Source: Adhaeribacter swui (lineage in GTDB: Bacteria; Bacteroidota; Bacteroidia; Cytophagales; Hymenobacteraceae). From it: a stretch of 64,000 nt of DNA. The notes under the pieces were generated by a model. That model was not told the origin of the DNA, searched no databases, and saw only the letters and a program-made list of their open reading frames with translations. The stretch covers positions 2,734,585 to 2,798,584 of the forward strand of contig NZ_CP055156.1 of the NCBI RefSeq assembly GCF_014217805.1, in the 5' to 3' direction. Below are positions 1 to 64,000 of the stretch, piece by piece; within the stretch, counting starts at the first letter, position 1, and each line of letters starts with the position of its first letter. Position numbers and translations under genes: made by a program.

Positions 1-2
1 TT

Positions 3-2564
3 GCCGCTTTAAATTATTTAGTGGATGTGCAGGGCGAGCAAAGTTTACCTACTTTGTTAGACGCGGTAAAAGATAAAAACCAAGCTTACCGGGTAGCCGC
101 ATTAACCCGGGCTGTAGAATTTAAAAATGCTGGTACCGCACAATGGTTAACTGCTTTGAAAAAAGCTGATCCGGCTGCCAAAGCCGATATTATTAACATG
201 TTGGGCCGGAAAGGCGATGCGGCAGCTTTACCGGCTATTTTAAAAGCTACTAAAAATAAAAACGAAGGCATTAAAGTAGCCGCCATTACCGCCGCTGGTA
301 AAATCGGGCAGGATGGCGCTTTGCCCGCTATTTTAAAAGCTACCCGCAAAGGCGATTCTACTGTGGTAAAAGCTGCTCAAACGGCTATCCTTACCATGAA
401 AGGTACCAACGTAGTTCCGCAGGTAAGCCAGGCATTACCCAAAATGAACGAAACGGCCCAAGCCGCTTTGCTCGAAGTACTGGGTGCCCGCAAAGCGAAC
501 GAGCAAATTAACGTGGTGTTGGATGAAGCCAAAAGCAAAAATCCGAAAGTGGAGTTGGCTGCTTTAACCGCTTTAAAAGACATGGCGACTCAGGAGAATC
601 TTTCTTCTTTGTATCCCTTATTATTAGCCGCTGATCGCCCGGAAGAAGTAACGGTCATGCAAGAGGCGATCTACAACGCCGTAAAAGGAGAAAGCGAAAA
701 AGCCAAGCAAACCGAAACCATTTTGCAGCAAATGGCGCAGGCTCCCGCGGATAAAAAACCATTGTACTATGCGGTGCTGGCTAAAATTGGTGATAAAAAA
801 GCTTTACAAACCGTAGTGGCTGATTTTAAATCCGGCGATGAAGCAACCAAGAAAGCAGCTTTTGCGGCTTTAGGTACCTGGTCCGATTTCAGTGCAGCGA
901 ACGAATTATTTAATATTGCCCAAGCCGATCCAAATTCACCTTACTTCGACCAGGCTTTGCGCGGTTATGTGAAGCAGGTAAGTAGCGCTAAATTCCCGGC
1001 GGAGCAAAAGCTGTTGCTTTTAACCAAAGTGATGGACATTGCCAAAACTACCGAACAAAAAAGCGTTATTCTGCATGAAGTAGGCAAAAGCCCAACCTAT
1101 CTGGCCTTACAACTTGCCGGTAAATACCTCGACGATGCCGCTTTAAAACAAGTAGCCGCTGATGCCGTTACCAGCATTGCTTTGGGTAATAAAGATATTT
1201 ACGGACAAGATGTACGCGATTTGTTGAACAAAGCCATGGGTGCCATGCAAGGTGCCGAAGTAGAATATACCAAAGCCAACGTCCGCAAGTTAATCGACGA
1301 GATGCCGAAAGAAGCAGGCTTTGTTTCGATGTTTAACGGCAAAGATTTAACCGGCTGGAAAGGCTTAGTGGCTGACCCGATTAAACGATCAAAAATGGAT
1401 GCGAAAACGTTAGCCGCTGCCCAGCAAAAAGCTGACGAGCAAATGCGTCAGGACTGGCAAGTGAAAAACGGCGAAATCGTTTTTGTGGGTAAAGGCTACG
1501 ATAACCTGACTACCGTTAAAAAATACGGCGATTTTGAAATGCTGGTAGATTGGAAAATCTACGACGATGGTAAAAAAGAAGGCGACGCCGGTATTTATTT
1601 ACGTGGCACGCCGCAAGTACAAATGTGGGATACTGCCCGCGTGAAAGATGGCGCCCAGGTTGGTTCTGGTGGTTTGTACAACAACAGAGTAAACCCCAGC
1701 AAGCCTTTAAAAGTAGCGGATAACAAATTGGGCGAGTGGAATAACTTTCGGATTTTAATGAAAGGCGACCGCGTAACCGTGTACCTGAACGGCGAACTGG
1801 TAACCGATAACGTCATCCTGGAAAACTACTGGGATTCTAAATTACCAATCTTCCCCGAAGAACAAATAGAACTGCAGGCCCATGGTTCGCCGGTAGGTTA
1901 CCGCAACCTGTACATCCGCGAAATTCCCCGTCCGAAGCCTTTTGAACTAAGCGCCGCCGAAAAGAAAGCCGGTTTTAAAGTGTTGTTTGATGGTACCAAC
2001 ATGCACGAATGGCAAGGAAATACCACCGATTACACCATCGAGAAAGGTACTTTGGCCGTTTCGCCGAAGCCTGGTAGCCGCGGTAATTTATACACCAAAG
2101 ACCAGTACAGCGATTTTATCTTCCGTTTCGAGTTTCAATTAACGCCCGGTGCGAACAATGGCTTGGGCATCCGGGCTCCTATGGAAGGCGATAACGCTTA
2201 TAACGGCATTGAGTTACAAATTCTGGATGACGGCGCTGATATTTACAAATCGCTGGAAAAATACCAGTATCACGGCTCGGCTTACGGCATTTTACCAGCT
2301 AAACGCGGTTACTTGAAACCAGTTGGCGAATGGAACTACCAGGAAGTAATCGTACAAGGTCCTAAAATCAAAGTAATCCTAAACGGTACTACCATCCTGG
2401 ACGGCGACTTAACTGAAGCCCGAAAAAACGGCACCCTGGATCATAAAGATCACCCGGGCATTCACCGCAACTCCGGTTATATCGGTTTCCTGGGCCACGG
2501 TTCAACGCTAGCTTTCCGCAACATCCGGATTAAAGATTTAAGCAAGAAAGTAGCCGCTAAGTAA
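3..2564 (+). CDS. HEAT-repeat protein with two DUF1080 (3-keto-disaccharide hydrolase) domains, 5' partial
   Basis: The reading frame is open to the left window edge, so the start is missing; the GTG at 21 is only an internal candidate. Counting from 21, residues 1 to about 420 form alanine- and lysine-rich helical HEAT-like repeats (pattern ALPAILKAT and relatives). Two concanavalin-fold DUF1080 domains follow, at about 430-640 (opens MFNGKDLTGWKG) and 650-840 (opens LFDGTNMHEW). Pfam names PF06439 a 3-keto-disaccharide hydrolase, and its members are usually secreted or periplasmic. Two copies on a HEAT scaffold is less common than a single domain. The GMC dehydrogenase at 27908-29623 could supply its 3-keto substrate, which is inference. 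A strong terminator follows at 2587. The family is certain, the exact substrate unknown. Confidence 0.88.
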   Translation, partial: AALNYLVDVQGEQSLPTLLDAVKDKNQAYRVAALTRAVEFKNAGTAQWLTALKKADPAAKADIINMLGRKGDAAALPAILKATKNKNEGIKVAAITAAGKIGQDGALPAILKATRKGDSTVVKAAQTAILTMKGTNVVPQVSQALPKMNETAQAALLEVLGARKANEQINVVLDEAKSKNPKVELAALTALKDMATQENLSSLYPLLLAADRPEEVTVMQEAIYNAVKGESEKAKQTETILQQMAQAPADKKPLYYAVLAKIGDKKALQTVVADFKSGDEATKKAAFAALGTWSDFSAANELFNIAQADPNSPYFDQALRGYVKQVSSAKFPAEQKLLLLTKVMDIAKTTEQKSVILHEVGKSPTYLALQLAGKYLDDAALKQVAADAVTSIALGNKDIYGQDVRDLLNKAMGAMQGAEVEYTKANVRKLIDEMPKEAGFVSMFNGKDLTGWKGLVADPIKRSKMDAKTLAAAQQKADEQMRQDWQVKNGEIVFVGKGYDNLTTVKKYGDFEMLVDWKIYDDGKKEGDAGIYLRGTPQVQMWDTARVKDGAQVGSGGLYNNRVNPSKPLKVADNKLGEWNNFRILMKGDRVTVYLNGELVTDNVILENYWDSKLPIFPEEQIELQAHGSPVGYRNLYIREIPRPKPFELSAAEKKAGFKVLFDGTNMHEWQGNTTDYTIEKGTLAVSPKPGSRGNLYTKDQYSDFIFRFEFQLTPGANNGLGIRAPMEGDNAYNGIELQILDDGADIYKSLEKYQYHGSAYGILPAKRGYLKPVGEWNYQEVIVQGPKIKVILNGTTILDGDLTEARKNGTLDHKDHPGIHRNSGYIGFLGHGSTLAFRNIRIKDLSKKVAAK

Positions 2565-2586
2565 AAAATTGAAAATTTAAAAAATC

Positions 2587-2648
2587 ATCCTTCAGGTAGA
2601 AACTAAAAAGCGCCATCCAGCCAAAGATTCTGCCTGAAGGATTTTTTA
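2587..2648 (+). terminator. Rho-independent terminator after the DUF1080 gene
   Basis: A 15-bp stem (2587-2601 with 2628-2642, one G-U pair) carries the core CCTTCAGG/CCTGAAGG and is followed by a run of six T. It begins 22 bases after the stop codon. Confidence 0.8.
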
Positions 2649-2680
2649 TTTATTTTAAAATTTTATATAAGGTATTCTTA

Positions 2681-2903
2681 GGAGCCCCAAAAGCAGCAGC
2701 TAAGCGCGACTGACACCAGTTTGGCTATTGAGGGCCTTCTAAGGTTCAGGTTCTGCGAAGCAGAATTCCGACGCAGGAGGAAAGGAAGCTTAGACCAGCC
2801 CGAAAAAGCCAAACGAGGCCTGCCGGCCATGAGGCAAACTCAGCCTTGTCAAACTAGATAGCACCGCAGCCTGGAGACTTGAAAAGGCTCCAAGGAAGTA
2901 CAG
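2681..2903 (+). repeat. Dispersed structured intergenic element, copy 1
   Basis: This is one of four related copies in the window (others at 27657, 58579 minus and 58945). The shared 5' part reads ACTGACACCAGTTTGGCT and the shared 3' part ends GAAAAGGCTCC. Stems seen here: GGAGCC (2681) with GGCTCC near the 3' end; TTTGGCT with AGCCAAA; CTAAG (2739-2743) with CTTAG (2789-2793); hairpin TTCTGC-GAA-GCAGAA (2751-2765); and TGAG-GCAAA-CTCA. The other copies change these bases but keep the pairing. No open frame is conserved. It could be a non-coding RNA or a non-autonomous mobile element. Confidence 0.85.
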
Positions 2904-2911
2904 AAGAATAC

Positions 2912-3050
2912 GCTTTGGCTAAAGGATGAAACTACTAAACCCATATTTTAGCAGCTTGCCAAAGCAGATCAGGGTTCCGGCTTTTGCCGGAGTAAAGTCA
3001 CAGACTTTACTTTATAAGAAGGCACAAGTTTTGGAAACTTGCGCCAGAAG
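2912..3050 (+). repeat. Cluster of hairpins, REP-like
   Basis: Four dyads follow one another. GCTTTGGC (2912-2919) pairs with GCCAAAGC (2958-2965). Then come TCCGGC-TTTT-GCCGGA, AGTAAAGTC-ACA-GACTTTACT, the spacer TTATAAGA, and CAAGTTT-TG-GAAACTTG. The order hairpin, TTATAAGA, hairpin recurs near 11475-11520, so this looks like a small palindromic repeat family. With element copy 1 it fills most of the 649-base gap before the next gene. Confidence 0.6.
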
Positions 3051-3213
3051 TTGAGCTAGTAAATGTCTTGGGCAGGGCAGTTGCATCCAAAGAGAAATAC
3101 CTAATAATTTGGCCAATGTAGAGTTTATTATAAACGAATACTTCTTGATTAAAATTAATTACCAATAGCAAATTTTTAAAAAATTCCTTAAACCGGAATC
3201 ACAATAATCCTGT

Positions 3214-5388
3214 ATGAGAATACCTTTACTCGCGCTTTTCTCGCTTTTACTTAGTTTACCATTATTCGCCCAAAAAAAGAACGCCGCTTACCAGTTACCC
3301 ATAAAAGAGGCTTCTAGTGAAATTAAAATTGATGGCGTGCTAGATGAACTAGCCTGGCAGGAAGCCGCCGTAGCCAAAGATTTTTACATGATGCTGCCCA
3401 TGGACACCAGCTATGCCCAGGTGCCTACGGAAGTACGCATGACCTACGATAAAAACAACATCTACATCATAGCAACCAACTATGTTACAATACCCGGTCC
3501 GTACATGGTAGAGTCGTTGCGCCGGGATTGGTCTTTTTTAAAAAATGATAATTTTATTTTCTTTATCGATCCTTTCGACGACCAAACCAATGGTTTTGCT
3601 TTTGGTGCCAATGCCGCCGGAGCGCAGTGGGATGGCATTATGTACGAAGGCAGTAAAGTAGATTTAAGCTGGGATAATAAGTGGGTGTCAGCGGTAAAAA
3701 ATTACGACGATAAATGGATTTTTGAAGCCGCTATTCCTTTTAAAACCATCCGGTACAAAAAAGGCATTACCAACTGGGGCATTAACTTTGGCCGGCAAGA
3801 TTTAAAAAGTACCGAAAAGTCGGCGTGGGCGCCGGTGCCCCGGCAGTTTCCGAGCGCGGCTTTGGCATATACCGGTACCCTGGCCTGGGACCAACCACCA
3901 CCCGAAGCCGGTACCAACATTTCATTAATTCCTTACGCCTTAGGTGGGCTATTCCGGAATATTGCCGGCGGGCAAAAAACGGAGTACCGCAAAGAAGTAG
4001 GTATCGATGCTAAAGTGGCCATTACCTCTTCGCTCAACTTAGATTTAACCGTAAACCCCGATTTTTCGCAGGTAGATGTAGACCAGCAGGTAACTAACCT
4101 GGACCGTTTTGAATTATTTTTCCCGGAAAGGCGGCAGTTTTTCCTTGAAAACGGCGATTTATTTACCAACTATGGCTATACTAACATCCGACCTTTTTTC
4201 TCCCGCCGCATTGGCTTAGGCGTGCCCATTAAATTTGGCGCCCGGTTGAGCGGCCGATTAAGTAAAAATTGGCGCTTAGGCGTAATGGATATGCAAACCG
4301 GCGAAGTAGACGAGCTCGGGTTACCGGCTCAGAATTTTGCGGTGGCTTCGTTGCAAAGACGGGTTTTTGCCCGTTCGTATATTGGCGTGCTGTTTATTAA
4401 TAAGGAATCTTTAAACTACAATCCGGGTGCGGAACCCACCAAACCCGTTTACTCGCGCTATAACCGGAACATCGGGTTTGAGTACAATCTGGCTTCGGCA
4501 AACAACGTCTGGACCGGGAAAGCCATGGTTTTAAAATCGTTTAGCCCAGGCAAATCGGGTCGTGATTGGGTACACGCCGCTAATTTGCAGTACGCCAGCC
4601 GGGCCTGGCTGATTAACTGGCAACACCAGTACGTCGGCCAGAATTATACCGCCGAAGTAGGATACGTGCCGCGTCAAGGCTTTATTCAGGCTAGCCCCAA
4701 GGTAAGTTACTCGTTCTTCCCGAAGAAAGGTCCCATCTTAAACCACGGACCAACCGTAAGTACCAACCACATTACCGACGAAAAAATAAAAACTACCGAC
4801 AATACCAGTCTGGTTTCGTACGGGTTCACTTTCCGGAGCCGAAGTACTTTTAACATCTGGACCGCTTACGATTTTGTTAAATTACTATCACCTTTCGACC
4901 CAACCAACTTCCAGGGCGATACGCTGGCGCGCCGCTCTAACCATTCCTGGAAATCCTGGGGAACGGAGTTTGTGTCTAAACCGCAGAGTATTTTTACATA
5001 TTCGTTTACTACCCGCTACGGTGGCTATTACGCTGATGGCACGCGCCTGAACCTGACTGGTAGCTTAGGGTATCGTTTTCAACCGTTCGTGAGTTTAGCC
5101 GTGGCGGCTAATTACAACGACATTAAATTACCCGAACCTTGGGGAAGAAATAAGTTCTGGCTGATTGGTCCGCGTCTGGATGTAACCATGACCAACACCT
5201 TGTATTTAACCACTTTTGTGCAGTACAACGAGCAAATTAAAAACGTAAATTTAAATGCCCGTCTGCAATGGCGCTACAAACCCGCTTCGGATTTGTTTAT
5301 CGTGTACACCGATAATTACTTGCCCACGCACTTAACAGTAAAAAGCCGAGCTTTGGTGGTGAAGTTTACCTATTGGTGGAATCTGTAA
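3214..5388 (+). CDS. DUF5916 outer-membrane protein with CBM9-like N-terminus
   Basis: The 724-residue product starts with a clear signal peptide (MRIPLLALFSLLLSLPLFAQ). Residues 25-230 resemble the carbohydrate-binding family 9 fold found at the start of DUF5916 proteins (IKIDGVLDELAWQEA near residue 40). The rest has the alternating aromatic strands and final WWNL expected of an outer-membrane beta-barrel (DUF5916). Members are common in Bacteroidota near polysaccharide or peptide use genes, but no reaction has been fixed for the family. It is a single gene in front of a small unknown one. Family call is firm, function open. Confidence 0.87.
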   Translation: MRIPLLALFSLLLSLPLFAQKKNAAYQLPIKEASSEIKIDGVLDELAWQEAAVAKDFYMMLPMDTSYAQVPTEVRMTYDKNNIYIIATNYVTIPGPYMVESLRRDWSFLKNDNFIFFIDPFDDQTNGFAFGANAAGAQWDGIMYEGSKVDLSWDNKWVSAVKNYDDKWIFEAAIPFKTIRYKKGITNWGINFGRQDLKSTEKSAWAPVPRQFPSAALAYTGTLAWDQPPPEAGTNISLIPYALGGLFRNIAGGQKTEYRKEVGIDAKVAITSSLNLDLTVNPDFSQVDVDQQVTNLDRFELFFPERRQFFLENGDLFTNYGYTNIRPFFSRRIGLGVPIKFGARLSGRLSKNWRLGVMDMQTGEVDELGLPAQNFAVASLQRRVFARSYIGVLFINKESLNYNPGAEPTKPVYSRYNRNIGFEYNLASANNVWTGKAMVLKSFSPGKSGRDWVHAANLQYASRAWLINWQHQYVGQNYTAEVGYVPRQGFIQASPKVSYSFFPKKGPILNHGPTVSTNHITDEKIKTTDNTSLVSYGFTFRSRSTFNIWTAYDFVKLLSPFDPTNFQGDTLARRSNHSWKSWGTEFVSKPQSIFTYSFTTRYGGYYADGTRLNLTGSLGYRFQPFVSLAVAANYNDIKLPEPWGRNKFWLIGPRLDVTMTNTLYLTTFVQYNEQIKNVNLNARLQWRYKPASDLFIVYTDNYLPTHLTVKSRALVVKFTYWWNL

Positions 5389-5494
5389 ATTTTAAAATTT
5401 TGGAGATATAAGCAGGATGTTTCGGAATTGCCGAACGGAGAACCATGCAACTTCGTACAGACTACTTCACGAACTAACCGAACTTACATTTACT

Positions 5495-5749
5495 ATGGAA
5501 AAACCAAACGTGCTTGTTTTTACTTACCACGAGCTAGATAGAAAACAAACTTATTTAATAAACTTAAATGCGATTTCCCGGATTTTGTTTGAGCAAAACG
5601 GCGACGTAAAATCCCTGCACATTCATTATTCCAATGGCGTAGAAGCCGATAAATTTACTGGTACAGTAGCGGTTTCAATTGCGAACATAATTACCGATAC
5701 TTTAAATCAAGGTAATTCTCCTTACTCATTAAGTACGGAATTGTGGTAA
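5495..5749 (+). CDS. Small hypothetical protein (84 aa)
   Basis: The frame is open from 5417, but the ATG at 5495 (MEKPNVLVFTYHELDRKQTY) is the better start, because the upstream stretch encodes an unlikely arginine- and cysteine-containing leader within a spacer-like region. The product is soluble, without signal peptide or membrane segment, and has alternating strands and a short C-terminal helix. I do not recognise the family. It lies 106 bases after the DUF5916 gene and ends just before a strong terminator, which supports a transcribed gene. Confidence 0.6.
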   Translation: MEKPNVLVFTYHELDRKQTYLINLNAISRILFEQNGDVKSLHIHYSNGVEADKFTGTVAVSIANIITDTLNQGNSPYSLSTELW

Positions 5750-5780
5750 GCTAAACCAGTTTCTGGATAGTTTATAAAAT

Positions 5781-5826
5781 AAAAAGTGCCGGCTATTCTT
5801 AATTAAGAGTAGCCGGCACTTTTTAT
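5781..5826. terminator. Bidirectional terminator
   Basis: A near-perfect palindrome has 15-bp outer arms (AAAAAGTGCCGGCTA and its complement) around a loop that is itself palindromic (TCTTAATTAAGA). A runs on the left and T runs on the right let it end transcripts from both the small plus-strand gene and the minus-strand yifB. Confidence 0.85.
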
Positions 5827-5992
5827 TTATCTTGATTTTAAGGCTGATGAAATCAGAAGATTTTAAAAATTTATTTTTTCTGAAGTTGTACTTAGAGCGC
5901 TAGGCTAACTCTACGCATAACAGCAGGTAGTTTGAATTCCCGAAAATTAGAAAAATTTAAAAATTACAATCTGGTAAACCGTAAGGTTAAAA

Positions 5993-7531
5993 CTAACCGG
6001 CCCAGCCTTCGCGGTCGAGGCTGCGGTACTGGATGGCTTCGGCTAAATGCTCAATTCTAATTTCATTGGTTCCCGCCAAATCGGCAATGGTGCGGCTTAC
6101 TTTTAAAATGCGGTCGTAAGCGCGAGCCGACAAGCCCAAACGTTCCATGGCAGTTTTGAGCAATGCTTTGCCACCGGCGTTTATCTCGCAAACTTCTTTC
6201 ACCATCTGCGAGGGCATCATGGCATTGGAATGAATATTGGGAAAATCTTTAAACCGTTCTTCCTGAATTTGCCGCGCTTTTACCACCCGTTCCCGGATAG
6301 CCTCGCTACTCTCCGTTTTCCGCGACTCAGTCATTTGGTCAAAAGTTACCGGCGTTACTTCCACGTGCAAATCAATGCGGTCCAGCAACGGCCCGCTTAC
6401 TTTATTTAAATACCGTTGCACTACTCCTGGCCCGCACACACAATCTTTCTCGGGGTGGTTGTAGTAGCCACAGGGGCACGGGTTCATGCTAGCGATCAGC
6501 ATAAAATTAGCCGGAAAATCAATGGTCATTTTGGCCCGGGAAATCGACACACGTCGTTCTTCGAGCGGTTGGCGCATTACTTCCAGTACGGTACGTTTAA
6601 ACTCAGGTAATTCGTCCATGAACAACACGCCGTTGTGCGAGAGGGATATTTCGCCGGGCTGCGGTACGCCACCGCCACCCACCAAAGCTACATCCGAAAT
6701 GGTATGATGCGGCGCCCGGAACGGCCTGGTGGAAAGCAAAGAAGCCGACTCGCCGAGTTTACCTGCTACTGAATGAATTTTGGTAGTTTCCAAGGCTTCC
6801 TGCATGGTAAGCGGGGGTAAAATAGACGGTAAGCGTTTCGCCAGCATGGTTTTACCCGCCCCCGGAGGCCCAATCATGATCGCATTATGCCCGCCAGCCG
6901 CCGCAATTTCCAGGGCGCGTTTTATATTTTCTTGGCCTTGTACGTGGGCAAAATCGGCTTCGTACTGGTTAACTGTAGCCTGAAAAATATCACGGGTATC
7001 GATTACCAGAGGCGCAATGTCTGTTTTACCATCAAAGAAATCAATGGCTTGTTTTATATTTTCAACCCCAATAATATCGAGTTTATTCACGATAGCGGCT
7101 TCGTTGGCGTTTTGTATTGGCAAAACAAATCCTTTAAAACCTTCTTTGCGGGCTTGTATGGCAATGGGCAAAATACCTTTTACCGGGCGCAAGGTGCCAT
7201 CCAGAGAAAGTTCGCCCATTATAATGTACTCACCCAAGCGTTCGCCGCGCATTTGATCGGAAGCCGCCAAAATACCTAAAGCAATGGGTAAATCGTAGGC
7301 CGAGCCTTCTTTGCGAATGCCCGCGGGCGCCATGTTAATGACTACTTTTTGCCGGGGCATGCGGTAGCCATTGTATTTTAAAGCCGATTCGATGCGTTGC
7401 TCACTTTCTTTAATGGCGTTATCGGGTAAACCCACCATGTAATATTTGGTACCCGGCGTTACATTTACTTCCATGGTAATGGTATAAGCGTTTACGCCTT
7501 GCACCGCGCTGCCGAACGTTTTTATGAGCAT
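5993..7531 (-). CDS. comM: YifB/ComM family Mg-chelatase-like AAA+ ATPase
   Basis: The 512-residue length is typical of YifB/ComM. The N-terminal domain (1-180) has the Lon-like ChlI fold with MLIKTFGSAVQGVNAYTI. Walker A is GPPGAGKT at 221-228, and a Walker B-like GVLFMDELPEF lies near 300. A cysteine cluster CPCGYYNHPEKDCVC near 350 and a C-terminal Mg-chelatase domain follow. In competent bacteria ComM is a hexameric helicase that helps branch migration when foreign DNA is integrated by natural transformation; that role is known from other phyla and inferred here. It stands alone, ending near the bidirectional terminator at 5781. Confidence 0.93.
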   Translation of the reverse strand: MLIKTFGSAVQGVNAYTITMEVNVTPGTKYYMVGLPDNAIKESEQRIESALKYNGYRMPRQKVVINMAPAGIRKEGSAYDLPIALGILAASDQMRGERLGEYIIMGELSLDGTLRPVKGILPIAIQARKEGFKGFVLPIQNANEAAIVNKLDIIGVENIKQAIDFFDGKTDIAPLVIDTRDIFQATVNQYEADFAHVQGQENIKRALEIAAAGGHNAIMIGPPGAGKTMLAKRLPSILPPLTMQEALETTKIHSVAGKLGESASLLSTRPFRAPHHTISDVALVGGGGVPQPGEISLSHNGVLFMDELPEFKRTVLEVMRQPLEERRVSISRAKMTIDFPANFMLIASMNPCPCGYYNHPEKDCVCGPGVVQRYLNKVSGPLLDRIDLHVEVTPVTFDQMTESRKTESSEAIRERVVKARQIQEERFKDFPNIHSNAMMPSQMVKEVCEINAGGKALLKTAMERLGLSARAYDRILKVSRTIADLAGTNEIRIEHLAEAIQYRSLDREGWAG

Positions 7532-7660
7532 GAATTCTGTCCGTAAATTTAAATATAGAGAATTAGGTATAGTTGGAAGCGCAACAGGAACCGGCCGAAA
7601 TAAATTCCAGATTTTTAAATTAAGAGAAGAAGTTTTCAGTTTTAACTTTTACAAAATGTT

Positions 7661-8149
7661 CTAAGCAATTGAATTAAAGAGCCCTTTTCTTCTTTCAAAT
7701 TGAACACCCTGTAATCGTTTTAAGGCTAATTCTAGATTTGGAGTTAATAAACAAGTAATAATGAGTTCTTCTCCTGCTTTAGTAAGTATTCTTGCATAAT
7801 AATAGCTTTCAATGGCTAAAAAGTGAAGATTACTTCCTTTATAAATGCTTGGTGACATATACACTATTATTCGTTCTATATCGCTGTTTTTGCATCGCTT
7901 TGCTGTAGAATCTTTATAGTGTACTAATTCATTCTCGCTTACTCTATATTCTTCACCTAGATTTCGAATATAATACTCAATATGTAAGTATAAGGCAGGT
8001 AAAACATCAATACAGTAGCCAATAGAAAAAATAAATACAAAATCTTCATCAAAATTTGCCCAAACAAGAATAATAAAGCTTAAAGCCGTTATAATGAAAA
8101 AGGAAAGTAAGGCTTTAAAATGATTGGATAAATTCTCTTTCAATACCAT
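7661..8149 (-). CDS. Hypothetical protein with two membrane segments
   Basis: The ATG at 8149 (MVLKENLSNHFKALLSFF) gives 162 residues; a TTG at 8182 would add 11 with no gain in sense. Two hydrophobic helices (about residues 14-32 and 37-55) are followed by a roughly 100-residue soluble region rich in beta strands (NELVHYKDSTAKR, IERIIVYMSP), a layout like bacterial PH-domain membrane proteins. I cannot name the family. Codon choice is AT-rich compared with neighbouring yifB and gmhA, which may point to a newer acquisition. Confidence 0.65.
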   Translation of the reverse strand: MVLKENLSNHFKALLSFFIITALSFIILVWANFDEDFVFIFSIGYCIDVLPALYLHIEYYIRNLGEEYRVSENELVHYKDSTAKRCKNSDIERIIVYMSPSIYKGSNLHFLAIESYYYARILTKAGEELIITCLLTPNLELALKRLQGVQFERRKGLFNSIA

Positions 8150-8245
8150 TCTTTTATATCCAAGGAGCCTATTGGTGGACAAAAACTAAAAATATTAAAT
8201 TTTAAAAATTTCTATTTAACATCCAACATCTAATATCCAATTGAA

Positions 8246-8833
8246 CTAAGCACCAACTACCTTTTGCTCAATCAGCAAAATCAGGATATGGATAACCTTA
8301 ATGTGAATTTCCTGGATACGGTCGGCGTAGCCAAAGTGGGGCACCCGAATTTCGACGTCGCTGAGGGCGGCTAGTTTACCACCGTCTTTGCCCGTGAGGC
8401 TCACTATTTTCATGCCTTTTTCGCGCGCAGTTTCAGCGGCTTTTAAAACATTGCCAGAGTTGCCGCTGGTACTGATGGCTAATAAAACATCACCGGGATT
8501 TCCTAAAGCTTCGAGGTAGCGCGAAAAAACAAATTCGTAGCCGTAATCGTTGCTCACGCAGCTTAAATGACTGGGGTCCGAAATAGAAATGGCCGGTAAA
8601 GCCCGGCGATCGTGGCGGTACCGGCCCGATAATTCTTCGGCGAAATGCATAGCATCGCACATAGAGCCACCGTTGCCGCAGGATAGTATTTTACTGCCGT
8701 TTTTTAGGGCATTGCTCATGAGCTCGGCGGCAGCCTCTATTTGAGCTATATTTTCCGGATTTTTTAAAAAATTAGTTAATACAGTTTGGGCCTCGGTTAG
8801 TTCGGCCAGAATAAGATCAGAAGTACTAGACAT
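8246..8833 (-). CDS. gmhA: D-sedoheptulose 7-phosphate isomerase
   Basis: The 195-residue protein matches E. coli GmhA closely over its length. It has [20 protein letters not shown] at 51-70, the SIS-domain phosphate loop STSGNSGNV near 121, and [15 protein letters not shown] at the C-terminus. It converts sedoheptulose 7-phosphate to D-glycero-D-manno-heptose 7-phosphate, the first step to the heptose of the lipopolysaccharide core. It starts 3 bases after the stop of the upstream small membrane protein, so these two are co-transcribed, probably with the MsbA-like exporter further upstream. The neighbours support an envelope role. Confidence 0.95.
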
Positions 8834-8836
8834 GCT

Positions 8837-9262
8837 TTAGATAGAATCAGAATTTCGGGGCGCAGACTGGTTGGAGTCCTGGCCCGATGAAAAACCGGGT
8901 TTTACAATAATGGTGTTGCGATCGTAATACGGCACCGTTGAGTTTAAAGGTGTAGTTCCCGGAGAAACAGTAGAAGCAGCGCTGCTTTTATATTGCTGCA
9001 TTTCTTGTTTCTGGTCGTACAACAACGCTTTTAGCTCATTTACTTTGCGGTCCTTATGCGTATGTTCGCGTTTTAAGGTGGCAATATACAAGTTTTCTAC
9101 CAGCAGTTCGAGCAGTAAAACTACGCCGCCGATAATATAAAAAGTAGTGTTAAAGTTCGGGTTGGTATCCTGGCCTACTTTTAAAACATCCAGGTAAATG
9201 AGGGTAGCCGCCACCAGGTACAATAACACGACTACATTTACAAATTTCTTTATAGCTTCCAT
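8837..9262 (-). CDS. Small membrane protein with coiled-coil tail
   Basis: The 141-residue product has two membrane helices (about 7-25 and 40-60), then a charged stretch that should form a coiled coil (about 62-95, LKREHTHKDRKVNELKALL), and a low-complexity serine/threonine/proline tail. No family is recognised. It sits between the MsbA-like exporter (137-base gap) and gmhA (3-base gap), so a role in envelope biogenesis is a guess from context only. Confidence 0.75.
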   Translation of the reverse strand: MEAIKKFVNVVVLLYLVAATLIYLDVLKVGQDTNPNFNTTFYIIGGVVLLLELLVENLYIATLKREHTHKDRKVNELKALLYDQKQEMQQYKSSAASTVSPGTTPLNSTVPYYDRNTIIVKPGFSSGQDSNQSAPRNSDSI

Positions 9263-9399
9263 AGGTATAGATTTAAAAGTGCGATTTGTTAATAGTACGT
9301 AAATGCGCTGTCTTAGATAATCCTTTGGGCTTTAAAGAAAAATAAACCTCTAGGTGATACAAATTGACGTTTGCTTTAACCCGAGTTCCTGAAAATGAG

Positions 9400-11250
9400 C
9401 TACAAAGAAGCCACGCCTGTAGTAATTTGCATTTGATTAAGCCGGGCGTACAAGCCATTTTGCCGTAGCAATTCTTCGTGGGTGCCGCGTTCCCGGATGG
9501 TGCCTTTTTGCAGCACAATAATCTCGTCGGCGTGCTGAATGGTGCTCAGGCGGTGGGCAATAACCAGCGACGTGCGGTTGCGCATGAGGTTGATTAAAGC
9601 TTCCTGCACTAATTTTTCCGATTCGGTATCCAGCGCCGATGTAGCTTCGTCCATAATTAAAATAGGCGGATTTTTTAAAATGGCTCGGGCAATGCTGATG
9701 CGCTGGCGCTGCCCACCCGATAATTTGCCGCCCCGGTCGCCAATGGTGGTTTGATACCCGTCGGGGGTTTGCATGATAAAATCGTGGGCATTGGCAATTT
9801 TAGCGGCCGCTATAACTTCGGCTTCGGTAGCGTTAGTTTTGTTAAAGGCGATGTTGTTAAAAATGGTATCGTTGAATAAAATAGATTCCTGGGTTACTAC
9901 GCCCATTTGTTCGCGCAGCGAGTGCAAGGTGCAGGTTTTAATATCGATGCCATCAATGGTAATTACGCCGCTGGTTGGGTCGTAAAACCGAGGAAGCAAA
10001 TCGGCCAGCGTAGATTTGCCACCCCCCGATGGACCAACCAAGGCAATAGTTTTTCCTTTCGGGATGGTTAGATCAATGTGCTGCAAAACTGGTTCGCTGC
10101 CGTAAGCAAAAGATACATCGTTAAAAGTAATAGAATCCGAAAAAGCGGGCAACGTTTTAGCGGTAGGTAAATCCCGGATTTGCGGCTGGGTGTCAATAAT
10201 CGCCAGAATTTTATCGCCCGAAACCAAACCTCGTTGAATGTTGCTGAACGCCGTTGAAATAGCTTTGGCCGGTACCAACACCTGCGAGAAAAGCACAATG
10301 TAGGTAATAAACTCACTCGCCGATAAATCAGATTGTTTATTAAGCACCAGCGTGCCGCCGTAAAATAAAATGCCTGCTACGGCGGCTACGCCCATAAATT
10401 CCGAAATAGGGGAAGCCAAGCTGCGCTTGTTAGTAATAGAAGTAATAATGCGCGCGTAACGGTTGTTCTGCTGGCCAAATTTATTAATTACGTATTCCTG
10501 GGCATTAAATGCTTTAATTACCCGCATGCCGCCCAAAGTCTCGTCGATAATGCTCAGGATAGTACCTAGGGATTCGTGCCCTTCAACAGCGCGTTGTTTT
10601 AATTTTTTAGAAATGGTAGAGATAATGTAACCCGAAATAGGCATCACCAACACTGTAAAAAGCGTCAACTTAACCGACATGGTAAAAAGCATCACAAACA
10701 AACCCACAATGGTCAGCGGCTCGCGTGATACTACGTTTAAGGTACTAATTACCGAATTTTCAATTTCTTGCACGTCGGTAGTCAGGCGGGTCATGATGTC
10801 GCCTTTGCGCTCATTTGAAAAAAAGCCGAGTTGCAATTGCGTAATGCGTTCGTAAACCGCCAAACGTAAATTGCGCACTACTTTGGCCCTAATAGCCCCG
10901 TCGAGCCGCAAACTTAAGTACCGGAATAAATTGGCCAGTAAGTTCGAAACCAGAATTAAGATACAAACAAACTGCAGCGCGCCGCTTTTGCCGTTTTCCG
11001 AAATAATCTGTCCGAAGTAATAATTAAAGTATTCCTTCGCGAAATCGAGGCTTAAGCTAAACTCAGGTTTTTGAATAACAGCCTGGGCTTTGGAAGTATC
11101 AACGGTACCAAAAAGAACTTCGAGTAAAGGAATGAGTAAGGCAAAGTTAAACAAGCCGAAAACAATGCCCAGAAAGGTAAAAATAAAATACTGCGGCACA
11201 AACCCGCCAAAAGGCCGGGCAAACTGCAATATGCGCCAATAAGTTTTCAT
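9400..11250 (-). CDS. ABC exporter, MsbA-like (permease fused to ATPase)
   Basis: The ATG at 11250 (MKTYWRILQFARPF) is the likely start, giving 616 residues; a further in-frame start 14 codons upstream adds an unlikely leader. Six membrane helices occupy about 1-320. The nucleotide-binding domain has Walker A GPSGGGKST near 404, the signature LSGGQRQR near 509 and Walker B ILIMDEATSALD. This half-transporter layout fits lipid A/lipid flippase MsbA or a multidrug exporter. The downstream gmhA favours a lipid or lipopolysaccharide role, but msbA is not assigned. Confidence 0.9.
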   Translation of the reverse strand: MKTYWRILQFARPFGGFVPQYFIFTFLGIVFGLFNFALLIPLLEVLFGTVDTSKAQAVIQKPEFSLSLDFAKEYFNYYFGQIISENGKSGALQFVCILILVSNLLANLFRYLSLRLDGAIRAKVVRNLRLAVYERITQLQLGFFSNERKGDIMTRLTTDVQEIENSVISTLNVVSREPLTIVGLFVMLFTMSVKLTLFTVLVMPISGYIISTISKKLKQRAVEGHESLGTILSIIDETLGGMRVIKAFNAQEYVINKFGQQNNRYARIITSITNKRSLASPISEFMGVAAVAGILFYGGTLVLNKQSDLSASEFITYIVLFSQVLVPAKAISTAFSNIQRGLVSGDKILAIIDTQPQIRDLPTAKTLPAFSDSITFNDVSFAYGSEPVLQHIDLTIPKGKTIALVGPSGGGKSTLADLLPRFYDPTSGVITIDGIDIKTCTLHSLREQMGVVTQESILFNDTIFNNIAFNKTNATEAEVIAAAKIANAHDFIMQTPDGYQTTIGDRGGKLSGGQRQRISIARAILKNPPILIMDEATSALDTESEKLVQEALINLMRNRTSLVIAHRLSTIQHADEIIVLQKGTIRERGTHEELLRQNGLYARLNQMQITTGVASL

Positions 11251-11742
11251 GCCCGCAAAGGTAATAGATTTAGTCGATAGTCCACGGACCATAGTCGATA
11301 GGCCCCAGTTGATGAACGGTAGGTTAAGATAGATGGCATATAATACTACCTTATCAAAATTACATTGACGATTAGAAGAAATTTAAAATTTTTAAATTTT
11401 TGCTTTAGCAGAAGCTTGTGAAAGTTTGGTATTATTAGCGTAAATACCAGCTTTGACCCAGTATCTCCCGCCAGCTTGTAGCTGGTGGGTAATTATAAGA
11501 GGAAGTTTTCAACTTCCTGCCAGTTGAAAACTGGCTGCCATCAGTAGCTCCAAGATACACTGCGTTAATCTTGAAGCAGGACGTGCGAAAAAGTTTCTGG
11601 TGCGGGTTAATCCTGCGATGTTATAAGAGCAGTGCTTATGGGCGGATGTTGTTGTGTTGTTGCCATTGTTTGTGTCTGCACAAACAACTTTCCACTTTTT
11701 GCGGCAGCCCTACAGAAGTTGGTAACAAAAATTTTTAAAAAT
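11251..11742. other. 492-base spacer with palindromic repeats, no gene
   Basis: Both flanking genes run leftward. The spacer holds an A/T box (near 11380 and again near 11735) and the hairpin cluster listed separately. A 70-codon plus-strand frame at 11632 runs into the 3' end of the Wzi-like gene and shows no protein-like composition. Confidence 0.6.
11472..11546. repeat. REP-like hairpin pair around TTATAAGA
   Basis: In order: a hairpin CCAGCT-TGT-AGCTGG with imperfect CCC/GGG extension, the spacer TTATAAGA, the palindrome GGAAGTTTTCAACTTCC, and CCAGTTGAAAACTGG. The same order and spacer occur at about 2990-3050 with different stem sequences, so the fold seems to be kept and not the bases. 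Confidence 0.55.
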
Positions 11743-13419
11743 TTAAAATTCGTGGAGCCGTTGCGGAATGTTCCAGCGGAAGGCAACGGTAGTGTAGGCC
11801 GAATTATAAGAACGTGCCGCTACCTGGCTATCTACTTTCCTTAAAATTTGCTTTACATCCAGAAACATGTTGTGCCGCAATTGCCACGACGCGGTTAAAT
11901 CTACGTGCAGTTGGTCGGTGGTAATGCCTTGCCCTACTTTGTTGTTGTACTCCTGCGCCCGGGTGTTGTAAGAAAGTAACACGTTGTTGCCGTAATTAAT
12001 AGTGTCGGTATCGGTGCCGTAATGGGTGTAAAAAGCTTTAGCAGTTAAATTTAAGCGGCCGATAGGTTGATAACGCACAATGCCAATCCACTCGTAGAGG
12101 TTAGCGCCCATGGGGTGGGCGAGGGGTTGCTGATAATGCTGGTAATTGGTAAATTTATTTTCGTGCTGGTAGGTATAAGGCCGGATAAAATTAAATTCCA
12201 CCTGCGCATCGAGGTTATTGATTCGGGCCACATCGATGTACTTAGCTCCAAGCTGGAAAGATTGTTTGTTACCCCACCAACCGTTACGGGCGCGTACGTT
12301 CGGCAACGAAAATTCATCCAGCATTAATTGGCCATATACCTGGGCCGTTCCGAAAACATTAGCTTTAAAATCCAGGCCCAGCAGAGCGTTGTCGTTGCTG
12401 CCCAGCATTAGCTCGATGCTACGGTAAAAAATAATCGGGTTAAGGTATTCCAGTTCAAAATGACCTTTGTCGCGGGCGTAAATCACCGATTCAAAAACGC
12501 CTACGTTTATGTTAGGGGTAATATTAACACCCAGGTGGTGGTAGGCAAAATACTTTTTCGGCAGTAGCTGGTCCCGGAACTCGTAATCGGCGTTCATTTC
12601 GGTAAACAGGTTGGTGTACTGCAGCTTCCAGACATTCACGTTAAATTTTAAAAAAAAGTAAGCCGGCGCGTAATCCGAGAGCACCAAAGAGCGGTAACCG
12701 TTACCAATAAAATTGCGGTCGTGGCCTAATTGCAGACTCAGGTGTTTAGAGGCAGCGTAGTTGATATAACCGCGGGCAGTGGTAAAATCGTAACCGGCCT
12801 CCGGGTTGTAACCTACACTCCGGAAAGGTTTAAAATAGCCTTCGTGGGGCAGAATGGTATCGCGCACAATGCGATCGTTCACGTAATCCGGAAACCGGGC
12901 CTGGTTTTCGGCGATAAACGTGTAAAAACCTAATTTTTTATCTAGTTGCCCTTCTACCTGAATGCCGCGAGTATTAACGTAGCGCAAACCATCTACCCGG
13001 GTGTCGTGGCCGGCTTCGAAATGAAAAATCGGGTTTACGCGCAACGTAAAATCCGGAATATCTACGGAGTAAAAATCAGCGGGCTCCCGGAAAAAGTATT
13101 TCAGAAAAGGTTTGGAGTAATGGGTTTGGTTCACGCGGTCGGTGTAATTCCAGTTGTCGTTTAATAAATAAGCCGCGTTAAACTGATCGGCGGGCGAAAG
13201 CGAGTCGCTGTCGCGAAACACTTCCTGGGCCAGTTCGGCTACTTCTTTCCGGAAGTAAGGTTTAATGCCGGTATGCAGGTTGGGGGCCCGGTCCGGAAAT
13301 TTAATCTGAAAACGTTCTATTTTATGATACGTATCCGGGTCGAGTGGCACGTACGTACTTTGGGCCAGGGCGGTAAAAACGAAAAAATTTAAAAAAACTG
13401 CCGTAAATAATAAACGCAT
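11743..13419 (-). CDS. Wzi-like capsule assembly outer-membrane protein
   Basis: The 558-residue product has a signal peptide (MRLLFTAVFLNFFVFTALAQ) and long runs of amphipathic strands ending in an aromatic residue (TTVAFRWNIPQRLHEF), as expected of an outer-membrane beta-barrel. The pattern of a helical N-terminal part followed by strands such as LSLQLGHDRNFIGNGYRSL matches Bacteroidota proteins annotated as capsule assembly Wzi family. Wzi in E. coli helps hold group 1 capsule on the surface. With gmhA and the exporter downstream it fits an envelope polysaccharide neighbourhood. Family call good, precise polymer unknown. Confidence 0.8.
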   Translation of the reverse strand: MRLLFTAVFLNFFVFTALAQSTYVPLDPDTYHKIERFQIKFPDRAPNLHTGIKPYFRKEVAELAQEVFRDSDSLSPADQFNAAYLLNDNWNYTDRVNQTHYSKPFLKYFFREPADFYSVDIPDFTLRVNPIFHFEAGHDTRVDGLRYVNTRGIQVEGQLDKKLGFYTFIAENQARFPDYVNDRIVRDTILPHEGYFKPFRSVGYNPEAGYDFTTARGYINYAASKHLSLQLGHDRNFIGNGYRSLVLSDYAPAYFFLKFNVNVWKLQYTNLFTEMNADYEFRDQLLPKKYFAYHHLGVNITPNINVGVFESVIYARDKGHFELEYLNPIIFYRSIELMLGSNDNALLGLDFKANVFGTAQVYGQLMLDEFSLPNVRARNGWWGNKQSFQLGAKYIDVARINNLDAQVEFNFIRPYTYQHENKFTNYQHYQQPLAHPMGANLYEWIGIVRYQPIGRLNLTAKAFYTHYGTDTDTINYGNNVLLSYNTRAQEYNNKVGQGITTDQLHVDLTASWQLRHNMFLDVKQILRKVDSQVAARSYNSAYTTVAFRWNIPQRLHEF

Positions 13420-13606
13420 AAAAACGGTAAAAAAGGTGAATGTTTAAACAACCTGGCTCTGAGCGAAGGTTTTAGTTACGAATAAGAGTAACTACGTATT
13501 GTGCCTGCAATGGCTATCTGGTTTATTTACAATAAATTAAGTAAAAGCCAGGTTTGTAACTAAAGTTTAAATATACTGTTAAAAGCGCTACTGGGTTAAA
13601 GTCCGC

Positions 13607-13630
13607 GGGCGGGCATTAGGGTAGCCGCCC
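13607..13630 (+). other. GC-rich hairpin upstream of upp
   Basis: GGGCGG pairs with CCGCCC across a 12-base loop, followed about 20 bases later by the palindrome TTGCGGCCGCAA and an A/T run. This is GC-rich in an AT-rich leader. It could be a terminator for upstream transcripts or an attenuator of upp; nothing in the sequence decides. Confidence 0.35.
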
Positions 13631-13703
13631 TAAAGCTAGTAACTTGCGGCCGCAAAATTAATTTTTTAAAAATTTCTCATGAGAGCTTCTAACCTTAAAG
13701 TTT

Positions 13704-14360
13704 ATGACACGATCTAACCCGGTTTATATTCTTACCGAAGAGCCATCGATTGCCAGCCAGTTTATTTCTGAATTGCGTAACGTGCAGGTGCAGCGCGATA
13801 GTATGCGTTTCCGGCGCAACCTGGAACGTTTAGGCGAAGTGCTGGCGTATAAAATATCTACCCGTTTAACTTACGCGCCGCAGCAAATTCAAACGCCATT
13901 GGCTATTTGCGAACAACAGCAACTTATGGAATACCCGGTGCTGGCTACCGTATTACGGGCCGGCTTACCGTTTCATCAAGGTTTTTTAAATTATTTCGAT
14001 CAGTCGCCGAGTGCGTTTGTAGCGGCTTACCGCCGGGAAGCTACCTCCGAAATTTCCGTAAACGTAGATTACCTCACCGGGCCATCGCTGGAAGGTCGGG
14101 TGTTATTGCTGGTAGATCCCATGCTGGCTACTGGTTCTTCGTTGGCGCTTACTTATAAAGCCATGCTGCGGTTCGGAAACCCACGGGAGGTACATATTGC
14201 CGCAGCTATTGCCAGCCCCGAAGGATTAAAGCACATTCAGGAGCAGTTGCCGCAGGCCATTATTTGGCTGGGTGCCCTGGACGACCACTTAAACGAGCGG
14301 GCTTACATTGTGCCGGGTTTAGGCGATGCCGGGGATTTAGCTTATGGGACTAAAATTTAA
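13704..14360 (+). CDS. upp: Uracil phosphoribosyltransferase
   Basis: The 218-residue protein carries the PRPP-binding loop LLLVDPMLATGSS at 134-146 and the uracil-binding C-terminal GLGDAGDLAYGT typical of UPRTase. It makes UMP from uracil and 5-phosphoribosyl diphosphate in the cytosolic pyrimidine salvage pathway. The N-terminus (VYILTEEPSIASQFISELRN) is that of the Bacteroidota form. The start ATG at 13704 matches the family start. It is a single gene with a hairpin-bearing leader (13607-13690). Confidence 0.94.
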   Translation: MTRSNPVYILTEEPSIASQFISELRNVQVQRDSMRFRRNLERLGEVLAYKISTRLTYAPQQIQTPLAICEQQQLMEYPVLATVLRAGLPFHQGFLNYFDQSPSAFVAAYRREATSEISVNVDYLTGPSLEGRVLLLVDPMLATGSSLALTYKAMLRFGNPREVHIAAAIASPEGLKHIQEQLPQAIIWLGALDDHLNERAYIVPGLGDAGDLAYGTKI

Positions 14361-14483
14361 AAATTGGAATATTTTTATTTTTTAAAAACTCTGGTACTTT
14401 TCTTGTATTTAAAACCAAACCGCAATTTTTACCCGTATCTCATACGTTATATAAAAACCAACTTTTAATTTCAGTAAAAAACA

Positions 14484-14951
14484 GTGCATACCGTGGCATC
14501 CGAAATAGTAAAATACCTTTCTGTTTACCTGCTCAGCATGGTAAAATTTTTTGGCGGACCGCTGGCCGGAATCTCCATGGGCTTGTCTTTCGGGATGACT
14601 TTATTGCTAAGTGTTACCGGTATGATGACTAGTGTATTCATCTTTTCGCAGGTAGGGATGATGGTTTCGCGGTGGTATGTTGCCCGGCACCGGGCGCAGA
14701 ATAAACCAATCTTCAGTAAAAAAAGCCGGAAAATCGTAAAGATCTGGCAAAGGTTTGGTATAAAAGGAATTGCGTTTTTAACACCAGTACTATTTAGCCC
14801 GGTAATCGGTACTATAATGGCTACGGTGTTGGGAGCCAGTCAGCGCCACATCTTATTTCATATGCTATGGAGCGCTATTTTCTGGGGCATAGCTTTTACT
14901 TTCGCCCTACACGAATTACGTCATTTAGATCTGGCCATTTTTCATAAGTAG
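14484..14951 (+). CDS. Small integral membrane protein
   Basis: The 155-residue product starts at GTG 14484 or GTG 14493; an upstream in-frame stop at 14475 limits the choice. Three hydrophobic segments (about 10-55 as a hairpin, 95-115, 125-145) flank a basic loop (RHRAQNKPIFSKKSRKIVK). The GPLAGISMGLSFGMT and PVIGTIMATVLGAS patterns recall small multidrug export or DedA-like proteins, but I cannot assign it. It follows upp after 123 bases. Confidence 0.65.
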   Translation: MHTVASEIVKYLSVYLLSMVKFFGGPLAGISMGLSFGMTLLLSVTGMMTSVFIFSQVGMMVSRWYVARHRAQNKPIFSKKSRKIVKIWQRFGIKGIAFLTPVLFSPVIGTIMATVLGASQRHILFHMLWSAIFWGIAFTFALHELRHLDLAIFHK

Positions 14952-15652
14952 CTATAAGTTTAGGAGTACTATTAAGCTTCTAAAGAGTATGGATAATGTA
15001 ATTACCATTCAAAAATCTTTAATACCTAACTAGGTTAACCTAACATATTTTTAAACTAGAAAGCCTCTTGGAGAACATCTAAGAGGCTTTCCGGTTTAAA
15101 GGTGTTTCCTTGGTTGATGTTACTTTACTTTTTATAATAATTCAAAGATTACTCTTTTCTTAGGAAATCAATTCCTTAAAATTTTGACTTTTTTCAACTA
15201 GGGCTATTGGGAATGAAAAGGCGTGTAATTGTGCTTCATTAAATTTTTTTTAATAACAAACTGACCAGTTAAATTAATTATTTTAAAAGAATATAGCTGG
15301 TATGTTGATTAAATTTCAACTTCTTGATTAATGTTTTAAATTACTGCTAATAAAGTACCGGAAGTATGCCGCTTTTTCAATGGCATAGGTTTTTATTACT
15401 TTAAATGTTTAATCCCAGGTTTGTAGCCTGATTTTGATAAAAATTTAAAAAATACCTTACAAAGCCAATAAAGAAAGATAAAATTGGCCCTATAGTTATA
15501 GTCCTTTAAAGACTTATTTAACCCGATAAAGGAAAATTTGATTAATAAAATGATAAAATAGTATTACTTCTGAAGCGGTGCTTTGGGTTATCTTGGGCGA
15601 TTGAATTTAGAGTTATTCCACATTACTACTATCACCCAATTTAACAGTGCCC
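14952..15652. other. 701-base AT-rich spacer upstream of the SusC gene
   Basis: A dyad GAAAGCCTCTT/AAGAGGCTTTC (15059-15091) may end the upstream transcript, although no T run follows. The word TTGATTAA occurs three times (near 15306, 15328 and 15538). The rest shows no coding signal and no promoter I can defend; it should contain the SusCD promoter. Confidence 0.5.
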
Positions 15653-18600
15653 ATGAAAAAATCTACTCATTCCTGGCAACGTAAAAGTTGCGTTTTACTA
15701 ATGCTGCTCGCCTTTAGCGGGGCGATTGAAACCAAAGCAGCACTAGCCTACCATAAAGCGGTGATCCGGACCGTGGAGTGGCCCATCAGTGGTAAAGTTG
15801 TATCGCCCGCTGGCGAAGCCTTACCGGGTGTAACTATCTTAGTAAAAGGTACTACCAATGGAACTACTACTGGATTAGATGGTACCTTTTCAATTAACGT
15901 GCCCGAAGCAGCGGGTACTTTAGTGGCATCGTATATTGGTTATACTACCAAAGAACAACCTTATTCCGGACCAGGCACTTTAAACATTACTTTATCCGAC
16001 GATACCAAAGCTCTGCAGGAAGTAGTGGTAGTGGGTTATGGTACCCAGAAGCGGGAGGACGTAACCGGTGCTATCAGCTCGGTAAGTGCAGCTCAAATCG
16101 AAAAAACACCTGTTACTACCTTAGACCAAGCTTTACAAGGCCGTTCAGCCGGGGTACAGGTTACCAATAACGATGCCGCACCCGGCGCCGGAATTCAGGT
16201 GCAAATTAGAGGTGTGGGCGGTTTTGGTAACAACGATCCTTTGTACGTAGTGGACGGCTATCCGATTACCGGGGGGATCAATACCTTAAACCCATCGGAT
16301 ATTGCTTCCATGGACATTTTAAAAGATGCTTCGGCTACGGCTATTTACGGTAACCGGGCGGCTAACGGGGTAGTAATTATTACCACCAAGCGCGGTAAAG
16401 CCGGCGAAATGCAGATTTCCTTCGATGCATTAACTTCTTTTCAGACGCAGCCCAAAATGTTTGACGTGTTAAACGCGCAGCAATTTGCCACCCTGGCCAA
16501 GGAAAGAGCCGCCGAAGATGGTATTAACCCTTTGCCCGAGTGGAACGATCCTTCTTCTTTACGCACCATTGACTGGCAGGACGAAATTTACCGCACCGGC
16601 TTGCGCCAGAATTACAACGTAGCCCTGCGGGGTGGTAGCGAAAAGGTGCAATCGGCTTTTTCGTTAGGTATGGTTGACCAAAAAGGGGTGGTATTGGGTT
16701 CTAACTACCGCCGTTACAACGCCAGCGTTAACGTAGATTACAATGCTACAAAATGGTTAAAAGCATCTACCAGTATTAAATACAGCCGCAGCGATAACAA
16801 GACGGCTTTAGGTACAGGCGGACAGAATGCCGGTACTGGTATTGCCTCCTTATCTAATCAAATTCCTACCATGACCGGTAACCCGGTTACGGACGAAGTA
16901 AAAGATGCCAATGGTAATTACGGTTATTACGATAAGGTTAATAATGCCGTTAGTTACCAGGATAACTTACGGGCGGTAATTGAAACCCAAGACCAGAAAA
17001 ATCAAAATAACTTTTTGTTAGCGTCAGGGTCTTTGGAGGCTACTATTGCCAAAGGTTTACGCTTAAAAACGAACCTGGGGGTAAACATCAGCGATTATTC
17101 CGGTTATTATTTTACGCCGGTTAACACGCGTCGTTTAACCGAAATTCCCGCTAACTACTCGCAAAGCGCAACCAACTCTTCGGAATATTTGTGGGAAAAC
17201 ACTATTGCTTACAACAAAACCTTTGGCGACCACACGGTTGATTTTGTAGGTGGTATTTCTTTCCAGGATAACACCGTTCGTTCTATTGGCGGCGGTGGTA
17301 ACGGCCTGATCAGTGATCGCCTGCGGAATTTAGGAAACGTGCAAACCATTACCAGTATCTACGGCGACCAGGTTTCAAATTCTTTAGCTTCGCAGTTTGG
17401 TAGAGTAAGTTATAATTTCCAGGATAAGTACTTATTTACAGCTACCGTACGGCGCGATGGTTCTTCTAAATTCGCTAAAGACAACCAGTACGGGGTATTT
17501 CCATCGGGTTCCGTAGCCTGGAGAATTAAAAATGAGCCTTTCTTGGCTGATGTAAATGCCATCGCTGATTTAAAATTACGGGCTAGTTATGGCCGGGTAG
17601 GTAATCAGTTTGGTATTCAGCCTTTTAGCTACTTAGGTTTATACGGTACTGGTGGTAACTCCTTGTCTATAAACAACAACGGTTACCCATTCAACAAAAA
17701 ATACCAGGAAGGTTTGGTTTTAACGGCGTTGCCTAACCCAAATCTGAAATGGGAAACCTCGGTGCAATCAGATTTTGGTTTAGATGCGGCTTTCCTAAAC
17801 AACCGCTTAACCTTAACGGCTGATTACTACATTAAAGAATCCCGTGACTTTTTATTAGATATTCCGGTTCCTTCGCAAACTGGTTTTAGTACTGCCGCCC
17901 GTAACGTAGGTAGTATCCGTAATAGCGGTTTAGAATTAGGCATTGAATACCGCGAATCGGCTAATGCTTTTAAATACGGTATAGGATTTAATATTACTAC
18001 CGTTAATAACAAGGTGTTAAGCCTGTACGACGGTCTGGATGCTATTGGTAACATTGGTGGTTTAGGTTTCCCGAGCATTGGCGGTAATAACTGGGTGCAG
18101 TTTGGTTTATCACAAGTAGGTGGCGAAGCCGGTGCTTTTTACGGCTTCAGAAGCGAAGGAATTTTTCAAACCCAAACCGAAATTGATGCCTTAAACCGCA
18201 TTGCGGCTGAGAAATATGGTCCGGGTAACGCCTATCAGCAATCTACCACCGTACCCGGAGATCGTAAATTTAAAGATTTAAATGGCGATGGTCGTATTAC
18301 GGATGCCGGAGACCGGGAAGTACTGGGTAGCCCGATTCCGGATTATTTTGCCGGTTTAAACCTGGATGCCAGCTACAAAAACTTCGACATTAACTTATTT
18401 TTGTATGCTTCTGTGGGTAACGAAATTTTTAATTATTCTAAAAGATTACTCGAAACCTTCGGTAATCCGGGTGGGTTAGGAATTAAAAACATTGGGGTAG
18501 ATTACTACAACAATCGTTGGACTCCAACCAATCCCTCGAACGAATATCCCCGCGTAACCCGCGCTGATTTAAATGGCAATAACCGCCCATCGGATGCTTA

Positions 18601-18877
18601 CATTGAAGATGGTAGCTACTTACGGTTAAGAAACTTGCAAATCGGCTATACCTTCCCATCAGCGCTGCTGCAAAAAATTGCCATGAATAAAGTACGGGTA
18701 TTTGTAAGTGCGCAAAACTTGTTCACCATTACAAAATACTCCGGTTTAGATCCAGAAATTGGCCAGGTGGGCGATCCGGATAATGGCGGAACCCGAAATG
18801 TTACAAGATCTGGTATTGATGTGGGAACTTACCCTAACTCTAAATTCTTTGGCGCAGGCTTAAACGTGACATTTTAA
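15653..18877 (+). CDS. SusC/RagA-family TonB-linked outer-membrane transporter
   Basis: The ATG at 15653 (MKKSTHSWQRKSC) gives a classic signal peptide; a GTG two codons upstream is less likely. The 1074-residue protein has a carboxypeptidase-regulatory-like domain (about 45-130, SGKVVSPAGEALPGVTILVK), a plug with VVGYGTQKREDVTGAISSV and the SusC signature LYVVDGYPI, and a 22-strand barrel with a final aromatic residue (GAGLNVTF). It imports oligosaccharides or similar ligands with TonB energy. The SusD partner begins 23 bases downstream, so the two form an operon. Ligand not deducible; no glycoside hydrolase is adjacent. Confidence 0.95.
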   Translation: MKKSTHSWQRKSCVLLMLLAFSGAIETKAALAYHKAVIRTVEWPISGKVVSPAGEALPGVTILVKGTTNGTTTGLDGTFSINVPEAAGTLVASYIGYTTKEQPYSGPGTLNITLSDDTKALQEVVVVGYGTQKREDVTGAISSVSAAQIEKTPVTTLDQALQGRSAGVQVTNNDAAPGAGIQVQIRGVGGFGNNDPLYVVDGYPITGGINTLNPSDIASMDILKDASATAIYGNRAANGVVIITTKRGKAGEMQISFDALTSFQTQPKMFDVLNAQQFATLAKERAAEDGINPLPEWNDPSSLRTIDWQDEIYRTGLRQNYNVALRGGSEKVQSAFSLGMVDQKGVVLGSNYRRYNASVNVDYNATKWLKASTSIKYSRSDNKTALGTGGQNAGTGIASLSNQIPTMTGNPVTDEVKDANGNYGYYDKVNNAVSYQDNLRAVIETQDQKNQNNFLLASGSLEATIAKGLRLKTNLGVNISDYSGYYFTPVNTRRLTEIPANYSQSATNSSEYLWENTIAYNKTFGDHTVDFVGGISFQDNTVRSIGGGGNGLISDRLRNLGNVQTITSIYGDQVSNSLASQFGRVSYNFQDKYLFTATVRRDGSSKFAKDNQYGVFPSGSVAWRIKNEPFLADVNAIADLKLRASYGRVGNQFGIQPFSYLGLYGTGGNSLSINNNGYPFNKKYQEGLVLTALPNPNLKWETSVQSDFGLDAAFLNNRLTLTADYYIKESRDFLLDIPVPSQTGFSTAARNVGSIRNSGLELGIEYRESANAFKYGIGFNITTVNNKVLSLYDGLDAIGNIGGLGFPSIGGNNWVQFGLSQVGGEAGAFYGFRSEGIFQTQTEIDALNRIAAEKYGPGNAYQQSTTVPGDRKFKDLNGDGRITDAGDREVLGSPIPDYFAGLNLDASYKNFDINLFLYASVGNEIFNYSKRLLETFGNPGGLGIKNIGVDYYNNRWTPTNPSNEYPRVTRADLNGNNRPSDAYIEDGSYLRLRNLQIGYTFPSALLQKIAMNKVRVFVSAQNLFTITKYSGLDPEIGQVGDPDNGGTRNVTRSGIDVGTYPNSKFFGAGLNVTF

Positions 18878-18900
18878 TTAAAGTATCAATTTTAAAATTT

Positions 18901-20466
18901 ATGAAATTTAATAAGAATATATACTTGCTTACCTTAGGACTAGCCAGCTTATTGCCGCTTAGTTGTAAGGATTTTTTAAATGAAACCGATACTCGGAGAA
19001 TTTCGGAAGAATCATTATTTAAAAAACCAGCCGATGGTATTAACCTGGTAAACGCCATTTACGATACTTTCCACGACGGTGACTTTATGAACAAATCGTT
19101 ATGGTACGGCGCTAACTTTTTGTCGCAGGATTTTCATAACTACGGGGCGGACTCTTTTTTTGAAACTTACGAGATCCCTTCTACTTTCCAGCCTTTGAAT
19201 ATTGCCTGGCGTCGTTCTTACCAAGGCATTGCCCGGGCAAACTCGGCTATTCCGATTATTGCCAAAATGAAAGAAGATGGCGTTTTGAGTCAAGAATTGG
19301 CAAACCGTTTAACTGGGGAAGCTTACTTTTTAAGAGGTGTATTTTATTATTACCTAGCATCGAGCTTTGGCGGCGTACCATTAGAGTTACAAACCGTTAC
19401 CGACGAAGGCCGTCACCCAAGAAATACCCAGGACGAAGTTTTTGCATCCGTTGCCGCGGATATGCAAACGGCTGCTGATTTGTTGCCTTGGAAAGAAGAG
19501 CTTTCGAACGACGATTTAGGTCGGGCAACTAAAGGCGCGGCGATCGCCTACAAAGGCTCCGCGCTGATGTGGATTAAGAAGTACGACGAAGCGGTGGCTA
19601 CTTTTAATTTACTCGATGGCCGTTACCAGTTAATGGAAAATTTTATTGATATCCACGAGTTTGATAAGCAAAACAACCAGGAGTCGATCTTTGAAGTGCA
19701 GTTTTTAGCTGGCGCGGATCAGTCCTGGGGGCACGCGAACGAAACCATTTGGTTTACGTCGTTCCACATGCCCGAGGAAGCCTCTAACTTCGGTTACTCA
19801 TACGCCGATCAAAAATTATATAATTCATTTGAGCCCGGCGATAAACGGAAAGCGGCTACAGTAATTGGACCTGGCGATGAGCACGCGAGTCCGGCCATTG
19901 AAATTAAAAATTACCCGAAAGTTAAAGCGCAGTTTAAGGGCATTAACACTTTAGGTACGCTTAACCCGAATAACCCAAGAGATAAGAGCGGCTGGTGGCG
20001 CGGTTCCGATACGCTGCGTTCCGGTTATTACAGCGTAAAAACCTGGCGCGACCCGAACGTGACCGGTAGCACCAGCGAACCAGGCGGCAAAGAGTATATC
20101 TTTAATGGCCAGAACGTAATCATGATGCGTTTAGGCGAAGTGTTACTGAGCAAAGCTGAAGCCTTGGCTAAATCCGGCAACGAAGCTGCCGCGCGGGATA
20201 TCGTAAACAACATCATCCGGAAACGGGCTGGTTTAGGACCAGTAGACCCATCGTTATCATTTAATGATGTCATTATTAACGAATACCGTCATGAATTAAC
20301 CGGCGAAATGTCGTTGTGGTATTTGTTAAGAAGAAATGGGGAGCACATTAACTACGTGAAAAAAGAATTTGGCATTACCATTCCAACCGGTAAAGATTTG
20401 CTGCCTATTCCGCAGGAAGCCATTCTGAATAACTCTACCATCGTACAAAATCCGGGTTATTTATAA
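18901..20466 (+). CDS. SusD/RagB-family nutrient-binding lipoprotein
   Basis: The 521-residue lipoprotein has a lipobox ending LPLSC (Cys22), then the SusD pattern: TPR helices (RGVFYYYLASSFGGVPLEL near 140-160) and a C-terminal RagB/SusD region with MRLGEVLLSKAEAL and an IRKRAGL motif. It caps the SusC barrel at the cell surface and binds the ligand. It lies 23 bases after susC and is closed by a strong hairpin at 20493. Confidence 0.95.
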   Translation: MKFNKNIYLLTLGLASLLPLSCKDFLNETDTRRISEESLFKKPADGINLVNAIYDTFHDGDFMNKSLWYGANFLSQDFHNYGADSFFETYEIPSTFQPLNIAWRRSYQGIARANSAIPIIAKMKEDGVLSQELANRLTGEAYFLRGVFYYYLASSFGGVPLELQTVTDEGRHPRNTQDEVFASVAADMQTAADLLPWKEELSNDDLGRATKGAAIAYKGSALMWIKKYDEAVATFNLLDGRYQLMENFIDIHEFDKQNNQESIFEVQFLAGADQSWGHANETIWFTSFHMPEEASNFGYSYADQKLYNSFEPGDKRKAATVIGPGDEHASPAIEIKNYPKVKAQFKGINTLGTLNPNNPRDKSGWWRGSDTLRSGYYSVKTWRDPNVTGSTSEPGGKEYIFNGQNVIMMRLGEVLLSKAEALAKSGNEAAARDIVNNIIRKRAGLGPVDPSLSFNDVIINEYRHELTGEMSLWYLLRRNGEHINYVKKEFGITIPTGKDLLPIPQEAILNNSTIVQNPGYL

Positions 20467-20492
20467 TCTTTGATTTGTAAATTTAATTAACT

Positions 20493-20524
20493 CAAAGGCT
20501 TTGTAGCAATACAAAGCCTTTGTT
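20493..20524 (+). terminator. Terminator after SusCD
   Basis: Perfect 13-bp stem CAAAGGCTTTGTA with loop GCAA. The stem ends in TTTG and only a short T-containing tail follows, but the position 26 bases after the stop fits the end of the susCD transcript. Confidence 0.7.
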
Positions 20525-20669
20525 ATATAACTACCCACAACTATTCGTTCTATTATAGAAAGTAAATTTGTAATTACTTTTACTCCAATACGTTCTTTCT
20601 CTACCTTACGCCTAACCATTCATTTACAAAAAGAGCTGTTACCTTAGCTTTTTCAATATCTTGCCATTA

Positions 20670-23600
20670 ATGAAATTTAAAATTTTTGTTTTTTTACTAA
20701 GTTGCTTCCTCCTGACGCAGTGCCACTTTTTTCAGCAGCCTACGCTGTACACCTTACTTAAACCCTCCGCCACCGGGGTAACTTTTGCCAACACCATTAC
20801 CGAAGATGATTCCCTGAATATTTTAAATTTTGTGTACCTCTACAATGGTGCGGGCGTAGCGGCCGGCGATGTAAACCAGGATGGCCTCCCTGACCTGTAT
20901 TTTGGCGGCAACATAGTTTCGAGTAAACTGTACTTAAACAAAGGAAATTTTAAATTTGAAGATATAACCCTGCCGGCGGGTGTGACCACTAAACTGTGGG
21001 CCACCGGAGTCAGCATGATTGATATTAACCAGGATGGTCGCCTGGATATTTACCTGTGCACGGTTAAACCTCTTTCTACTAAGGGAGTACCTAATTTATT
21101 GTTTATTAACCAAGGCCAGGATGCCAATGGTAAACCCATTTTTAAAGAAGAAGCTCAGGCTTACGGCTTAGCCGATACGGGTTATAGCACCCAATCGGCA
21201 TTTTTTGATTACGACCGCGACGGCGACCTGGATATGTATTTGCTCACCAACGCCTCCGATAAAACCAACCGCAACAACCCAAATTACAAACTTACCAAGG
21301 GCCAGAACCCCAACACCGACCGGTTATATCGCAACAACGGCAATAACACTTTTACCAATGTATCTCAAGAAGCTGGCATTCAGATAGAAGGCTGGGGCCT
21401 GGGGGTAGGAATCAGTGATATTAACCAGGACGGCTGGCCCGATATTTACGTAGCCAACGACTTTATCAGCAACGATTTACTCTGGATTAACAATAAAAAC
21501 GGCACCTTCACGAACAAAATCGGCGAATATTTAAAGCACCAGAGCTACAACGCCATGGGTACCGATATTGCCGACTACAACAACGACGGCTTGGTGGATA
21601 TTATGGTTCTGGACATGCTACCCGAAGATAACAAGCGCCAGAAAACCACCATGGACGTGCAAAACTACGACCGCTTCGAGATAAACAAGCGCATGGGTTA
21701 CGAAATCCAGTACGTGCGCAACAGTTTGCAACTCAATAACGGCAACAACACTTTCAGCGAAGTGGGCCAGCTAGCCGGCGTGTACGCTACTGATTGGAGC
21801 TGGGGACCTTTGCTGGCTGATTACGACAACGATGGCTGGCGAGATTTATTTGTGACGAACGGGTACGTGCGCGATATTACCGATTTAGATTACATCCATT
21901 ACCGCCAGACTTCTTTGCAGTTTGGCGACGAAAATGCAGTGGCCGAAAAAGAAAAAGAAGCTTTTAGCCAGGTACCCAAAGTTAAAATCCCGAATTACAT
22001 CTACAAGAACCGCCGCAATTTAACCTTTGCCGACAAAACCAAAGCCTGGGGCTTAGAAGAAGCTTCTAACTCCAACGGAGCCGTTTACGCCGACCTGGAT
22101 AATGATGGCGACTTAGACTTGGTGGTCAATAACATCAACGCCGAAGCTTTTATTTACCAGAACAACGCCGAGAAGCTGGAAAAAAATAATTTTTTAAAAA
22201 TTAAGCTAAATGGCGCTGCTCCCAACCAGGAAGGTATTGGCACAACTATCCGGTTAAAAACAAAAGGCCAGCAACAATACTACGAGCATTATCTCACGCG
22301 GGGTTTTAAGTCGTCTGTGGATCCGGTGGCTCATTTTGGTTTAGGCAAAGCTCTGGTAATTGATAGCCTGGAAATTACCTGGCCCGACGGGAAGTATCAG
22401 CTCCTCACGAAAGTAAAAGCCAACCAAATTTTAACGGTCTCTTACCAAAATGCCACTTCAGAAAAACCAATGGTTAAACCCAGTCCGGAACCATTGTTTC
22501 AGGAAGTTGCTGCGGAACACACCATTGCATTTAAACACACCGAAGAAGATTACATTGATTTTAAAAATCAGCCCTTGATGCCGCACAAACTATCGCAAAA
22601 CGGACCGGGTTTGGCGGTAGGCGATGTAAATAACGACGGGCTGGATGATTTTTTTGTGGGCGGCTCCGCCCGAAAAACCGGGACCATCTTCTACCAGGAT
22701 AAAAACGGCAAATTCACAAGTAAACCTTTAAGTACTACTCCCAATACCGAAGACGATACCGGCGCTTTGCTTTTTGATGCCGATAACGATAACGATTTGG
22801 ATTTATACGTGGCTACCGGCGGCAACGAAAACCTGGACCCAGAAGCTTATTTGCACCGCTTGTACAAAAACGACGGGAAAGGCAATTTTAATTTAGAACC
22901 ACAGGCGCTACCGCAAATTATGGTGAGTGGCTCCGTTGTAACGGCCGCTGATTATGACCGGGACGGCGATTTAGACTTATTTGTGGGTGGCCGCAACAGC
23001 CCTAAAAAATACCCCATGCCGGGCCAAAGTTGCTTGTTGCAAAACAATAAAGGTACTTTCCGGAATGTAACTTCCAGCTTGTGTAAAGAACTGGAATCAG
23101 TTGGTATGGTTACGGCCGCCCTCTGGACGGACTTTGACCAGGATAACCAGATTGACTTAATTGTTACGGGCGAATGGATGCCTTTGCTTTTTTTTAAAAA
23201 TGAGCAAGGAATTTTTAAAAACGTGACGAATCAAACCGGTTTAACCCACACCGAAGGCTGGTGGAATAGCTTAACGGCCGGTGATTTTGACAACGACGGC
23301 GACCTGGATTACGTGGCCGGTAACCTGGGCTTAAACTCCCGGTACAAAGCCTCGGTAAATCAGCCGGTAAGTTTGATAGCCAAAGATTTCGATAAAAACG
23401 GCAACATCGATCCCGTGATGGGTTATTATATCCAAGGAAAAAATTACCCAACCTCACCCCGTGATGCGCTGACGGACCAATTAGTTTCGATGCGCAAGAA
23501 GTTTCCGCGCTACTCCGATTACGGTGATGCTACCTTTGATCAATTGTTCACGCCCGAGGAATTACAAGGTGCTTACCAGGCGAAAAGCTATACCTTCAGC

Positions 23601-24197
23601 AGCAGCTACATTCAAAACCAAGGCAATGGCAAATTCACGATCAAACCCTTACCCATGCCAGCCCAGGTTGCGCCGGTGTATGGCATGTTAGCTACCGATT
23701 TCAATCACGACGGCAACCTGGATTTGCTTTTAGTGGGTAATTCTTACGCCACCGAAACCGCCGTGGGGTATTACGATGCTTCGGTGGGTACTGCATTGGC
23801 CGGAACGGGGAAAGGTACTTTTAAAATGATTGCGCCGAAAACAACGGGTTTTAACGTGAGCGGTGATGCCAAAGCTATGGCTCAGTTACTAACTACCGGC
23901 GATACACCTTTAATGCTGGTAAGCCAAAATGCCGATAGTTTAAAAGCATTTAGGCCAACTCAAATACAAAATAATCAAATCATTAAACTGCAGCCCACCG
24001 ATGCCTATGCCGATTTATATTTCAAAAATGGGAAAAAACGGCGGGAAGAATTTAATTACGGTACGGGCTATTTATCCCAATCCAGCCGGACGTTAATCAG
24101 CCAGGATTTATCAAAAGTTACAATTACGGATTTTAAGGGCAAGCAGCGGCAAATTAACTTTGATCCGAAAGAACTAACGCTCCAAACCAGGAAATAG
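20670..24197 (+). CDS. FG-GAP/VCBS-repeat lipoprotein with ASPIC/UnbV domain
   Basis: The ATG at 20670 (MKFKIFVFLLSCFLLTQC) gives a lipoprotein-like signal with a possible acylated Cys18. Over 1175 residues there are many FG-GAP/VCBS blades with calcium-binding DxDxDG loops (for example DYDRDGDLDMYL, DLDNDGDLDLVV, DFDNDGDLDYVA). An ASPIC/UnbV domain sits near 510-600 (GIGTTIRLKTKGQQQYYEHY, VDSLEITWPDG type motif). Such proteins often follow SusCD pairs in Bacteroidota and are thought to be cell-surface beta-propeller accessories. The fold is clear; the ligand is unknown. The terminator at 20493 separates it from susD, so it may have its own promoter. Confidence 0.88.
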   Translation: MKFKIFVFLLSCFLLTQCHFFQQPTLYTLLKPSATGVTFANTITEDDSLNILNFVYLYNGAGVAAGDVNQDGLPDLYFGGNIVSSKLYLNKGNFKFEDITLPAGVTTKLWATGVSMIDINQDGRLDIYLCTVKPLSTKGVPNLLFINQGQDANGKPIFKEEAQAYGLADTGYSTQSAFFDYDRDGDLDMYLLTNASDKTNRNNPNYKLTKGQNPNTDRLYRNNGNNTFTNVSQEAGIQIEGWGLGVGISDINQDGWPDIYVANDFISNDLLWINNKNGTFTNKIGEYLKHQSYNAMGTDIADYNNDGLVDIMVLDMLPEDNKRQKTTMDVQNYDRFEINKRMGYEIQYVRNSLQLNNGNNTFSEVGQLAGVYATDWSWGPLLADYDNDGWRDLFVTNGYVRDITDLDYIHYRQTSLQFGDENAVAEKEKEAFSQVPKVKIPNYIYKNRRNLTFADKTKAWGLEEASNSNGAVYADLDNDGDLDLVVNNINAEAFIYQNNAEKLEKNNFLKIKLNGAAPNQEGIGTTIRLKTKGQQQYYEHYLTRGFKSSVDPVAHFGLGKALVIDSLEITWPDGKYQLLTKVKANQILTVSYQNATSEKPMVKPSPEPLFQEVAAEHTIAFKHTEEDYIDFKNQPLMPHKLSQNGPGLAVGDVNNDGLDDFFVGGSARKTGTIFYQDKNGKFTSKPLSTTPNTEDDTGALLFDADNDNDLDLYVATGGNENLDPEAYLHRLYKNDGKGNFNLEPQALPQIMVSGSVVTAADYDRDGDLDLFVGGRNSPKKYPMPGQSCLLQNNKGTFRNVTSSLCKELESVGMVTAALWTDFDQDNQIDLIVTGEWMPLLFFKNEQGIFKNVTNQTGLTHTEGWWNSLTAGDFDNDGDLDYVAGNLGLNSRYKASVNQPVSLIAKDFDKNGNIDPVMGYYIQGKNYPTSPRDALTDQLVSMRKKFPRYSDYGDATFDQLFTPEELQGAYQAKSYTFSSSYIQNQGNGKFTIKPLPMPAQVAPVYGMLATDFNHDGNLDLLLVGNSYATETAVGYYDASVGTALAGTGKGTFKMIAPKTTGFNVSGDAKAMAQLLTTGDTPLMLVSQNADSLKAFRPTQIQNNQIIKLQPTDAYADLYFKNGKKRREEFNYGTGYLSQSSRTLISQDLSKVTITDFKGKQRQINFDPKELTLQTRK

Positions 24198-24350
24198 AAT
24201 TTTAAAAATTTAAAAAAACACCGTTGCTGCTTCGTCTAATTAGTTCTCAACTTTAGACTTATCAGAAAATTAGGTAATTATTAAATAGAGTGCACGGTTT
24301 TAAAACCAAAATACGCTAAATTACTTCGTTTACTATTGTTTGATTTCGAT

Positions 24351-25988
24351 ATGATTTTTAAAAAACAATGCTTTAAACTGCCGTTGGCCATTACTGTATT
24401 GGGTTTGGTTGGCTTTTACCTAACCTCCTTTAAACCCGCCGATGACCCTACCGAAAGAGCCCGGTTAGCCACGGTAATCGAAAAATCCATTAAAACCGAG
24501 ATGCTGAATAAGTGGTATCCGCAGGCGGTAGATAAAGAAGCAGGTGGATTTCTGAGTACGTTTTCTTACGACTGGAAACCCGTGGGCGAGCAGGACAAGA
24601 TGATTGTAACCCAGGCCCGGCACATTTGGTCTAATTCTAAAGCCTCGCAGCTTTACCCCGAAGCAGATTATTATTTACCCAGCGCGAAACACGGCGTAGC
24701 TTTTCTGCGCGACAAAATGTGGGACAAAACCAACGGCGGCTTTTTTACTTTAGTAGACCGCCAGGGCAACGTAAAAAAACAAGAAGGTGGCTACGCGGGT
24801 GGCGGTAAAAATGCTTACGGCAATGCTTTTGCCATTTACGCTTTAGCGGCTTACTACCAGGCTTCCGGCGATACCAGCGCGTTAAACTTAGCTAAGAAAA
24901 CGTTTCGCTGGCTCGAAAAACACAGCCACGACCCGGTAAATAAAGGCTACTACCAAACCCTGGCCGATGATGGTACGCCCATCCAGCGCACCAGCGATGT
25001 TCCTTCTACATCTGATGTGGGTTACAAAGACCAGAACAGTTCCATTCACTTACTCGAAGCTTTATCGGAATTGTATTTGGTGTGGCCCGATCCTTTGGTG
25101 CGCGAGCGTTTGCAGGAAATGCTGGTTCTTATCCGCGATACTTTGGTAAATGAGAAAGGCTATTTAACCTTATTTTTTACACCGGATTGGAAGCCCATCA
25201 GCTTCCGGGATTCTTCCGAAGCCGATATTGATAAACACCATACCCTGGACGAGGTTTCTTTCGGCCACGACATTGAAACGGCTTATTTGTTACTGGAAGC
25301 TTCGCACATTTTAGGCTTGCACAACGACACCAAAACCATGGCCGTCGCCAAAAAATTAACTGATCATACCATCCGTAACGGGTTTGATAACAAAGTGGGT
25401 GGGTTCTACGATGCCGGGTATTATTTTAAAGATAAAACGGATATTACCATAATTAAAGACACCAAAAACTGGTGGGCCCAGGCCGAAGGTTTAAATACCT
25501 TGTTGCTCATGGCCGATCATTTCCCGAAAGATTCGCTGAACTACTTCAGCTTGTTTCAGAAAGAGTGGAAATACATAAATACGTATATTATTGATCACGA
25601 GCACGGCGAATGGTACATGGGCGGCATCGATAAAGAACCGGATATGAAAACGGCCCAAAAAGGCCAGATCTGGAAAGCTTCTTACCACCAGTTCCGGGCC
25701 TTATCCAACATTGTGCAACGCTTGCGCCCTGATAAAACCGCTCCTGCGGCACCTAAAAATTTAAAAAAGAGTGGCACCGGTACGTTGGTTTTAAACTGGG
25801 ATAAAGCCACTGATAACCGGCGGGTGATCGGTTACAATCTGTACCAAAACAACAAACGCATTGGTTTTACGCCACTCACCAGCTTTGCTTTGGCCAATGC
25901 CGCCAAATTAAAAGGCAGTAAAATCACGATTAAAGCCATTGATTACCAAGGCAACCAATCAGCGAATAGTACGGCTATTACACTTTAA
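24351..25988 (+). CDS. Secreted AGE-family epimerase with C-terminal Fn3 domain
   Basis: The ATG at 24351 follows an in-frame TTG at 24336 and is the likelier start, giving 545 residues with an N-terminal hydrophobic signal or anchor (about 8-28). Residues 35-455 are an (alpha/alpha)6 barrel of the N-acylglucosamine 2-epimerase/cellobiose 2-epimerase type: WSNSKASQL, GGFFTLVDRQGN, FGHDIETAYLLLEASH, WWAQAEGLNTLL. Family members epimerise C2 of glucose or mannose units at the reducing end. From about 460 an Fn3 domain follows (APAAPKNLKKSGTGTLVLNW), which is not usual for cytosolic AGE enzymes. Substrate not deducible. Confidence 0.87.
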   Translation: MIFKKQCFKLPLAITVLGLVGFYLTSFKPADDPTERARLATVIEKSIKTEMLNKWYPQAVDKEAGGFLSTFSYDWKPVGEQDKMIVTQARHIWSNSKASQLYPEADYYLPSAKHGVAFLRDKMWDKTNGGFFTLVDRQGNVKKQEGGYAGGGKNAYGNAFAIYALAAYYQASGDTSALNLAKKTFRWLEKHSHDPVNKGYYQTLADDGTPIQRTSDVPSTSDVGYKDQNSSIHLLEALSELYLVWPDPLVRERLQEMLVLIRDTLVNEKGYLTLFFTPDWKPISFRDSSEADIDKHHTLDEVSFGHDIETAYLLLEASHILGLHNDTKTMAVAKKLTDHTIRNGFDNKVGGFYDAGYYFKDKTDITIIKDTKNWWAQAEGLNTLLLMADHFPKDSLNYFSLFQKEWKYINTYIIDHEHGEWYMGGIDKEPDMKTAQKGQIWKASYHQFRALSNIVQRLRPDKTAPAAPKNLKKSGTGTLVLNWDKATDNRRVIGYNLYQNNKRIGFTPLTSFALANAAKLKGSKITIKAIDYQGNQSANSTAITL

Positions 25989-26120
25989 GCAGGATTTCGC
26001 AAAACCTTGCAAAATGTTCCCCTTTGGAGGAGTAAGGAGAGGAGAAATAACTAAACTACTCTCTTTAGACCGGCCATTTTTAGAAAATTTAAAAATTACT
26101 TTAAATCCAATTACCTAATT

Positions 26121-26984
26121 ATGAAGAAAATTATTTGCTCATTGAGTTTCGCGGCGCTGCTAGGTTTAGGCGCTACCGACACTTTTGCTCAAAAAGGCAC
26201 GCCCATTTTCCCGCAGGCACCCGGTATGGAAGCTTACACCTACCGCGAAAGTTTTAAGAAAGACATCCCTGCTACCCTGGATTCTATCAAAGCCTTAGGC
26301 ATTACCGAACTGGAAAGCAGCCCTAATCCGAATGGCTTAACCCCGGAAGCTTTCCGCAAAATGCTCGACGAACGCGGCTTAACTGTGCCGGCCATTGGCG
26401 CCGGCTACGAAGATTTAGTAAAAGACCCTGCCGAAGTGGCGCGTAAAGCTAAGGTTTTGGGTGCCAAATACGTGATGGTAGCCTGGATTCCGCATAAAAA
26501 AGAATTTACCCTGGAAGATGCCAAAAAAGCTGCGGCCGATTTTAACCAGGCCGGTAAAGTATTGCAGGAACAAGGCGTTACCTTGTGTTACCACAATCAC
26601 GGCTACGAGTTTCAACCGTACCAAAACGGCACCTTGTTCGATTACCTGGCCGAAAACACTGATCCCAAATACGTTTCGTTTGAAATGGACATGTTGTGGG
26701 CTTACCACGGCGGCCAGGACCCGGTTAAATTGCTAAACAAGTACGGCAGCCGCTGGAAACTGATGCACTTAAAAGATTTGCGCAAAGGCGTAAAAGGCGA
26801 TTTAACTGGTAATACCTCCACCGAAAACGATGTAGTTCTGGGCACCGGCCAGTTAGATGTACCCGCCATTTTGTTAGCTGCCAAAAAAGTAGGAATCAAA
26901 CATTACTTCATCGAAGACGAAAGCCCCCGCTGGAGCAAGCAAGTTCCGAAGACTATGGCGTATTTGAAGAGTTTGAAAGAATAG
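26121..26984 (+). CDS. Secreted sugar isomerase/epimerase, TIM barrel (AP_endonuc_2 fold)
   Basis: The 287-residue protein has a signal peptide ending FAQ (about residue 24), then a xylose isomerase-like TIM barrel. Metal and substrate residues are visible in LCYHNHGYEF, VSFEMDMLWAYHGGQDP, MHLKDLRKG and YFIEDESP. Periplasmic members are frequent in Bacteroidota sugar loci, and some relatives act on 3-keto-sugars. Together with the GMC dehydrogenase at 27908 this supports a C3-oxidation route, which is inference. It stands 132 bases after the AGE gene and may be co-transcribed with it. Confidence 0.88.
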   Translation: MKKIICSLSFAALLGLGATDTFAQKGTPIFPQAPGMEAYTYRESFKKDIPATLDSIKALGITELESSPNPNGLTPEAFRKMLDERGLTVPAIGAGYEDLVKDPAEVARKAKVLGAKYVMVAWIPHKKEFTLEDAKKAAADFNQAGKVLQEQGVTLCYHNHGYEFQPYQNGTLFDYLAENTDPKYVSFEMDMLWAYHGGQDPVKLLNKYGSRWKLMHLKDLRKGVKGDLTGNTSTENDVVLGTGQLDVPAILLAAKKVGIKHYFIEDESPRWSKQVPKTMAYLKSLKE

Positions 26985-27131
26985 TTTTTAAAGGAATAGC
27001 GACGATTATTTCTTAATATCATTACTATGGCGCGGATTTACTTCCGTGCCTTACTGCTAAAAATTCTCGTTCGCATAGCTACTGTTGTAGCTTTTGTTTC
27101 TAAGTGGAGCTGTTTTATAGTTTAGGTATTT

Positions 27132-27212
27132 GTTCTTTTTGTCTTGACACAAAAAGAACCAACGAAAGTCAAGACGCTAAAAACTCGCTGAACGCTCGAA
27201 CAGTTTAGCGTC
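27132..27212. repeat. Hairpin repeat
   Basis: Perfect 11-bp arms GTTCTTTTTGT/ACAAAAAGAAC (27132-27159) enclose CTTGAC, followed by GTCAAGACGCTAAA and a 9-bp stem GACGCTAAA/TTTAGCGTC (27173-27212). GTCTTGAC and GTCAAGAC can also pair, so alternative folds exist. From memory, similar spacer sequences occur widely in Bacteroidota genomes. No coding content. Confidence 0.5.
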
Positions 27213-27471
27213 ATCTCTTGCACCTGGAACGGCTATCTGTTGCATAGCTGGCAAGCAAAATATTAAAAAATTAAAAATGCTAAAGCTTAGGTAAAAAAGA
27301 GAGTCATTCAGGAGGAACCTATTTGGCTACGTAGCAGAACAGATTCAGTAATAGGGACCTTTTTATAACGTTCTGTTATTCTCAACCAATAGCCAATAAG
27401 TATTTATGCGAAGCGAAAATTGTGAATACGAACTAAAATGTTTCGAATTAGAAAAGTGCGTATTGCATAAC

Positions 27472-27548
27472 GTCATCCTGAGCTTGGCGAAGGATCTAAA
27501 GTTTACCGAATCGGTAAGTAATGGTTCCCTCGACAGGCTCGGGATGAC
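27472..27548. repeat. Imperfect palindromic repeat (CGTCATCCTGAGC type)
   Basis: GTCATCCTGAGC pairs with GCTCGGGATGAC in a long imperfect stem that continues with TTGGCGAAGG against CCTCGACAGG. This is a widespread intergenic repeat in Bacteroidota and other phyla; read as protein it gives the false peptide VILSLAKDL. It explains an otherwise odd 71-codon frame at 27406-27621. Confidence 0.65.
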
Positions 27549-27568
27549 CTCAGAAATTAAAAATTATA

Positions 27569-27601
27569 AAAAAGCCTTCTCTGAAAAGAGAAGGCTTTTT
27601 G
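27569..27601. terminator. Terminator between convergent genes
   Basis: Stem AAAAGCCTTCTCT/AGAGAAGGCTTTT with a GAAA loop and T run on the plus side and A run on the other. It can serve both orientations. The 923-base spacer between the TIM-barrel gene and the GMC gene holds this, the two repeats before it and element copy 2, and no credible gene. Confidence 0.8.
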
Positions 27602-27656
27602 TGCCATCATGGAATGGATAAAACGAATCAATAAGCTCTATTACCTTTAATTCTGT

Positions 27657-27872
27657 GGAGCAGTGTGCTAAACGCGACTGACACCAGTTTGGCTATTGAG
27701 AGCCTTTTAGCGATTCGGTGTGGCGCAGCCACATTCCGCAGCGGAGCGAGGAAAGATTCGCTAAACCGCCCGAAAGAGCCAAACGAGGCCCGCCGGCCAT
27801 GAGGCAAACTCAGCTATTTCAAATACGATGGAACCTTGGCATGGAGACAGGAACCGGCTCCAAAGAACTACT
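27657..27872 (+). repeat. Dispersed structured intergenic element, copy 2
   Basis: Same element as at 2681. The compensatory changes are clearest here: TTTAGCGA (27706-27713) pairs with TCGCTAAA (27758-27765) where copy 1 has CTAAG/CTTAG, and hairpin TGTGGC-GCA-GCCACA (27719-27733) replaces TTCTGC-GAA-GCAGAA. TTTGGCT/AGCCAAA, GAGGCAAACTC and the closing GGAGC/GGCTCC are kept. It ends about 36 bases before the stop codon of the convergent GMC gene. Confidence 0.85.
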
Positions 27873-27907
27873 CCTACTATCTAAAATACCTAGAGGCATC
27901 TACCATT

Positions 27908-29623
27908 TTAAATATTCCCCTTCTTCATTTCCTTCACGGCAAAATCCGCAGCGCGAGCCGTAAAAGCCATGTACGTCAGCGATGGATTCTGGGTGGCCGT
28001 AGACGTCATACAGGCGCCATCGGTTACGAATACATTTTTACAGGCGTGCATCTGGTTCCATTTGTTCAGGATAGACGTTTTCGGGTCTTTGCCCATGCGC
28101 ACGCCACCCATTTCGTGAATATCGGAGCCAGGGGCACTTTTGGAATCTACCGGTTTAATGTTGGTAAAACCGGCTTTGGTAAACATTTCAGTGAATTGTT
28201 CCAGGTAATCCTGTATCATTTTTTCGTCGTTGTCATCAAAGGCGACCGAGAAGCGCATTTGCGGAATGCCATACGGATCTTTTAGAGTTTTATCCAGGGT
28301 CACAAAATTGCTTTCCTTCGGAATGGTCTCGCCCATCATCCAGGAGCTAACATTCCAGGGACCTAAAACCGGGTTCAACAATTGCTCTTTTAAGGTAGCG
28401 CCAATACCTTCTTTGTTTTTAATCATACCACGGCCGCCGCCAAATCCGGCCGCGTAACCCCGCAGAAAATCTGTTTCCTGTTTGTGTACATTCCGGAAAC
28501 GGGGAATGTAGGAATGGTTTGGCGTTTTACCGTCGGTAGTTTTGTCCATTAAGCTTTCAAACTGCGCCGAAATGCGGGCCCGGTAATTATGGAACGCCAC
28601 GTATTTGCCCAACACACCGCTGTCGTTACCTAAACCGTTTTCAAAGCGGGACGAAGTAGAGTTTAGCAAAATTAAATTGGTATTTAAGGCCGAAGCATTC
28701 ACGAAAATGATTTTGGCGTAGTACTCCAGCATTTCTTTGGTGTTGGCATCTACTACCCGCACACCCGTGGCCCGGCCTTTTTTATCGTCGTAAATAATAG
28801 AGTGTACCACGGAGTGCGGCCGTAACGTCATTTTGCCAGTTTTAGCCGCCCAGGGCAAAGTAGAGGCGTTGCTGCTGAAATAACCGCCAAACGGACAACC
28901 CCGCACGCACAAAGCCCGGTGCTGGCACTTGGCCCGGCCTTGCTGGTAATGCACTTCTTTCGGTTGAGTTAAGTGGGCGCAACGGCCCTGAATCATTTGC
29001 CGGTCTTGGTAATGCTTCGCGATTTGGTCTTTAAAGTAAGCATCCACGCAACTCATTTCGGTAGCCGGTAAAAACTCGCCATCGGGTAAGTGCGGCAAGC
29101 CATCTTTGTTGCCCGAGATACCGGCAAATTTCTCGACGTAGCTGTACCAAGGAGCTAGGTCTTTGTAGCGGATGGGCCAGTCTACGGCAAAGCCGTCGCG
29201 AGCGGGGCCTTCAAAGTCGAAATCGCTCCAGCGCTGGGTTTGGCGCGCCCAGAGCAATGATTTGCCGCCCACGTGGTAGCCGCGCGTCCAATTAAACGGT
29301 TTATCTTCAATGTAAGGTTGTTCGCCATCTTTCACCACAAAATGCATGGTGGCTTCGTTAAACAAACCGCGTTTCTGGCTTTCGATTGGGTTTTGCTTCC
29401 GGATTTCCAAGGGCACCTGGCCGCGGTGCTCAAACTCCCAGGGGTTTAAATTGGCCGTAGGGTAATCCACTACGTGTTTTACGTCGCGCCCACGTTCCAG
29501 CACCAGGGTTCTTAAACCTTTGCCGGTTAATTCTTTGGCGGCCCAACCGCCGCTAATGCCCGAGCCAATTACAATGGCGTCGAAGGTCATTTCTTTTACT
29601 GCGTCTATCGTTAAGTTTGCCAT
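27908..29623 (-). CDS. GMC-family FAD sugar dehydrogenase, large subunit
   Basis: The 571-residue flavoprotein has the FAD-binding GSGISGG at 20-26 and RGYHVGGKSLLWARQTQRW. A cysteine group HRALCVRGCPFGGYFS is seen mid-chain. The C-terminal GMC catalytic region has IHEMGGVRMG and TQNPSLTYMAFTARAAD. This is the gluconate 2-dehydrogenase/glucoside 3-dehydrogenase branch. The start overlaps the stop of the subunit 3 gene by one base, so the pair is translationally coupled and forms a complex. The large subunit lacks its own signal and is probably exported with the Tat-type small subunit. No cytochrome c subunit gene is adjacent. Confidence 0.9.
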   Translation of the reverse strand: MANLTIDAVKEMTFDAIVIGSGISGGWAAKELTGKGLRTLVLERGRDVKHVVDYPTANLNPWEFEHRGQVPLEIRKQNPIESQKRGLFNEATMHFVVKDGEQPYIEDKPFNWTRGYHVGGKSLLWARQTQRWSDFDFEGPARDGFAVDWPIRYKDLAPWYSYVEKFAGISGNKDGLPHLPDGEFLPATEMSCVDAYFKDQIAKHYQDRQMIQGRCAHLTQPKEVHYQQGRAKCQHRALCVRGCPFGGYFSSNASTLPWAAKTGKMTLRPHSVVHSIIYDDKKGRATGVRVVDANTKEMLEYYAKIIFVNASALNTNLILLNSTSSRFENGLGNDSGVLGKYVAFHNYRARISAQFESLMDKTTDGKTPNHSYIPRFRNVHKQETDFLRGYAAGFGGGRGMIKNKEGIGATLKEQLLNPVLGPWNVSSWMMGETIPKESNFVTLDKTLKDPYGIPQMRFSVAFDDNDEKMIQDYLEQFTEMFTKAGFTNIKPVDSKSAPGSDIHEMGGVRMGKDPKTSILNKWNQMHACKNVFVTDGACMTSTATQNPSLTYMAFTARAADFAVKEMKKGNI

Positions 29624-30165
29624 TATTTCTGTAGCTGAGCTTGGGGAGTGGGTGCTGGCACGCAGCCGTAAAAATGCCCCGGAATCATTTTGTAATTGGT
29701 GTGATTGGTTAAGTAATATTCGGAAGTAAGATAGCCTTGCAGGGTTAAGTCTTTAACCAGTTTGTAAAACGAGGCCCAGTTTGGATCGATGGAAATTTCC
29801 ATAGTGGTTAAGATTTCTTCCCGTTGCTTGGTGTCGCAGGTGGCAAACGTTTTGGCGTAGGTTTGCTTGGCTAGTTGTTCGGCGGTTTCCAGTCCTTTTA
29901 CCACGTTGGCCTGCACCTCAGGCTCGTAGCAATCCGAGATCATTTTGTGCACGAACAGGTGAATTTTTAAATCTTTCGCCCCGGGCGTATCGGTGGTGGG
30001 TAGAATGGTTTCAGTAATTTCGGCCAGCAAGGCTTCCTGGTCCGGCGTTAAATATGCTTGTACTGCTACAAGGGACTGCTCGCTCCAGTTTTCTGCCCAG
30101 GTCGGTAAAGCCATCAGCCCCCCGAATGACAGGGCCAGGTTCTTCAGGGCTACTCTTCTTTTCAT
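29623..30165 (-). CDS. Gluconate 2-dehydrogenase subunit 3 family protein (Tat signal)
   Basis: The 180-residue product starts MKRRVALKNLALSFGGLMALP, a twin-arginine type signal, followed by the family's helical body (LTPDQEALLAEITETILPTTDTPGAKD, then HKMISDCYEPEVQANVVKGL). PF13618 proteins are small partners of GMC dehydrogenases and carry them through the Tat system, which is known for the family. It overlaps the downstream large subunit gene by one base. Confidence 0.9.
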   Translation of the reverse strand: MKRRVALKNLALSFGGLMALPTWAENWSEQSLVAVQAYLTPDQEALLAEITETILPTTDTPGAKDLKIHLFVHKMISDCYEPEVQANVVKGLETAEQLAKQTYAKTFATCDTKQREEILTTMEISIDPNWASFYKLVKDLTLQGYLTSEYYLTNHTNYKMIPGHFYGCVPAPTPQAQLQK

Positions 30166-30267
30166 TTATAAAATTTAAAAATTGTTGCGGTTGGGTGATT
30201 AATCTTCTTGAAAGTTAATTTACTGCCTTTTGGAAGCCTGGAAAAGCTAAATTTTTAAAAATTTGCC

Positions 30268-31848
30268 TTACTTCGACTTCTCCGCCACGGGAGCTTCGGC
30301 TTTTTCGGAATTACTCACGAACGAAATGGATTTGCTATCTGGCGACCAGGAGTTCACGTTAATGGTTCCCTGCCCACCGTAGAGGTAGGCTATTACCCGA
30401 GGCGCGCCGCCAGCCGTGGGCATCAAGCGTAGCGTTACGCGCTGGTAACTGGGGTGCGAGTTCGGATCAATATCCGTCGGGAAAGAAATATAAGCAATCC
30501 ATTTGCCATCAGGAGAAATGTGTGGGAACCAGTTGTGGTTTTCGTCGAAGGTCATTTGTTCTTTACCCGAACCATCCGGTTTCATGCGCCAGATTTGCAT
30601 GGTGCCCGTGGGGTTGGCGTTGTAATAAATATACTTCCCGTCCGGCGAATACTCCGGCCCGTCAACGTGTCCGGTGGTATTTTGGGTTAATGCTACTTCT
30701 TTGCCGGTGCTTACGTTAGCCCGGTAGATGTTGTAAATTTTGCTCCCATTTCGCTGGCCCACCAGTACTACTTCTTTGTGGTTGGTAGCCCAACCGTGCC
30801 AATATGAGGGCGATTCCTGAGTTACCAGTTTAGGGGTGCCCCCGGCTAAAGGCAAAACGTACACGTACGAACCGCCGGTAGTGCCTTCTTTGCCGCCACT
30901 AATGGCCAGTTGTTTGTTATCGAAGGCAATGCCGTGGTCGTTGTTGATCCGGGAAACCGAACCGGTATTTAGTTTTTCCGGAGTGCCGCCGTTGGCCGGG
31001 ATGGTATAGATAAACCCGCCGGCATTGTACAACAATTTTTTGCCGTCCAACATCCAGTTGGGGGCCTCCAGTTTGGTAGGCGAGTCCAGAATTACTTTGC
31101 GTTTGCCATCCGCAATGGTCATGGTTTCCAGGCGGCAGCCTAAAACGTCCTGCGTTTTGGGTAAGGTTTTCTGGATTTGTGGATTGGGATGGTAAATGCT
31201 GGCGACGGGTTTATCGATGCGCACATTCCAGACTTTGGCTTCCTGCACATCGTCGGGGTTATGCGACGAAATAAATAAACCGGCCAACACCGCATCCGGC
31301 AAATCGGGCATGTCGTGAGAGCCTACTTCTTGCAGTGGTTCGCCCCAGTTAGCCACCCGCATAATCATTTTTTTACCGCTGCGCTCCAACTGAACTATTT
31401 GAAAAACGGTTTTCTTGGGGTAGAAAATTTCGTCCTGCGGGTCGCGCATGTAGGCGCCGCGCAAAGGTCGCCATTGCAATACGGTTAAGCCGTCGCCGTG
31501 TACCACGGCGTTCATGCTGGCCGCTGCTTCATCCGCCGATTCCCGCACCATCCAGCCAATCTTGCGGTGCGGATCGCCTTTTTCGCCCACAAAGGCAAAG
31601 TTGGCGGTTAAGATAAAATCACCCTGAATTTTATTGTACAAATAGTGAAACTCGTCACGGTTAAACCAAATATTGCTGCCGCCTCCTTTTATCTGGTAGG
31701 TTTGGGTAGCCGCGTCGTAAGTAGCGCCGCCTTTCATTTTGGGGTTACCAATATCGGTGTGGTTTTGAAAAATACCTACCGGATTGTTTTGGGCCCAGGC
31801 CGGGGCATGGAAAAGTAAAAGCAGAATAACCGAGTAAATCTTTTGCAT
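30268..31848 (-). CDS. Periplasmic TolB/PD40 beta-propeller protein with DUF1349-like N-terminus
   Basis: The 526-residue protein has a signal peptide (MQKIYSVILLLLFHAPAWA). Residues 25-205 resemble a DUF1349-type concanavalin domain (GDFILTANFAFVGEKGDPHRKIGWMV). Residues 220-510 contain WD40-like PD40 blades (EYSPDGKYIYYNA, HISPDGKWIAYIS, SWSPDSKSISFVS). It may bind carbohydrate or peptide ligands; no catalytic residues are apparent. It lies 102 bases upstream of the subunit 3 gene in the same orientation, so co-transcription is possible. Confidence 0.8.
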   Translation of the reverse strand: MQKIYSVILLLLFHAPAWAQNNPVGIFQNHTDIGNPKMKGGATYDAATQTYQIKGGGSNIWFNRDEFHYLYNKIQGDFILTANFAFVGEKGDPHRKIGWMVRESADEAAASMNAVVHGDGLTVLQWRPLRGAYMRDPQDEIFYPKKTVFQIVQLERSGKKMIMRVANWGEPLQEVGSHDMPDLPDAVLAGLFISSHNPDDVQEAKVWNVRIDKPVASIYHPNPQIQKTLPKTQDVLGCRLETMTIADGKRKVILDSPTKLEAPNWMLDGKKLLYNAGGFIYTIPANGGTPEKLNTGSVSRINNDHGIAFDNKQLAISGGKEGTTGGSYVYVLPLAGGTPKLVTQESPSYWHGWATNHKEVVLVGQRNGSKIYNIYRANVSTGKEVALTQNTTGHVDGPEYSPDGKYIYYNANPTGTMQIWRMKPDGSGKEQMTFDENHNWFPHISPDGKWIAYISFPTDIDPNSHPSYQRVTLRLMPTAGGAPRVIAYLYGGQGTINVNSWSPDSKSISFVSNSEKAEAPVAEKSK

Positions 31849-31950
31849 CGTAATTTTTAAATTAACAAGTTTTAAATATTATCTGGTAAGCGGTTAATCG
31901 TTGCGTAGCTTCAATTTTTTAAATTTTTTACTTTTTTAGGAGCAGAAAAC

Positions 31951-32823
31951 TTAAATGTAAATGCGGCTGCCCGAGTAGTTCTGCCGGAATTCTTTGGGCG
32001 TACAATTATTTTTCTTGCGGAAAATCCGGTTGAAATAAGACAAGTTATTAAAGCCGCAGTTGTAAGAAATTTCGGCAATGGTTTGCGTGGTGTCAATTAA
32101 CAAGCGCGATGCATGACCCAACCTGATTTGGTTTAAACTTTCGATAAAAGTTTTACCGGTTCGTTTTTTAATAAAGCGACTAAACGAAACTTCCGGCATG
32201 TTTACCACACCGGCCACATCGGCCAGCGAAATATCTTTGTTGTACTGGGCCTGCATAAAATCAAACGCTTTTTCGATGCGGCGGCTGTGGTACGTAAACT
32301 GCTCGGAGGTAAAAGAAGTGTTCGATAAAGTGCGCATATTGGGCGCTACCGATAAATCGTGCAATAAAGAAAGTAATTCTAAAACCGAATCGAATCCTGT
32401 TTGATGGGTTAATTTTTCCAGGCGCGGCCGGAAAGCTTCAGTTGTTTCACGCGAAAACAAAATTCCTTTGCTGGACCGGTCGAGCAAGTTGCGAATAAAA
32501 CTTAACTGGTTACGCTGCAAAAATTTGTTGTCGAACAAATCGGAGTGGAATTGCAGGGTAATTTCAAAAATCTCTTTGCTCTGGCATTGGTGCGTAAACC
32601 AGGCGTGCGGTAAATTGCTACCCACCAACACCAATTCTAAATCATCAATTACTTCTACGTGGTCGCCAATAACGCGCTTGGTGCCAGCCCCGTTAGCAAT
32701 AAAGTTTAATTCAAATTCGTCGTGGTAATGCAACGGAAAGTCAAACTCCGACTTAACCCGGTGTAAAATAGTAAAACAATCGTTTTGCGTAAGTGGGGTG
32801 ATTTCCCGGTAAATGGTATTCAT
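31951..32823 (-). CDS. AraC-family transcriptional regulator with cupin sensor domain
   Basis: The ATG at 32823 (MNTIYREITPLTQ) is the likely start, giving 290 residues; a TTG 13 codons upstream is also in frame. An N-terminal cupin (HYHDEFELNFIANGAGTKRVIGDH, about 30-80) is followed by a C-terminal double helix-turn-helix (ISLADVAGVVNMPEVSFSRF; IAEISYNCGFNNLSYFNRIF). Such regulators sense sugars. It is divergent from the sodium:solute symporter across 715 bases and precedes the PD40 and dehydrogenase genes, so either set could be its target. Confidence 0.9.
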   Translation of the reverse strand: MNTIYREITPLTQNDCFTILHRVKSEFDFPLHYHDEFELNFIANGAGTKRVIGDHVEVIDDLELVLVGSNLPHAWFTHQCQSKEIFEITLQFHSDLFDNKFLQRNQLSFIRNLLDRSSKGILFSRETTEAFRPRLEKLTHQTGFDSVLELLSLLHDLSVAPNMRTLSNTSFTSEQFTYHSRRIEKAFDFMQAQYNKDISLADVAGVVNMPEVSFSRFIKKRTGKTFIESLNQIRLGHASRLLIDTTQTIAEISYNCGFNNLSYFNRIFRKKNNCTPKEFRQNYSGSRIYI

Positions 32824-33538
32824 TAAAGGCGTAATCAGATTAAATTCTTTAAACAGTTTCAATTTTTAAATTTTAACTGCTAAAATAATATTAGTGAGTG
32901 GTAAGTAGTTCTATTCTGTACTTAACCACCGTTAATTTTTGATTTTTTAAAAAATAAGGCAGACTTAGAGGGTAATAACAATTATTAAAAACAATCAGAT
33001 CACATAAAGTAACTAAATTACCTTTTCTGAAGAAGCTGTTAAGTATAATTTAAAAATAAATCTACCTCAAAATTTAAGTCTTAATTTTTAGATTCCCAAG
33101 CTTAATGCCGATTCAGGCAATTTTTTGATAAAATTGTATTAGGTAGCCGCAAACCCTTAAAATAAGGCAATCCAGTAGAAGTGGGGGAGAAAGCGGAAGG
33201 GTATTACGGAAGAAGAAATTGTTTATCCAGCCCCCGCATATTTGTTTATTAAAGTCGTTAGTTATCTAAATGGGTATTACTACCTCAGCGTTTAATATGG
33301 ATGTTACAACAAACTTTAGGAGTGTCTATTTTAATGCAGAACTTGTGCGACTATTTACCAGATTTGGCGTTTAAGTAATTATTTTTGCCGGATTATACCA
33401 GTAGGCTCTAACTGCAAGGTCATAAGTTTTGCCGTATTCTATGGTTATTTCCCATTTCTAAAATTAAGCTGACAACGAAACAAAGCCCATTTTCCTGATT
33501 TATTTAAAAATCAGATTACCCGGAATACCAATTTTTGA
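32824..33538. other. 715-base divergent regulatory spacer
   Basis: AT-rich region between araC-type regulator and symporter genes. It should hold both promoters. A Bacteroidota -7-like TATTTTTG lies at 33380-33387 but has no well-spaced -33 partner, so I do not call a promoter. No credible ORF or dyad was seen. Confidence 0.5.
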
Positions 33539-35419
33539 ATGAAATTAACTACTGTTGATATTTGTATAATTCTGGTTTACCTGTTAGCGGTAGTAGTTCT
33601 GGGGCTGGTACTGAAGAAAAGAGCAGCTAAAAACAAAGAAGCTTACCTACTCGGCGGCAAAACCTTGCCTTGGTACTTGTTGGGCTTATCTAACGCTTCG
33701 GATATGTTCGATATTTCGGGCACGATGTGGATGGTAACCCTGGCATTTGTGTATGGCCTGAAAAGTCTCTGGATCCCGTGGTTGTGGCCCGTTTTCAACC
33801 AGGTTTTTCTCATGATGTACCTATCGGTTTGGATACGCCGCTCCAACGTAACTACCGGGGCCGAATGGATAACTACCCGTTTTGGTAACGGGCAGGGCGC
33901 TGTGGCCTCGCACCTAATTATGGTAATTTTTGCTATTCTGAGTTGCCTGGGTTTTCTGGCCTACGGTTTTGTGGGTTTAGGTAAGTTTATCGAAATTTTT
34001 ATTCCGTACAATAGTATTGCGGCTTACCTGCCTTTTACCGTACCTACCGCGTACGTGGCACATTTTTACGGCATTATCTTTACGGCTTTTGCGGTGTTCT
34101 ACGCCATTCTGGGCGGCATGACCAGCATTGTAATCGGCGATTTATTTAAGTACGGCATCATGACGGTAGCCGCTTTGGTGATTGCTTCTATTGCCATGCA
34201 AAACCTGGCTCAAAACAGTTTAAACGTGCCGGAAGGTTGGTTTACTCCGTTCTTTGGCGCCACCCTTCACGACCTTAACTGGACCGGAATCATTGACGAG
34301 GTAAATGCTAAAATTAAGGAAGATAAGTTTGGCTTGTTTGGTGTTTTCTTCATGATGATGCTCTTTAAAGGTATTCTGGCCAGTTTAGCCGGACCCGCTC
34401 CGAGTTACGATATGCAGAAAGTGCTTTCTGCCCGGTCGCCGCAGGATGCCGCCAAAATGAGCGGTTTTGTTTCTGTTTTTTTACTGCCCATTCGGTACGC
34501 CATGATTATGGGGTTTGCGGTGCTGGCCTTACTGTATTACGATCAGTTAAACCTGCAATCGGCTACCGGTATTGATTTTGAAAAAATATTACCGGCGGCC
34601 ATAGTGCAGTTTGTGCCCGCGGGTTTAGTGGGTTTGCTTTTAGCCGGTTTTTTAGCAGCTTTTATGGGCACCTTTGCGGGTACGCTCAACGCCGCGCAGG
34701 CTTATTTAGTTAATGATATTTACCTGAAATACGTGAACCCCCAAGCTACCAACAAGCGCATCAGCCACATGAATTACCTGGCAGGTTTGTGTGTGGCAAT
34801 GGTAGGTATATTTATGGGCTTTTTTACCAAAGATGTAAACAGTATTTTGCAGTGGATTGTATCGGCTTTGTTTGGTGGTTACGTAGCAGCTAATGTTTTA
34901 AAATGGCATTGGTGGCGCTTAAATGCCCATGGTTTTTTCTGGGGAATGCTGGCAGGCATTGTACCGGCTTTGATTATGCCGCTAATTTTTAAAGAAACGT
35001 TAGAATTATACTACTTTCCGGTTTTGTTTCTGTTATCACTGGCGGGTTGTATTATTGGTTCCCTGGTTACACCACCCACCGAAACCGCTACCTTAAAATC
35101 TTTCTACAAAACTGTGCGGCCCTGGGGTTTTTGGCAACCAATTGAAAAACTAATTAAAAACGAAGATCCGGCTTTTAAAGCAAACCAGAATTTTACCTTA
35201 GATGTGTTTAATGTAATTATTGGCGTTACGGCTCAATGTTGCTTAACCTTGCTGCCCATGTACTTCATTATCCAATTGCATACTCAATTGTGGGTAACTG
35301 TAGCAGTGCTGATTGTTTGTATACTCATCCTCAAAAAAACCTGGTGGAACCGTTTACCCACCGACAATCCTACTTATCAAAATAAAAACCAGCGGGTATT
35401 AGCCGGGCAGCAAATTTAA
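33539..35419 (+). CDS. Sodium:solute symporter (SSS family)
   Basis: The 626-residue membrane protein has about 14 hydrophobic helices and the SSS pattern (LLGGKTLPWYLLGLSNASDMFDISG with the conserved first helices, ILGGMTSIVIGDLFKYGIMT, GLLLAGFLAAFMGTFAGTLNAAQAY). It imports a sugar, organic acid or similar solute with sodium ions. The N-terminal MKLTTVDICIILVYLLAVVVL is a membrane start with no signal peptide, as usual. The divergent AraC regulator suggests sugar-induced expression. Substrate unknown. Confidence 0.9.
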   Translation: MKLTTVDICIILVYLLAVVVLGLVLKKRAAKNKEAYLLGGKTLPWYLLGLSNASDMFDISGTMWMVTLAFVYGLKSLWIPWLWPVFNQVFLMMYLSVWIRRSNVTTGAEWITTRFGNGQGAVASHLIMVIFAILSCLGFLAYGFVGLGKFIEIFIPYNSIAAYLPFTVPTAYVAHFYGIIFTAFAVFYAILGGMTSIVIGDLFKYGIMTVAALVIASIAMQNLAQNSLNVPEGWFTPFFGATLHDLNWTGIIDEVNAKIKEDKFGLFGVFFMMMLFKGILASLAGPAPSYDMQKVLSARSPQDAAKMSGFVSVFLLPIRYAMIMGFAVLALLYYDQLNLQSATGIDFEKILPAAIVQFVPAGLVGLLLAGFLAAFMGTFAGTLNAAQAYLVNDIYLKYVNPQATNKRISHMNYLAGLCVAMVGIFMGFFTKDVNSILQWIVSALFGGYVAANVLKWHWWRLNAHGFFWGMLAGIVPALIMPLIFKETLELYYFPVLFLLSLAGCIIGSLVTPPTETATLKSFYKTVRPWGFWQPIEKLIKNEDPAFKANQNFTLDVFNVIIGVTAQCCLTLLPMYFIIQLHTQLWVTVAVLIVCILILKKTWWNRLPTDNPTYQNKNQRVLAGQQI

Positions 35420-35645
35420 TAGGTGGTTTATTTTGCTGGATTAAAATTTCGCATTCAAAAATCAGGAAGATAAAAATGAGTTAGGCCGATTAAATGCAAC
35501 TCAATCCTTATTTTAAAAAGTCTAACATCTAATATTTATATACTTTAATCTCTTTTCATAAAGGATTGGCAAAAGGCTTGGTAAGTAGGAGTAAAGTAGC
35601 CATATTTAACGCCAAGCAGATAAAAATTTAAAAAACCAATCCCCA

Positions 35646-36146
35646 ATGTCCGGAAAAAGCAAAGAAGTTGTTTTTAGCGAAATAGCCGATCAATTAGCCG
35701 CGCACCAGTTCACCATCGATAAACAAGATCAAACCCGACCCTGGGGTGGTTTTTTTGTAATCAACGAAGACCAGGCGCAGGCTTTTGCGGATACGTATTT
35801 TGACGGCATACCCATCGAAAATTTAAAAATTTCAGGTAAACTCAGTCCGAAAATCCTGGTGGTAGCTCCGCAAACGCGTTTGTCGTGGCAGTACCATTTT
35901 CGGCGGGCCGAAATCTGGAAAGTAATTCAGGGGAAAGTGGGCGTAATTACCAGCCCCACCGACGAAGAAGGCGAACTGAAAACCTACGAAGTAGGCGGCT
36001 TAATTACCCTAAAACAAGGCGAGCGCCACCGCTTAGTAGGCCTGGATGATTGGGGTGTGCTGGCCGAAATCTGGCAACACACGGATGCCAGTAATCCTTC
36101 GGACGAAGAAGATATTGTGCGGGTACAGGATGATTTTGGCAGATAA
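35646..36146 (+). CDS. Cupin protein, mannose-6-phosphate isomerase-like
   Basis: The 166-residue cytosolic protein has a mannose-6-phosphate isomerase type II/cupin core from about 75: RLSWQYHFRRAEIWKVIQGK (His84 and Glu89 as likely metal ligands) and LKQGERHRLVGLDDW. RPWGGFFVIN at 31-40 is typical of this family. It may isomerise a sugar phosphate or only bind sugars. A deleted second copy lies at 45808-45971. A terminator follows at 36182. Confidence 0.82.
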   Translation: MSGKSKEVVFSEIADQLAAHQFTIDKQDQTRPWGGFFVINEDQAQAFADTYFDGIPIENLKISGKLSPKILVVAPQTRLSWQYHFRRAEIWKVIQGKVGVITSPTDEEGELKTYEVGGLITLKQGERHRLVGLDDWGVLAEIWQHTDASNPSDEEDIVRVQDDFGR

Positions 36147-36181
36147 GAACAGATGATATTTTAATTTTTTAAAATTTTAAA

Positions 36182-36222
36182 TTTTAAGGCCTGGTAACTT
36201 TACTGGCCTTAAAAGATTTTTT
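36182..36222 (+). terminator. Terminator after the cupin gene
   Basis: Stem TTTTAAGGCC/GGCCTTAAAA (36182-36191 with 36205-36214) followed by GATTTTTT. A degraded version of the same sequence follows the cupin remnant near 46008-46040. Confidence 0.8.
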
Positions 36223-36319
36223 GCGTAAATGCGGGTATTTTAAAATAATTAATAAATTTAAATACGCGACTACTTTTAAATGGCGGTTCCTTTATGGTCA
36301 TATATTATTAGGTTCTACC

Positions 36320-39300
36320 ATGAAGTACTTCTTGTCTTGGCTAGCTTTTTTCTTGCTCTCTCTTTACCATAGCCAACTTATTTATGGCCAAACAAATACT
36401 TACACTGCTACTGCTTTAACCCTGACGAATGGCTTGCCCCATAGCAGCGTTACCGGGATGGTGCAGGATAAAGTAGGATTTATTTGGATTGCCACCGAAG
36501 ATGGCCTGGCCCGCTATGATGGCCGCACTTTCAAAAATTTTCGTTTAGCACACGATAATCATATTCTAAGTTTAGCATTGGCCGATAAAGGAACATTGCT
36601 CCTCAGTACCGCTAATGGAGATTTTTTACGCTTCAATCCCATAACCGAACGCTTTTCCGTTATTTTCAGTGCTGAATACCTGGTCCAAAATCAAGCTTCT
36701 ATGGATGAGTTTGGATTAACTGCCGATGGCACAGCAGGCTGGGGTATTATCCAGGGAGATAAAGTAGTTTACTATAATTTCTTAAGTAAGAAATTTTCTT
36801 TCCGGGATGAGTTTGCCTTAACGGGCGAGCACAATTCTATGCGGGATATTTTGCGGGCTTCCAATGGGTTAGATTATGTGCGCTTTAATAATGGACTAGT
36901 AGAAGTAGATGCGAAAAACCACCGCCGACGCATTATTCTATTTCCCGGTAAACCTTTGGCGAACAACCCAATTATGCCAGTGCATAACAGCGAGTACCTG
37001 GTGGAACGTAACAACGGCGACATAGTAATTATCGGGAATCACCAGATTTTGCTTTATAGTGTGGCCAGATCACAAATAGTACGGCAAATTCCGATACCTA
37101 CTAAGCTGGATCATAATAGTTTTTATACTTTAACGAAGGTACGTAATGGTAACATTTACGTGGGCTGCGGTACCTACCTGTACCGCTTAACAGAGCATGA
37201 CCAACTGGAACTAATATGGCAAAGTAAGAACCCGGTACCTTCCTTTAATTTTATTAAAGTTTTCTTGCTCGACCATTCGGAGGTGCTTTGGTTGACTACC
37301 AACCGGGGAGGCTTAACCAAAATAGATTTAAAGGCGTTGCCTTTTAAATCTTACCCTTACCAGCGGGGTTTTATAGAAGATCTTTTGCAAGTAGAGTTAA
37401 AAGTGCCTGTCCCGGAGTGGGAGCACCCCGAACGCCACGCGGCCTGGGTCCGTTTCGGCAGACCGCCTCAGGCAAAAAGTACTTGGTTTATTGATTTTTA
37501 TGCGCTGTATCAATATGATCCGCAGCGACGCAGGATTTTTAAAAAACTTCGATTTCCGGAACATGGCTATCGGTGGTATATTAATATGAAGCCTGCTGCT
37601 GATGGTTACTTGTGGCTCTATGCCAACGAAAAAGGCCTGCTCCGGACGGATACATTAGCTTTTCAGGCGCAACTCTTTGCTAATAGCTTAATGCCGCCGA
37701 GGTTTAAAAAGGCACCCGTGGCCTTTGATGTAGTAGATATTCAACCTCAGGCTAATTGGGTATGGCTAGCCACAAATTATGGAAATGGGTTATTTCAGTA
37801 CGACTGGAAGCAGCAAAAAATTACGCGCCAGCTGCAGTATCAGCCTAAAGATTCGAACTCGTTAAGTACAAATGCCTTAAACTGTTTGCTCCTTGACCCG
37901 AACGATACGCACTTATTATGGATTGGTACGCAAGGCGGGGGCTTATGCCGCTTAAATACCCGAACCATGCGCTTTGATCGAATTGGCGAAAAAGAAGGTT
38001 TGCCGGTTAACACCATTAATAGTATGCTGCCCGATAAAAAAGGTTTTATCTGGCTAAGTTCTAATCAGGGACTGATACGGCTAAATCCTAAAACTTTACA
38101 GATGCGCTACTTCACGGCGGCAGATGGAATTCAGGAAAACGAATTTTTGCGGAATAATGCGGCGGCTTTACCTGACGGGCGTTTGGTATTCGGGGGTAAA
38201 ACCGGGATGACCGTTTTTGATCCAACTGCTATTCACGAAGATTCTTTTTCTCCGCCGGTAGTATTTACCGCTTTAAAAATAAATAATGTGCCCGTAGAAG
38301 CAGGTAAACCGGGTTCTCTTTTAACACAATCTATTAACGCAACCCAGCGGCTTAACCTGGATTACACCCAGAATTTTTTAAGTTTTGATTTTGCTGGTTT
38401 AGCGTTTACCAAGCCCGAAAAACTTAATTACCGTCACCGACTGGAAGGAGTAGATCAGGATTGGGTATACACAGGTAATCAGAACACGGCGAATTATACC
38501 CAGCTGGCTCCTGGTAATTATGTGTTTAAGGTGCAGGTAACTAATACCGATGGGGTCTGGAACCGCCACACCAGGCAATTGCAACTGGTAATAACGCCAC
38601 CATTTTGGGCCACCTGGTGGGCCTACAGTTTTTATGCTTTAGTGGTGGGTACTAGTTTGTACGCGTATGGGCGGTTCCGGAATAAACAAGCTCGCGAAAG
38701 ACAAGCGATAGCGTTACAACGCCGGGAAGCGGAACAGCTAAAAGCCGTTGATGAGATGAAGTCGCGGTTTTTCTCTAATATCACGCATGAATTTCGTACT
38801 CCTTTATCCCTGATTTTATCGCCGACGGAACAATTGCTGCAAAACAAAGAGTTACCACCGTATGCACAGCATAAACTACTGAGTTCGGTGTACCGAAATG
38901 CCCAGCAATTGCTCCGTTTAATTAACCAATTACTGGATATTTCTAAGTTAGAAGCAGCCAGCATGCCCGTACATGTATCACGGGGCAACCCTGCGGTTTT
39001 CCTCGAAAAAATTGTAGCGTCCTTTCGTTTGTTGGCCGAAGAAAAACAAATCCAACTCTGTTTAGATAGCACAAGCAATACTGCCGATTATCTGTTTGAT
39101 GCCGACAAATGGGAAAAAATAATTTATAACCTGCTTTCCAACGCGCTTAAATTTACTTCTACCGGACAAGTAAAAGTAGTGGCGCAAATTCAGCAGCAGC
39201 AATGGTTTCGGTTACAAATAAGCGATACGGGAATTGGCATTGCGGCGGAAGAACTCGCTCATATTTTCGACCGATTTTACCAAGTAGATGATGCCTGCAC

Positions 39301-40285
39301 GCGGCAATATGAAGGCACGGGTATTGGATTGGCTTTGGTAAAAGAATTAACTGATTTATTGGGCGGCGAAATTGCCGTACAAAGTGTACTAGGGCAAGGC
39401 ACTACTTGTGAAGTTAAATTGCCGCTTGTTTTAACGCCTAATACGGGACAAACCGATAATATTACTCCAATAACCCAACTACCAACCCCAACTTTAAAAG
39501 AAACATTTGCTCCTCATACAGAAAAATTGCTGGCAGCTCCCTTGTTGTTAATAGTAGAAGATAACACGGAACTTCGGGAATTTATCGCCGGAACTTTGGC
39601 AGAAAATTACCGCATAATAACTGCCGAAGACGGCTCTCAAGGTTGGGAATCGACCCGGCAAGAACTGCCGGATGTGGTAATTAGTGATGTGATGATGCCC
39701 AAGATGGATGGTTACCAGTTTTGCCGCGCCATTAAAACGGATCCCCAGACAAACCACATTGCCGTAGTATTGTTAACCGCCAGGGCTTCGCACGAAAGCC
39801 GGATGGAAGGTTTGGTGGGCGGGGCAGACGATTACCTGACTAAACCCTTCCACCTGGATGAATTGCAGTGGCGGGTGCGCAATTTACTCGAGCGGCAAGA
39901 AAAACTGCGGGAGTTTTACCAGCGGCAACTTGTTGCGCCCCAAACTGCCCAAAGCGCGGAAGTTTCGCTGGATCCTTTTCTTAAAAAGATATATGCTTTC
40001 ATCGAAGCCCACCTCGACGAGTCTGCATTTGGGGTGGAAGAATTAGCTGCCGAAATAGGAATGAGCCGTCGTACCTTGCACCGGAAACTAACCGCCGTGT
40101 TGGGTATTGCGGCTAACGAACTTATTCGCCAATACCGCCTAAACCGGGCCGTAGAAATGCTGCGTGCCGGTTGTTCGGTTAGCGAAACAGCTTACCGGGT
40201 TGGTTTCGAAAGTCCAGCTTATTTTGCTACGGTTTTTAAAGAATTTCATCATCAGTCACCTTCTTATTTTGTGCCGGCCAGGTAA
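36320..40285 (+). CDS. Hybrid two-component system (sensor kinase, receiver and AraC HTH in one chain)
   Basis: The frame is open from 36221, but the ATG at 36320 begins a proper signal peptide (MKYFLSWLAFFLLSLYHSQL), giving 1321 residues. In order: periplasmic Reg_prop beta-propeller blades (GLPHSSVTGMVQDKVGFIWI), a Y_Y_Y domain (LAPGNYVFKVQVTN) and a membrane helix near 770-795. Then come HisKA with phospho-acceptor His823 in ITHEFRTPL, an HATPase (DTGIGIAAEELAHIFDRFYQ), a receiver with Asp1123 in VVISDVMMPK, and an AraC helix-turn-helix at the end (VSETAYRVGFESPAYFATVF). Such proteins sense carbohydrates and switch on nearby loci in Bacteroidota. The T9SS protein downstream is a likely target. 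Confidence 0.95.
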   Translation: MKYFLSWLAFFLLSLYHSQLIYGQTNTYTATALTLTNGLPHSSVTGMVQDKVGFIWIATEDGLARYDGRTFKNFRLAHDNHILSLALADKGTLLLSTANGDFLRFNPITERFSVIFSAEYLVQNQASMDEFGLTADGTAGWGIIQGDKVVYYNFLSKKFSFRDEFALTGEHNSMRDILRASNGLDYVRFNNGLVEVDAKNHRRRIILFPGKPLANNPIMPVHNSEYLVERNNGDIVIIGNHQILLYSVARSQIVRQIPIPTKLDHNSFYTLTKVRNGNIYVGCGTYLYRLTEHDQLELIWQSKNPVPSFNFIKVFLLDHSEVLWLTTNRGGLTKIDLKALPFKSYPYQRGFIEDLLQVELKVPVPEWEHPERHAAWVRFGRPPQAKSTWFIDFYALYQYDPQRRRIFKKLRFPEHGYRWYINMKPAADGYLWLYANEKGLLRTDTLAFQAQLFANSLMPPRFKKAPVAFDVVDIQPQANWVWLATNYGNGLFQYDWKQQKITRQLQYQPKDSNSLSTNALNCLLLDPNDTHLLWIGTQGGGLCRLNTRTMRFDRIGEKEGLPVNTINSMLPDKKGFIWLSSNQGLIRLNPKTLQMRYFTAADGIQENEFLRNNAAALPDGRLVFGGKTGMTVFDPTAIHEDSFSPPVVFTALKINNVPVEAGKPGSLLTQSINATQRLNLDYTQNFLSFDFAGLAFTKPEKLNYRHRLEGVDQDWVYTGNQNTANYTQLAPGNYVFKVQVTNTDGVWNRHTRQLQLVITPPFWATWWAYSFYALVVGTSLYAYGRFRNKQARERQAIALQRREAEQLKAVDEMKSRFFSNITHEFRTPLSLILSPTEQLLQNKELPPYAQHKLLSSVYRNAQQLLRLINQLLDISKLEAASMPVHVSRGNPAVFLEKIVASFRLLAEEKQIQLCLDSTSNTADYLFDADKWEKIIYNLLSNALKFTSTGQVKVVAQIQQQQWFRLQISDTGIGIAAEELAHIFDRFYQVDDACTRQYEGTGIGLALVKELTDLLGGEIAVQSVLGQGTTCEVKLPLVLTPNTGQTDNITPITQLPTPTLKETFAPHTEKLLAAPLLLIVEDNTELREFIAGTLAENYRIITAEDGSQGWESTRQELPDVVISDVMMPKMDGYQFCRAIKTDPQTNHIAVVLLTARASHESRMEGLVGGADDYLTKPFHLDELQWRVRNLLERQEKLREFYQRQLVAPQTAQSAEVSLDPFLKKIYAFIEAHLDESAFGVEELAAEIGMSRRTLHRKLTAVLGIAANELIRQYRLNRAVEMLRAGCSVSETAYRVGFESPAYFATVFKEFHHQSPSYFVPAR

Positions 40286-40338
40286 AAGCAGCTTTTTTGG
40301 CCTCAATAACAGCTATTTCTGCCCGCTGTCCCAAAATC

Positions 40339-40371
40339 AAAGGCTTTTGTCCCAAAAGTAAAAGCCTTTTC
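40339..40371 (+). terminator. Terminator after the hybrid kinase
   Basis: Stem AAAGGCTTTT/AAAAGCCTTT with a TTTT tail, 54 bases after the stop. Further on, a 16-bp perfect palindrome GATTTTTTAAAAAATC (40429-40444) lies upstream of the next gene and might be an operator or only an A/T box. Confidence 0.7.
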
Positions 40372-40552
40372 GCGCCTTAAATAATAAGTTTAGTCCACTA
40401 AAGAGCGGATTGCTTCACTAGAGTTAATGATTTTTTAAAAAATCGTTTTCGCTGAAAAATCCTGTTCGGGTAAAAGCGACGCATGATCAGTTCTAGTCTT
40501 CCTTACCAAAATCTTACGCCTTCTTTTAAGTTAACCTAAACTATTTAAGCCC

Positions 40553-43500
40553 ATGTATTTACCTCTACTATCTTTTTGGTTTCCGGCTACTATCTTTCCT
40601 CATTATCTAAATCCGGCGTTCTTCATCCAGAAATTATTTGCTCCTACAAGTAAATGTATCTTGTTCTTATTGTTGGGATTGGGGCTGCTGCACTACACCC
40701 CAGTAGCCGCCCAGGACAACCCGGCTTTTACGGACATTCAGGCTAACTTGGTAGGCGTGGGATCCGGTTCGGCAGATTGGGGCGATTACGATAACGATGG
40801 CGATCTGGATGTTTTAATCACCGGGGCTAGCGGTGGAAATTACGTCGCTAAAATTTACCGCAACACCAACGGCAGTTTCACTGATATTAATGCGGGCTTG
40901 GTAGGAGTAATCGAAAGTGCGGCCGATTGGGGCGATTACGATAACGACGGCGACCTGGATATTGCCTTAACCGGCCGGAGCAGTAACGGACTAGTTTCTA
41001 TAATCTACCAAAATAATAATGGCAATTTTGTTAATGTAAATGCTACACTACCTCCGGTGAAAAGTGGCGCAGTAGCCTGGGGCGATCACGACAAGGATGG
41101 TGACTTGGATTTATTAATTTCTGGTAATGCTGGCACTACCAAAAAGACCTATATAACGGCAGTGTACGATAACCAGGGAGGTGTGTTTACAAGAAATTCA
41201 ACCCATATGACAGGGGTTTTTAAAAGCTCGGCAGCTTGGGGAGATTATGACAAGGATGGTAATTTAGATGTTTTGGTAATGGGTGAGCATTTTGATCTAT
41301 TTGCGGAATTTCTTGGAATAGAAGCACCCCTATTTTCCTGTCGTATATACCGCAATTTAGGACGTGGTGAATTCACTAGTTTAGAAATCGCAATGGATTT
41401 ATCAGATGGTGCGGCATCCTGGGCCGATTATGATAATGATAATGATTTGGATATTATTATTTCAGGATATCGGTATGTGGGGGGAAGAATATACGATGTA
41501 GAAACTAGACTTTACTCAAATGAAAATGGTGCCTTTGAGCGTAAAGAAAAAATATTTATTGGACAAACGGCGGCTGAAGGAGATGCTACTTGGGGGGATT
41601 ATAATAATGACGGCAGTTTAGATATTATAATCTCTGGAACCTGTCGTTCCGCAATAGGCGATTATTGTAATAGTCCCTCTACCAAAATATACCGTAATAA
41701 GGGAGTTTCCTTTACAAACAGTAAAATAGCATTACCAGGTTTACTAAGTAGCTCAGTCACTTGGGGCGATTACGACAACGACGGGGATTTGGATATTCTG
41801 CTTTCCGGGGATACGGACAAAGGACCTGTTTCTAAAATTTATCGCAACGATATAGCGGTAAAAAATACTATTCCTATAACCCCAATTAACCTGACTTATA
41901 AAGTTCAAGAAAAGAATGTAGTCTTGTCCTGGAACCCCAGTAAAGATGAACAAACGCCTACCGCCGCTTTAAGCTACAATGTGTATGTCGGTACCAGTCC
42001 GGGTAATCAGCAAAAAGTTTCCGCGCAAGCTAATCTCCAAAATGGCTATCGCCGGGTTGCAACCTGGGGCAATGCCCAGTTAAATACCAGTTTCAAACTA
42101 AATGACTTGCCCAAAGGCACTTATTACTGGAGTGTGCAAGCTATAGATCAGGCTTTTGCCGGTTCAGCTTTTGCCCTGGAACAAGGGTTTGTTGTTGAAT
42201 ATTCACCTACTGTTAGTAAAATTGCCCCTGCTGCGGCCTCGCCGGGAGCTTGGGTTACCATTAAGGGTAATTATTTTTTAAATGCTACCGAGGTACTATT
42301 TAACGGAGTAAAAGCTCTGGATTTTGGCGTACTCAGTAACGAGCAGATTCGGGTGCTGGTACCAGAAGGGGCTACTTCGGGCCCGGTAACGGTTACTACT
42401 CCGAACGGAACCTCCCTGGAGCCTGTTAATTTTTCGGTTCTGCCCACCATCACCAATATTAGTCCTAATGTAGTCCGGCCCGGCGATGTCATTACAATTA
42501 CAGGCCAGGGCTTCGCCAACATAACCGCCATCGGCTTTAATCAAATTAAACAGCCTGTATTTACCGTAGTAAATTCTCAAACCATTACCGCCCAGGTACC
42601 GCAATACGCTACATCTGGGTTAGTAAGTATTTCAACGCCCGCGGGTACCGCCATAAGTCCGTTAACCATATCCATTCTACCACGGATTAATTATGACGAA
42701 ACCTTTGGTGGCACCGACCAGGATAAACTTACCGCTTCCATTGTAACCATGGACGGAGGCTATTTACTCGGCGGGTATTCTTTTTCAGGTGCAGGCGGCG
42801 AAAAGAGCCAAGATAGCCGTGGCGATACGGATTACTGGATTGTAAAAACGGATGGTAATGGCGCCAAAATGTGGGATATGCGATTTGGTGGTAGTGGCGA
42901 GGACAAACTTACAGCTTTATTAGCCACTCCGGATGGTAGTTATTTATTAGGGGGATATTCTGAGTCTCCTCGCTCAGGTGATAAAAGTGAAGATAGCAAG
43001 GGAAATTATGATTTTTGGATCATAAAAATTGATGGAATGGGTAGAAAAGTATGGGATAAAACATTGGGCGGGAATAACTCTGACCAGCTTACGGCTATGA
43101 TTCCTACCGCAGATGGCGGTTACTTACTTGGGGGAGCCTCTGATTCGGAGGAAACTGGCGATAAAATCCAGAGTAACAGAGGTCAAACCGACTATTGGAT
43201 CATAAAAATTAATGCCAACGGTAAAAGAATCTGGGATAAAACCTACGGAGGCCAAAATGCAGATAACCTAACGGCCATTGTGGCTACTACCAATGGTTAT
43301 TTGCTCGGCGGTTCTTCTGCTTCTAATATTTCTGGAGATAAAAGCCAGGCTACGCGGGGTATAGCTGATTATTGGGTCATACGAATTACGAATACCGGAA
43401 AAAAAATATGGGATAAAACCTTTGGCGGAGCCATCGATTATTTGTTATACGAATCTTGCGTGGGAGATGAAAATCCTGACCCCGAATGTTATTATTATTT

Positions 43501-45673
43501 TGGAAGCTCTATTTTGTCGTCTTTATTGGCTACGCCGGATGGTGGTTTTTTGCTAGGGGGTTCTTCTAATGCCGACAAAGGAAATGAAAAAAGAGAAAAC
43601 AACCTCCATACAGATCATACTAATTTTACTACCAGGTTACGGGATTATTGGGTAATAAAAATTGATGGTGAAGGAAATAAACTTTGGGACCAGACCATTG
43701 GGGGGAATACAAAAGATTATTTTGATATCAATAAAGGGTATTTTGTTATTGGTGATTCTGAACTAAAATCGATGGTGGCTACTGCCGAAGGTAATTTCTT
43801 GCTAGCCGGAAGTTCCAATGCGGTAAAAGGGCGGGATAAAAGTGCAATTGGTTGGTATTCGGCAACCGATACCACCCTGCAGGAAAGATATGATTATTGG
43901 CTGGTAAAGATAGATGCTCAAGGAAATAAATTGTGGGATCAAGTGAAGGGCGGACTTCGGAATGAGGAGTTATCGGTAATAGTTAAAAATAAGGAAAATG
44001 AATTTGTACTAGGTGGTACTTCTTATTCCGATACTGGCGGCAATAAAAGTACAGGTAATCGGGGCAATACGGACTACTGGATGGTAAAAATAACCGATGA
44101 CGATTCAAAGGCCTGGAACTTCCGCTATGGTGGTTCCGCTAACGAAGGCTTTACGGCCGTAATTAAAACTTCCGACGGAGGCTATCTCTCTGGGGGTTAT
44201 TCTAATTCTGAGATCAGCGGCGACAAATCCCAGGCCAGCCAGGGTAAAAATGATTACTGGATTGTGAAAAGTGACGCATCTGGTAAAAAACTCTGGGATA
44301 AACGTTACGGCGGTTCGGGTGATGATTACTTAAATCGTATTATTCCTACCAAAGATGGCGGCTATTTACTGGCGGGAAGCTCCCTTTCCGGTATTAGCGG
44401 CGACAAAACCCAGGCGAGCCGGGGCAATCGCGATTACTGGATTGTTAAAATCAGTGATACTGGCGACAAACAATGGGATAAACGCTATGGTGGCTTGGGT
44501 TACGATGAGCTCAAAAAAGTAATACAGCTTTCTACGGGTGAATATATTTTAGCTGGGTATAGTAATTCTCCGGCGAGCGGCGACAAAAGCCAGGGTAGCC
44601 AGGGCGGCAACGATTATTGGTTGGTGAAGGTAAGCAACACGGGTAAAAAAATCTGGGATAAACGTTACGGTGGAAATTTAAATGAAGTTTTAGGGGGTAT
44701 TGTGCAAACCTCAAGTGGCGGTTTTGTGCTAGGCGGTAGTTCCTTATCTGGTAAAAGCGGGGATAAGAGCGAAGATAGCCGGGGAGGTTCTGATTTCTGG
44801 CTAATTAGTTTAGACAAAAATGGTAATAAACTTTGGGATAAAACTTACGGGGGTAGTGGCAACGACGAAGCTTACTCTTTAGGCAGGAGTGGCAGCAGCG
44901 ATTACTTTATCTCGGGCCAAAGCGACTCGCCGGCTGGCGGGGATAAAACCAGAGGGAGCCAGGGGGGTAAAGATTTCTGGTTTATTAAGTTTACCGGTAC
45001 CGGTACCAAAATCTGGGATAAACGCTTCGGCGGCACCAAAGACGATGAACTCCGGGCCAGCATTCAGACCAGTGATGGCGGCTATATCTTGGCCGGTAAG
45101 TCTTTCTCCAACAAAAGCGGTAATAAATCGCAAAATAATCAGGGCTCGAGCGATTACTGGATCGTGAAAACAGATGCGGACGGCATGTACCAGTGGGATA
45201 AACGTTATGGGGGCAGCGGCGTGGAAGAACTACGAGCCGTTATCCAGACTAATGATGGCGGTCTGCTCTTGGCTGGAAAGTCTGACTCCGGAGTAAGTGG
45301 TGATCGAACCCAACCCAATCAAGGTGGCACCGATTTTTGGTTAGTGAAAGTAGCTCCTGAAAGCGTAGGTGTACCTAAGGTAAGGGTAGAGGCCCGGCAA
45401 GTCACTCCAGCGGCTGAAATAAAGCTCGGCCAACTGGTAGCCTATCCTAATCCGTTTGAACAAAAATTTACCTTACAGCTTCCTCAACCGTTCCCCGCCG
45501 ATGCTACTATAACACTGTTTGATATTCAAGGAAAAGTAATACATCACGGGGTAGTACCCCTGGGAGAGAACAGGATACTACTGGACTTAACCGGAAAACC
45601 CGTAGGAATATATTTGCTCCAATGGCAATCCGGAAAAAGCCGTCAGGTGCTTAAAATGATAAAATCAAACTAA
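40553..45673 (+). CDS. Large T9SS surface protein: FG-GAP, Fn3, IPT/TIG and 14 tandem repeats
   Basis: The 1706-residue protein has a long signal region (hydrophobic core LLLGLGLLHYTPVAAQ near 40-55). Seven FG-GAP blades with calcium loops (WGDYDNDGDLD) lie at about 60-440. An Fn3 domain (about 445-545), two IPT/TIG domains (about 550-715) and 14 imperfect repeats of about 60 residues (about 715-1605; core WDKRYGGSGDDEL, then DGGYLLAG, SGDKSQ, DYWIVK) follow. The C-terminal 85 residues are a T9SS type A sorting domain (VAYPNPFEQKFTLQL, GIYLLQW). Repeats 5 and 6 carry insertions. It should be exported and fixed to the surface. No catalytic domain is seen; an adhesin-like role is a guess. Confidence 0.9.
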   Translation: MYLPLLSFWFPATIFPHYLNPAFFIQKLFAPTSKCILFLLLGLGLLHYTPVAAQDNPAFTDIQANLVGVGSGSADWGDYDNDGDLDVLITGASGGNYVAKIYRNTNGSFTDINAGLVGVIESAADWGDYDNDGDLDIALTGRSSNGLVSIIYQNNNGNFVNVNATLPPVKSGAVAWGDHDKDGDLDLLISGNAGTTKKTYITAVYDNQGGVFTRNSTHMTGVFKSSAAWGDYDKDGNLDVLVMGEHFDLFAEFLGIEAPLFSCRIYRNLGRGEFTSLEIAMDLSDGAASWADYDNDNDLDIIISGYRYVGGRIYDVETRLYSNENGAFERKEKIFIGQTAAEGDATWGDYNNDGSLDIIISGTCRSAIGDYCNSPSTKIYRNKGVSFTNSKIALPGLLSSSVTWGDYDNDGDLDILLSGDTDKGPVSKIYRNDIAVKNTIPITPINLTYKVQEKNVVLSWNPSKDEQTPTAALSYNVYVGTSPGNQQKVSAQANLQNGYRRVATWGNAQLNTSFKLNDLPKGTYYWSVQAIDQAFAGSAFALEQGFVVEYSPTVSKIAPAAASPGAWVTIKGNYFLNATEVLFNGVKALDFGVLSNEQIRVLVPEGATSGPVTVTTPNGTSLEPVNFSVLPTITNISPNVVRPGDVITITGQGFANITAIGFNQIKQPVFTVVNSQTITAQVPQYATSGLVSISTPAGTAISPLTISILPRINYDETFGGTDQDKLTASIVTMDGGYLLGGYSFSGAGGEKSQDSRGDTDYWIVKTDGNGAKMWDMRFGGSGEDKLTALLATPDGSYLLGGYSESPRSGDKSEDSKGNYDFWIIKIDGMGRKVWDKTLGGNNSDQLTAMIPTADGGYLLGGASDSEETGDKIQSNRGQTDYWIIKINANGKRIWDKTYGGQNADNLTAIVATTNGYLLGGSSASNISGDKSQATRGIADYWVIRITNTGKKIWDKTFGGAIDYLLYESCVGDENPDPECYYYFGSSILSSLLATPDGGFLLGGSSNADKGNEKRENNLHTDHTNFTTRLRDYWVIKIDGEGNKLWDQTIGGNTKDYFDINKGYFVIGDSELKSMVATAEGNFLLAGSSNAVKGRDKSAIGWYSATDTTLQERYDYWLVKIDAQGNKLWDQVKGGLRNEELSVIVKNKENEFVLGGTSYSDTGGNKSTGNRGNTDYWMVKITDDDSKAWNFRYGGSANEGFTAVIKTSDGGYLSGGYSNSEISGDKSQASQGKNDYWIVKSDASGKKLWDKRYGGSGDDYLNRIIPTKDGGYLLAGSSLSGISGDKTQASRGNRDYWIVKISDTGDKQWDKRYGGLGYDELKKVIQLSTGEYILAGYSNSPASGDKSQGSQGGNDYWLVKVSNTGKKIWDKRYGGNLNEVLGGIVQTSSGGFVLGGSSLSGKSGDKSEDSRGGSDFWLISLDKNGNKLWDKTYGGSGNDEAYSLGRSGSSDYFISGQSDSPAGGDKTRGSQGGKDFWFIKFTGTGTKIWDKRFGGTKDDELRASIQTSDGGYILAGKSFSNKSGNKSQNNQGSSDYWIVKTDADGMYQWDKRYGGSGVEELRAVIQTNDGGLLLAGKSDSGVSGDRTQPNQGGTDFWLVKVAPESVGVPKVRVEARQVTPAAEIKLGQLVAYPNPFEQKFTLQLPQPFPADATITLFDIQGKVIHHGVVPLGENRILLDLTGKPVGIYLLQWQSGKSRQVLKMIKSN

Positions 45674-45690
45674 ATAATCCTGCATTAAAA

Positions 45691-45731
45691 TTGGCTGAGA
45701 ATTCTTGTGGAAACCAGGAACTCTCAGCCAA
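45691..45731. terminator. Hairpin after the 1706-aa protein gene
   Basis: TTGGCTGAGAATTC pairs with GAACTCTCAGCCAA with one mismatch. The hairpin is strong but has no clean T tail, so terminator is probable and not proven. Confidence 0.5.
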
Positions 45732-45807
45732 AATAGACTTTCCTTATCAACGATAACTTTTGCTTTCGCCTAGTAATCAAGCTCGAGCGTAAATTATAAA
45801 AATTTGA

Positions 45808-45971
45808 AAATTTCGAAGAAACTCAGTTCAAAAATTCTAGTAGTAGCGCCGCAAACCCGTCTCTCATGGCAGTGCCATTTTCGGCTGGCTGAAATCTGGC
45901 AACACACGGATGCAAGCAATCCGTCGGACGAAGAATACATTGTGCGGGTACAAGATGATTTTGGCCGGTAA
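45808..45971 (+). pseudogene. Cupin pseudogene, internal deletion copy of 35646-36146
   Basis: The remnant matches the intact cupin gene from about 35829 to its stop but lacks 156 bases in the middle. In the intact gene the missing part is bounded by two copies of GGCCGAAATCTGG (35906-35918 and 36062-36074), and the remnant keeps one degenerate copy. It is therefore an in-frame deletion by recombination or slippage between direct repeats. The 5' part (about 60 codons) is also gone. The metal-ligand His is kept, but the fold cannot form. Downstream A/T box and terminator are also copied. The 467-base spacer around it holds no other gene. Confidence 0.8.
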
Positions 45972-46140
45972 GATTGAATGAAATTTTAATTTTTTTAAAT
46001 TTTAAATTTTAGAGAAATGGTAACTTTCCTAAAAGCGAAGGCTATTATTTCTTTTTTATCTAAAATTAAGAATTTAGGCTTTTTTCTTTGCAGATCAATA
46101 CGCTAAATGCTGTATATTCCCGGAGTATAATCCATTCATT

Positions 46141-47952
46141 TTGAATAGTATAATATTACTGTGTTTTCTGTTGGCCGGGCTTTGCTTTTTGCCGGCTTGT
46201 ACCCAAACGCGTTCCACTCAGCTCAAAGTAAATGCAGCTCATCCGGATAAGATTAAAAAATTATACGATTTAGGGTACCAAAACATGCGGAGTATGGATA
46301 CGGTTGGAGCCCTGGCCGATTCCTTGCTGCATTTGGGTAAAACCAGCATTGATGCCCGCTTAAAAGGAAAAATTTTAAAAGCAAAGTATTATTGGCTTAC
46401 GGGTAATTACCAAAGTGCCATGCATACGGTACTACAGGCTTTAGAACTGGCGCAGCAATCGCAGTTGAACCCGGAGTTGCCGGTAATTTATTCTATTATT
46501 GGTAATCTTTACAAAGAAAAAAAGAACTACCCCAAAGCTCTGGAATCTGCTACCAAAGGCTTAGAAGCGGCGCGAACGCTAAAAGATACTGCCAATATTA
46601 TTTTTCATATCCGGCTAAAAGCGCTGTTTACCCGAAGCTACGGCACCGAGCTTAAAGACTCCACTTTAATAAACCAGGGATTTAAAATTTATTTAAACGG
46701 ACTTACCTTAGCGGAGAGTTCGCCTACCTTCGAAAAAGACCGGATCGCTTATTATAACAACATTGCTCAGATTTACCTTACCGATAGAAAAGATTACCAG
46801 CGGGCAATTTATTACGCCCAAAAGGCCTTGGCTATTGCCACTAAATACAAACAGTTTACTTCTTTAACTTATTCCTACAATTGGTTGGGCGAATCTTATT
46901 TTAAACTGGGGCAACAAGAGCAGGGTTTGCAATATTTGCAACAAGCTTTGCAGTTTGCCCAACAAATTAAACTTCCTTACCGGGAAATGGAGATTTATCA
47001 GGTAATAGCCCGTTGTAATCAGCAAAGGGGTAATTACCAGCAAGCCTTCGCTTACTTTACCCGCTACGATTTACTGCGCGATTCCTTGGCTTTGCTGGAA
47101 AACTTACGGCTGATGAATGAACTGGAAGTACAATACGAGGCGGGTAGAAAAGATCAGGAAATTAACGTTCTTACTCAAAAGAGTAAAACCCGTGCTATGC
47201 AGATGTATGCCACTCTCGGTATTATGGGAGTTCTGGTAATATCCGGGGTGATTTTTGGCTTGCAATTCCGGACCATCCGGCGGAAAAACAGCTTACTGAA
47301 TTCTCAAAACGAGCAAATAAACGAGCAAGCCGAAAAGCTGAAATTGCTCATGAAAGAACTGCACCACCGGGTTAAAAACAATCTGCAAATTGTATCGAGT
47401 CTGTTGAGTTTGCAATCGAACCGCTTGCAGGATGAAGACGCCCGAAAAGCTGTGAAAGTAGGCCGACAGCGCATTGAAGCCATGTCGTTAATTCACCGGA
47501 GTTTGTATCAGCAAGACCAGCCCAACCTAGTAAATATGCCGGAATACATTACCGATTTGGTAGAAAGTTTGATGGAAAGCTTCGGGGTAGATAAAAACCA
47601 ATTAACGCTGGATTTACACGTTAGCGTGACGGAACTAGATGTAGATAAAGCTTTGCCTCTGGGTTTGATAATAAACGAGTGGGTTACCAATGCTTTTAAA
47701 TACGCCTATCAATACGTTCCAGAGCCTCGGTTAAGCATCAGCCTGCACGATAGCAATGGGTTACAATTACACATCCAGGATAACGGGCCCGGGTTGCCGG
47801 CAGCCATCTGGGAAAAACCGCAAACGTCCTTCGGTTTAAAATTAGTAAAAGTGCTCAGCAAACAGTTAAACGGTAACTGCTCGGTTGAAAACCACCACGG
47901 TACTACCTTTACCCTGCACATCCCGGAGAAAATTTTAAAAAAAGCAAGCTAA
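46141..47952 (+). CDS. TPR-containing sensor histidine kinase (HisKA_2 type)
   Basis: The start is TTG 46141; no in-frame ATG lies upstream. The 603-residue product has a lipoprotein-like signal (LAGLCFLPAC), TPR helices at about 35-330 (NLYKEKKNYPKALESATKGL, NNIAQIYLTDRKDYQRAIYY), a membrane helix at 352-376, a HisKA_2 dimerisation and phospho-acceptor region (MKELHHRVKNNLQIVSSLLS near 404-423) and an HATPase (PLGLIINEWVTNAFKYAY; IQDNGPGLP). It passes phosphate to the LytTR regulator that begins 5 bases after its stop. TPRs probably sense in the periplasm. Confidence 0.92.
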   Translation: MNSIILLCFLLAGLCFLPACTQTRSTQLKVNAAHPDKIKKLYDLGYQNMRSMDTVGALADSLLHLGKTSIDARLKGKILKAKYYWLTGNYQSAMHTVLQALELAQQSQLNPELPVIYSIIGNLYKEKKNYPKALESATKGLEAARTLKDTANIIFHIRLKALFTRSYGTELKDSTLINQGFKIYLNGLTLAESSPTFEKDRIAYYNNIAQIYLTDRKDYQRAIYYAQKALAIATKYKQFTSLTYSYNWLGESYFKLGQQEQGLQYLQQALQFAQQIKLPYREMEIYQVIARCNQQRGNYQQAFAYFTRYDLLRDSLALLENLRLMNELEVQYEAGRKDQEINVLTQKSKTRAMQMYATLGIMGVLVISGVIFGLQFRTIRRKNSLLNSQNEQINEQAEKLKLLMKELHHRVKNNLQIVSSLLSLQSNRLQDEDARKAVKVGRQRIEAMSLIHRSLYQQDQPNLVNMPEYITDLVESLMESFGVDKNQLTLDLHVSVTELDVDKALPLGLIINEWVTNAFKYAYQYVPEPRLSISLHDSNGLQLHIQDNGPGLPAAIWEKPQTSFGLKLVKVLSKQLNGNCSVENHHGTTFTLHIPEKILKKAS

Positions 47953-47957
47953 ACTCT

Positions 47958-48743
47958 ATGGCGGATAACAATGTGCGCATCTTAATTGTGGAAGACGAAG
48001 GCATTCTGGCTTTAGGTCTGGAAGATACCTTGCTGCAAGATGGGTACGAAGTTGTGGGAATAGCCGATAATGGCCCAGAAGCGATTAGCTTATTAAAAGA
48101 AAATCCGGTGGACTTGGTTTTGCTGGATATTCACATAAAAGGCGATTGGGACGGCATTGAAACAGCCCGGCACATTCGCGAACTAAAAGATATTCCTTTT
48201 ATTTACCTTACTGCCTTTGCCGACGAAGCTACCGTTAACCGGGCCAAAGACACTTTTCCGGCCGCTTATCTTACCAAACCATACCAGCAAACCAACCTGC
48301 GTATTGCCATCGAAATGGCTTTGCACCAGTTTGCCTTCCGTAAATCAATCGCTGAAGCTAAAGTAATTCCGTTGAACAAGCCGGTTGAAAAAGAAAAAAA
48401 TGCCCCTTCCTCCGAAACCATTCTGGCCATTAACGACGCCATTTTTGTAAAACAAAACTACCGGTTTTTAAAAATTACGTTAACCGATATCTTGCTGTTA
48501 GAGGCCGACAGTAATTTTACCTACATCTATACCCAGGATAATAAGTTTGTTTTGCGCAACGGCTTGCAGCACGTACTCGAAAAAATAAATTTACCGCAAT
48601 TAGTGCGAATACACCGGTCTTATGCCGTTAACCTGCAACACCTGGAAACTTTTAACGATAGCTTCGTGGTAATCGGCAAGCACGAGGTTCCTTTGGGCCG
48701 CAACTACAAAGAGGAATTTTTTAAAAATTTCAACTTTTTGTAA
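47958..48743 (+). CDS. LytTR-type response regulator
   Basis: The 261-residue protein has a receiver domain (1-125) with Asp57 in LVLLDIHIKGDWDG and acidic Glu12/Asp13, and a C-terminal LytTR DNA-binding domain from about 160 (ILLLEADSNFTYIYT; LVRIHRSYAVNL; VPLGRNYKEEFF). It starts 5 bases after the kinase gene, so they form an operon. LytTR proteins bind paired direct repeats about two helical turns apart, and three repeats at 21-bp spacing lie 10 bases after this gene (48751-48805), in front of the giant T9SS gene. Confidence 0.94.
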   Translation: MADNNVRILIVEDEGILALGLEDTLLQDGYEVVGIADNGPEAISLLKENPVDLVLLDIHIKGDWDGIETARHIRELKDIPFIYLTAFADEATVNRAKDTFPAAYLTKPYQQTNLRIAIEMALHQFAFRKSIAEAKVIPLNKPVEKEKNAPSSETILAINDAIFVKQNYRFLKITLTDILLLEADSNFTYIYTQDNKFVLRNGLQHVLEKINLPQLVRIHRSYAVNLQHLETFNDSFVVIGKHEVPLGRNYKEEFFKNFNFL

Positions 48744-48750
48744 GCTTCCG

Positions 48751-48804
48751 TTTACATACAACCTTTATTTGTTCGCATACAAACCATTGTAGTTAGCATA
48801 CTAT
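48751..48804 (+). promoter_or_regulatory. Candidate LytTR operator: three direct repeats at 21-bp pitch
   Basis: ACATAC at 48754, GCATAC at 48775 and GCATAC at 48796 are exactly 21 bases apart, each preceded by TT plus one base; the first two are followed by AA. Consensus TTnRCATACAA. The spacing is two helical turns, as used by LytTR-domain regulators, and the site lies between a LytTR gene and the surface-protein gene. Binding is inferred. Confidence 0.55.
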
Positions 48805-48906
48805 TTTTCCTACCCCCTTCTTTCATTTCCTACATTCAGGCTATTAGTTCAAGCAAGACTGGCCGAAGCCATTTATGAACCAGCCAAAAGCGCCCAAGTT
48901 CCGGTA

Positions 48907-48933
48907 CCCGCATCCGTGCGGGGGAGATTTTTC
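48907..48933 (+). terminator. Hairpin with T run ahead of the giant gene
   Basis: CCCGCA-TCCG-TGCGGG followed by GGAGATTTTT. It could end read-through from the kinase/regulator operon or act as a leader attenuator, being 40 bases upstream of the ATG at 48973. Confidence 0.5.
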
Positions 48934-48972
48934 TATGTTATTTACCTTTATTTTACTACTAACTCATTGGTC

Positions 48973-51900
48973 ATGAAACACTTTTACAAACGTTTTTTAG
49001 GCTTATTCTTCCTGTTTTTTCTGGGGATAGGCAGCACCTCAGTTTTTGCCCACAATTTTTTATATGAGATTGGTTACGACCAGAAGTCGGGTCGTATTTT
49101 TTTTACCGTATCGGTGGATGAACGCGATTGCGGTACTTGCAAGAATGATAAGCTGAAAGACCTGGACATTACCGTTACCCTCAACGGAGTTACCCACACC
49201 CTGCTGGATAATGCTTCCTATGGCAACCGTAACGGTACTTATAAAAATGTGTTACTGGTTAATAATGGATCCGGCTGGGGGGATACTTACGACCGGCAAG
49301 GTTACTATTTTAATATTCCCAGTGACTGGATTGGTAAATCGCTAACTTTCAGAACCCATTACGATTGGGGCGATAATGACGATAAGCAAGGGGATAAAGT
49401 AAATGATTTTCAGATTGCGGGTTTACAAGGCAAACCCACGATTACGGCATTCCCGACCGGCGAACAAAATCAGGTAAAGCTTACCTGGGAAAAGCCGGGT
49501 GCGAACGGCTACGCTCCCGAAAGAATCCGGTATTATATTTACCAGAACGATCAATTGATTGCGGGCCTGGACTACAATACCACCAGTTACATCGACCCCA
49601 ATACCGTGTACGGGTACCGCTACAATTACCGGATAGTAGCCCGGGTAAATCTAACCCGCGAATTTTTAGTAAACAACCCCAATTACTTTGATACCGGGAG
49701 CGCCAATGTAGTAGCCTGGAAAAACAGTAAACTGGTTCTAACGCCTACTTTTGTTCCGTGTGCCACCGGCATTACCCTAACTTGGCCCAGACCTAATTTA
49801 GACGGCGCTTATTCTTATAAAATATTGCGGAGTGCCCGGCCCGACTTTAGTACAATCACAAATACTTTTGATGTTAACGGCGGACTGAATACGCTTACTT
49901 ATTTCGATGATACCAATTTACAACATCAAAAATCACATTACTACAAAATTCAGGTCATCCGGCCGGATAAGCAGGTTGCTACGGAGCTAACTTCGGAAGT
50001 GGCCAGTATTACTCCAGACTTAAGTCCGGCCGCCCCGCAAATTAGTTTAGCCGACTACGGTACTTATTTTAAAATTATCTGGTCGGGTTATTCTTGTGCT
50101 AGTGTTACCAACTTCAAACTTATCCGCAAGGTTATACAAGCGGGTAAGATCATTGAGAACACTACTACTAACCTGGATCCAAAGCCTGGCGCCTGGGCAG
50201 ATGAAAAGTTACAAGCCTGTAATACCTACGAGTACCAGCTGGTAGCCGTGAACCAGTACGCCGAAGTAGCCGGTAACATATTAAGCAAAGCGGTACCCGA
50301 TCAGATTGCCGATGCCCTGGAATGGGGCACGGACGTAACTGAACGGAACAATCCGCAAAACCCGTTTTACAACCACGATTATAAATTTAAAGCTTCGAAA
50401 GGGTTTTTTACCAGTTACATTCAGCTGCAGTGGGATGCCAAATACAAAAGCCGCATCGAGAGTTATGAAATTTACCGGAAAATTGCCGGTACTAACAATA
50501 CCCGGGAATTGGTGCATGTAGCCGAAGGTGGCAGTTCTACGCAGTGGCTCGACGAGTTTGCCGAAGCCAACACCATGTATGAATATACCATTGAAGGAGT
50601 AGCCACTTGTAACGGGCAACCTATTAAAAGCCGCGAAGCCAAAGCTTTGGGTTTTCGGGCGCCTTTTGGTACTGTAAGTGGCCGCATCTTTTTTGAAGGC
50701 GGGCAAGTAGTAGAAAAAGTGCAGGTGCGGGCCCGCAACACCGATGGGGCCGCCGGCAAAGCGCTTGCTTTTACTAATAACACGGCCGCATTTGATATCA
50801 AAGCTTCCCGCATATTCTGGCCCAGCCAGGAAGGTTGGGCTTTAGAAACCTGGTTACGACCAACGGATATAGCTACTAACTACGTACTCTACGACCATTT
50901 GGAAAATGGCCAGGGATTGCAAATAAGCTACGAGAATGGCCGCTACATATTAAGTGCCGGAGCGGAGCAGGTAAGTATACAACCGGGTGATTTTTTAAAA
51001 AATAATGAATTTCACCACTTGTCGGTTAGCTTGAATACCGTTTCGCGGCAAGTACAATGGGTAGTAAACGATTCGGTATTTACTCCGCAACAACTCACCA
51101 ATGCTTTTCAACCGAACACTAATGCCGATCTGTCTTTGGTTTTTGGTAACAGCCGGGCCTACAACCAAGGATTTCAGGGTGTAATAGACGAGATAAGAAT
51201 CTGGAATAAACCCCGCACTGCGGCGCAGTTAGTGCAGGATTACAGCCGGTTTTTAGATGGCAGCGAACCTGGTTTAATTGCTTACTGGAAGCTAAACGAA
51301 GGTTTCAGTGATTATGCTTTTGATGGTTCGCGCGTAGACCGGAAATACAACGAAAACCACGCAAAATTAAAAGGCAGCTTCGAGTGGACTACCACCATTC
51401 CTTCCGAGGACCAACTGGCCAACGTGGCCTACACCGATAGCAAAGGCAATTACCGCCTCACCAATATCCAGTTCCGGGGCTCCGGGGAAAGCTTCGAGAT
51501 AACGCCGCTGCTGGGTGTGCATACTTTTGATCCAAACTCGCTTTTATTATTTATTGGCGAAGGTGCTTTGAGCCACAACGGGAAAGATTTTAAAGATATC
51601 TCGTCGTTTATTACGAAAGGCAGCGTTCGGTACCAGGGTACTTCTTTCCCGGTGCAAGGCGTGCAGATGCTCGTGGATGGCAAAACCTTGCTCAATGCCA
51701 GCAATGTACCGGTAATGTCGGATGCCAAAGGTGAGTTTGAAGCCCGGGTGCCGATTGGGCAGCACGTATTATCATTTGTGAAGAACGGCCACGTTTTCCA
51801 GAATGCGTACTGGCCCGCCGAAAACCAACCGCACGATTTTCAGGAACACTTACGCGGGCAACTCGAAATACTGGATACTACCAAAGTAAAACTAATCGGC

Positions 51901-54900
51901 CGGGTAGCCGGTGGCCAGGTACAAGGGGATAAACCTTTGGGCATGGGTCTTTCAAAAAACAATTTGGGTACGGCCAAAATTACCTTAGAGCCCGAAAAAG
52001 GCGGCGACCTGGATGAATCGCCCACAAATTTTAAAAAAACCATTGATTTAACTACCGATCCGCAAACCGGCGAATACACCGCCTGGATCATACCCGAGCG
52101 CTTTATTGTAAAGGAGGTAAAAACCAACAATACCCTTACCGACGGTTCGCGCTATAATTTCGGGGAGCAACCTATTCTGGATTTAAGTTTACCTGTTTCG
52201 GATTTACGTTGGGAGTACCAACTGGATAATAATGGCAAGAAAGCAGATTCGGCCAGTTACCACTTCAGCAAAAAGTTTGTGCTGCACAATCAAACCAAGT
52301 GGTCCATTAACAATAACGAGCTCATCGGGGAGGAGAAAATTAAACTCAGCAACAGCGGTCCGGAGATCGACCTTTCGAGTAAACCCTTCGGTGCGCCGGT
52401 ATTTTACATGAACGCCCAGTACGAGTTTCCATTGCGGTTTTTTGAAGAATACGAAAATGCCGACGATCACGAAAAAGAACTGGTGCCGGTAACCAACGCT
52501 AAAATAAAACTAGTTAATAATTGGAAGCAAGGAAACCCCGACGAAGAACTGATTCTGAATAATCCGCAGGGTGTTTTCAATTATAAATTCCGGGCCGGCA
52601 GCCCTAATTTAAGTGGCACCTACACCTATAACTTTTCGGCGGCCATAAAAATTGGAGACCAATCTTACGCCGATTTAGGTACGCTTCCCGGTTATATTTT
52701 GGGGCAGATTACGTCGGGTTCTGGTTTTGTTACCAAAGGCCCCGATGTGGTAGAATTTATTCTGCGTGATCCACCGGGAACGAACAGCTACGCCTACCTG
52801 AGCAAAGGCTCTACTACCACCAAAACCATGTCGATCTCGAATGTAGGAGGCAGCACCCAAACCATTAATCCAACCTTTTATCTGGGTACCGAAATTAAAA
52901 CTTCTGCTGGTTTTGGGGTAGCTTTAATAACCGAAACCGAAATTGAGCATGTACTTTCCAACGAAGATGTAATCACCGAAAAAAGGTCGGAAAATGGGCA
53001 GTTAGTGGAAAGTTTACAGGTAACCGAAGGTTGGAAAACCAGCGACGACCCGGAGTTAGTCGGTAGCACCGCCGATTTATTTGTGGGCCGGGCTATGAAT
53101 TTTATCTTGGGTAAAACCGAAACACTGGAATTATTAGAACTAAAAGCGCCTTTTGATCAGCTTCCGCATTCGGCTCCTTTTACTTACCAGGGCAAAACGT
53201 ACGCGCTGGTGCGCCGGCAGGGGATGGCCGCCGCGCAGGATAATTACGGCACCCGGTTTATGTATACCCAACAGCATATTCAAAATAATTTAATTCCTAC
53301 CCTCAAGAATTTCCGGAATAGTTTGTTGCTCCGCGGCGATAACGTGTATGTTTCTAAAATCGCCAAAGGAGATGCCCGGTTTGGTGCCGATAACTACGAC
53401 CAACAGATATTTGCCAACGCAGCTTTGTCTAAACCCGCCGAAGGTGTAGCCACCCGTGGCGCATATTCTGGCCCCAGTTATAGTTTCAATCCGGCTAAAC
53501 GCGGCGATCCCGATTCGGTGTACTTGCTTAATCAGCAAATAACGCTTTGGCAAGAAGCCCTGCGAAGCAATGAAGCCAATAAACTGGATGCTAAAACCAA
53601 AGGCACCGCCGAAGGTATTACCAATGTTTCCTTCGATGGCGGAGTAACCCAAACCTGGGAGAAAAACTTAAATTCGCTCTGGGGTACCAATACCACCATT
53701 GAAGTAACCGCCGACGCTTCGCTGGAATTTATGACGGGTGGTAAGTTTAACGGTTTTGGGGCTACCATTCGGGTAAAGGCCAACTTTTTCAATAATTTTT
53801 CCGGCTCCGTTGGCGAATCCACGAACGAGAATTTAACCTTTGGCTACGTTTTATCTGATGGGGATAAAGGAGATTTTTACAGCGTAGATGTGATTGACCC
53901 ATCAGCCATTAAATTATTAAATGATAAAGGCGACCATGTAGTTTGGGCCGATTATTACAACGTAAAAGAAGAATTTGCCGATCGCAAAGAAGGATACAAC
54001 AATGGGTTCTTTTCGCCGATGTTTTACACCCGGGGCGGGCAAACCTCCTGCCCGTACGAATGCGACGAAAAAACGCAGTATTACCAACCCGGTAAAATAT
54101 TAAATGCCGCTACCCTGCGCCGCGAAAAACCCGAAATAAACGTGGAAAACAACATTGTTACGGGGGTGCCCGAAACCAATGCCGCCGTTTTTAAAATTTT
54201 GCTGCAAAACAACGGTGACTCCGACGAAGATATCTGGTACGGCGTGCAGGTCGATGAAAATTCTAACCCTAGCGGGGCGGTAATTACCATCGATGGTTCT
54301 ACTCCCAACCGGGCCTTCCGGGTACCGCACGGCGAAGTAGTAGAAAAAATATTAACCGTGAAAAAAGGACCTGGCGCAATATTTAACTACGAGAACCTGG
54401 GCATTGTGCTGCACTCGCTCTGCGAACCCGGTACGGTTTCCGACACCGTAAAAATTTCCGCTTTTTTTGCCCCGGCCTGTACGCCCGTTACCATGCTAGC
54501 ACCTTTGGATAACTGGCTCGTGAATGTGGATGCGCAAGGTAAAGTGCCCGTGCAACTATCGGGCTATGACGTAAACCTGCGGTCGTTTAAGAGCATCGAG
54601 CTGCAATACAAATCCACGGCTTCTAACACCTGGGCTACTATTCATACTTTCTTTAATAAAGAGGCCGATTACAATGCCGCTATTGCGCAAAACAAAGATG
54701 CTGCTGTATCTAAAATTGGTGGTAAAACCACCATTAACTTTAGCTGGGATATAACCGATTTACCCGACCGGAATTACGAGTTACGCGCTAAATCTAATTG
54801 TACCGATGGTTCGGTGAGTTATACCGAAGTGAAAAAAGGCTTGAAAGACGTGGTGCCGCCGCTGGTATTTGGCGCCCCGCAACCCGCCGACGGTATTTTG

Positions 54901-57900
54901 TCGCCGAACGACGAAATTATGATTCAGTTTGCCGACCCGGTAGAAGCTGGTTTGATTAACAAAAGCAATATTACCGTACGGGGTGTACTCAATGGCTCGG
55001 ATCTGGCGCACGGTGCTTTCCTGCATTTTGATGGCAAACAAGGTGATGTGCGCATTCCGGAGGGCTTACAAATCAATAACCGTTCGTTTACCGTGGAGTT
55101 CTGGGCGCGGGTAAAATCCAATACCGCCAATGATGACCAGATACTCTTTACCCAAGGTACCGGAACCGAAGCCATCACCATTGGTTTTGATAAAACGGGT
55201 AAACTGTTTGCTGGTTGGGGAACCACGCCCCGGGTACTGGCTACTAAAACCTTGCCGGCCAACAGCTGGCAGCATTACGCGGTTTCCTACGATGCCCCGG
55301 CCAATAAAGTAAGTCTCTATGGCAACGATCAATTATTAGCCGAGAAAAATCAGGTGGATGTGGTTGCCGGACAGGGCGTAGTTTATATTGGTTCTTCGCC
55401 GGTTAACGGCAATGCTTTCCAGGGCGATGTACACGCGCTTCGCGTTTGGGATCAGTATAAAAACCGTGACGAAATATACGCGGCCCAATCCATCCGGTCG
55501 AACGGTGGGGAACGCAGCTTAATAGGTTACTGGCCTTTCAACGATTTAAAAGGAACCACAGCTAAAGATCTGGCCCGGGCCTTACACGCCGAGGTAGCCG
55601 CCCAATGGGTAACCGAACCCGCTTCAAAAGCCATTTCGCTCAACGGCAATGGTTACGTAAAAGTAAACAGTGGTCATACTCCTATCACGCAAGACGGCGA
55701 CTTTACCCTGGAATTCTGGTATAAAGCGGGTGCCAATGCTGTTAATACCGCTTTGTTCTCGGCCGCCTTACTCAATACCGATGTAAAATGGTTTTTAGAA
55801 TTTGATGAACAAGGCGCTATTTTTCTGAAACAAAATAACCTGCTGATTAACGCCGTAGAAAACAATACCCTGGATGGCAAATGGCACCACTTGGCCATGA
55901 TCGTGGACCGGCGGGGTAACCTATCGTTCTTGCTGGATGGGGCGCTGACCAATTACCGCAAAGCTGATGTTCTGGCACCATTAACCGTTCCGGCCTTGTA
56001 CTTTGGGGTGCGTTACGATCAGACTTCTACCGCAGGGGGTACGCCCAAAACTACCTTTAGTAATTATTTTAAAGGCCAGCTAGACGAAATCCGTTTCTGG
56101 AACTCGGCCCGTACCACCGAACAGATAAACCGTTCATTAACCACGAAACAACCCAACGACCTGGCCGATTTACAAATTTATTACCCATTCGAAGCCTACC
56201 AGGACAACAGCGGCGTGATGCTGTCGGTAGACTCGGATAAAGAACAAAGCGGCAAAACCACGGATCAGGCTACTTTTGTAAACGCTACCTACACCAACGA
56301 ATCGCCGAAAATTGACCGGCCGCAACCCGAGCAAAAAGTAGATTTTAACTACGTTATAAACCAAGATAAATTGCTGATTACTTTAAACGAGCCGCAGGAA
56401 CTAGTGGAGAAAACGATTCTGGATATAACCGTGCAAGGTGTCATGGATAAAAACAGCAACGTAATGCCCGGGGCTAAAACCTGGTCGGTGTTTGTCGATA
56501 AAAACCAGGTAAAATGGGTAGATTCTAACCGTAATTTTGAAAAAGAAGTAAATAAGCCTTTACAGTTCGAAGTGGAGATTACCAACCTGGGCGGTAACCA
56601 GGAAAGTTTTCAAATTGATGGTCTGCCGGGTTGGTTAACGGTTAGCCCCGCCAATGGGCCCATCGAGCCCAACAGCCGCAAAACGCTGGTGTTTACCGTG
56701 AGCGAAAGCTTAAACATGGGCCGGTATACCGAAGATATTTTGCTCCGGACCAATTTTGGCTACGACGAAAAACTGGCCTTGCACCTGAAAGTATTTACCC
56801 CAGCTCCCGAGTGGACCGTAAATCCGCGCAACTTCAGCCAATCCATGAGTATCATTGGACAGGTAAAAATCAACAACCAGTTCTCCATTAACCCCGACGA
56901 TAAAGTGGCCGCTTTTGTAAATGGGCAATGCCGGGGAGTAGCCCAAATGGAGTACGTACCCGCCTACGACCGTTACTTGTTTTTTATGCAAGTGTACGGA
57001 CCGGGCGTAGCGAATGAGAAAATAAGCTTCCAGATTTGGAATGCCGATTTGGGCGTCACGCATACCGATGTAATACCGGCTACGTTGGCTTTTCAGGATG
57101 GAACGGTGCATGGCTCTACCGCTAACCCGTATCTGCTGACCGCCAATAACACCATTTACCAGGAACTAGACTTAAAAGCGGGCTGGAACTGGATTTCTTT
57201 TAACGTGGATGTAAAAAACAAAGATCTTGCTGCCGTGCTGGACCCAACCGTAATTGACCGCAGTTCCGTATTTATGTCGCAGGATTGGGTAGCGGATTAT
57301 TCGGCGGGGGTATGGTCGCCGGCCGGCAAACGGGTTACCAACGTGGCCAGCTATTTACTGAAAGTAGGAGCAGCGAAGAAGTTACAGGTAAAAGGCAGCA
57401 TGTTAAACCCAGCGAACGAGATAATTACCCTCAAAAAAGGCTGGAATTGGGTAGGTTACACGCCGCAGGTGAGTATGCCGGTGACCGATGCATTAGCCGG
57501 CGTAAACTTAGCCGACGGCGATATTATTAAAAGCCAAACCGATTTTGCCGTGTACGATAAGAATAAAGGTTGGGTAGGTAGTTTAAAAACCCTTAAAAAC
57601 GGCCAAGGTTACCGCATACAATCATCGCAGAACGCGGATTTAAATTTTGCTTATCCAAAAATGTCCGTGAATTCAGGCAACCGCACGGCAAATGCTGAAT
57701 CGCCGCTAGCTAAATTAGTAAACCCGGGAGTTTACCCCTATAACATGAATATGGTAGCCGAGATAGCTTCTGACCAAATTGTGGAAGAAACCGGAATTTT
57801 GGTCCACAATGCGGCTACCGGCGAAAAAGTTGGTTGGGGTACGGGTTACCTGGTAGAAGACAAAGTTTTATTTTTCATTACTATGTTCGCTAACCAGGAA

Positions 57901-58323
57901 AATCAGGCATTGCGTTTTTCTTACCACGACAAGCAGGGTAACTTACTGGTGAACCTGAAAGAAACCTTACTCTTCCAGAGCGAGCAGCTTACCGGTAGTA
58001 TTCTGAAACCTTTCCGGTTTACTACCAACGGCACCTGGGAGAAACCGGCGGAGAAAGTTGCCCAAGCAGCCCGGGTGTTTCCTAATCCGTTTACCGAAAC
58101 ATTTACGGTAGAATGGCAAAACAATCCGACCGAAACGGTTACCCTGGAGCTGTATGATTTAGCAGGCCGGCAAGTAAAACGACTCTGGAGCGGCCAGATA
58201 ACTACGGAACAAGGTTCCTATACTTGTCCGCCGCAACAGCAAGCATCCTTAAGGGCCGGCGTTTATTTACTGCGGATTACCCAAGGAACGAAGCAGGAAA
58301 TTGTTCGGGTAATTAAAAACTAG
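48973..58323 (+). CDS. Giant T9SS surface protein (about 3116 aa) with LamG and Fn3 domains
   Basis: The frame is open from 48916, but the ATG at 48973 starts a clean signal peptide (MKHFYKRFLGLFFLFFLGIG). The N-terminal part (30-150) is unknown and has paired cysteines (DCGTCKND). Several Fn3-like domains lie at about 155-590. LamG/concanavalin jellyroll domains lie at about 596-772, 2014-2193 and 2219-2399 (TVEFWARVKS, LEFWYKAG, DEIRFWNSARTTEQI). Other regions are strand-rich without family call (ca 800-1900, with a second Cys group SCPYECDEK). The C-terminal 80 residues are a T9SS type A domain (VFPNPFTETFTVEW, RAGVYLLRI). It is likely an adhesin or matrix protein. No enzyme domain is seen. 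Confidence 0.9.
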   Translation: MKHFYKRFLGLFFLFFLGIGSTSVFAHNFLYEIGYDQKSGRIFFTVSVDERDCGTCKNDKLKDLDITVTLNGVTHTLLDNASYGNRNGTYKNVLLVNNGSGWGDTYDRQGYYFNIPSDWIGKSLTFRTHYDWGDNDDKQGDKVNDFQIAGLQGKPTITAFPTGEQNQVKLTWEKPGANGYAPERIRYYIYQNDQLIAGLDYNTTSYIDPNTVYGYRYNYRIVARVNLTREFLVNNPNYFDTGSANVVAWKNSKLVLTPTFVPCATGITLTWPRPNLDGAYSYKILRSARPDFSTITNTFDVNGGLNTLTYFDDTNLQHQKSHYYKIQVIRPDKQVATELTSEVASITPDLSPAAPQISLADYGTYFKIIWSGYSCASVTNFKLIRKVIQAGKIIENTTTNLDPKPGAWADEKLQACNTYEYQLVAVNQYAEVAGNILSKAVPDQIADALEWGTDVTERNNPQNPFYNHDYKFKASKGFFTSYIQLQWDAKYKSRIESYEIYRKIAGTNNTRELVHVAEGGSSTQWLDEFAEANTMYEYTIEGVATCNGQPIKSREAKALGFRAPFGTVSGRIFFEGGQVVEKVQVRARNTDGAAGKALAFTNNTAAFDIKASRIFWPSQEGWALETWLRPTDIATNYVLYDHLENGQGLQISYENGRYILSAGAEQVSIQPGDFLKNNEFHHLSVSLNTVSRQVQWVVNDSVFTPQQLTNAFQPNTNADLSLVFGNSRAYNQGFQGVIDEIRIWNKPRTAAQLVQDYSRFLDGSEPGLIAYWKLNEGFSDYAFDGSRVDRKYNENHAKLKGSFEWTTTIPSEDQLANVAYTDSKGNYRLTNIQFRGSGESFEITPLLGVHTFDPNSLLLFIGEGALSHNGKDFKDISSFITKGSVRYQGTSFPVQGVQMLVDGKTLLNASNVPVMSDAKGEFEARVPIGQHVLSFVKNGHVFQNAYWPAENQPHDFQEHLRGQLEILDTTKVKLIGRVAGGQVQGDKPLGMGLSKNNLGTAKITLEPEKGGDLDESPTNFKKTIDLTTDPQTGEYTAWIIPERFIVKEVKTNNTLTDGSRYNFGEQPILDLSLPVSDLRWEYQLDNNGKKADSASYHFSKKFVLHNQTKWSINNNELIGEEKIKLSNSGPEIDLSSKPFGAPVFYMNAQYEFPLRFFEEYENADDHEKELVPVTNAKIKLVNNWKQGNPDEELILNNPQGVFNYKFRAGSPNLSGTYTYNFSAAIKIGDQSYADLGTLPGYILGQITSGSGFVTKGPDVVEFILRDPPGTNSYAYLSKGSTTTKTMSISNVGGSTQTINPTFYLGTEIKTSAGFGVALITETEIEHVLSNEDVITEKRSENGQLVESLQVTEGWKTSDDPELVGSTADLFVGRAMNFILGKTETLELLELKAPFDQLPHSAPFTYQGKTYALVRRQGMAAAQDNYGTRFMYTQQHIQNNLIPTLKNFRNSLLLRGDNVYVSKIAKGDARFGADNYDQQIFANAALSKPAEGVATRGAYSGPSYSFNPAKRGDPDSVYLLNQQITLWQEALRSNEANKLDAKTKGTAEGITNVSFDGGVTQTWEKNLNSLWGTNTTIEVTADASLEFMTGGKFNGFGATIRVKANFFNNFSGSVGESTNENLTFGYVLSDGDKGDFYSVDVIDPSAIKLLNDKGDHVVWADYYNVKEEFADRKEGYNNGFFSPMFYTRGGQTSCPYECDEKTQYYQPGKILNAATLRREKPEINVENNIVTGVPETNAAVFKILLQNNGDSDEDIWYGVQVDENSNPSGAVITIDGSTPNRAFRVPHGEVVEKILTVKKGPGAIFNYENLGIVLHSLCEPGTVSDTVKISAFFAPACTPVTMLAPLDNWLVNVDAQGKVPVQLSGYDVNLRSFKSIELQYKSTASNTWATIHTFFNKEADYNAAIAQNKDAAVSKIGGKTTINFSWDITDLPDRNYELRAKSNCTDGSVSYTEVKKGLKDVVPPLVFGAPQPADGILSPNDEIMIQFADPVEAGLINKSNITVRGVLNGSDLAHGAFLHFDGKQGDVRIPEGLQINNRSFTVEFWARVKSNTANDDQILFTQGTGTEAITIGFDKTGKLFAGWGTTPRVLATKTLPANSWQHYAVSYDAPANKVSLYGNDQLLAEKNQVDVVAGQGVVYIGSSPVNGNAFQGDVHALRVWDQYKNRDEIYAAQSIRSNGGERSLIGYWPFNDLKGTTAKDLARALHAEVAAQWVTEPASKAISLNGNGYVKVNSGHTPITQDGDFTLEFWYKAGANAVNTALFSAALLNTDVKWFLEFDEQGAIFLKQNNLLINAVENNTLDGKWHHLAMIVDRRGNLSFLLDGALTNYRKADVLAPLTVPALYFGVRYDQTSTAGGTPKTTFSNYFKGQLDEIRFWNSARTTEQINRSLTTKQPNDLADLQIYYPFEAYQDNSGVMLSVDSDKEQSGKTTDQATFVNATYTNESPKIDRPQPEQKVDFNYVINQDKLLITLNEPQELVEKTILDITVQGVMDKNSNVMPGAKTWSVFVDKNQVKWVDSNRNFEKEVNKPLQFEVEITNLGGNQESFQIDGLPGWLTVSPANGPIEPNSRKTLVFTVSESLNMGRYTEDILLRTNFGYDEKLALHLKVFTPAPEWTVNPRNFSQSMSIIGQVKINNQFSINPDDKVAAFVNGQCRGVAQMEYVPAYDRYLFFMQVYGPGVANEKISFQIWNADLGVTHTDVIPATLAFQDGTVHGSTANPYLLTANNTIYQELDLKAGWNWISFNVDVKNKDLAAVLDPTVIDRSSVFMSQDWVADYSAGVWSPAGKRVTNVASYLLKVGAAKKLQVKGSMLNPANEIITLKKGWNWVGYTPQVSMPVTDALAGVNLADGDIIKSQTDFAVYDKNKGWVGSLKTLKNGQGYRIQSSQNADLNFAYPKMSVNSGNRTANAESPLAKLVNPGVYPYNMNMVAEIASDQIVEETGILVHNAATGEKVGWGTGYLVEDKVLFFITMFANQENQALRFSYHDKQGNLLVNLKETLLFQSEQLTGSILKPFRFTTNGTWEKPAEKVAQAARVFPNPFTETFTVEWQNNPTETVTLELYDLAGRQVKRLWSGQITTEQGSYTCPPQQQASLRAGVYLLRITQGTKQEIVRVIKN

Positions 58324-58578
58324 CCTTTTGGTTTACCCCGCTTAACTAACGGAGTAACCTTGATTTTTTAAAATTTTTAAGAATTTACAACCGAAAAGCA
58401 GAAGTAAAGCCACTAAATAACACCACCTAACTAAATCCGGTATCAACACCAACCAACCATTAGCTTTAGCCAGGTGAGCTCCTGGTTAAAGCTGATACCG
58501 GTAAAAAAATTTAAAAAAATATTTACCAAGGTATTATATTAAAAAGCTAAAGGAGTTTTCCATAGCAGGTCCAGGTTA
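58324..58578. other. Spacer downstream of the giant gene
   Basis: Start of a 963-base spacer between convergent genes (58324-59286). It contains an imperfect dyad GGTTTAC...GAGTAACC just after the stop (possible terminator) and A/T boxes near 58365 and 58510. The element pair follows. No gene seen. Confidence 0.5.
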
Positions 58579-58803
58579 CTGTAGTTCTTTGGAGCCTTTT
58601 CAAGCCTCCAGGCGTTGGTGCTATCTTGTTTGAACAGGCTGAGTTTGCCTCCTGGCCGGCGGGCCCCGTTTGGCTCTTCCGGGCTGGTCTAAGCTCGTTT
58701 TGTTCGTACCTCACAATGCCTCGTTCCTCGGCACCACAACCTTAGAAGGCCCTCCACAGCCAAACTAGTGTCAGTTGCTCTTAGCTTCGGCTTTTCTGGC
58801 TCA
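58579..58803 (-). repeat. Dispersed structured intergenic element, copy 3 (minus strand)
   Basis: Reverse-strand copy of the element at 2681. Read on the minus strand it keeps the ACTGACAC start, TTTGGCT/AGCCAAA, CTAAG/CTTAG (plus positions 58741-58745 and 58689-58693), GAGGCAAACTC and the GGCTCC end. The central hairpin is different and longer (GTGCC with GGCAT). Its 5' end faces that of copy 4 at a distance of about 140 bases. Confidence 0.85.
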
Positions 58804-58944
58804 TTCCGAATGAATGAAGGATTGTAACTTTAAACTTATTGACTGCAACCAATAGATTTTTTAAAATTAATTTCCTAGTTTGTTTGCCTTTTTAACTAAC
58901 TTAATAGAAGATAGCTCAAACAATTAGTACTACTCTAAATAAGT

Positions 58945-59150
58945 TGAGTCGGTAGCTAAAAGTAAATGACATCAGTTTGGCTGTAGAGCACCTGCTAGGG
59001 TTCCGGTGTGGCGCAGCCACATTCCGCAGTGCAACGAGGAAAGGAAGACTAGCGAGTGCGGAAGAGCCAAACGGGGCCCGCCGGCCAGGAGGCAAACTCA
59101 GCCTTACCTAATTAGATAGCACTTGAGCATGGAGACTTGAAAAGGCTCCA
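58945..59150 (+). repeat. Dispersed structured intergenic element, copy 4
   Basis: Shortest and most diverged copy. Stems kept: GCTAG (58994-58998) with CTAGC (59049-59053), hairpin TGTGGC-GCA-GCCACA (59007-59021), TTTGGCT with AGCCAAA, and GGAG/CTCC at the 3' end. It lies head to head with copy 3. Confidence 0.85.
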
Positions 59151-59286
59151 TAGATCAGCCATTTACTTTCTAAATAAACCTTCTTTTTCTCTTTAGGGAA
59201 TATACTATTTATTAGGTGATATTTATTATTAACAAAAAGTATGATCCATACGACCTTAACCTGGCAGTTACAAGATTCTCTTTAAA

Positions 59287-59937
59287 TCAGACTAATTTCT
59301 CGTCCAAAGCTTTTCTTACCAATTCCACCGCATTTTTTACTTTCAGACGTTTCATCATGCTGGCGCGGTGGTTATCTACGGTGCGCACGCTTAAATTTAA
59401 TTTTTCAGCAATTTCGCGACTGTTCGAACCTTCCACAATAAAGGTGAGAACGGCTTTTTCCTGTTTCGATAATTTCTTCTTGGGCGCGGCTGCCAGTTCC
59501 GGTTCTTTTACTTTTTGCAGGTAAGATTCTACAATCACATTCGAAACCGAAGGACTAAAATACTTTTCCCCGGCAGCTACACTCCGGATGGCTCGTAACA
59601 TTTCTTCACGGGTATTATCTTTTAGTAAATAGCCAAATGCCCCGGCTTCTACCGATTTTAAAATGTAATCTTCGTCGTGGTGCATGGATAGTACCAGGCA
59701 ACGGGTATTGGGGTGTAGTTTGCTAATCTGGGCGGTAGCTTCAATGCCAGTCATTACGGGCATGGCAATATCAATGAGCAGCACATCCGGAGCTAACTCT
59801 TTTACTTTAGTCAGGGCTTCGGCTCCATTCTGGGCCTCACCTACAATTTCTAAATCGGTGGAGTTCTCCAGCATCGAACGAATACCGTTCCGGACTAGGG
59901 TATGATCATCGGCAAGTAATACTTTTATTTTAGTCAT
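59287..59937 (-). CDS. NarL/LuxR-type response regulator
   Basis: The ATG at 59937 gives 216 residues; a TTG two codons upstream is in frame. The receiver domain has Asp10/Asp11 and phospho-acceptor Asp56 in VLLIDIAMPVMTG. The C-terminal LuxR helix-turn-helix has LSKQEKAVLTFIVEGSNSRE and VRTVDNHRASMMKRL. The gene overlaps the 3' end of the kinase gene by 8 bases, so the two are coupled. Regulators of this type control nitrate and nitrite genes in other bacteria, and nirB lies close by. Confidence 0.94.
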   Translation of the reverse strand: MTKIKVLLADDHTLVRNGIRSMLENSTDLEIVGEAQNGAEALTKVKELAPDVLLIDIAMPVMTGIEATAQISKLHPNTRCLVLSMHHDEDYILKSVEAGAFGYLLKDNTREEMLRAIRSVAAGEKYFSPSVSNVIVESYLQKVKEPELAAAPKKKLSKQEKAVLTFIVEGSNSREIAEKLNLSVRTVDNHRASMMKRLKVKNAVELVRKALDEKLV

Positions 59938-61405
59938 GGTCAAGGGCCAGGTAAGGTACTTTTACGTGTATTTGGGTGCCTTCCCCTGGTTTAGAATTAA
60001 TATTTATAAGGCCGTTTAGTAAAAAAACGCGTTCTTTCATGTTGCTGATACCGTGAGCCAGACCCGTTTTGCCCGAGGGAACCGAAAGAGCATCTGGGGC
60101 AAAGCCTTGCCCGTTATCCGCAATATGCAGGTGAATATATTTCTTTTTAGCCTGAAGATCAACGGTTATGTGCTTGGCCTGGGCGTATTTTACCGCATTA
60201 TGTAATGCTTCCTGACTAATCCGGTAAAGACCAATTTCAATATTTTTCGCCAGCCTTTTTCCGTTCCAGTTGGTATTAAAAGAAACATTTATGTTGGAGC
60301 CGGAAGCGAGTTGATTGCTTAATAGTTTAAGAGCAGAAGCCAAACCGAAATCACTTAACACGGCGGGCATCAGGTTAAAAGAAATGGTTCGGGCTTCGGT
60401 AATGGTTTGGCTTACCAAATGGCGCAGCTCCGTAAAATTCTTTTGGGCCGTCTCGGTTCCATCCATCGAGTCGCTGATCTTTTCAATCCCGTATTTTAAA
60501 GCCGTGAGCATTTGGCCCAAACCATCGTGAATTTCCCGGGCTACGCGTTTGCGTTCTTCTTCCTGCCCTTCCAGGAGGTAAGTCGAGCGAAGCTTTTGCT
60601 CATTTATTTCCCGTTGGTATTTTTGATTGGTGGCTTCCAGTAAAGCTTCTTTCGTTTCGGCCAGCGATTTATTCGTCCGGATTAATTCTTCGTTGGCCAG
60701 TTGGGTTTGCTGCTTGGCCTCCAAGAGTAATTTAATGGTGCTTTTAATTTGCGTTACCGCCGGCCGGAAAACAAACAAAGCTTCCAGTAGTAACACGCCT
60801 AAGGTAAAAAACAAGACAATGTTCTCCATCCGCTGGGAGTTATTTACCCGCTCGCTGGCTTCAGCATCGTACTGAAACACAATCTGGTCCATGGCCTGCA
60901 AATAAGACCGCTCGTTTTCTAATACCTGATTTACCCAGCGTTGCACCTCCGCGGAAGCAATAGTACTCGTTCGTTTATTTTGATAATAGTTATTGATAGC
61001 TCGGGCATTGGTGTATACATTTTGAAAAAGCGGTTCTATTTGGGAAAACTTGTTTCGGATAGTAGCGCTGTTATTTACCGGCGTTTGCAGATAAGTTAAA
61101 TAGCCGTTTTTCAACCCATCATGACTTTTTTTCCAGAGGTCTAAAGCTTCTTTTAAATCCGCTACATATATAGGAGTGGCCGCCTGGTTTTTTTGATGGT
61201 ACAGCAATACCACCGTTTTACAAATTTTCTGACTTAACATCCGCTGCCTGCCGGCAATGTTTATGATCCGGGAATCGGTAAGCTGGCGCCGTAATGAACG
61301 TTGTACTAATAACTGCCCAATTAATAAAAGTATGGCTACAGCCGTTAGCGCCAATAAATAGAGGCGGGTAATTTTTTTGTAGATGCTGGCATCCGTTGAA
61401 CTCAT
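59930..61405 (-). CDS. Sensor histidine kinase with PilJ/NarX-like sensory domain
   Basis: The 491-residue kinase has a membrane helix at about 14-35, then a PilJ/type IV pili methyl-accepting N-terminal domain with the nitrate-sensor-like signature INIAGRQRMLSQKICKT (about 48-64). A second membrane helix is near 195-220 and a coiled coil near 225-275. HisKA_3 (EEERKRVAREIHDGLGQML, His near residue 291) and HATPase (NGQGFAPDALS, GISNMKERVFLLNG) follow. The layout is that of NarX/NarQ relatives. Ligand is inferred to be nitrate or nitrite from fold and neighbour. Confidence 0.92.
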   Translation of the reverse strand: MSSTDASIYKKITRLYLLALTAVAILLLIGQLLVQRSLRRQLTDSRIINIAGRQRMLSQKICKTVVLLYHQKNQAATPIYVADLKEALDLWKKSHDGLKNGYLTYLQTPVNNSATIRNKFSQIEPLFQNVYTNARAINNYYQNKRTSTIASAEVQRWVNQVLENERSYLQAMDQIVFQYDAEASERVNNSQRMENIVLFFTLGVLLLEALFVFRPAVTQIKSTIKLLLEAKQQTQLANEELIRTNKSLAETKEALLEATNQKYQREINEQKLRSTYLLEGQEEERKRVAREIHDGLGQMLTALKYGIEKISDSMDGTETAQKNFTELRHLVSQTITEARTISFNLMPAVLSDFGLASALKLLSNQLASGSNINVSFNTNWNGKRLAKNIEIGLYRISQEALHNAVKYAQAKHITVDLQAKKKYIHLHIADNGQGFAPDALSVPSGKTGLAHGISNMKERVFLLNGLININSKPGEGTQIHVKVPYLALDHD

Positions 61406-62170
61406 ACTTTTAATATTATTGGTAATAGATTCACGCCATTTTCGCAGGATTTTAAATAAAAGAGGCCGCCGATTTAATTACTCTTTAACCAAATGCTTTT
61501 GTGTATCAGAAGCAAATGGATTCTCCTGTATATTTTAATCTTAGTAATGAATTGAGTAATTCTACTTAATTTACTGCCGGGTGCTTCTCTTGCTTAAACT
61601 ATGCGGCACCGTACCATCTAAACGTAAACTCTTCTTCCTAGAAATCTTCATCGGAAAATGATCCTTAGTAATTAGCTGACTCTATTCTATTTAGAGCTAT
61701 TTACCCTTGATTGTTAATCTTTCATCTAATAAAACCACGCTAATTTAGATTTTAGCTATTAAAATAAAGTCGTTTTTTAAATTTTGTGTGATATTTTGAG
61801 CTTTCACCTGGTATTTTAATTGAATTGTGTTTAAAAAATGGGTTCGAAATACAAGAATGCTTCTAATTGATTAAATATTTAAAAATTTGCTCTTTAAAAC
61901 AGCGTATGTTTTTGTGAAAAAACTAAATTTTTGGTTTATGCCACCAAAAAATAACCAACTAATCAAAAATTAAGTACTTTTACTCAAGTTAAGGTTGATA
62001 TTTGATGGTATTTACTAGAAAGTAAAAGAATTTAGATAAAGACACCTTAGATTTTAAGTGAAGACAGAATGAAAAAGGTTGAATTTAGAATAAAGACTTA
62101 AAAATTGAGCTTATTTTTAAAAGCAGCCTAAATCTAGAAAGTAATTAATAGTCACGAAAACATAAAACGT
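61406..62170. other. 765-base divergent spacer upstream of nirB
   Basis: AT-rich region between the kinase (minus) and nirB (plus). A dyad TTTTTGGT/ACCAAAAA (61928-61950, loop TTATGCC) lies about 220 bases upstream of nirB and could be an operator. No clear consensus promoter and no gene were seen. Confidence 0.5.
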
Positions 62171-64000
62171 ATGAGCAGTTTAGTAGCACAGCCCCAACGT
62201 ATAGTAGTAATAGGAAATGGTATGGTTGGTTATAAGTTTTGTGAAAAGCTTGTAGCTAAAGCCCAACCCAGTGCTTTCCAAATTATTGTTTTCGGCGAAG
62301 AACCTCGCCCCGCTTACGACCGCGTTCACCTGAGTGCTTATTTTTCCGGTACAACCGCCGAAGAACTAACCATGGCGCCGGTAGAATGGTATGCGCAGAA
62401 TAATATTAATCTGCATTTAGGCGAATTAGTTACCAGTGTAAATGCCGCTACCCGAACTATTACCACTCATAAAGGAGAATCCATTAGCTACGATAAACTA
62501 ATATTAGCTACCGGCTCCAGCGCTTTTGTGCCGCCCATTAACGGCGTGGAAAAAGAAGGCGTTTTCGTGTACCGCACCATCGAAGACCTGGATGCTATGT
62601 TGGAATATGCGCCTAAGGCTAAAACTGCTGCTGTTATTGGCGGAGGTTTATTGGGCTTAGAAGCAGCCAAAGCAGCGGTAGATATGGGCCTGACCACTCA
62701 TGTAATTGAATTTGCTTCCCGGTTAATGCCGCGGCAATTAGATGAAGCCGGTTCCGAAATGTTGAAGCGAAAACTCGAAAGCCTGGGCATCAGCATTCAT
62801 TTAAATAAAAGTACTACCGCTATTCTGGGAGGACCGGGGGTAGAGAAAATGCTTTTTGCGGATGGTAGCGAGTTGGATGTAGATATGATTATTGTGTCGG
62901 CGGGTATTAAGCCGCGCGACGAGTTAGCTATTAAAGCCGGTTTAGCCGTAGGGCCTCGGGGTGGTATTATGGTGAATGATGCCTTACAGACGTCGGATGC
63001 TAATATTTACGCTATCGGCGAAAGTGCTTTACACGGTGGCATGATTTACGGTTTGGTAGCGCCCGGTTACGATATGGCCGACACCGTTGTAACTAACTTA
63101 TTGGGCGGCGAGAAAACCTTCAAAGGTTTCGATATGTCTACCAAACTAAAATTGATTGGCGTAGACGTAGCCAGCTTCGGCGATGCATTTGCCAGTCCGG
63201 CCACCAGCCGTTCTATTGTTTTCGAAGACAAAGCCAAAGGTATTTACAAGCGCATTAATATTTCGGAAGACGGCAAACACTTAGTAGGTGGTATTTTGGT
63301 AGGTGATGCCGGTAACTACAACATGTTGCTGCAAACCGTACAAAACAAAATTATCCTACCCCAAGACCCCGAAGATTTGATTTTAGGTTCTCGTGGAGGC
63401 GCTTCTGAATCGGCTGGTGCGGGTGTAATGAGTTTGCCCGACGAAGCTTTGATTTGCTCTTGCGAAAACGTAAGTAAAGGGGATATCTGTTCGTCTGTAA
63501 AAGATGGAACCTGTACGGATGTAGCCGGAATAAAAAAATGCACCAAAGCCGGAACGGGTTGCGGCGGCTGCATTCCGATGGTGAATGATTTACTCAATGC
63601 TACCTTAAAGCAGATGGGTAAAGAAGTGAAAAAAGTATTGTGCGAGCACTTTGATTATTCCCGGCAAGAGTTACTGGATCTTGTAAAAGTAAATAATATC
63701 CGCAGCTTCGACGAATTACTGCACAGCCACGGTCGCGGTGATGGTTGCGAAATATGCAAACCAGCCGTAGCTTCTATCATGGCCAGCACCTGGAACGAGC
63801 TCATTCTAAAACAAGCCACCATCCAGGATACCAACGACCGCTATCTGGCTAATATTCAAAAAGGTGGTACATATTCAGTAGTGCCCCGCATTGCCGGCGG
63901 CGAAATTACTCCGGAAAAATTAATTGTCATCGGGCAGGTGGCGGCTAAATATGGCTTGTACACCAAAATTACCGGCGGCCAACGGATTGATATGTTCGGC
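62171..64000 (+). CDS. nirB: Nitrite reductase [NAD(P)H] large subunit, 3' partial
   Basis: The ATG at 62171 opens 610 codons with no stop before the window end. An FAD-binding GNGMVGYKF lies at 16-24, a second dinucleotide site AVIGGGLLGLEAAKAA near 156-171, and the BFD-like [2Fe-2S] region has ICSCENVSKGDI (about 427) and TGCGGC. A further Cys pair (GCEICKP) follows, then the start of the nitrite/sulfite reductase ferredoxin-like half (IAGGEITPEKL). It reduces nitrite to ammonium in the cytosol with NADH, using siroheme and a 4Fe-4S centre in the missing part. NirD is expected beyond the window. The divergent NarX/NarL-like pair may regulate it. Confidence 0.95.
   Translation, partial: MSSLVAQPQRIVVIGNGMVGYKFCEKLVAKAQPSAFQIIVFGEEPRPAYDRVHLSAYFSGTTAEELTMAPVEWYAQNNINLHLGELVTSVNAATRTITTHKGESISYDKLILATGSSAFVPPINGVEKEGVFVYRTIEDLDAMLEYAPKAKTAAVIGGGLLGLEAAKAAVDMGLTTHVIEFASRLMPRQLDEAGSEMLKRKLESLGISIHLNKSTTAILGGPGVEKMLFADGSELDVDMIIVSAGIKPRDELAIKAGLAVGPRGGIMVNDALQTSDANIYAIGESALHGGMIYGLVAPGYDMADTVVTNLLGGEKTFKGFDMSTKLKLIGVDVASFGDAFASPATSRSIVFEDKAKGIYKRINISEDGKHLVGGILVGDAGNYNMLLQTVQNKIILPQDPEDLILGSRGGASESAGAGVMSLPDEALICSCENVSKGDICSSVKDGTCTDVAGIKKCTKAGTGCGGCIPMVNDLLNATLKQMGKEVKKVLCEHFDYSRQELLDLVKVNNIRSFDELLHSHGRGDGCEICKPAVASIMASTWNELILKQATIQDTNDRYLANIQKGGTYSVVPRIAGGEITPEKLIVIGQVAAKYGLYTKITGGQRIDMFG

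Follow-up and report, generated by a model that had tools for sequence, protein, structure and literature searches.

A dispersed element with a conserved branched fold, located behind genes in Hymenobacteraceae

A dispersed element of ~210 nt is common to genomes of the Hymenobacteraceae, reaching up to a hundred or more copies. Very probably, it represents a structured RNA family under selection. Our preferred reading is that of a new family of dispersed structured RNA elements of the Hymenobacteraceae, kept for the local action of the RNA, and we judge the chances for and against it to be evenly balanced. The many copies, the preferred direction behind genes and the fold kept during divergence make it look like a real RNA element.

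The original prediction claimed four copies in the window (the whole stretch of 64,000 nucleotides of Adhaeribacter swui DNA that was analysed), and all of them were found at their places (the bounds of the conserved cores are approximate):

2587..2648 (+): terminator-like hairpin and T run of the upstream gene, ahead of copy 1, read by eye (long-looped and left unscored by the terminator script)
2689..2897 (+): copy 1, solo element, model core 2716-2893
27569..27600 (+): terminator-like hairpin and T run, ahead of copy 2, scored by the terminator script
27657..27867 (+): copy 2, solo element, model core 27684-27863
58585..58795 (-): copy 3, left arm of a head-to-head pair, model core 58589-58768
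58796..58944 (strand not applicable): spacer between copies 3 and 4 of the head-to-head pair
58945..59155 (+): copy 4, right arm of the head-to-head pair, model core 58972-59151

A search of the window with our second covariance model returned exactly four places (E <=4.3e-39). This model was built from 96 sequences of several genera, including all four window copies, which therefore match it by construction. The predicted sites of the copies hold, but the leading GGAGCCCC of copy 1 falls outside the family-wide core. The motifs described as common to the copies need minor correction, with ACTGACACCAG being replaced by AATGACATCAG in copy 4 and by ACTGACACTAG in copy 3. Both described compensatory changes are real, that is, CTAAG/CTTAG against TTTAGCGA/TCGCTAAA and GCTAG/CTAGC, and TTCTGC/GCAGAA against TGTGGC/GCCACA. 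The head-to-head arrangement of copies 3 and 4 was absent from the prediction, as was the orientation behind genes.

The repeat family occupies 112 non-overlapping places in the A. swui genome, the four window copies included. With the broadened, second model, matches numbered 129 (G084) and at least 150 in two presumed Pontibacter genomes, and 72 (G008) and 20 (G013) in a pair from a further genus; G038 has a single element match. G008 and G013 were without match by the first model, and were thus first chosen as negatives in the partner-protein searches. The second model's matches make both positives, and they are therefore counted as carriers. Among the 82 listed of the 129 matches in G084, even spacing was not seen and a replichore strand bias was not significant (47 of 300 shuffles were as good), while in G000 the GC skew of the element loci was too weak for replication polarity to be read. 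The element was not found in viral contigs by exact-pattern search, nor in plasmid and phage collections by blastn with copy 1 as sole query, and the open-licence PMC literature yielded nothing naming or describing it. A known Rfam family, which would have spoken against the original prediction, can be set aside: Rfam 15 gave no match at the gathering threshold in the window, and permissive searches of one, three and five other stretches gave weak hits, every one below threshold.

The eight helices of the unit include a closing helix, which encloses a multi-branched domain; a GC-rich hairpin, a variable segment and a 3' hairpin follow. Over 94 A. swui copies, 32 of the 42 base pairs covary and none of 500 shuffles reaches any of the measures, in statistics that ignore the kinship of the copies. 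Standard pairs make up 96.7% in these copies versus 84.4% when shuffled (0/500 shuffles as high), and fall to 48-54% when partners are slid by one base. Compensatory changes exceed both the shuffled and the slid controls, as is typical of a structured RNA. In alignments A6-A8 the sequences had been fitted to the structure, a procedure biased in its favour. The covariation is seen across genera too. Folded alone, copy 1 has a z of -2.4, and the 5' 128-146 nt of two other A. swui copies have z of -5.3 and -4.6, with helices as in the family fold. Beyond the helices already known, a search for extra long-range pairing or a pseudoknot turned up nothing convincing except a short hairpin within the variable segment. 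The wobble cells hold 94 G-U versus 36 A-C, with the sole majority G-U pair left out, an excess which points to RNA of the named strand.

Pairing is also retained in place. At places common to two species (15 comparisons), paired sites differ at 164 of 1200 and unpaired sites at 339 of 1349, that is, paired bases change about half as often. The three closest comparisons gave 14/250 paired versus 51/293 unpaired sites, and 73 of 99 changed pairs at shared places still pair. The ortholog ranked first in 3 of 17 cases: orthologues frequently resemble each other no more than paralogues do, and what looks like selection in place may therefore reflect replacement or gene conversion. Of the two options originally proposed, selection on RNA structure or on single-strand structure, the first is supported by the covariation, the excess of G-U over A-C and the pairing kept at shared loci. 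The second part of that proposal, a structured RNA or a non-autonomous mobile element, finds support on its turnover side in the 112 places and in the pair site of copies 3 and 4, which is vacant in the relative G004, where 73 bp stand in place of the pair. The flanks there are too diverged for the insertion boundaries to be read. The gap of copy 2 is also occupied in G004 and G003.

Placement relative to genes is directional. Of the 57 A. swui solos, 49 have the upstream gene in sense, and one lies between divergent genes; the 57 include a 36-bit fragment next to a full copy. A convergent downstream gene is faced by 20 of the 57, at odds with a riboswitch or leader, which would precede the gene it regulates and share its direction. 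Among 62 copies of other genera, 44 have the upstream gene in sense, with 22 convergent and 10 divergent placements, as against 6 and 11 in the background gaps at these loci; the 10 divergent ones speak against our preferred reading. Terminator-like hairpins separate stop codon and element in 18 of 43 solos (the reverse strand of that stretch gives 13 of 43, against 2.3 expected from shuffling), and occur within 120 nt downstream in only 2 of 43. Many elements would thus be located past the normal end of the transcript, which also speaks against that reading. A conserved promoter-like signal was not found upstream of 95 A. swui copies, which fits read-through transcription. A loosely matched Bacteroidetes promoter pattern occurred at 4 of the 95, with less than one expected, and a few copies may have a promoter of their own.

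The sense orientation behind terminator-like hairpins could also be explained by a SINE-like retroelement, whose RNA is copied back into DNA. Group IIC introns, for example, insert behind terminators, in sense. Two further features agree with this explanation. For most copies conservation stops at the RNA ends, although a second repeat follows within 300 nt downstream in 18 of 47 solos, some of which may thus belong to a larger unit. In addition, there is no target duplication: in 47 solos and 21 pairs, matching flanks are hardly commoner than in mispaired controls. However, the reverse transcriptase domain RVT_1, present in G000, G004, G005, G108, G038 and G008, has no match in G006, G044, G084 and G013, all with many copies, and the Rfam searches gave no group II match. 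A retroelement of this kind is very unlikely, and the same RVT_1 result does not support derivation from a retron or from a group II intron, a fragment of which had been named as a possible refutation.

About half of the A. swui copies occur in head-to-head pairs (27 pairs, with no tail-to-tail neighbours within 1.5 kb), and the pair spacers are weakly alike from pair to pair. Such pairs could be the arms of an inverted-repeat transposon (MITE), with solos as its remains and covariation arising from hairpin-templated DNA repair. Some copies in G006, read by eye, lie inside a larger ~500-bp unit with inverted-looking ends. This explanation is improbable, since 58 of 84 A. swui units are solo, no neighbour lies within 1.5 kb of any of the 82 listed (of 129) matches in G084, neither pairs nor solos have a target duplication, and a one-strand G-U excess would not be expected from DNA hairpin repair. 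The combination of terminal inverted repeats and target-site duplication that marks a MITE was not seen, terminal-repeat-like ends being confined to some G006 copies.

Of the partner genes looked for, TnpB, reverse transcriptase and Y1/RAYT do not fit. Many stand-alone structured RNAs with mostly unique flanks would suit guide (omega-type) RNAs of a TnpB or IscB nuclease acting in trans, yet the TnpB domain PF07282 was found in 0 of 13 genomes while control genomes matched in 6 of 14, and we reject a TnpB guide RNA. For IscB, the domain RRXRR (PF14239) gave 0 of 13, but its control was silent everywhere as well. Overall, guide RNAs are extremely unlikely. Y1_Tnp matches occur in 11 of the 13 genomes, mostly as short proteins of RAYT size with a few IS200-like ones. 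This would be compatible with a giant, non-autonomous REP/BIME-like selfish repeat, moved by a Y1/RAYT tyrosine transposase or by one of another type, whose fold serves transposition and whose site behind genes is tolerated. The vacant pair site in G004, the 44 of 95 A. swui copies with a GTAG in their leader window, and the placement behind genes with opposite-orientation dimers, as reported for REPs (PMC3733652), point in the same direction. On the other hand, the element has ~210 nt instead of 20-40, inspection of the g3/g6 loci by eye showed no GTAG, and pairing is retained after divergence at the same sites. Y1 furthermore has no match in G008 despite its 72 element matches, nor in G038 with one. 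With the first model no element lay within 1.5 kb of 8 Y1 genes, and with the second a copy was found in 1 of 14 Y1 regions, ~4.5 kb away. We consider such a selfish repeat unlikely.

Under our preferred reading, an element kept for the local action of its RNA, the copies would first have multiplied in a transposition-like manner, with a mobiliser that was not found in our searches. The RNA would be made by transcription running past the upstream gene, and the copies would then be retained since this RNA acts locally. Its likeliest job would be to bind a host protein setting the fate of the trailing transcript, be it 3' end formation, stability, or limited read-through into the next gene. Judged from sequence, action at transcript 3' ends falls just short of an even call, and a dedicated protein partner is a tentative suggestion. 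A more far-reaching and rather doubtful idea is an RNA regulon spanning the family, in which one dedicated protein or machinery recognises the branched fold behind about a hundred genes and governs transcript ends genome-wide, the copies being of mobile origin and each since selected. Dispersed repeats behind genes are usually short palindromes and treated as selfish DNA, whereas here an elaborate fold recurs in about a hundred copies in each of several genomes. If it is transcribed, few structured RNA elements of the Hymenobacteraceae would outnumber it, and no annotation of the element came to light. With it one could ask directly whether repeats scattered through a genome turn into a common regulatory network, and what binds them.

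MITEs and ERIC-like repeats are short, non-coding, dispersed, without ORF and probably spread by past mobility. The element shares these features, but its core lacks terminal inverted repeats and target duplication, and its internal branched RNA covaries. Bacteroidetes candidate structured RNAs are known from comparative genomics by intergenic position and covariation (PMC2864571). Our element was found by the same kind of evidence, and differs from these candidates by having no Rfam 15 family at threshold and about a hundred or more matches in several genomes. The REPs of PMC3733652 are reported to lie behind genes, between co-directional or convergent genes, and form opposite-orientation dimers. 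Like REP/BIME in that account, the element has many dispersed intergenic copies behind co-directional or convergent genes, head-to-head inverted dimers, and a proposed RNA action and mobility. Unlike these 20-40 bp palindromes with a GTAG or CGTC tag, it is ~210 nt long, lacks a consistent GTAG tag and has a multi-branched fold kept across genera. RAYT genes are flanked by their repeats, whereas the element was not found beside RAYT genes, and copy-rich G008 is without a Y1 match. In position and pairing the element resembles REP/BIME; in size and fold it differs.

The coordinates originally given for the four window copies proved correct to about 10 bases when the copies were read and aligned, and the compensatory changes named for them are present in the alignment. 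A core of about 210 nt is common to the other copies, and over 95 copies from the own genome no strongly conserved positions lie outside it. The core consists of:

Leader, 5' part of the core: consensus AAAAGC.GTAGCTAAG.GCAACTGACA
Closing helix, after the leader: GTTTGGCT/AGCCAAAC
Inner helices, inside the closing helix: GGGC/GCCC, TCTAAG/CTTAGA, TTCC/GGAA
Tip of the fold: two hairpins
3' of the branched domain: GGCC....GGCC, then a variable segment
3' hairpin, last part of the core: TGGAGaCTTgaaAAGgCTCCA

Comparison of the copies indicates that the structure of the element is under selection. In an alignment of 94 own copies, restricted to rows with E no higher than 1e-29, 96.7% of cells are paired, both-sided change occurs in 32 of the 42 pairs, and 460 cells are changed in this way. 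Not one shuffle in 500 attains any of five measures, kinship being ignored, and pairing is only 27-54% when partners are slid by 1-3 bases. Across genera (96 sequences), double changes are found in 38/42 pairs and 0/500 shuffles are as high, again ignoring kinship; each of the two alignments had been fitted to the structure. There are 94 G-U cells vs 36 A-C cells (one majority G-U pair excluded), an excess expected if the plus strand folds as RNA.

Loci shared between genomes also bear on selection. From the G004 matches listed (at least 48), 20 regions of this related genome were fetched; compared against copy-bearing regions of the own genome only, 11 match one in their flanks and one more does so by one side only. 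The gap of copy 2 holds an element copy in both G004 and G003, and the gap of copy 1 holds one in G004, about 800 bp further on, while the same gap of G005 has no copy. In G003, a TAG lies inside the GMC oxidoreductase that adjoins copy 2 (G003:C1:6266561-6268273; 96% identity). In 15 of the 17 shared-locus pairs (two with long, poorly aligned rows excluded), 164/1200 paired vs 339/1349 unpaired sites differ, and the 99 changed pairs comprise 60 double changes still pairing, 13 single changes still pairing and 26 unpaired. For the three closest comparisons the counts are 14/250 paired vs 51/293 unpaired, and for one of them (L258/L334) 0/82 vs 17/100. The orthologous copy ranks closest of 17 in just 3/17 cases, so conversion or replacement among copies may be in play too, and this ranking counts against selection at the shared loci.

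The element is abundant and widespread. The first covariance model, built from 32 own copies, yielded 117 matches in the own genome, all on contig C3, or 112 places once those overlapping a better match (mostly their own opposite strand) were removed; three of these score below 50 bits. The distribution of copies along this chromosome is uneven (chi-square p 0.0008 over 83 units), with the highest density at 2.5-3.5 Mb, the part surrounding the window, and few copies near the contig ends. The same model matches in at least 59 of 150 family genomes, a lower bound, since the filters were tighter and candidates were limited to 18 for each genome. One degenerate pattern, scanned in named genomes, found at least 120 stretches; among the 80 listed, 78 belong to Pontibacter, Rufibacter or Sabulibacter, and the second model (96 sequences, several genera) matches all 78 and neither of the two from Actinomycetota. 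Applied to 12 chosen genomes, the second model matches in eight, with 129 matches in G084 and at least 150 (the number scored) in G130, both taken as Pontibacter (Hymenobacteraceae, Cytophagales), and 26, 29, 72, 20, 52 and 1 in the other six, opposite-strand overlaps included. It finds nothing in the remaining four, which belong to genera g4 and g5.

Solo copies usually follow a gene. With genes taken as the longest ORF, the upstream gene is in sense with the element for 49 of 57 solos (of 58 units, one without fetched DNA; two fragmentary matches dropped beforehand, one 36-bit fragment kept), and only one solo lies in a divergent-gene gap. In other genera the upstream gene is in sense for 44/62 copies, 10 of 72 having been left out as duplicates or too close to an end. 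The gaps holding 26 pairs are convergent (13), co-directional (10) or divergent (3). Own-genome neighbours within 1.5 kb are head-to-head in 27 cases (one with a fragment), never tail-to-tail, and 1 + 1 tandem; the spacers of the 26 pairs show weak likeness to each other. In several pairs, a longer, lower-scoring subtype arm (205-233 nt; L259, L260, L266, L270, L325, L329) stands opposite a standard arm. The 82 G084 matches listed, out of 129, all lack a neighbour within 1.5 kb, so head-to-head pairs seem more frequent in the genus of the window than in G084; Pontibacter qinzhouensis (L193) offers one head-to-head case. At the place of copies 3 and 4, G004 has 73 bp vs 776 bp in the window, hence the pair has been either gained or lost at this site.

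No conserved promoter-like motif was found upstream of the element, and one loose promoter pattern occurs at 4/95 copies. Of 43 solos, 18 have a terminator-like hairpin in the stretch separating gene and element (against 13 on the reverse strand and 2.3 after shuffling), and two have one in the 120 nt downstream of the element. The lack of a conserved promoter and this hairpin placement suggest that the element RNA, if made, would mainly be a product of transcription running beyond the upstream gene.

Other repeats and mobile elements occur in these genomes. A second repeat, dispersed and rich in hairpins, AGCAGCTTGCCAAAGCAGAT...GTTCCGGCTTTTGCCGGAGTAAAGTC...ACTTGCGCCAG, lies 3' of the element (window about 2953-3050; L044, L049, L052, L054-L056, L062, L067), within 300 nt downstream of 18/47 solos vs 2/48 paired copies. 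The short palindromic repeat TCATTCAGGAGGAACCTATTT...CTCCTGAATGAC, recurring near copies (flanks of L050, L061, L304, L305), could be the repeat of a resident RAYT. In the genome G006, an insertion sequence whose ends read TGTGTCCTAATCGTAG adjoins the palindrome CCCTAAATTAGGG, which lies about 110 bp upstream of eight element copies near contig ends (L089-L095, L100), in either orientation. Equal-score reverse transcriptase genes look like a recently active retroelement:

G004, contig C1: 2677729, 4154061, 5830043, 5849056
G000 (own genome): C1 40783, C3 4574910

At the element itself, no target duplication was found, and among the partner genes looked for (TnpB, reverse transcriptase, RAYT) none fits. 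The best reading is a formerly mobile repeat whose RNA was recruited at transcript ends, with a job and a binder that we infer.

No name or description of the element was found in the open-licence PMC literature. The Rfam families searched included those Bacteroidetes motifs of PMC2864571 that carry an Rfam number; GUCCY-hairpin and Bacteroides-2 have none in its table. Identity with REPs failed here on the size, tag and RAYT tests. The likeness to REPs, as described in PMC3733652, lies in the placement behind genes and in the inverted dimers.
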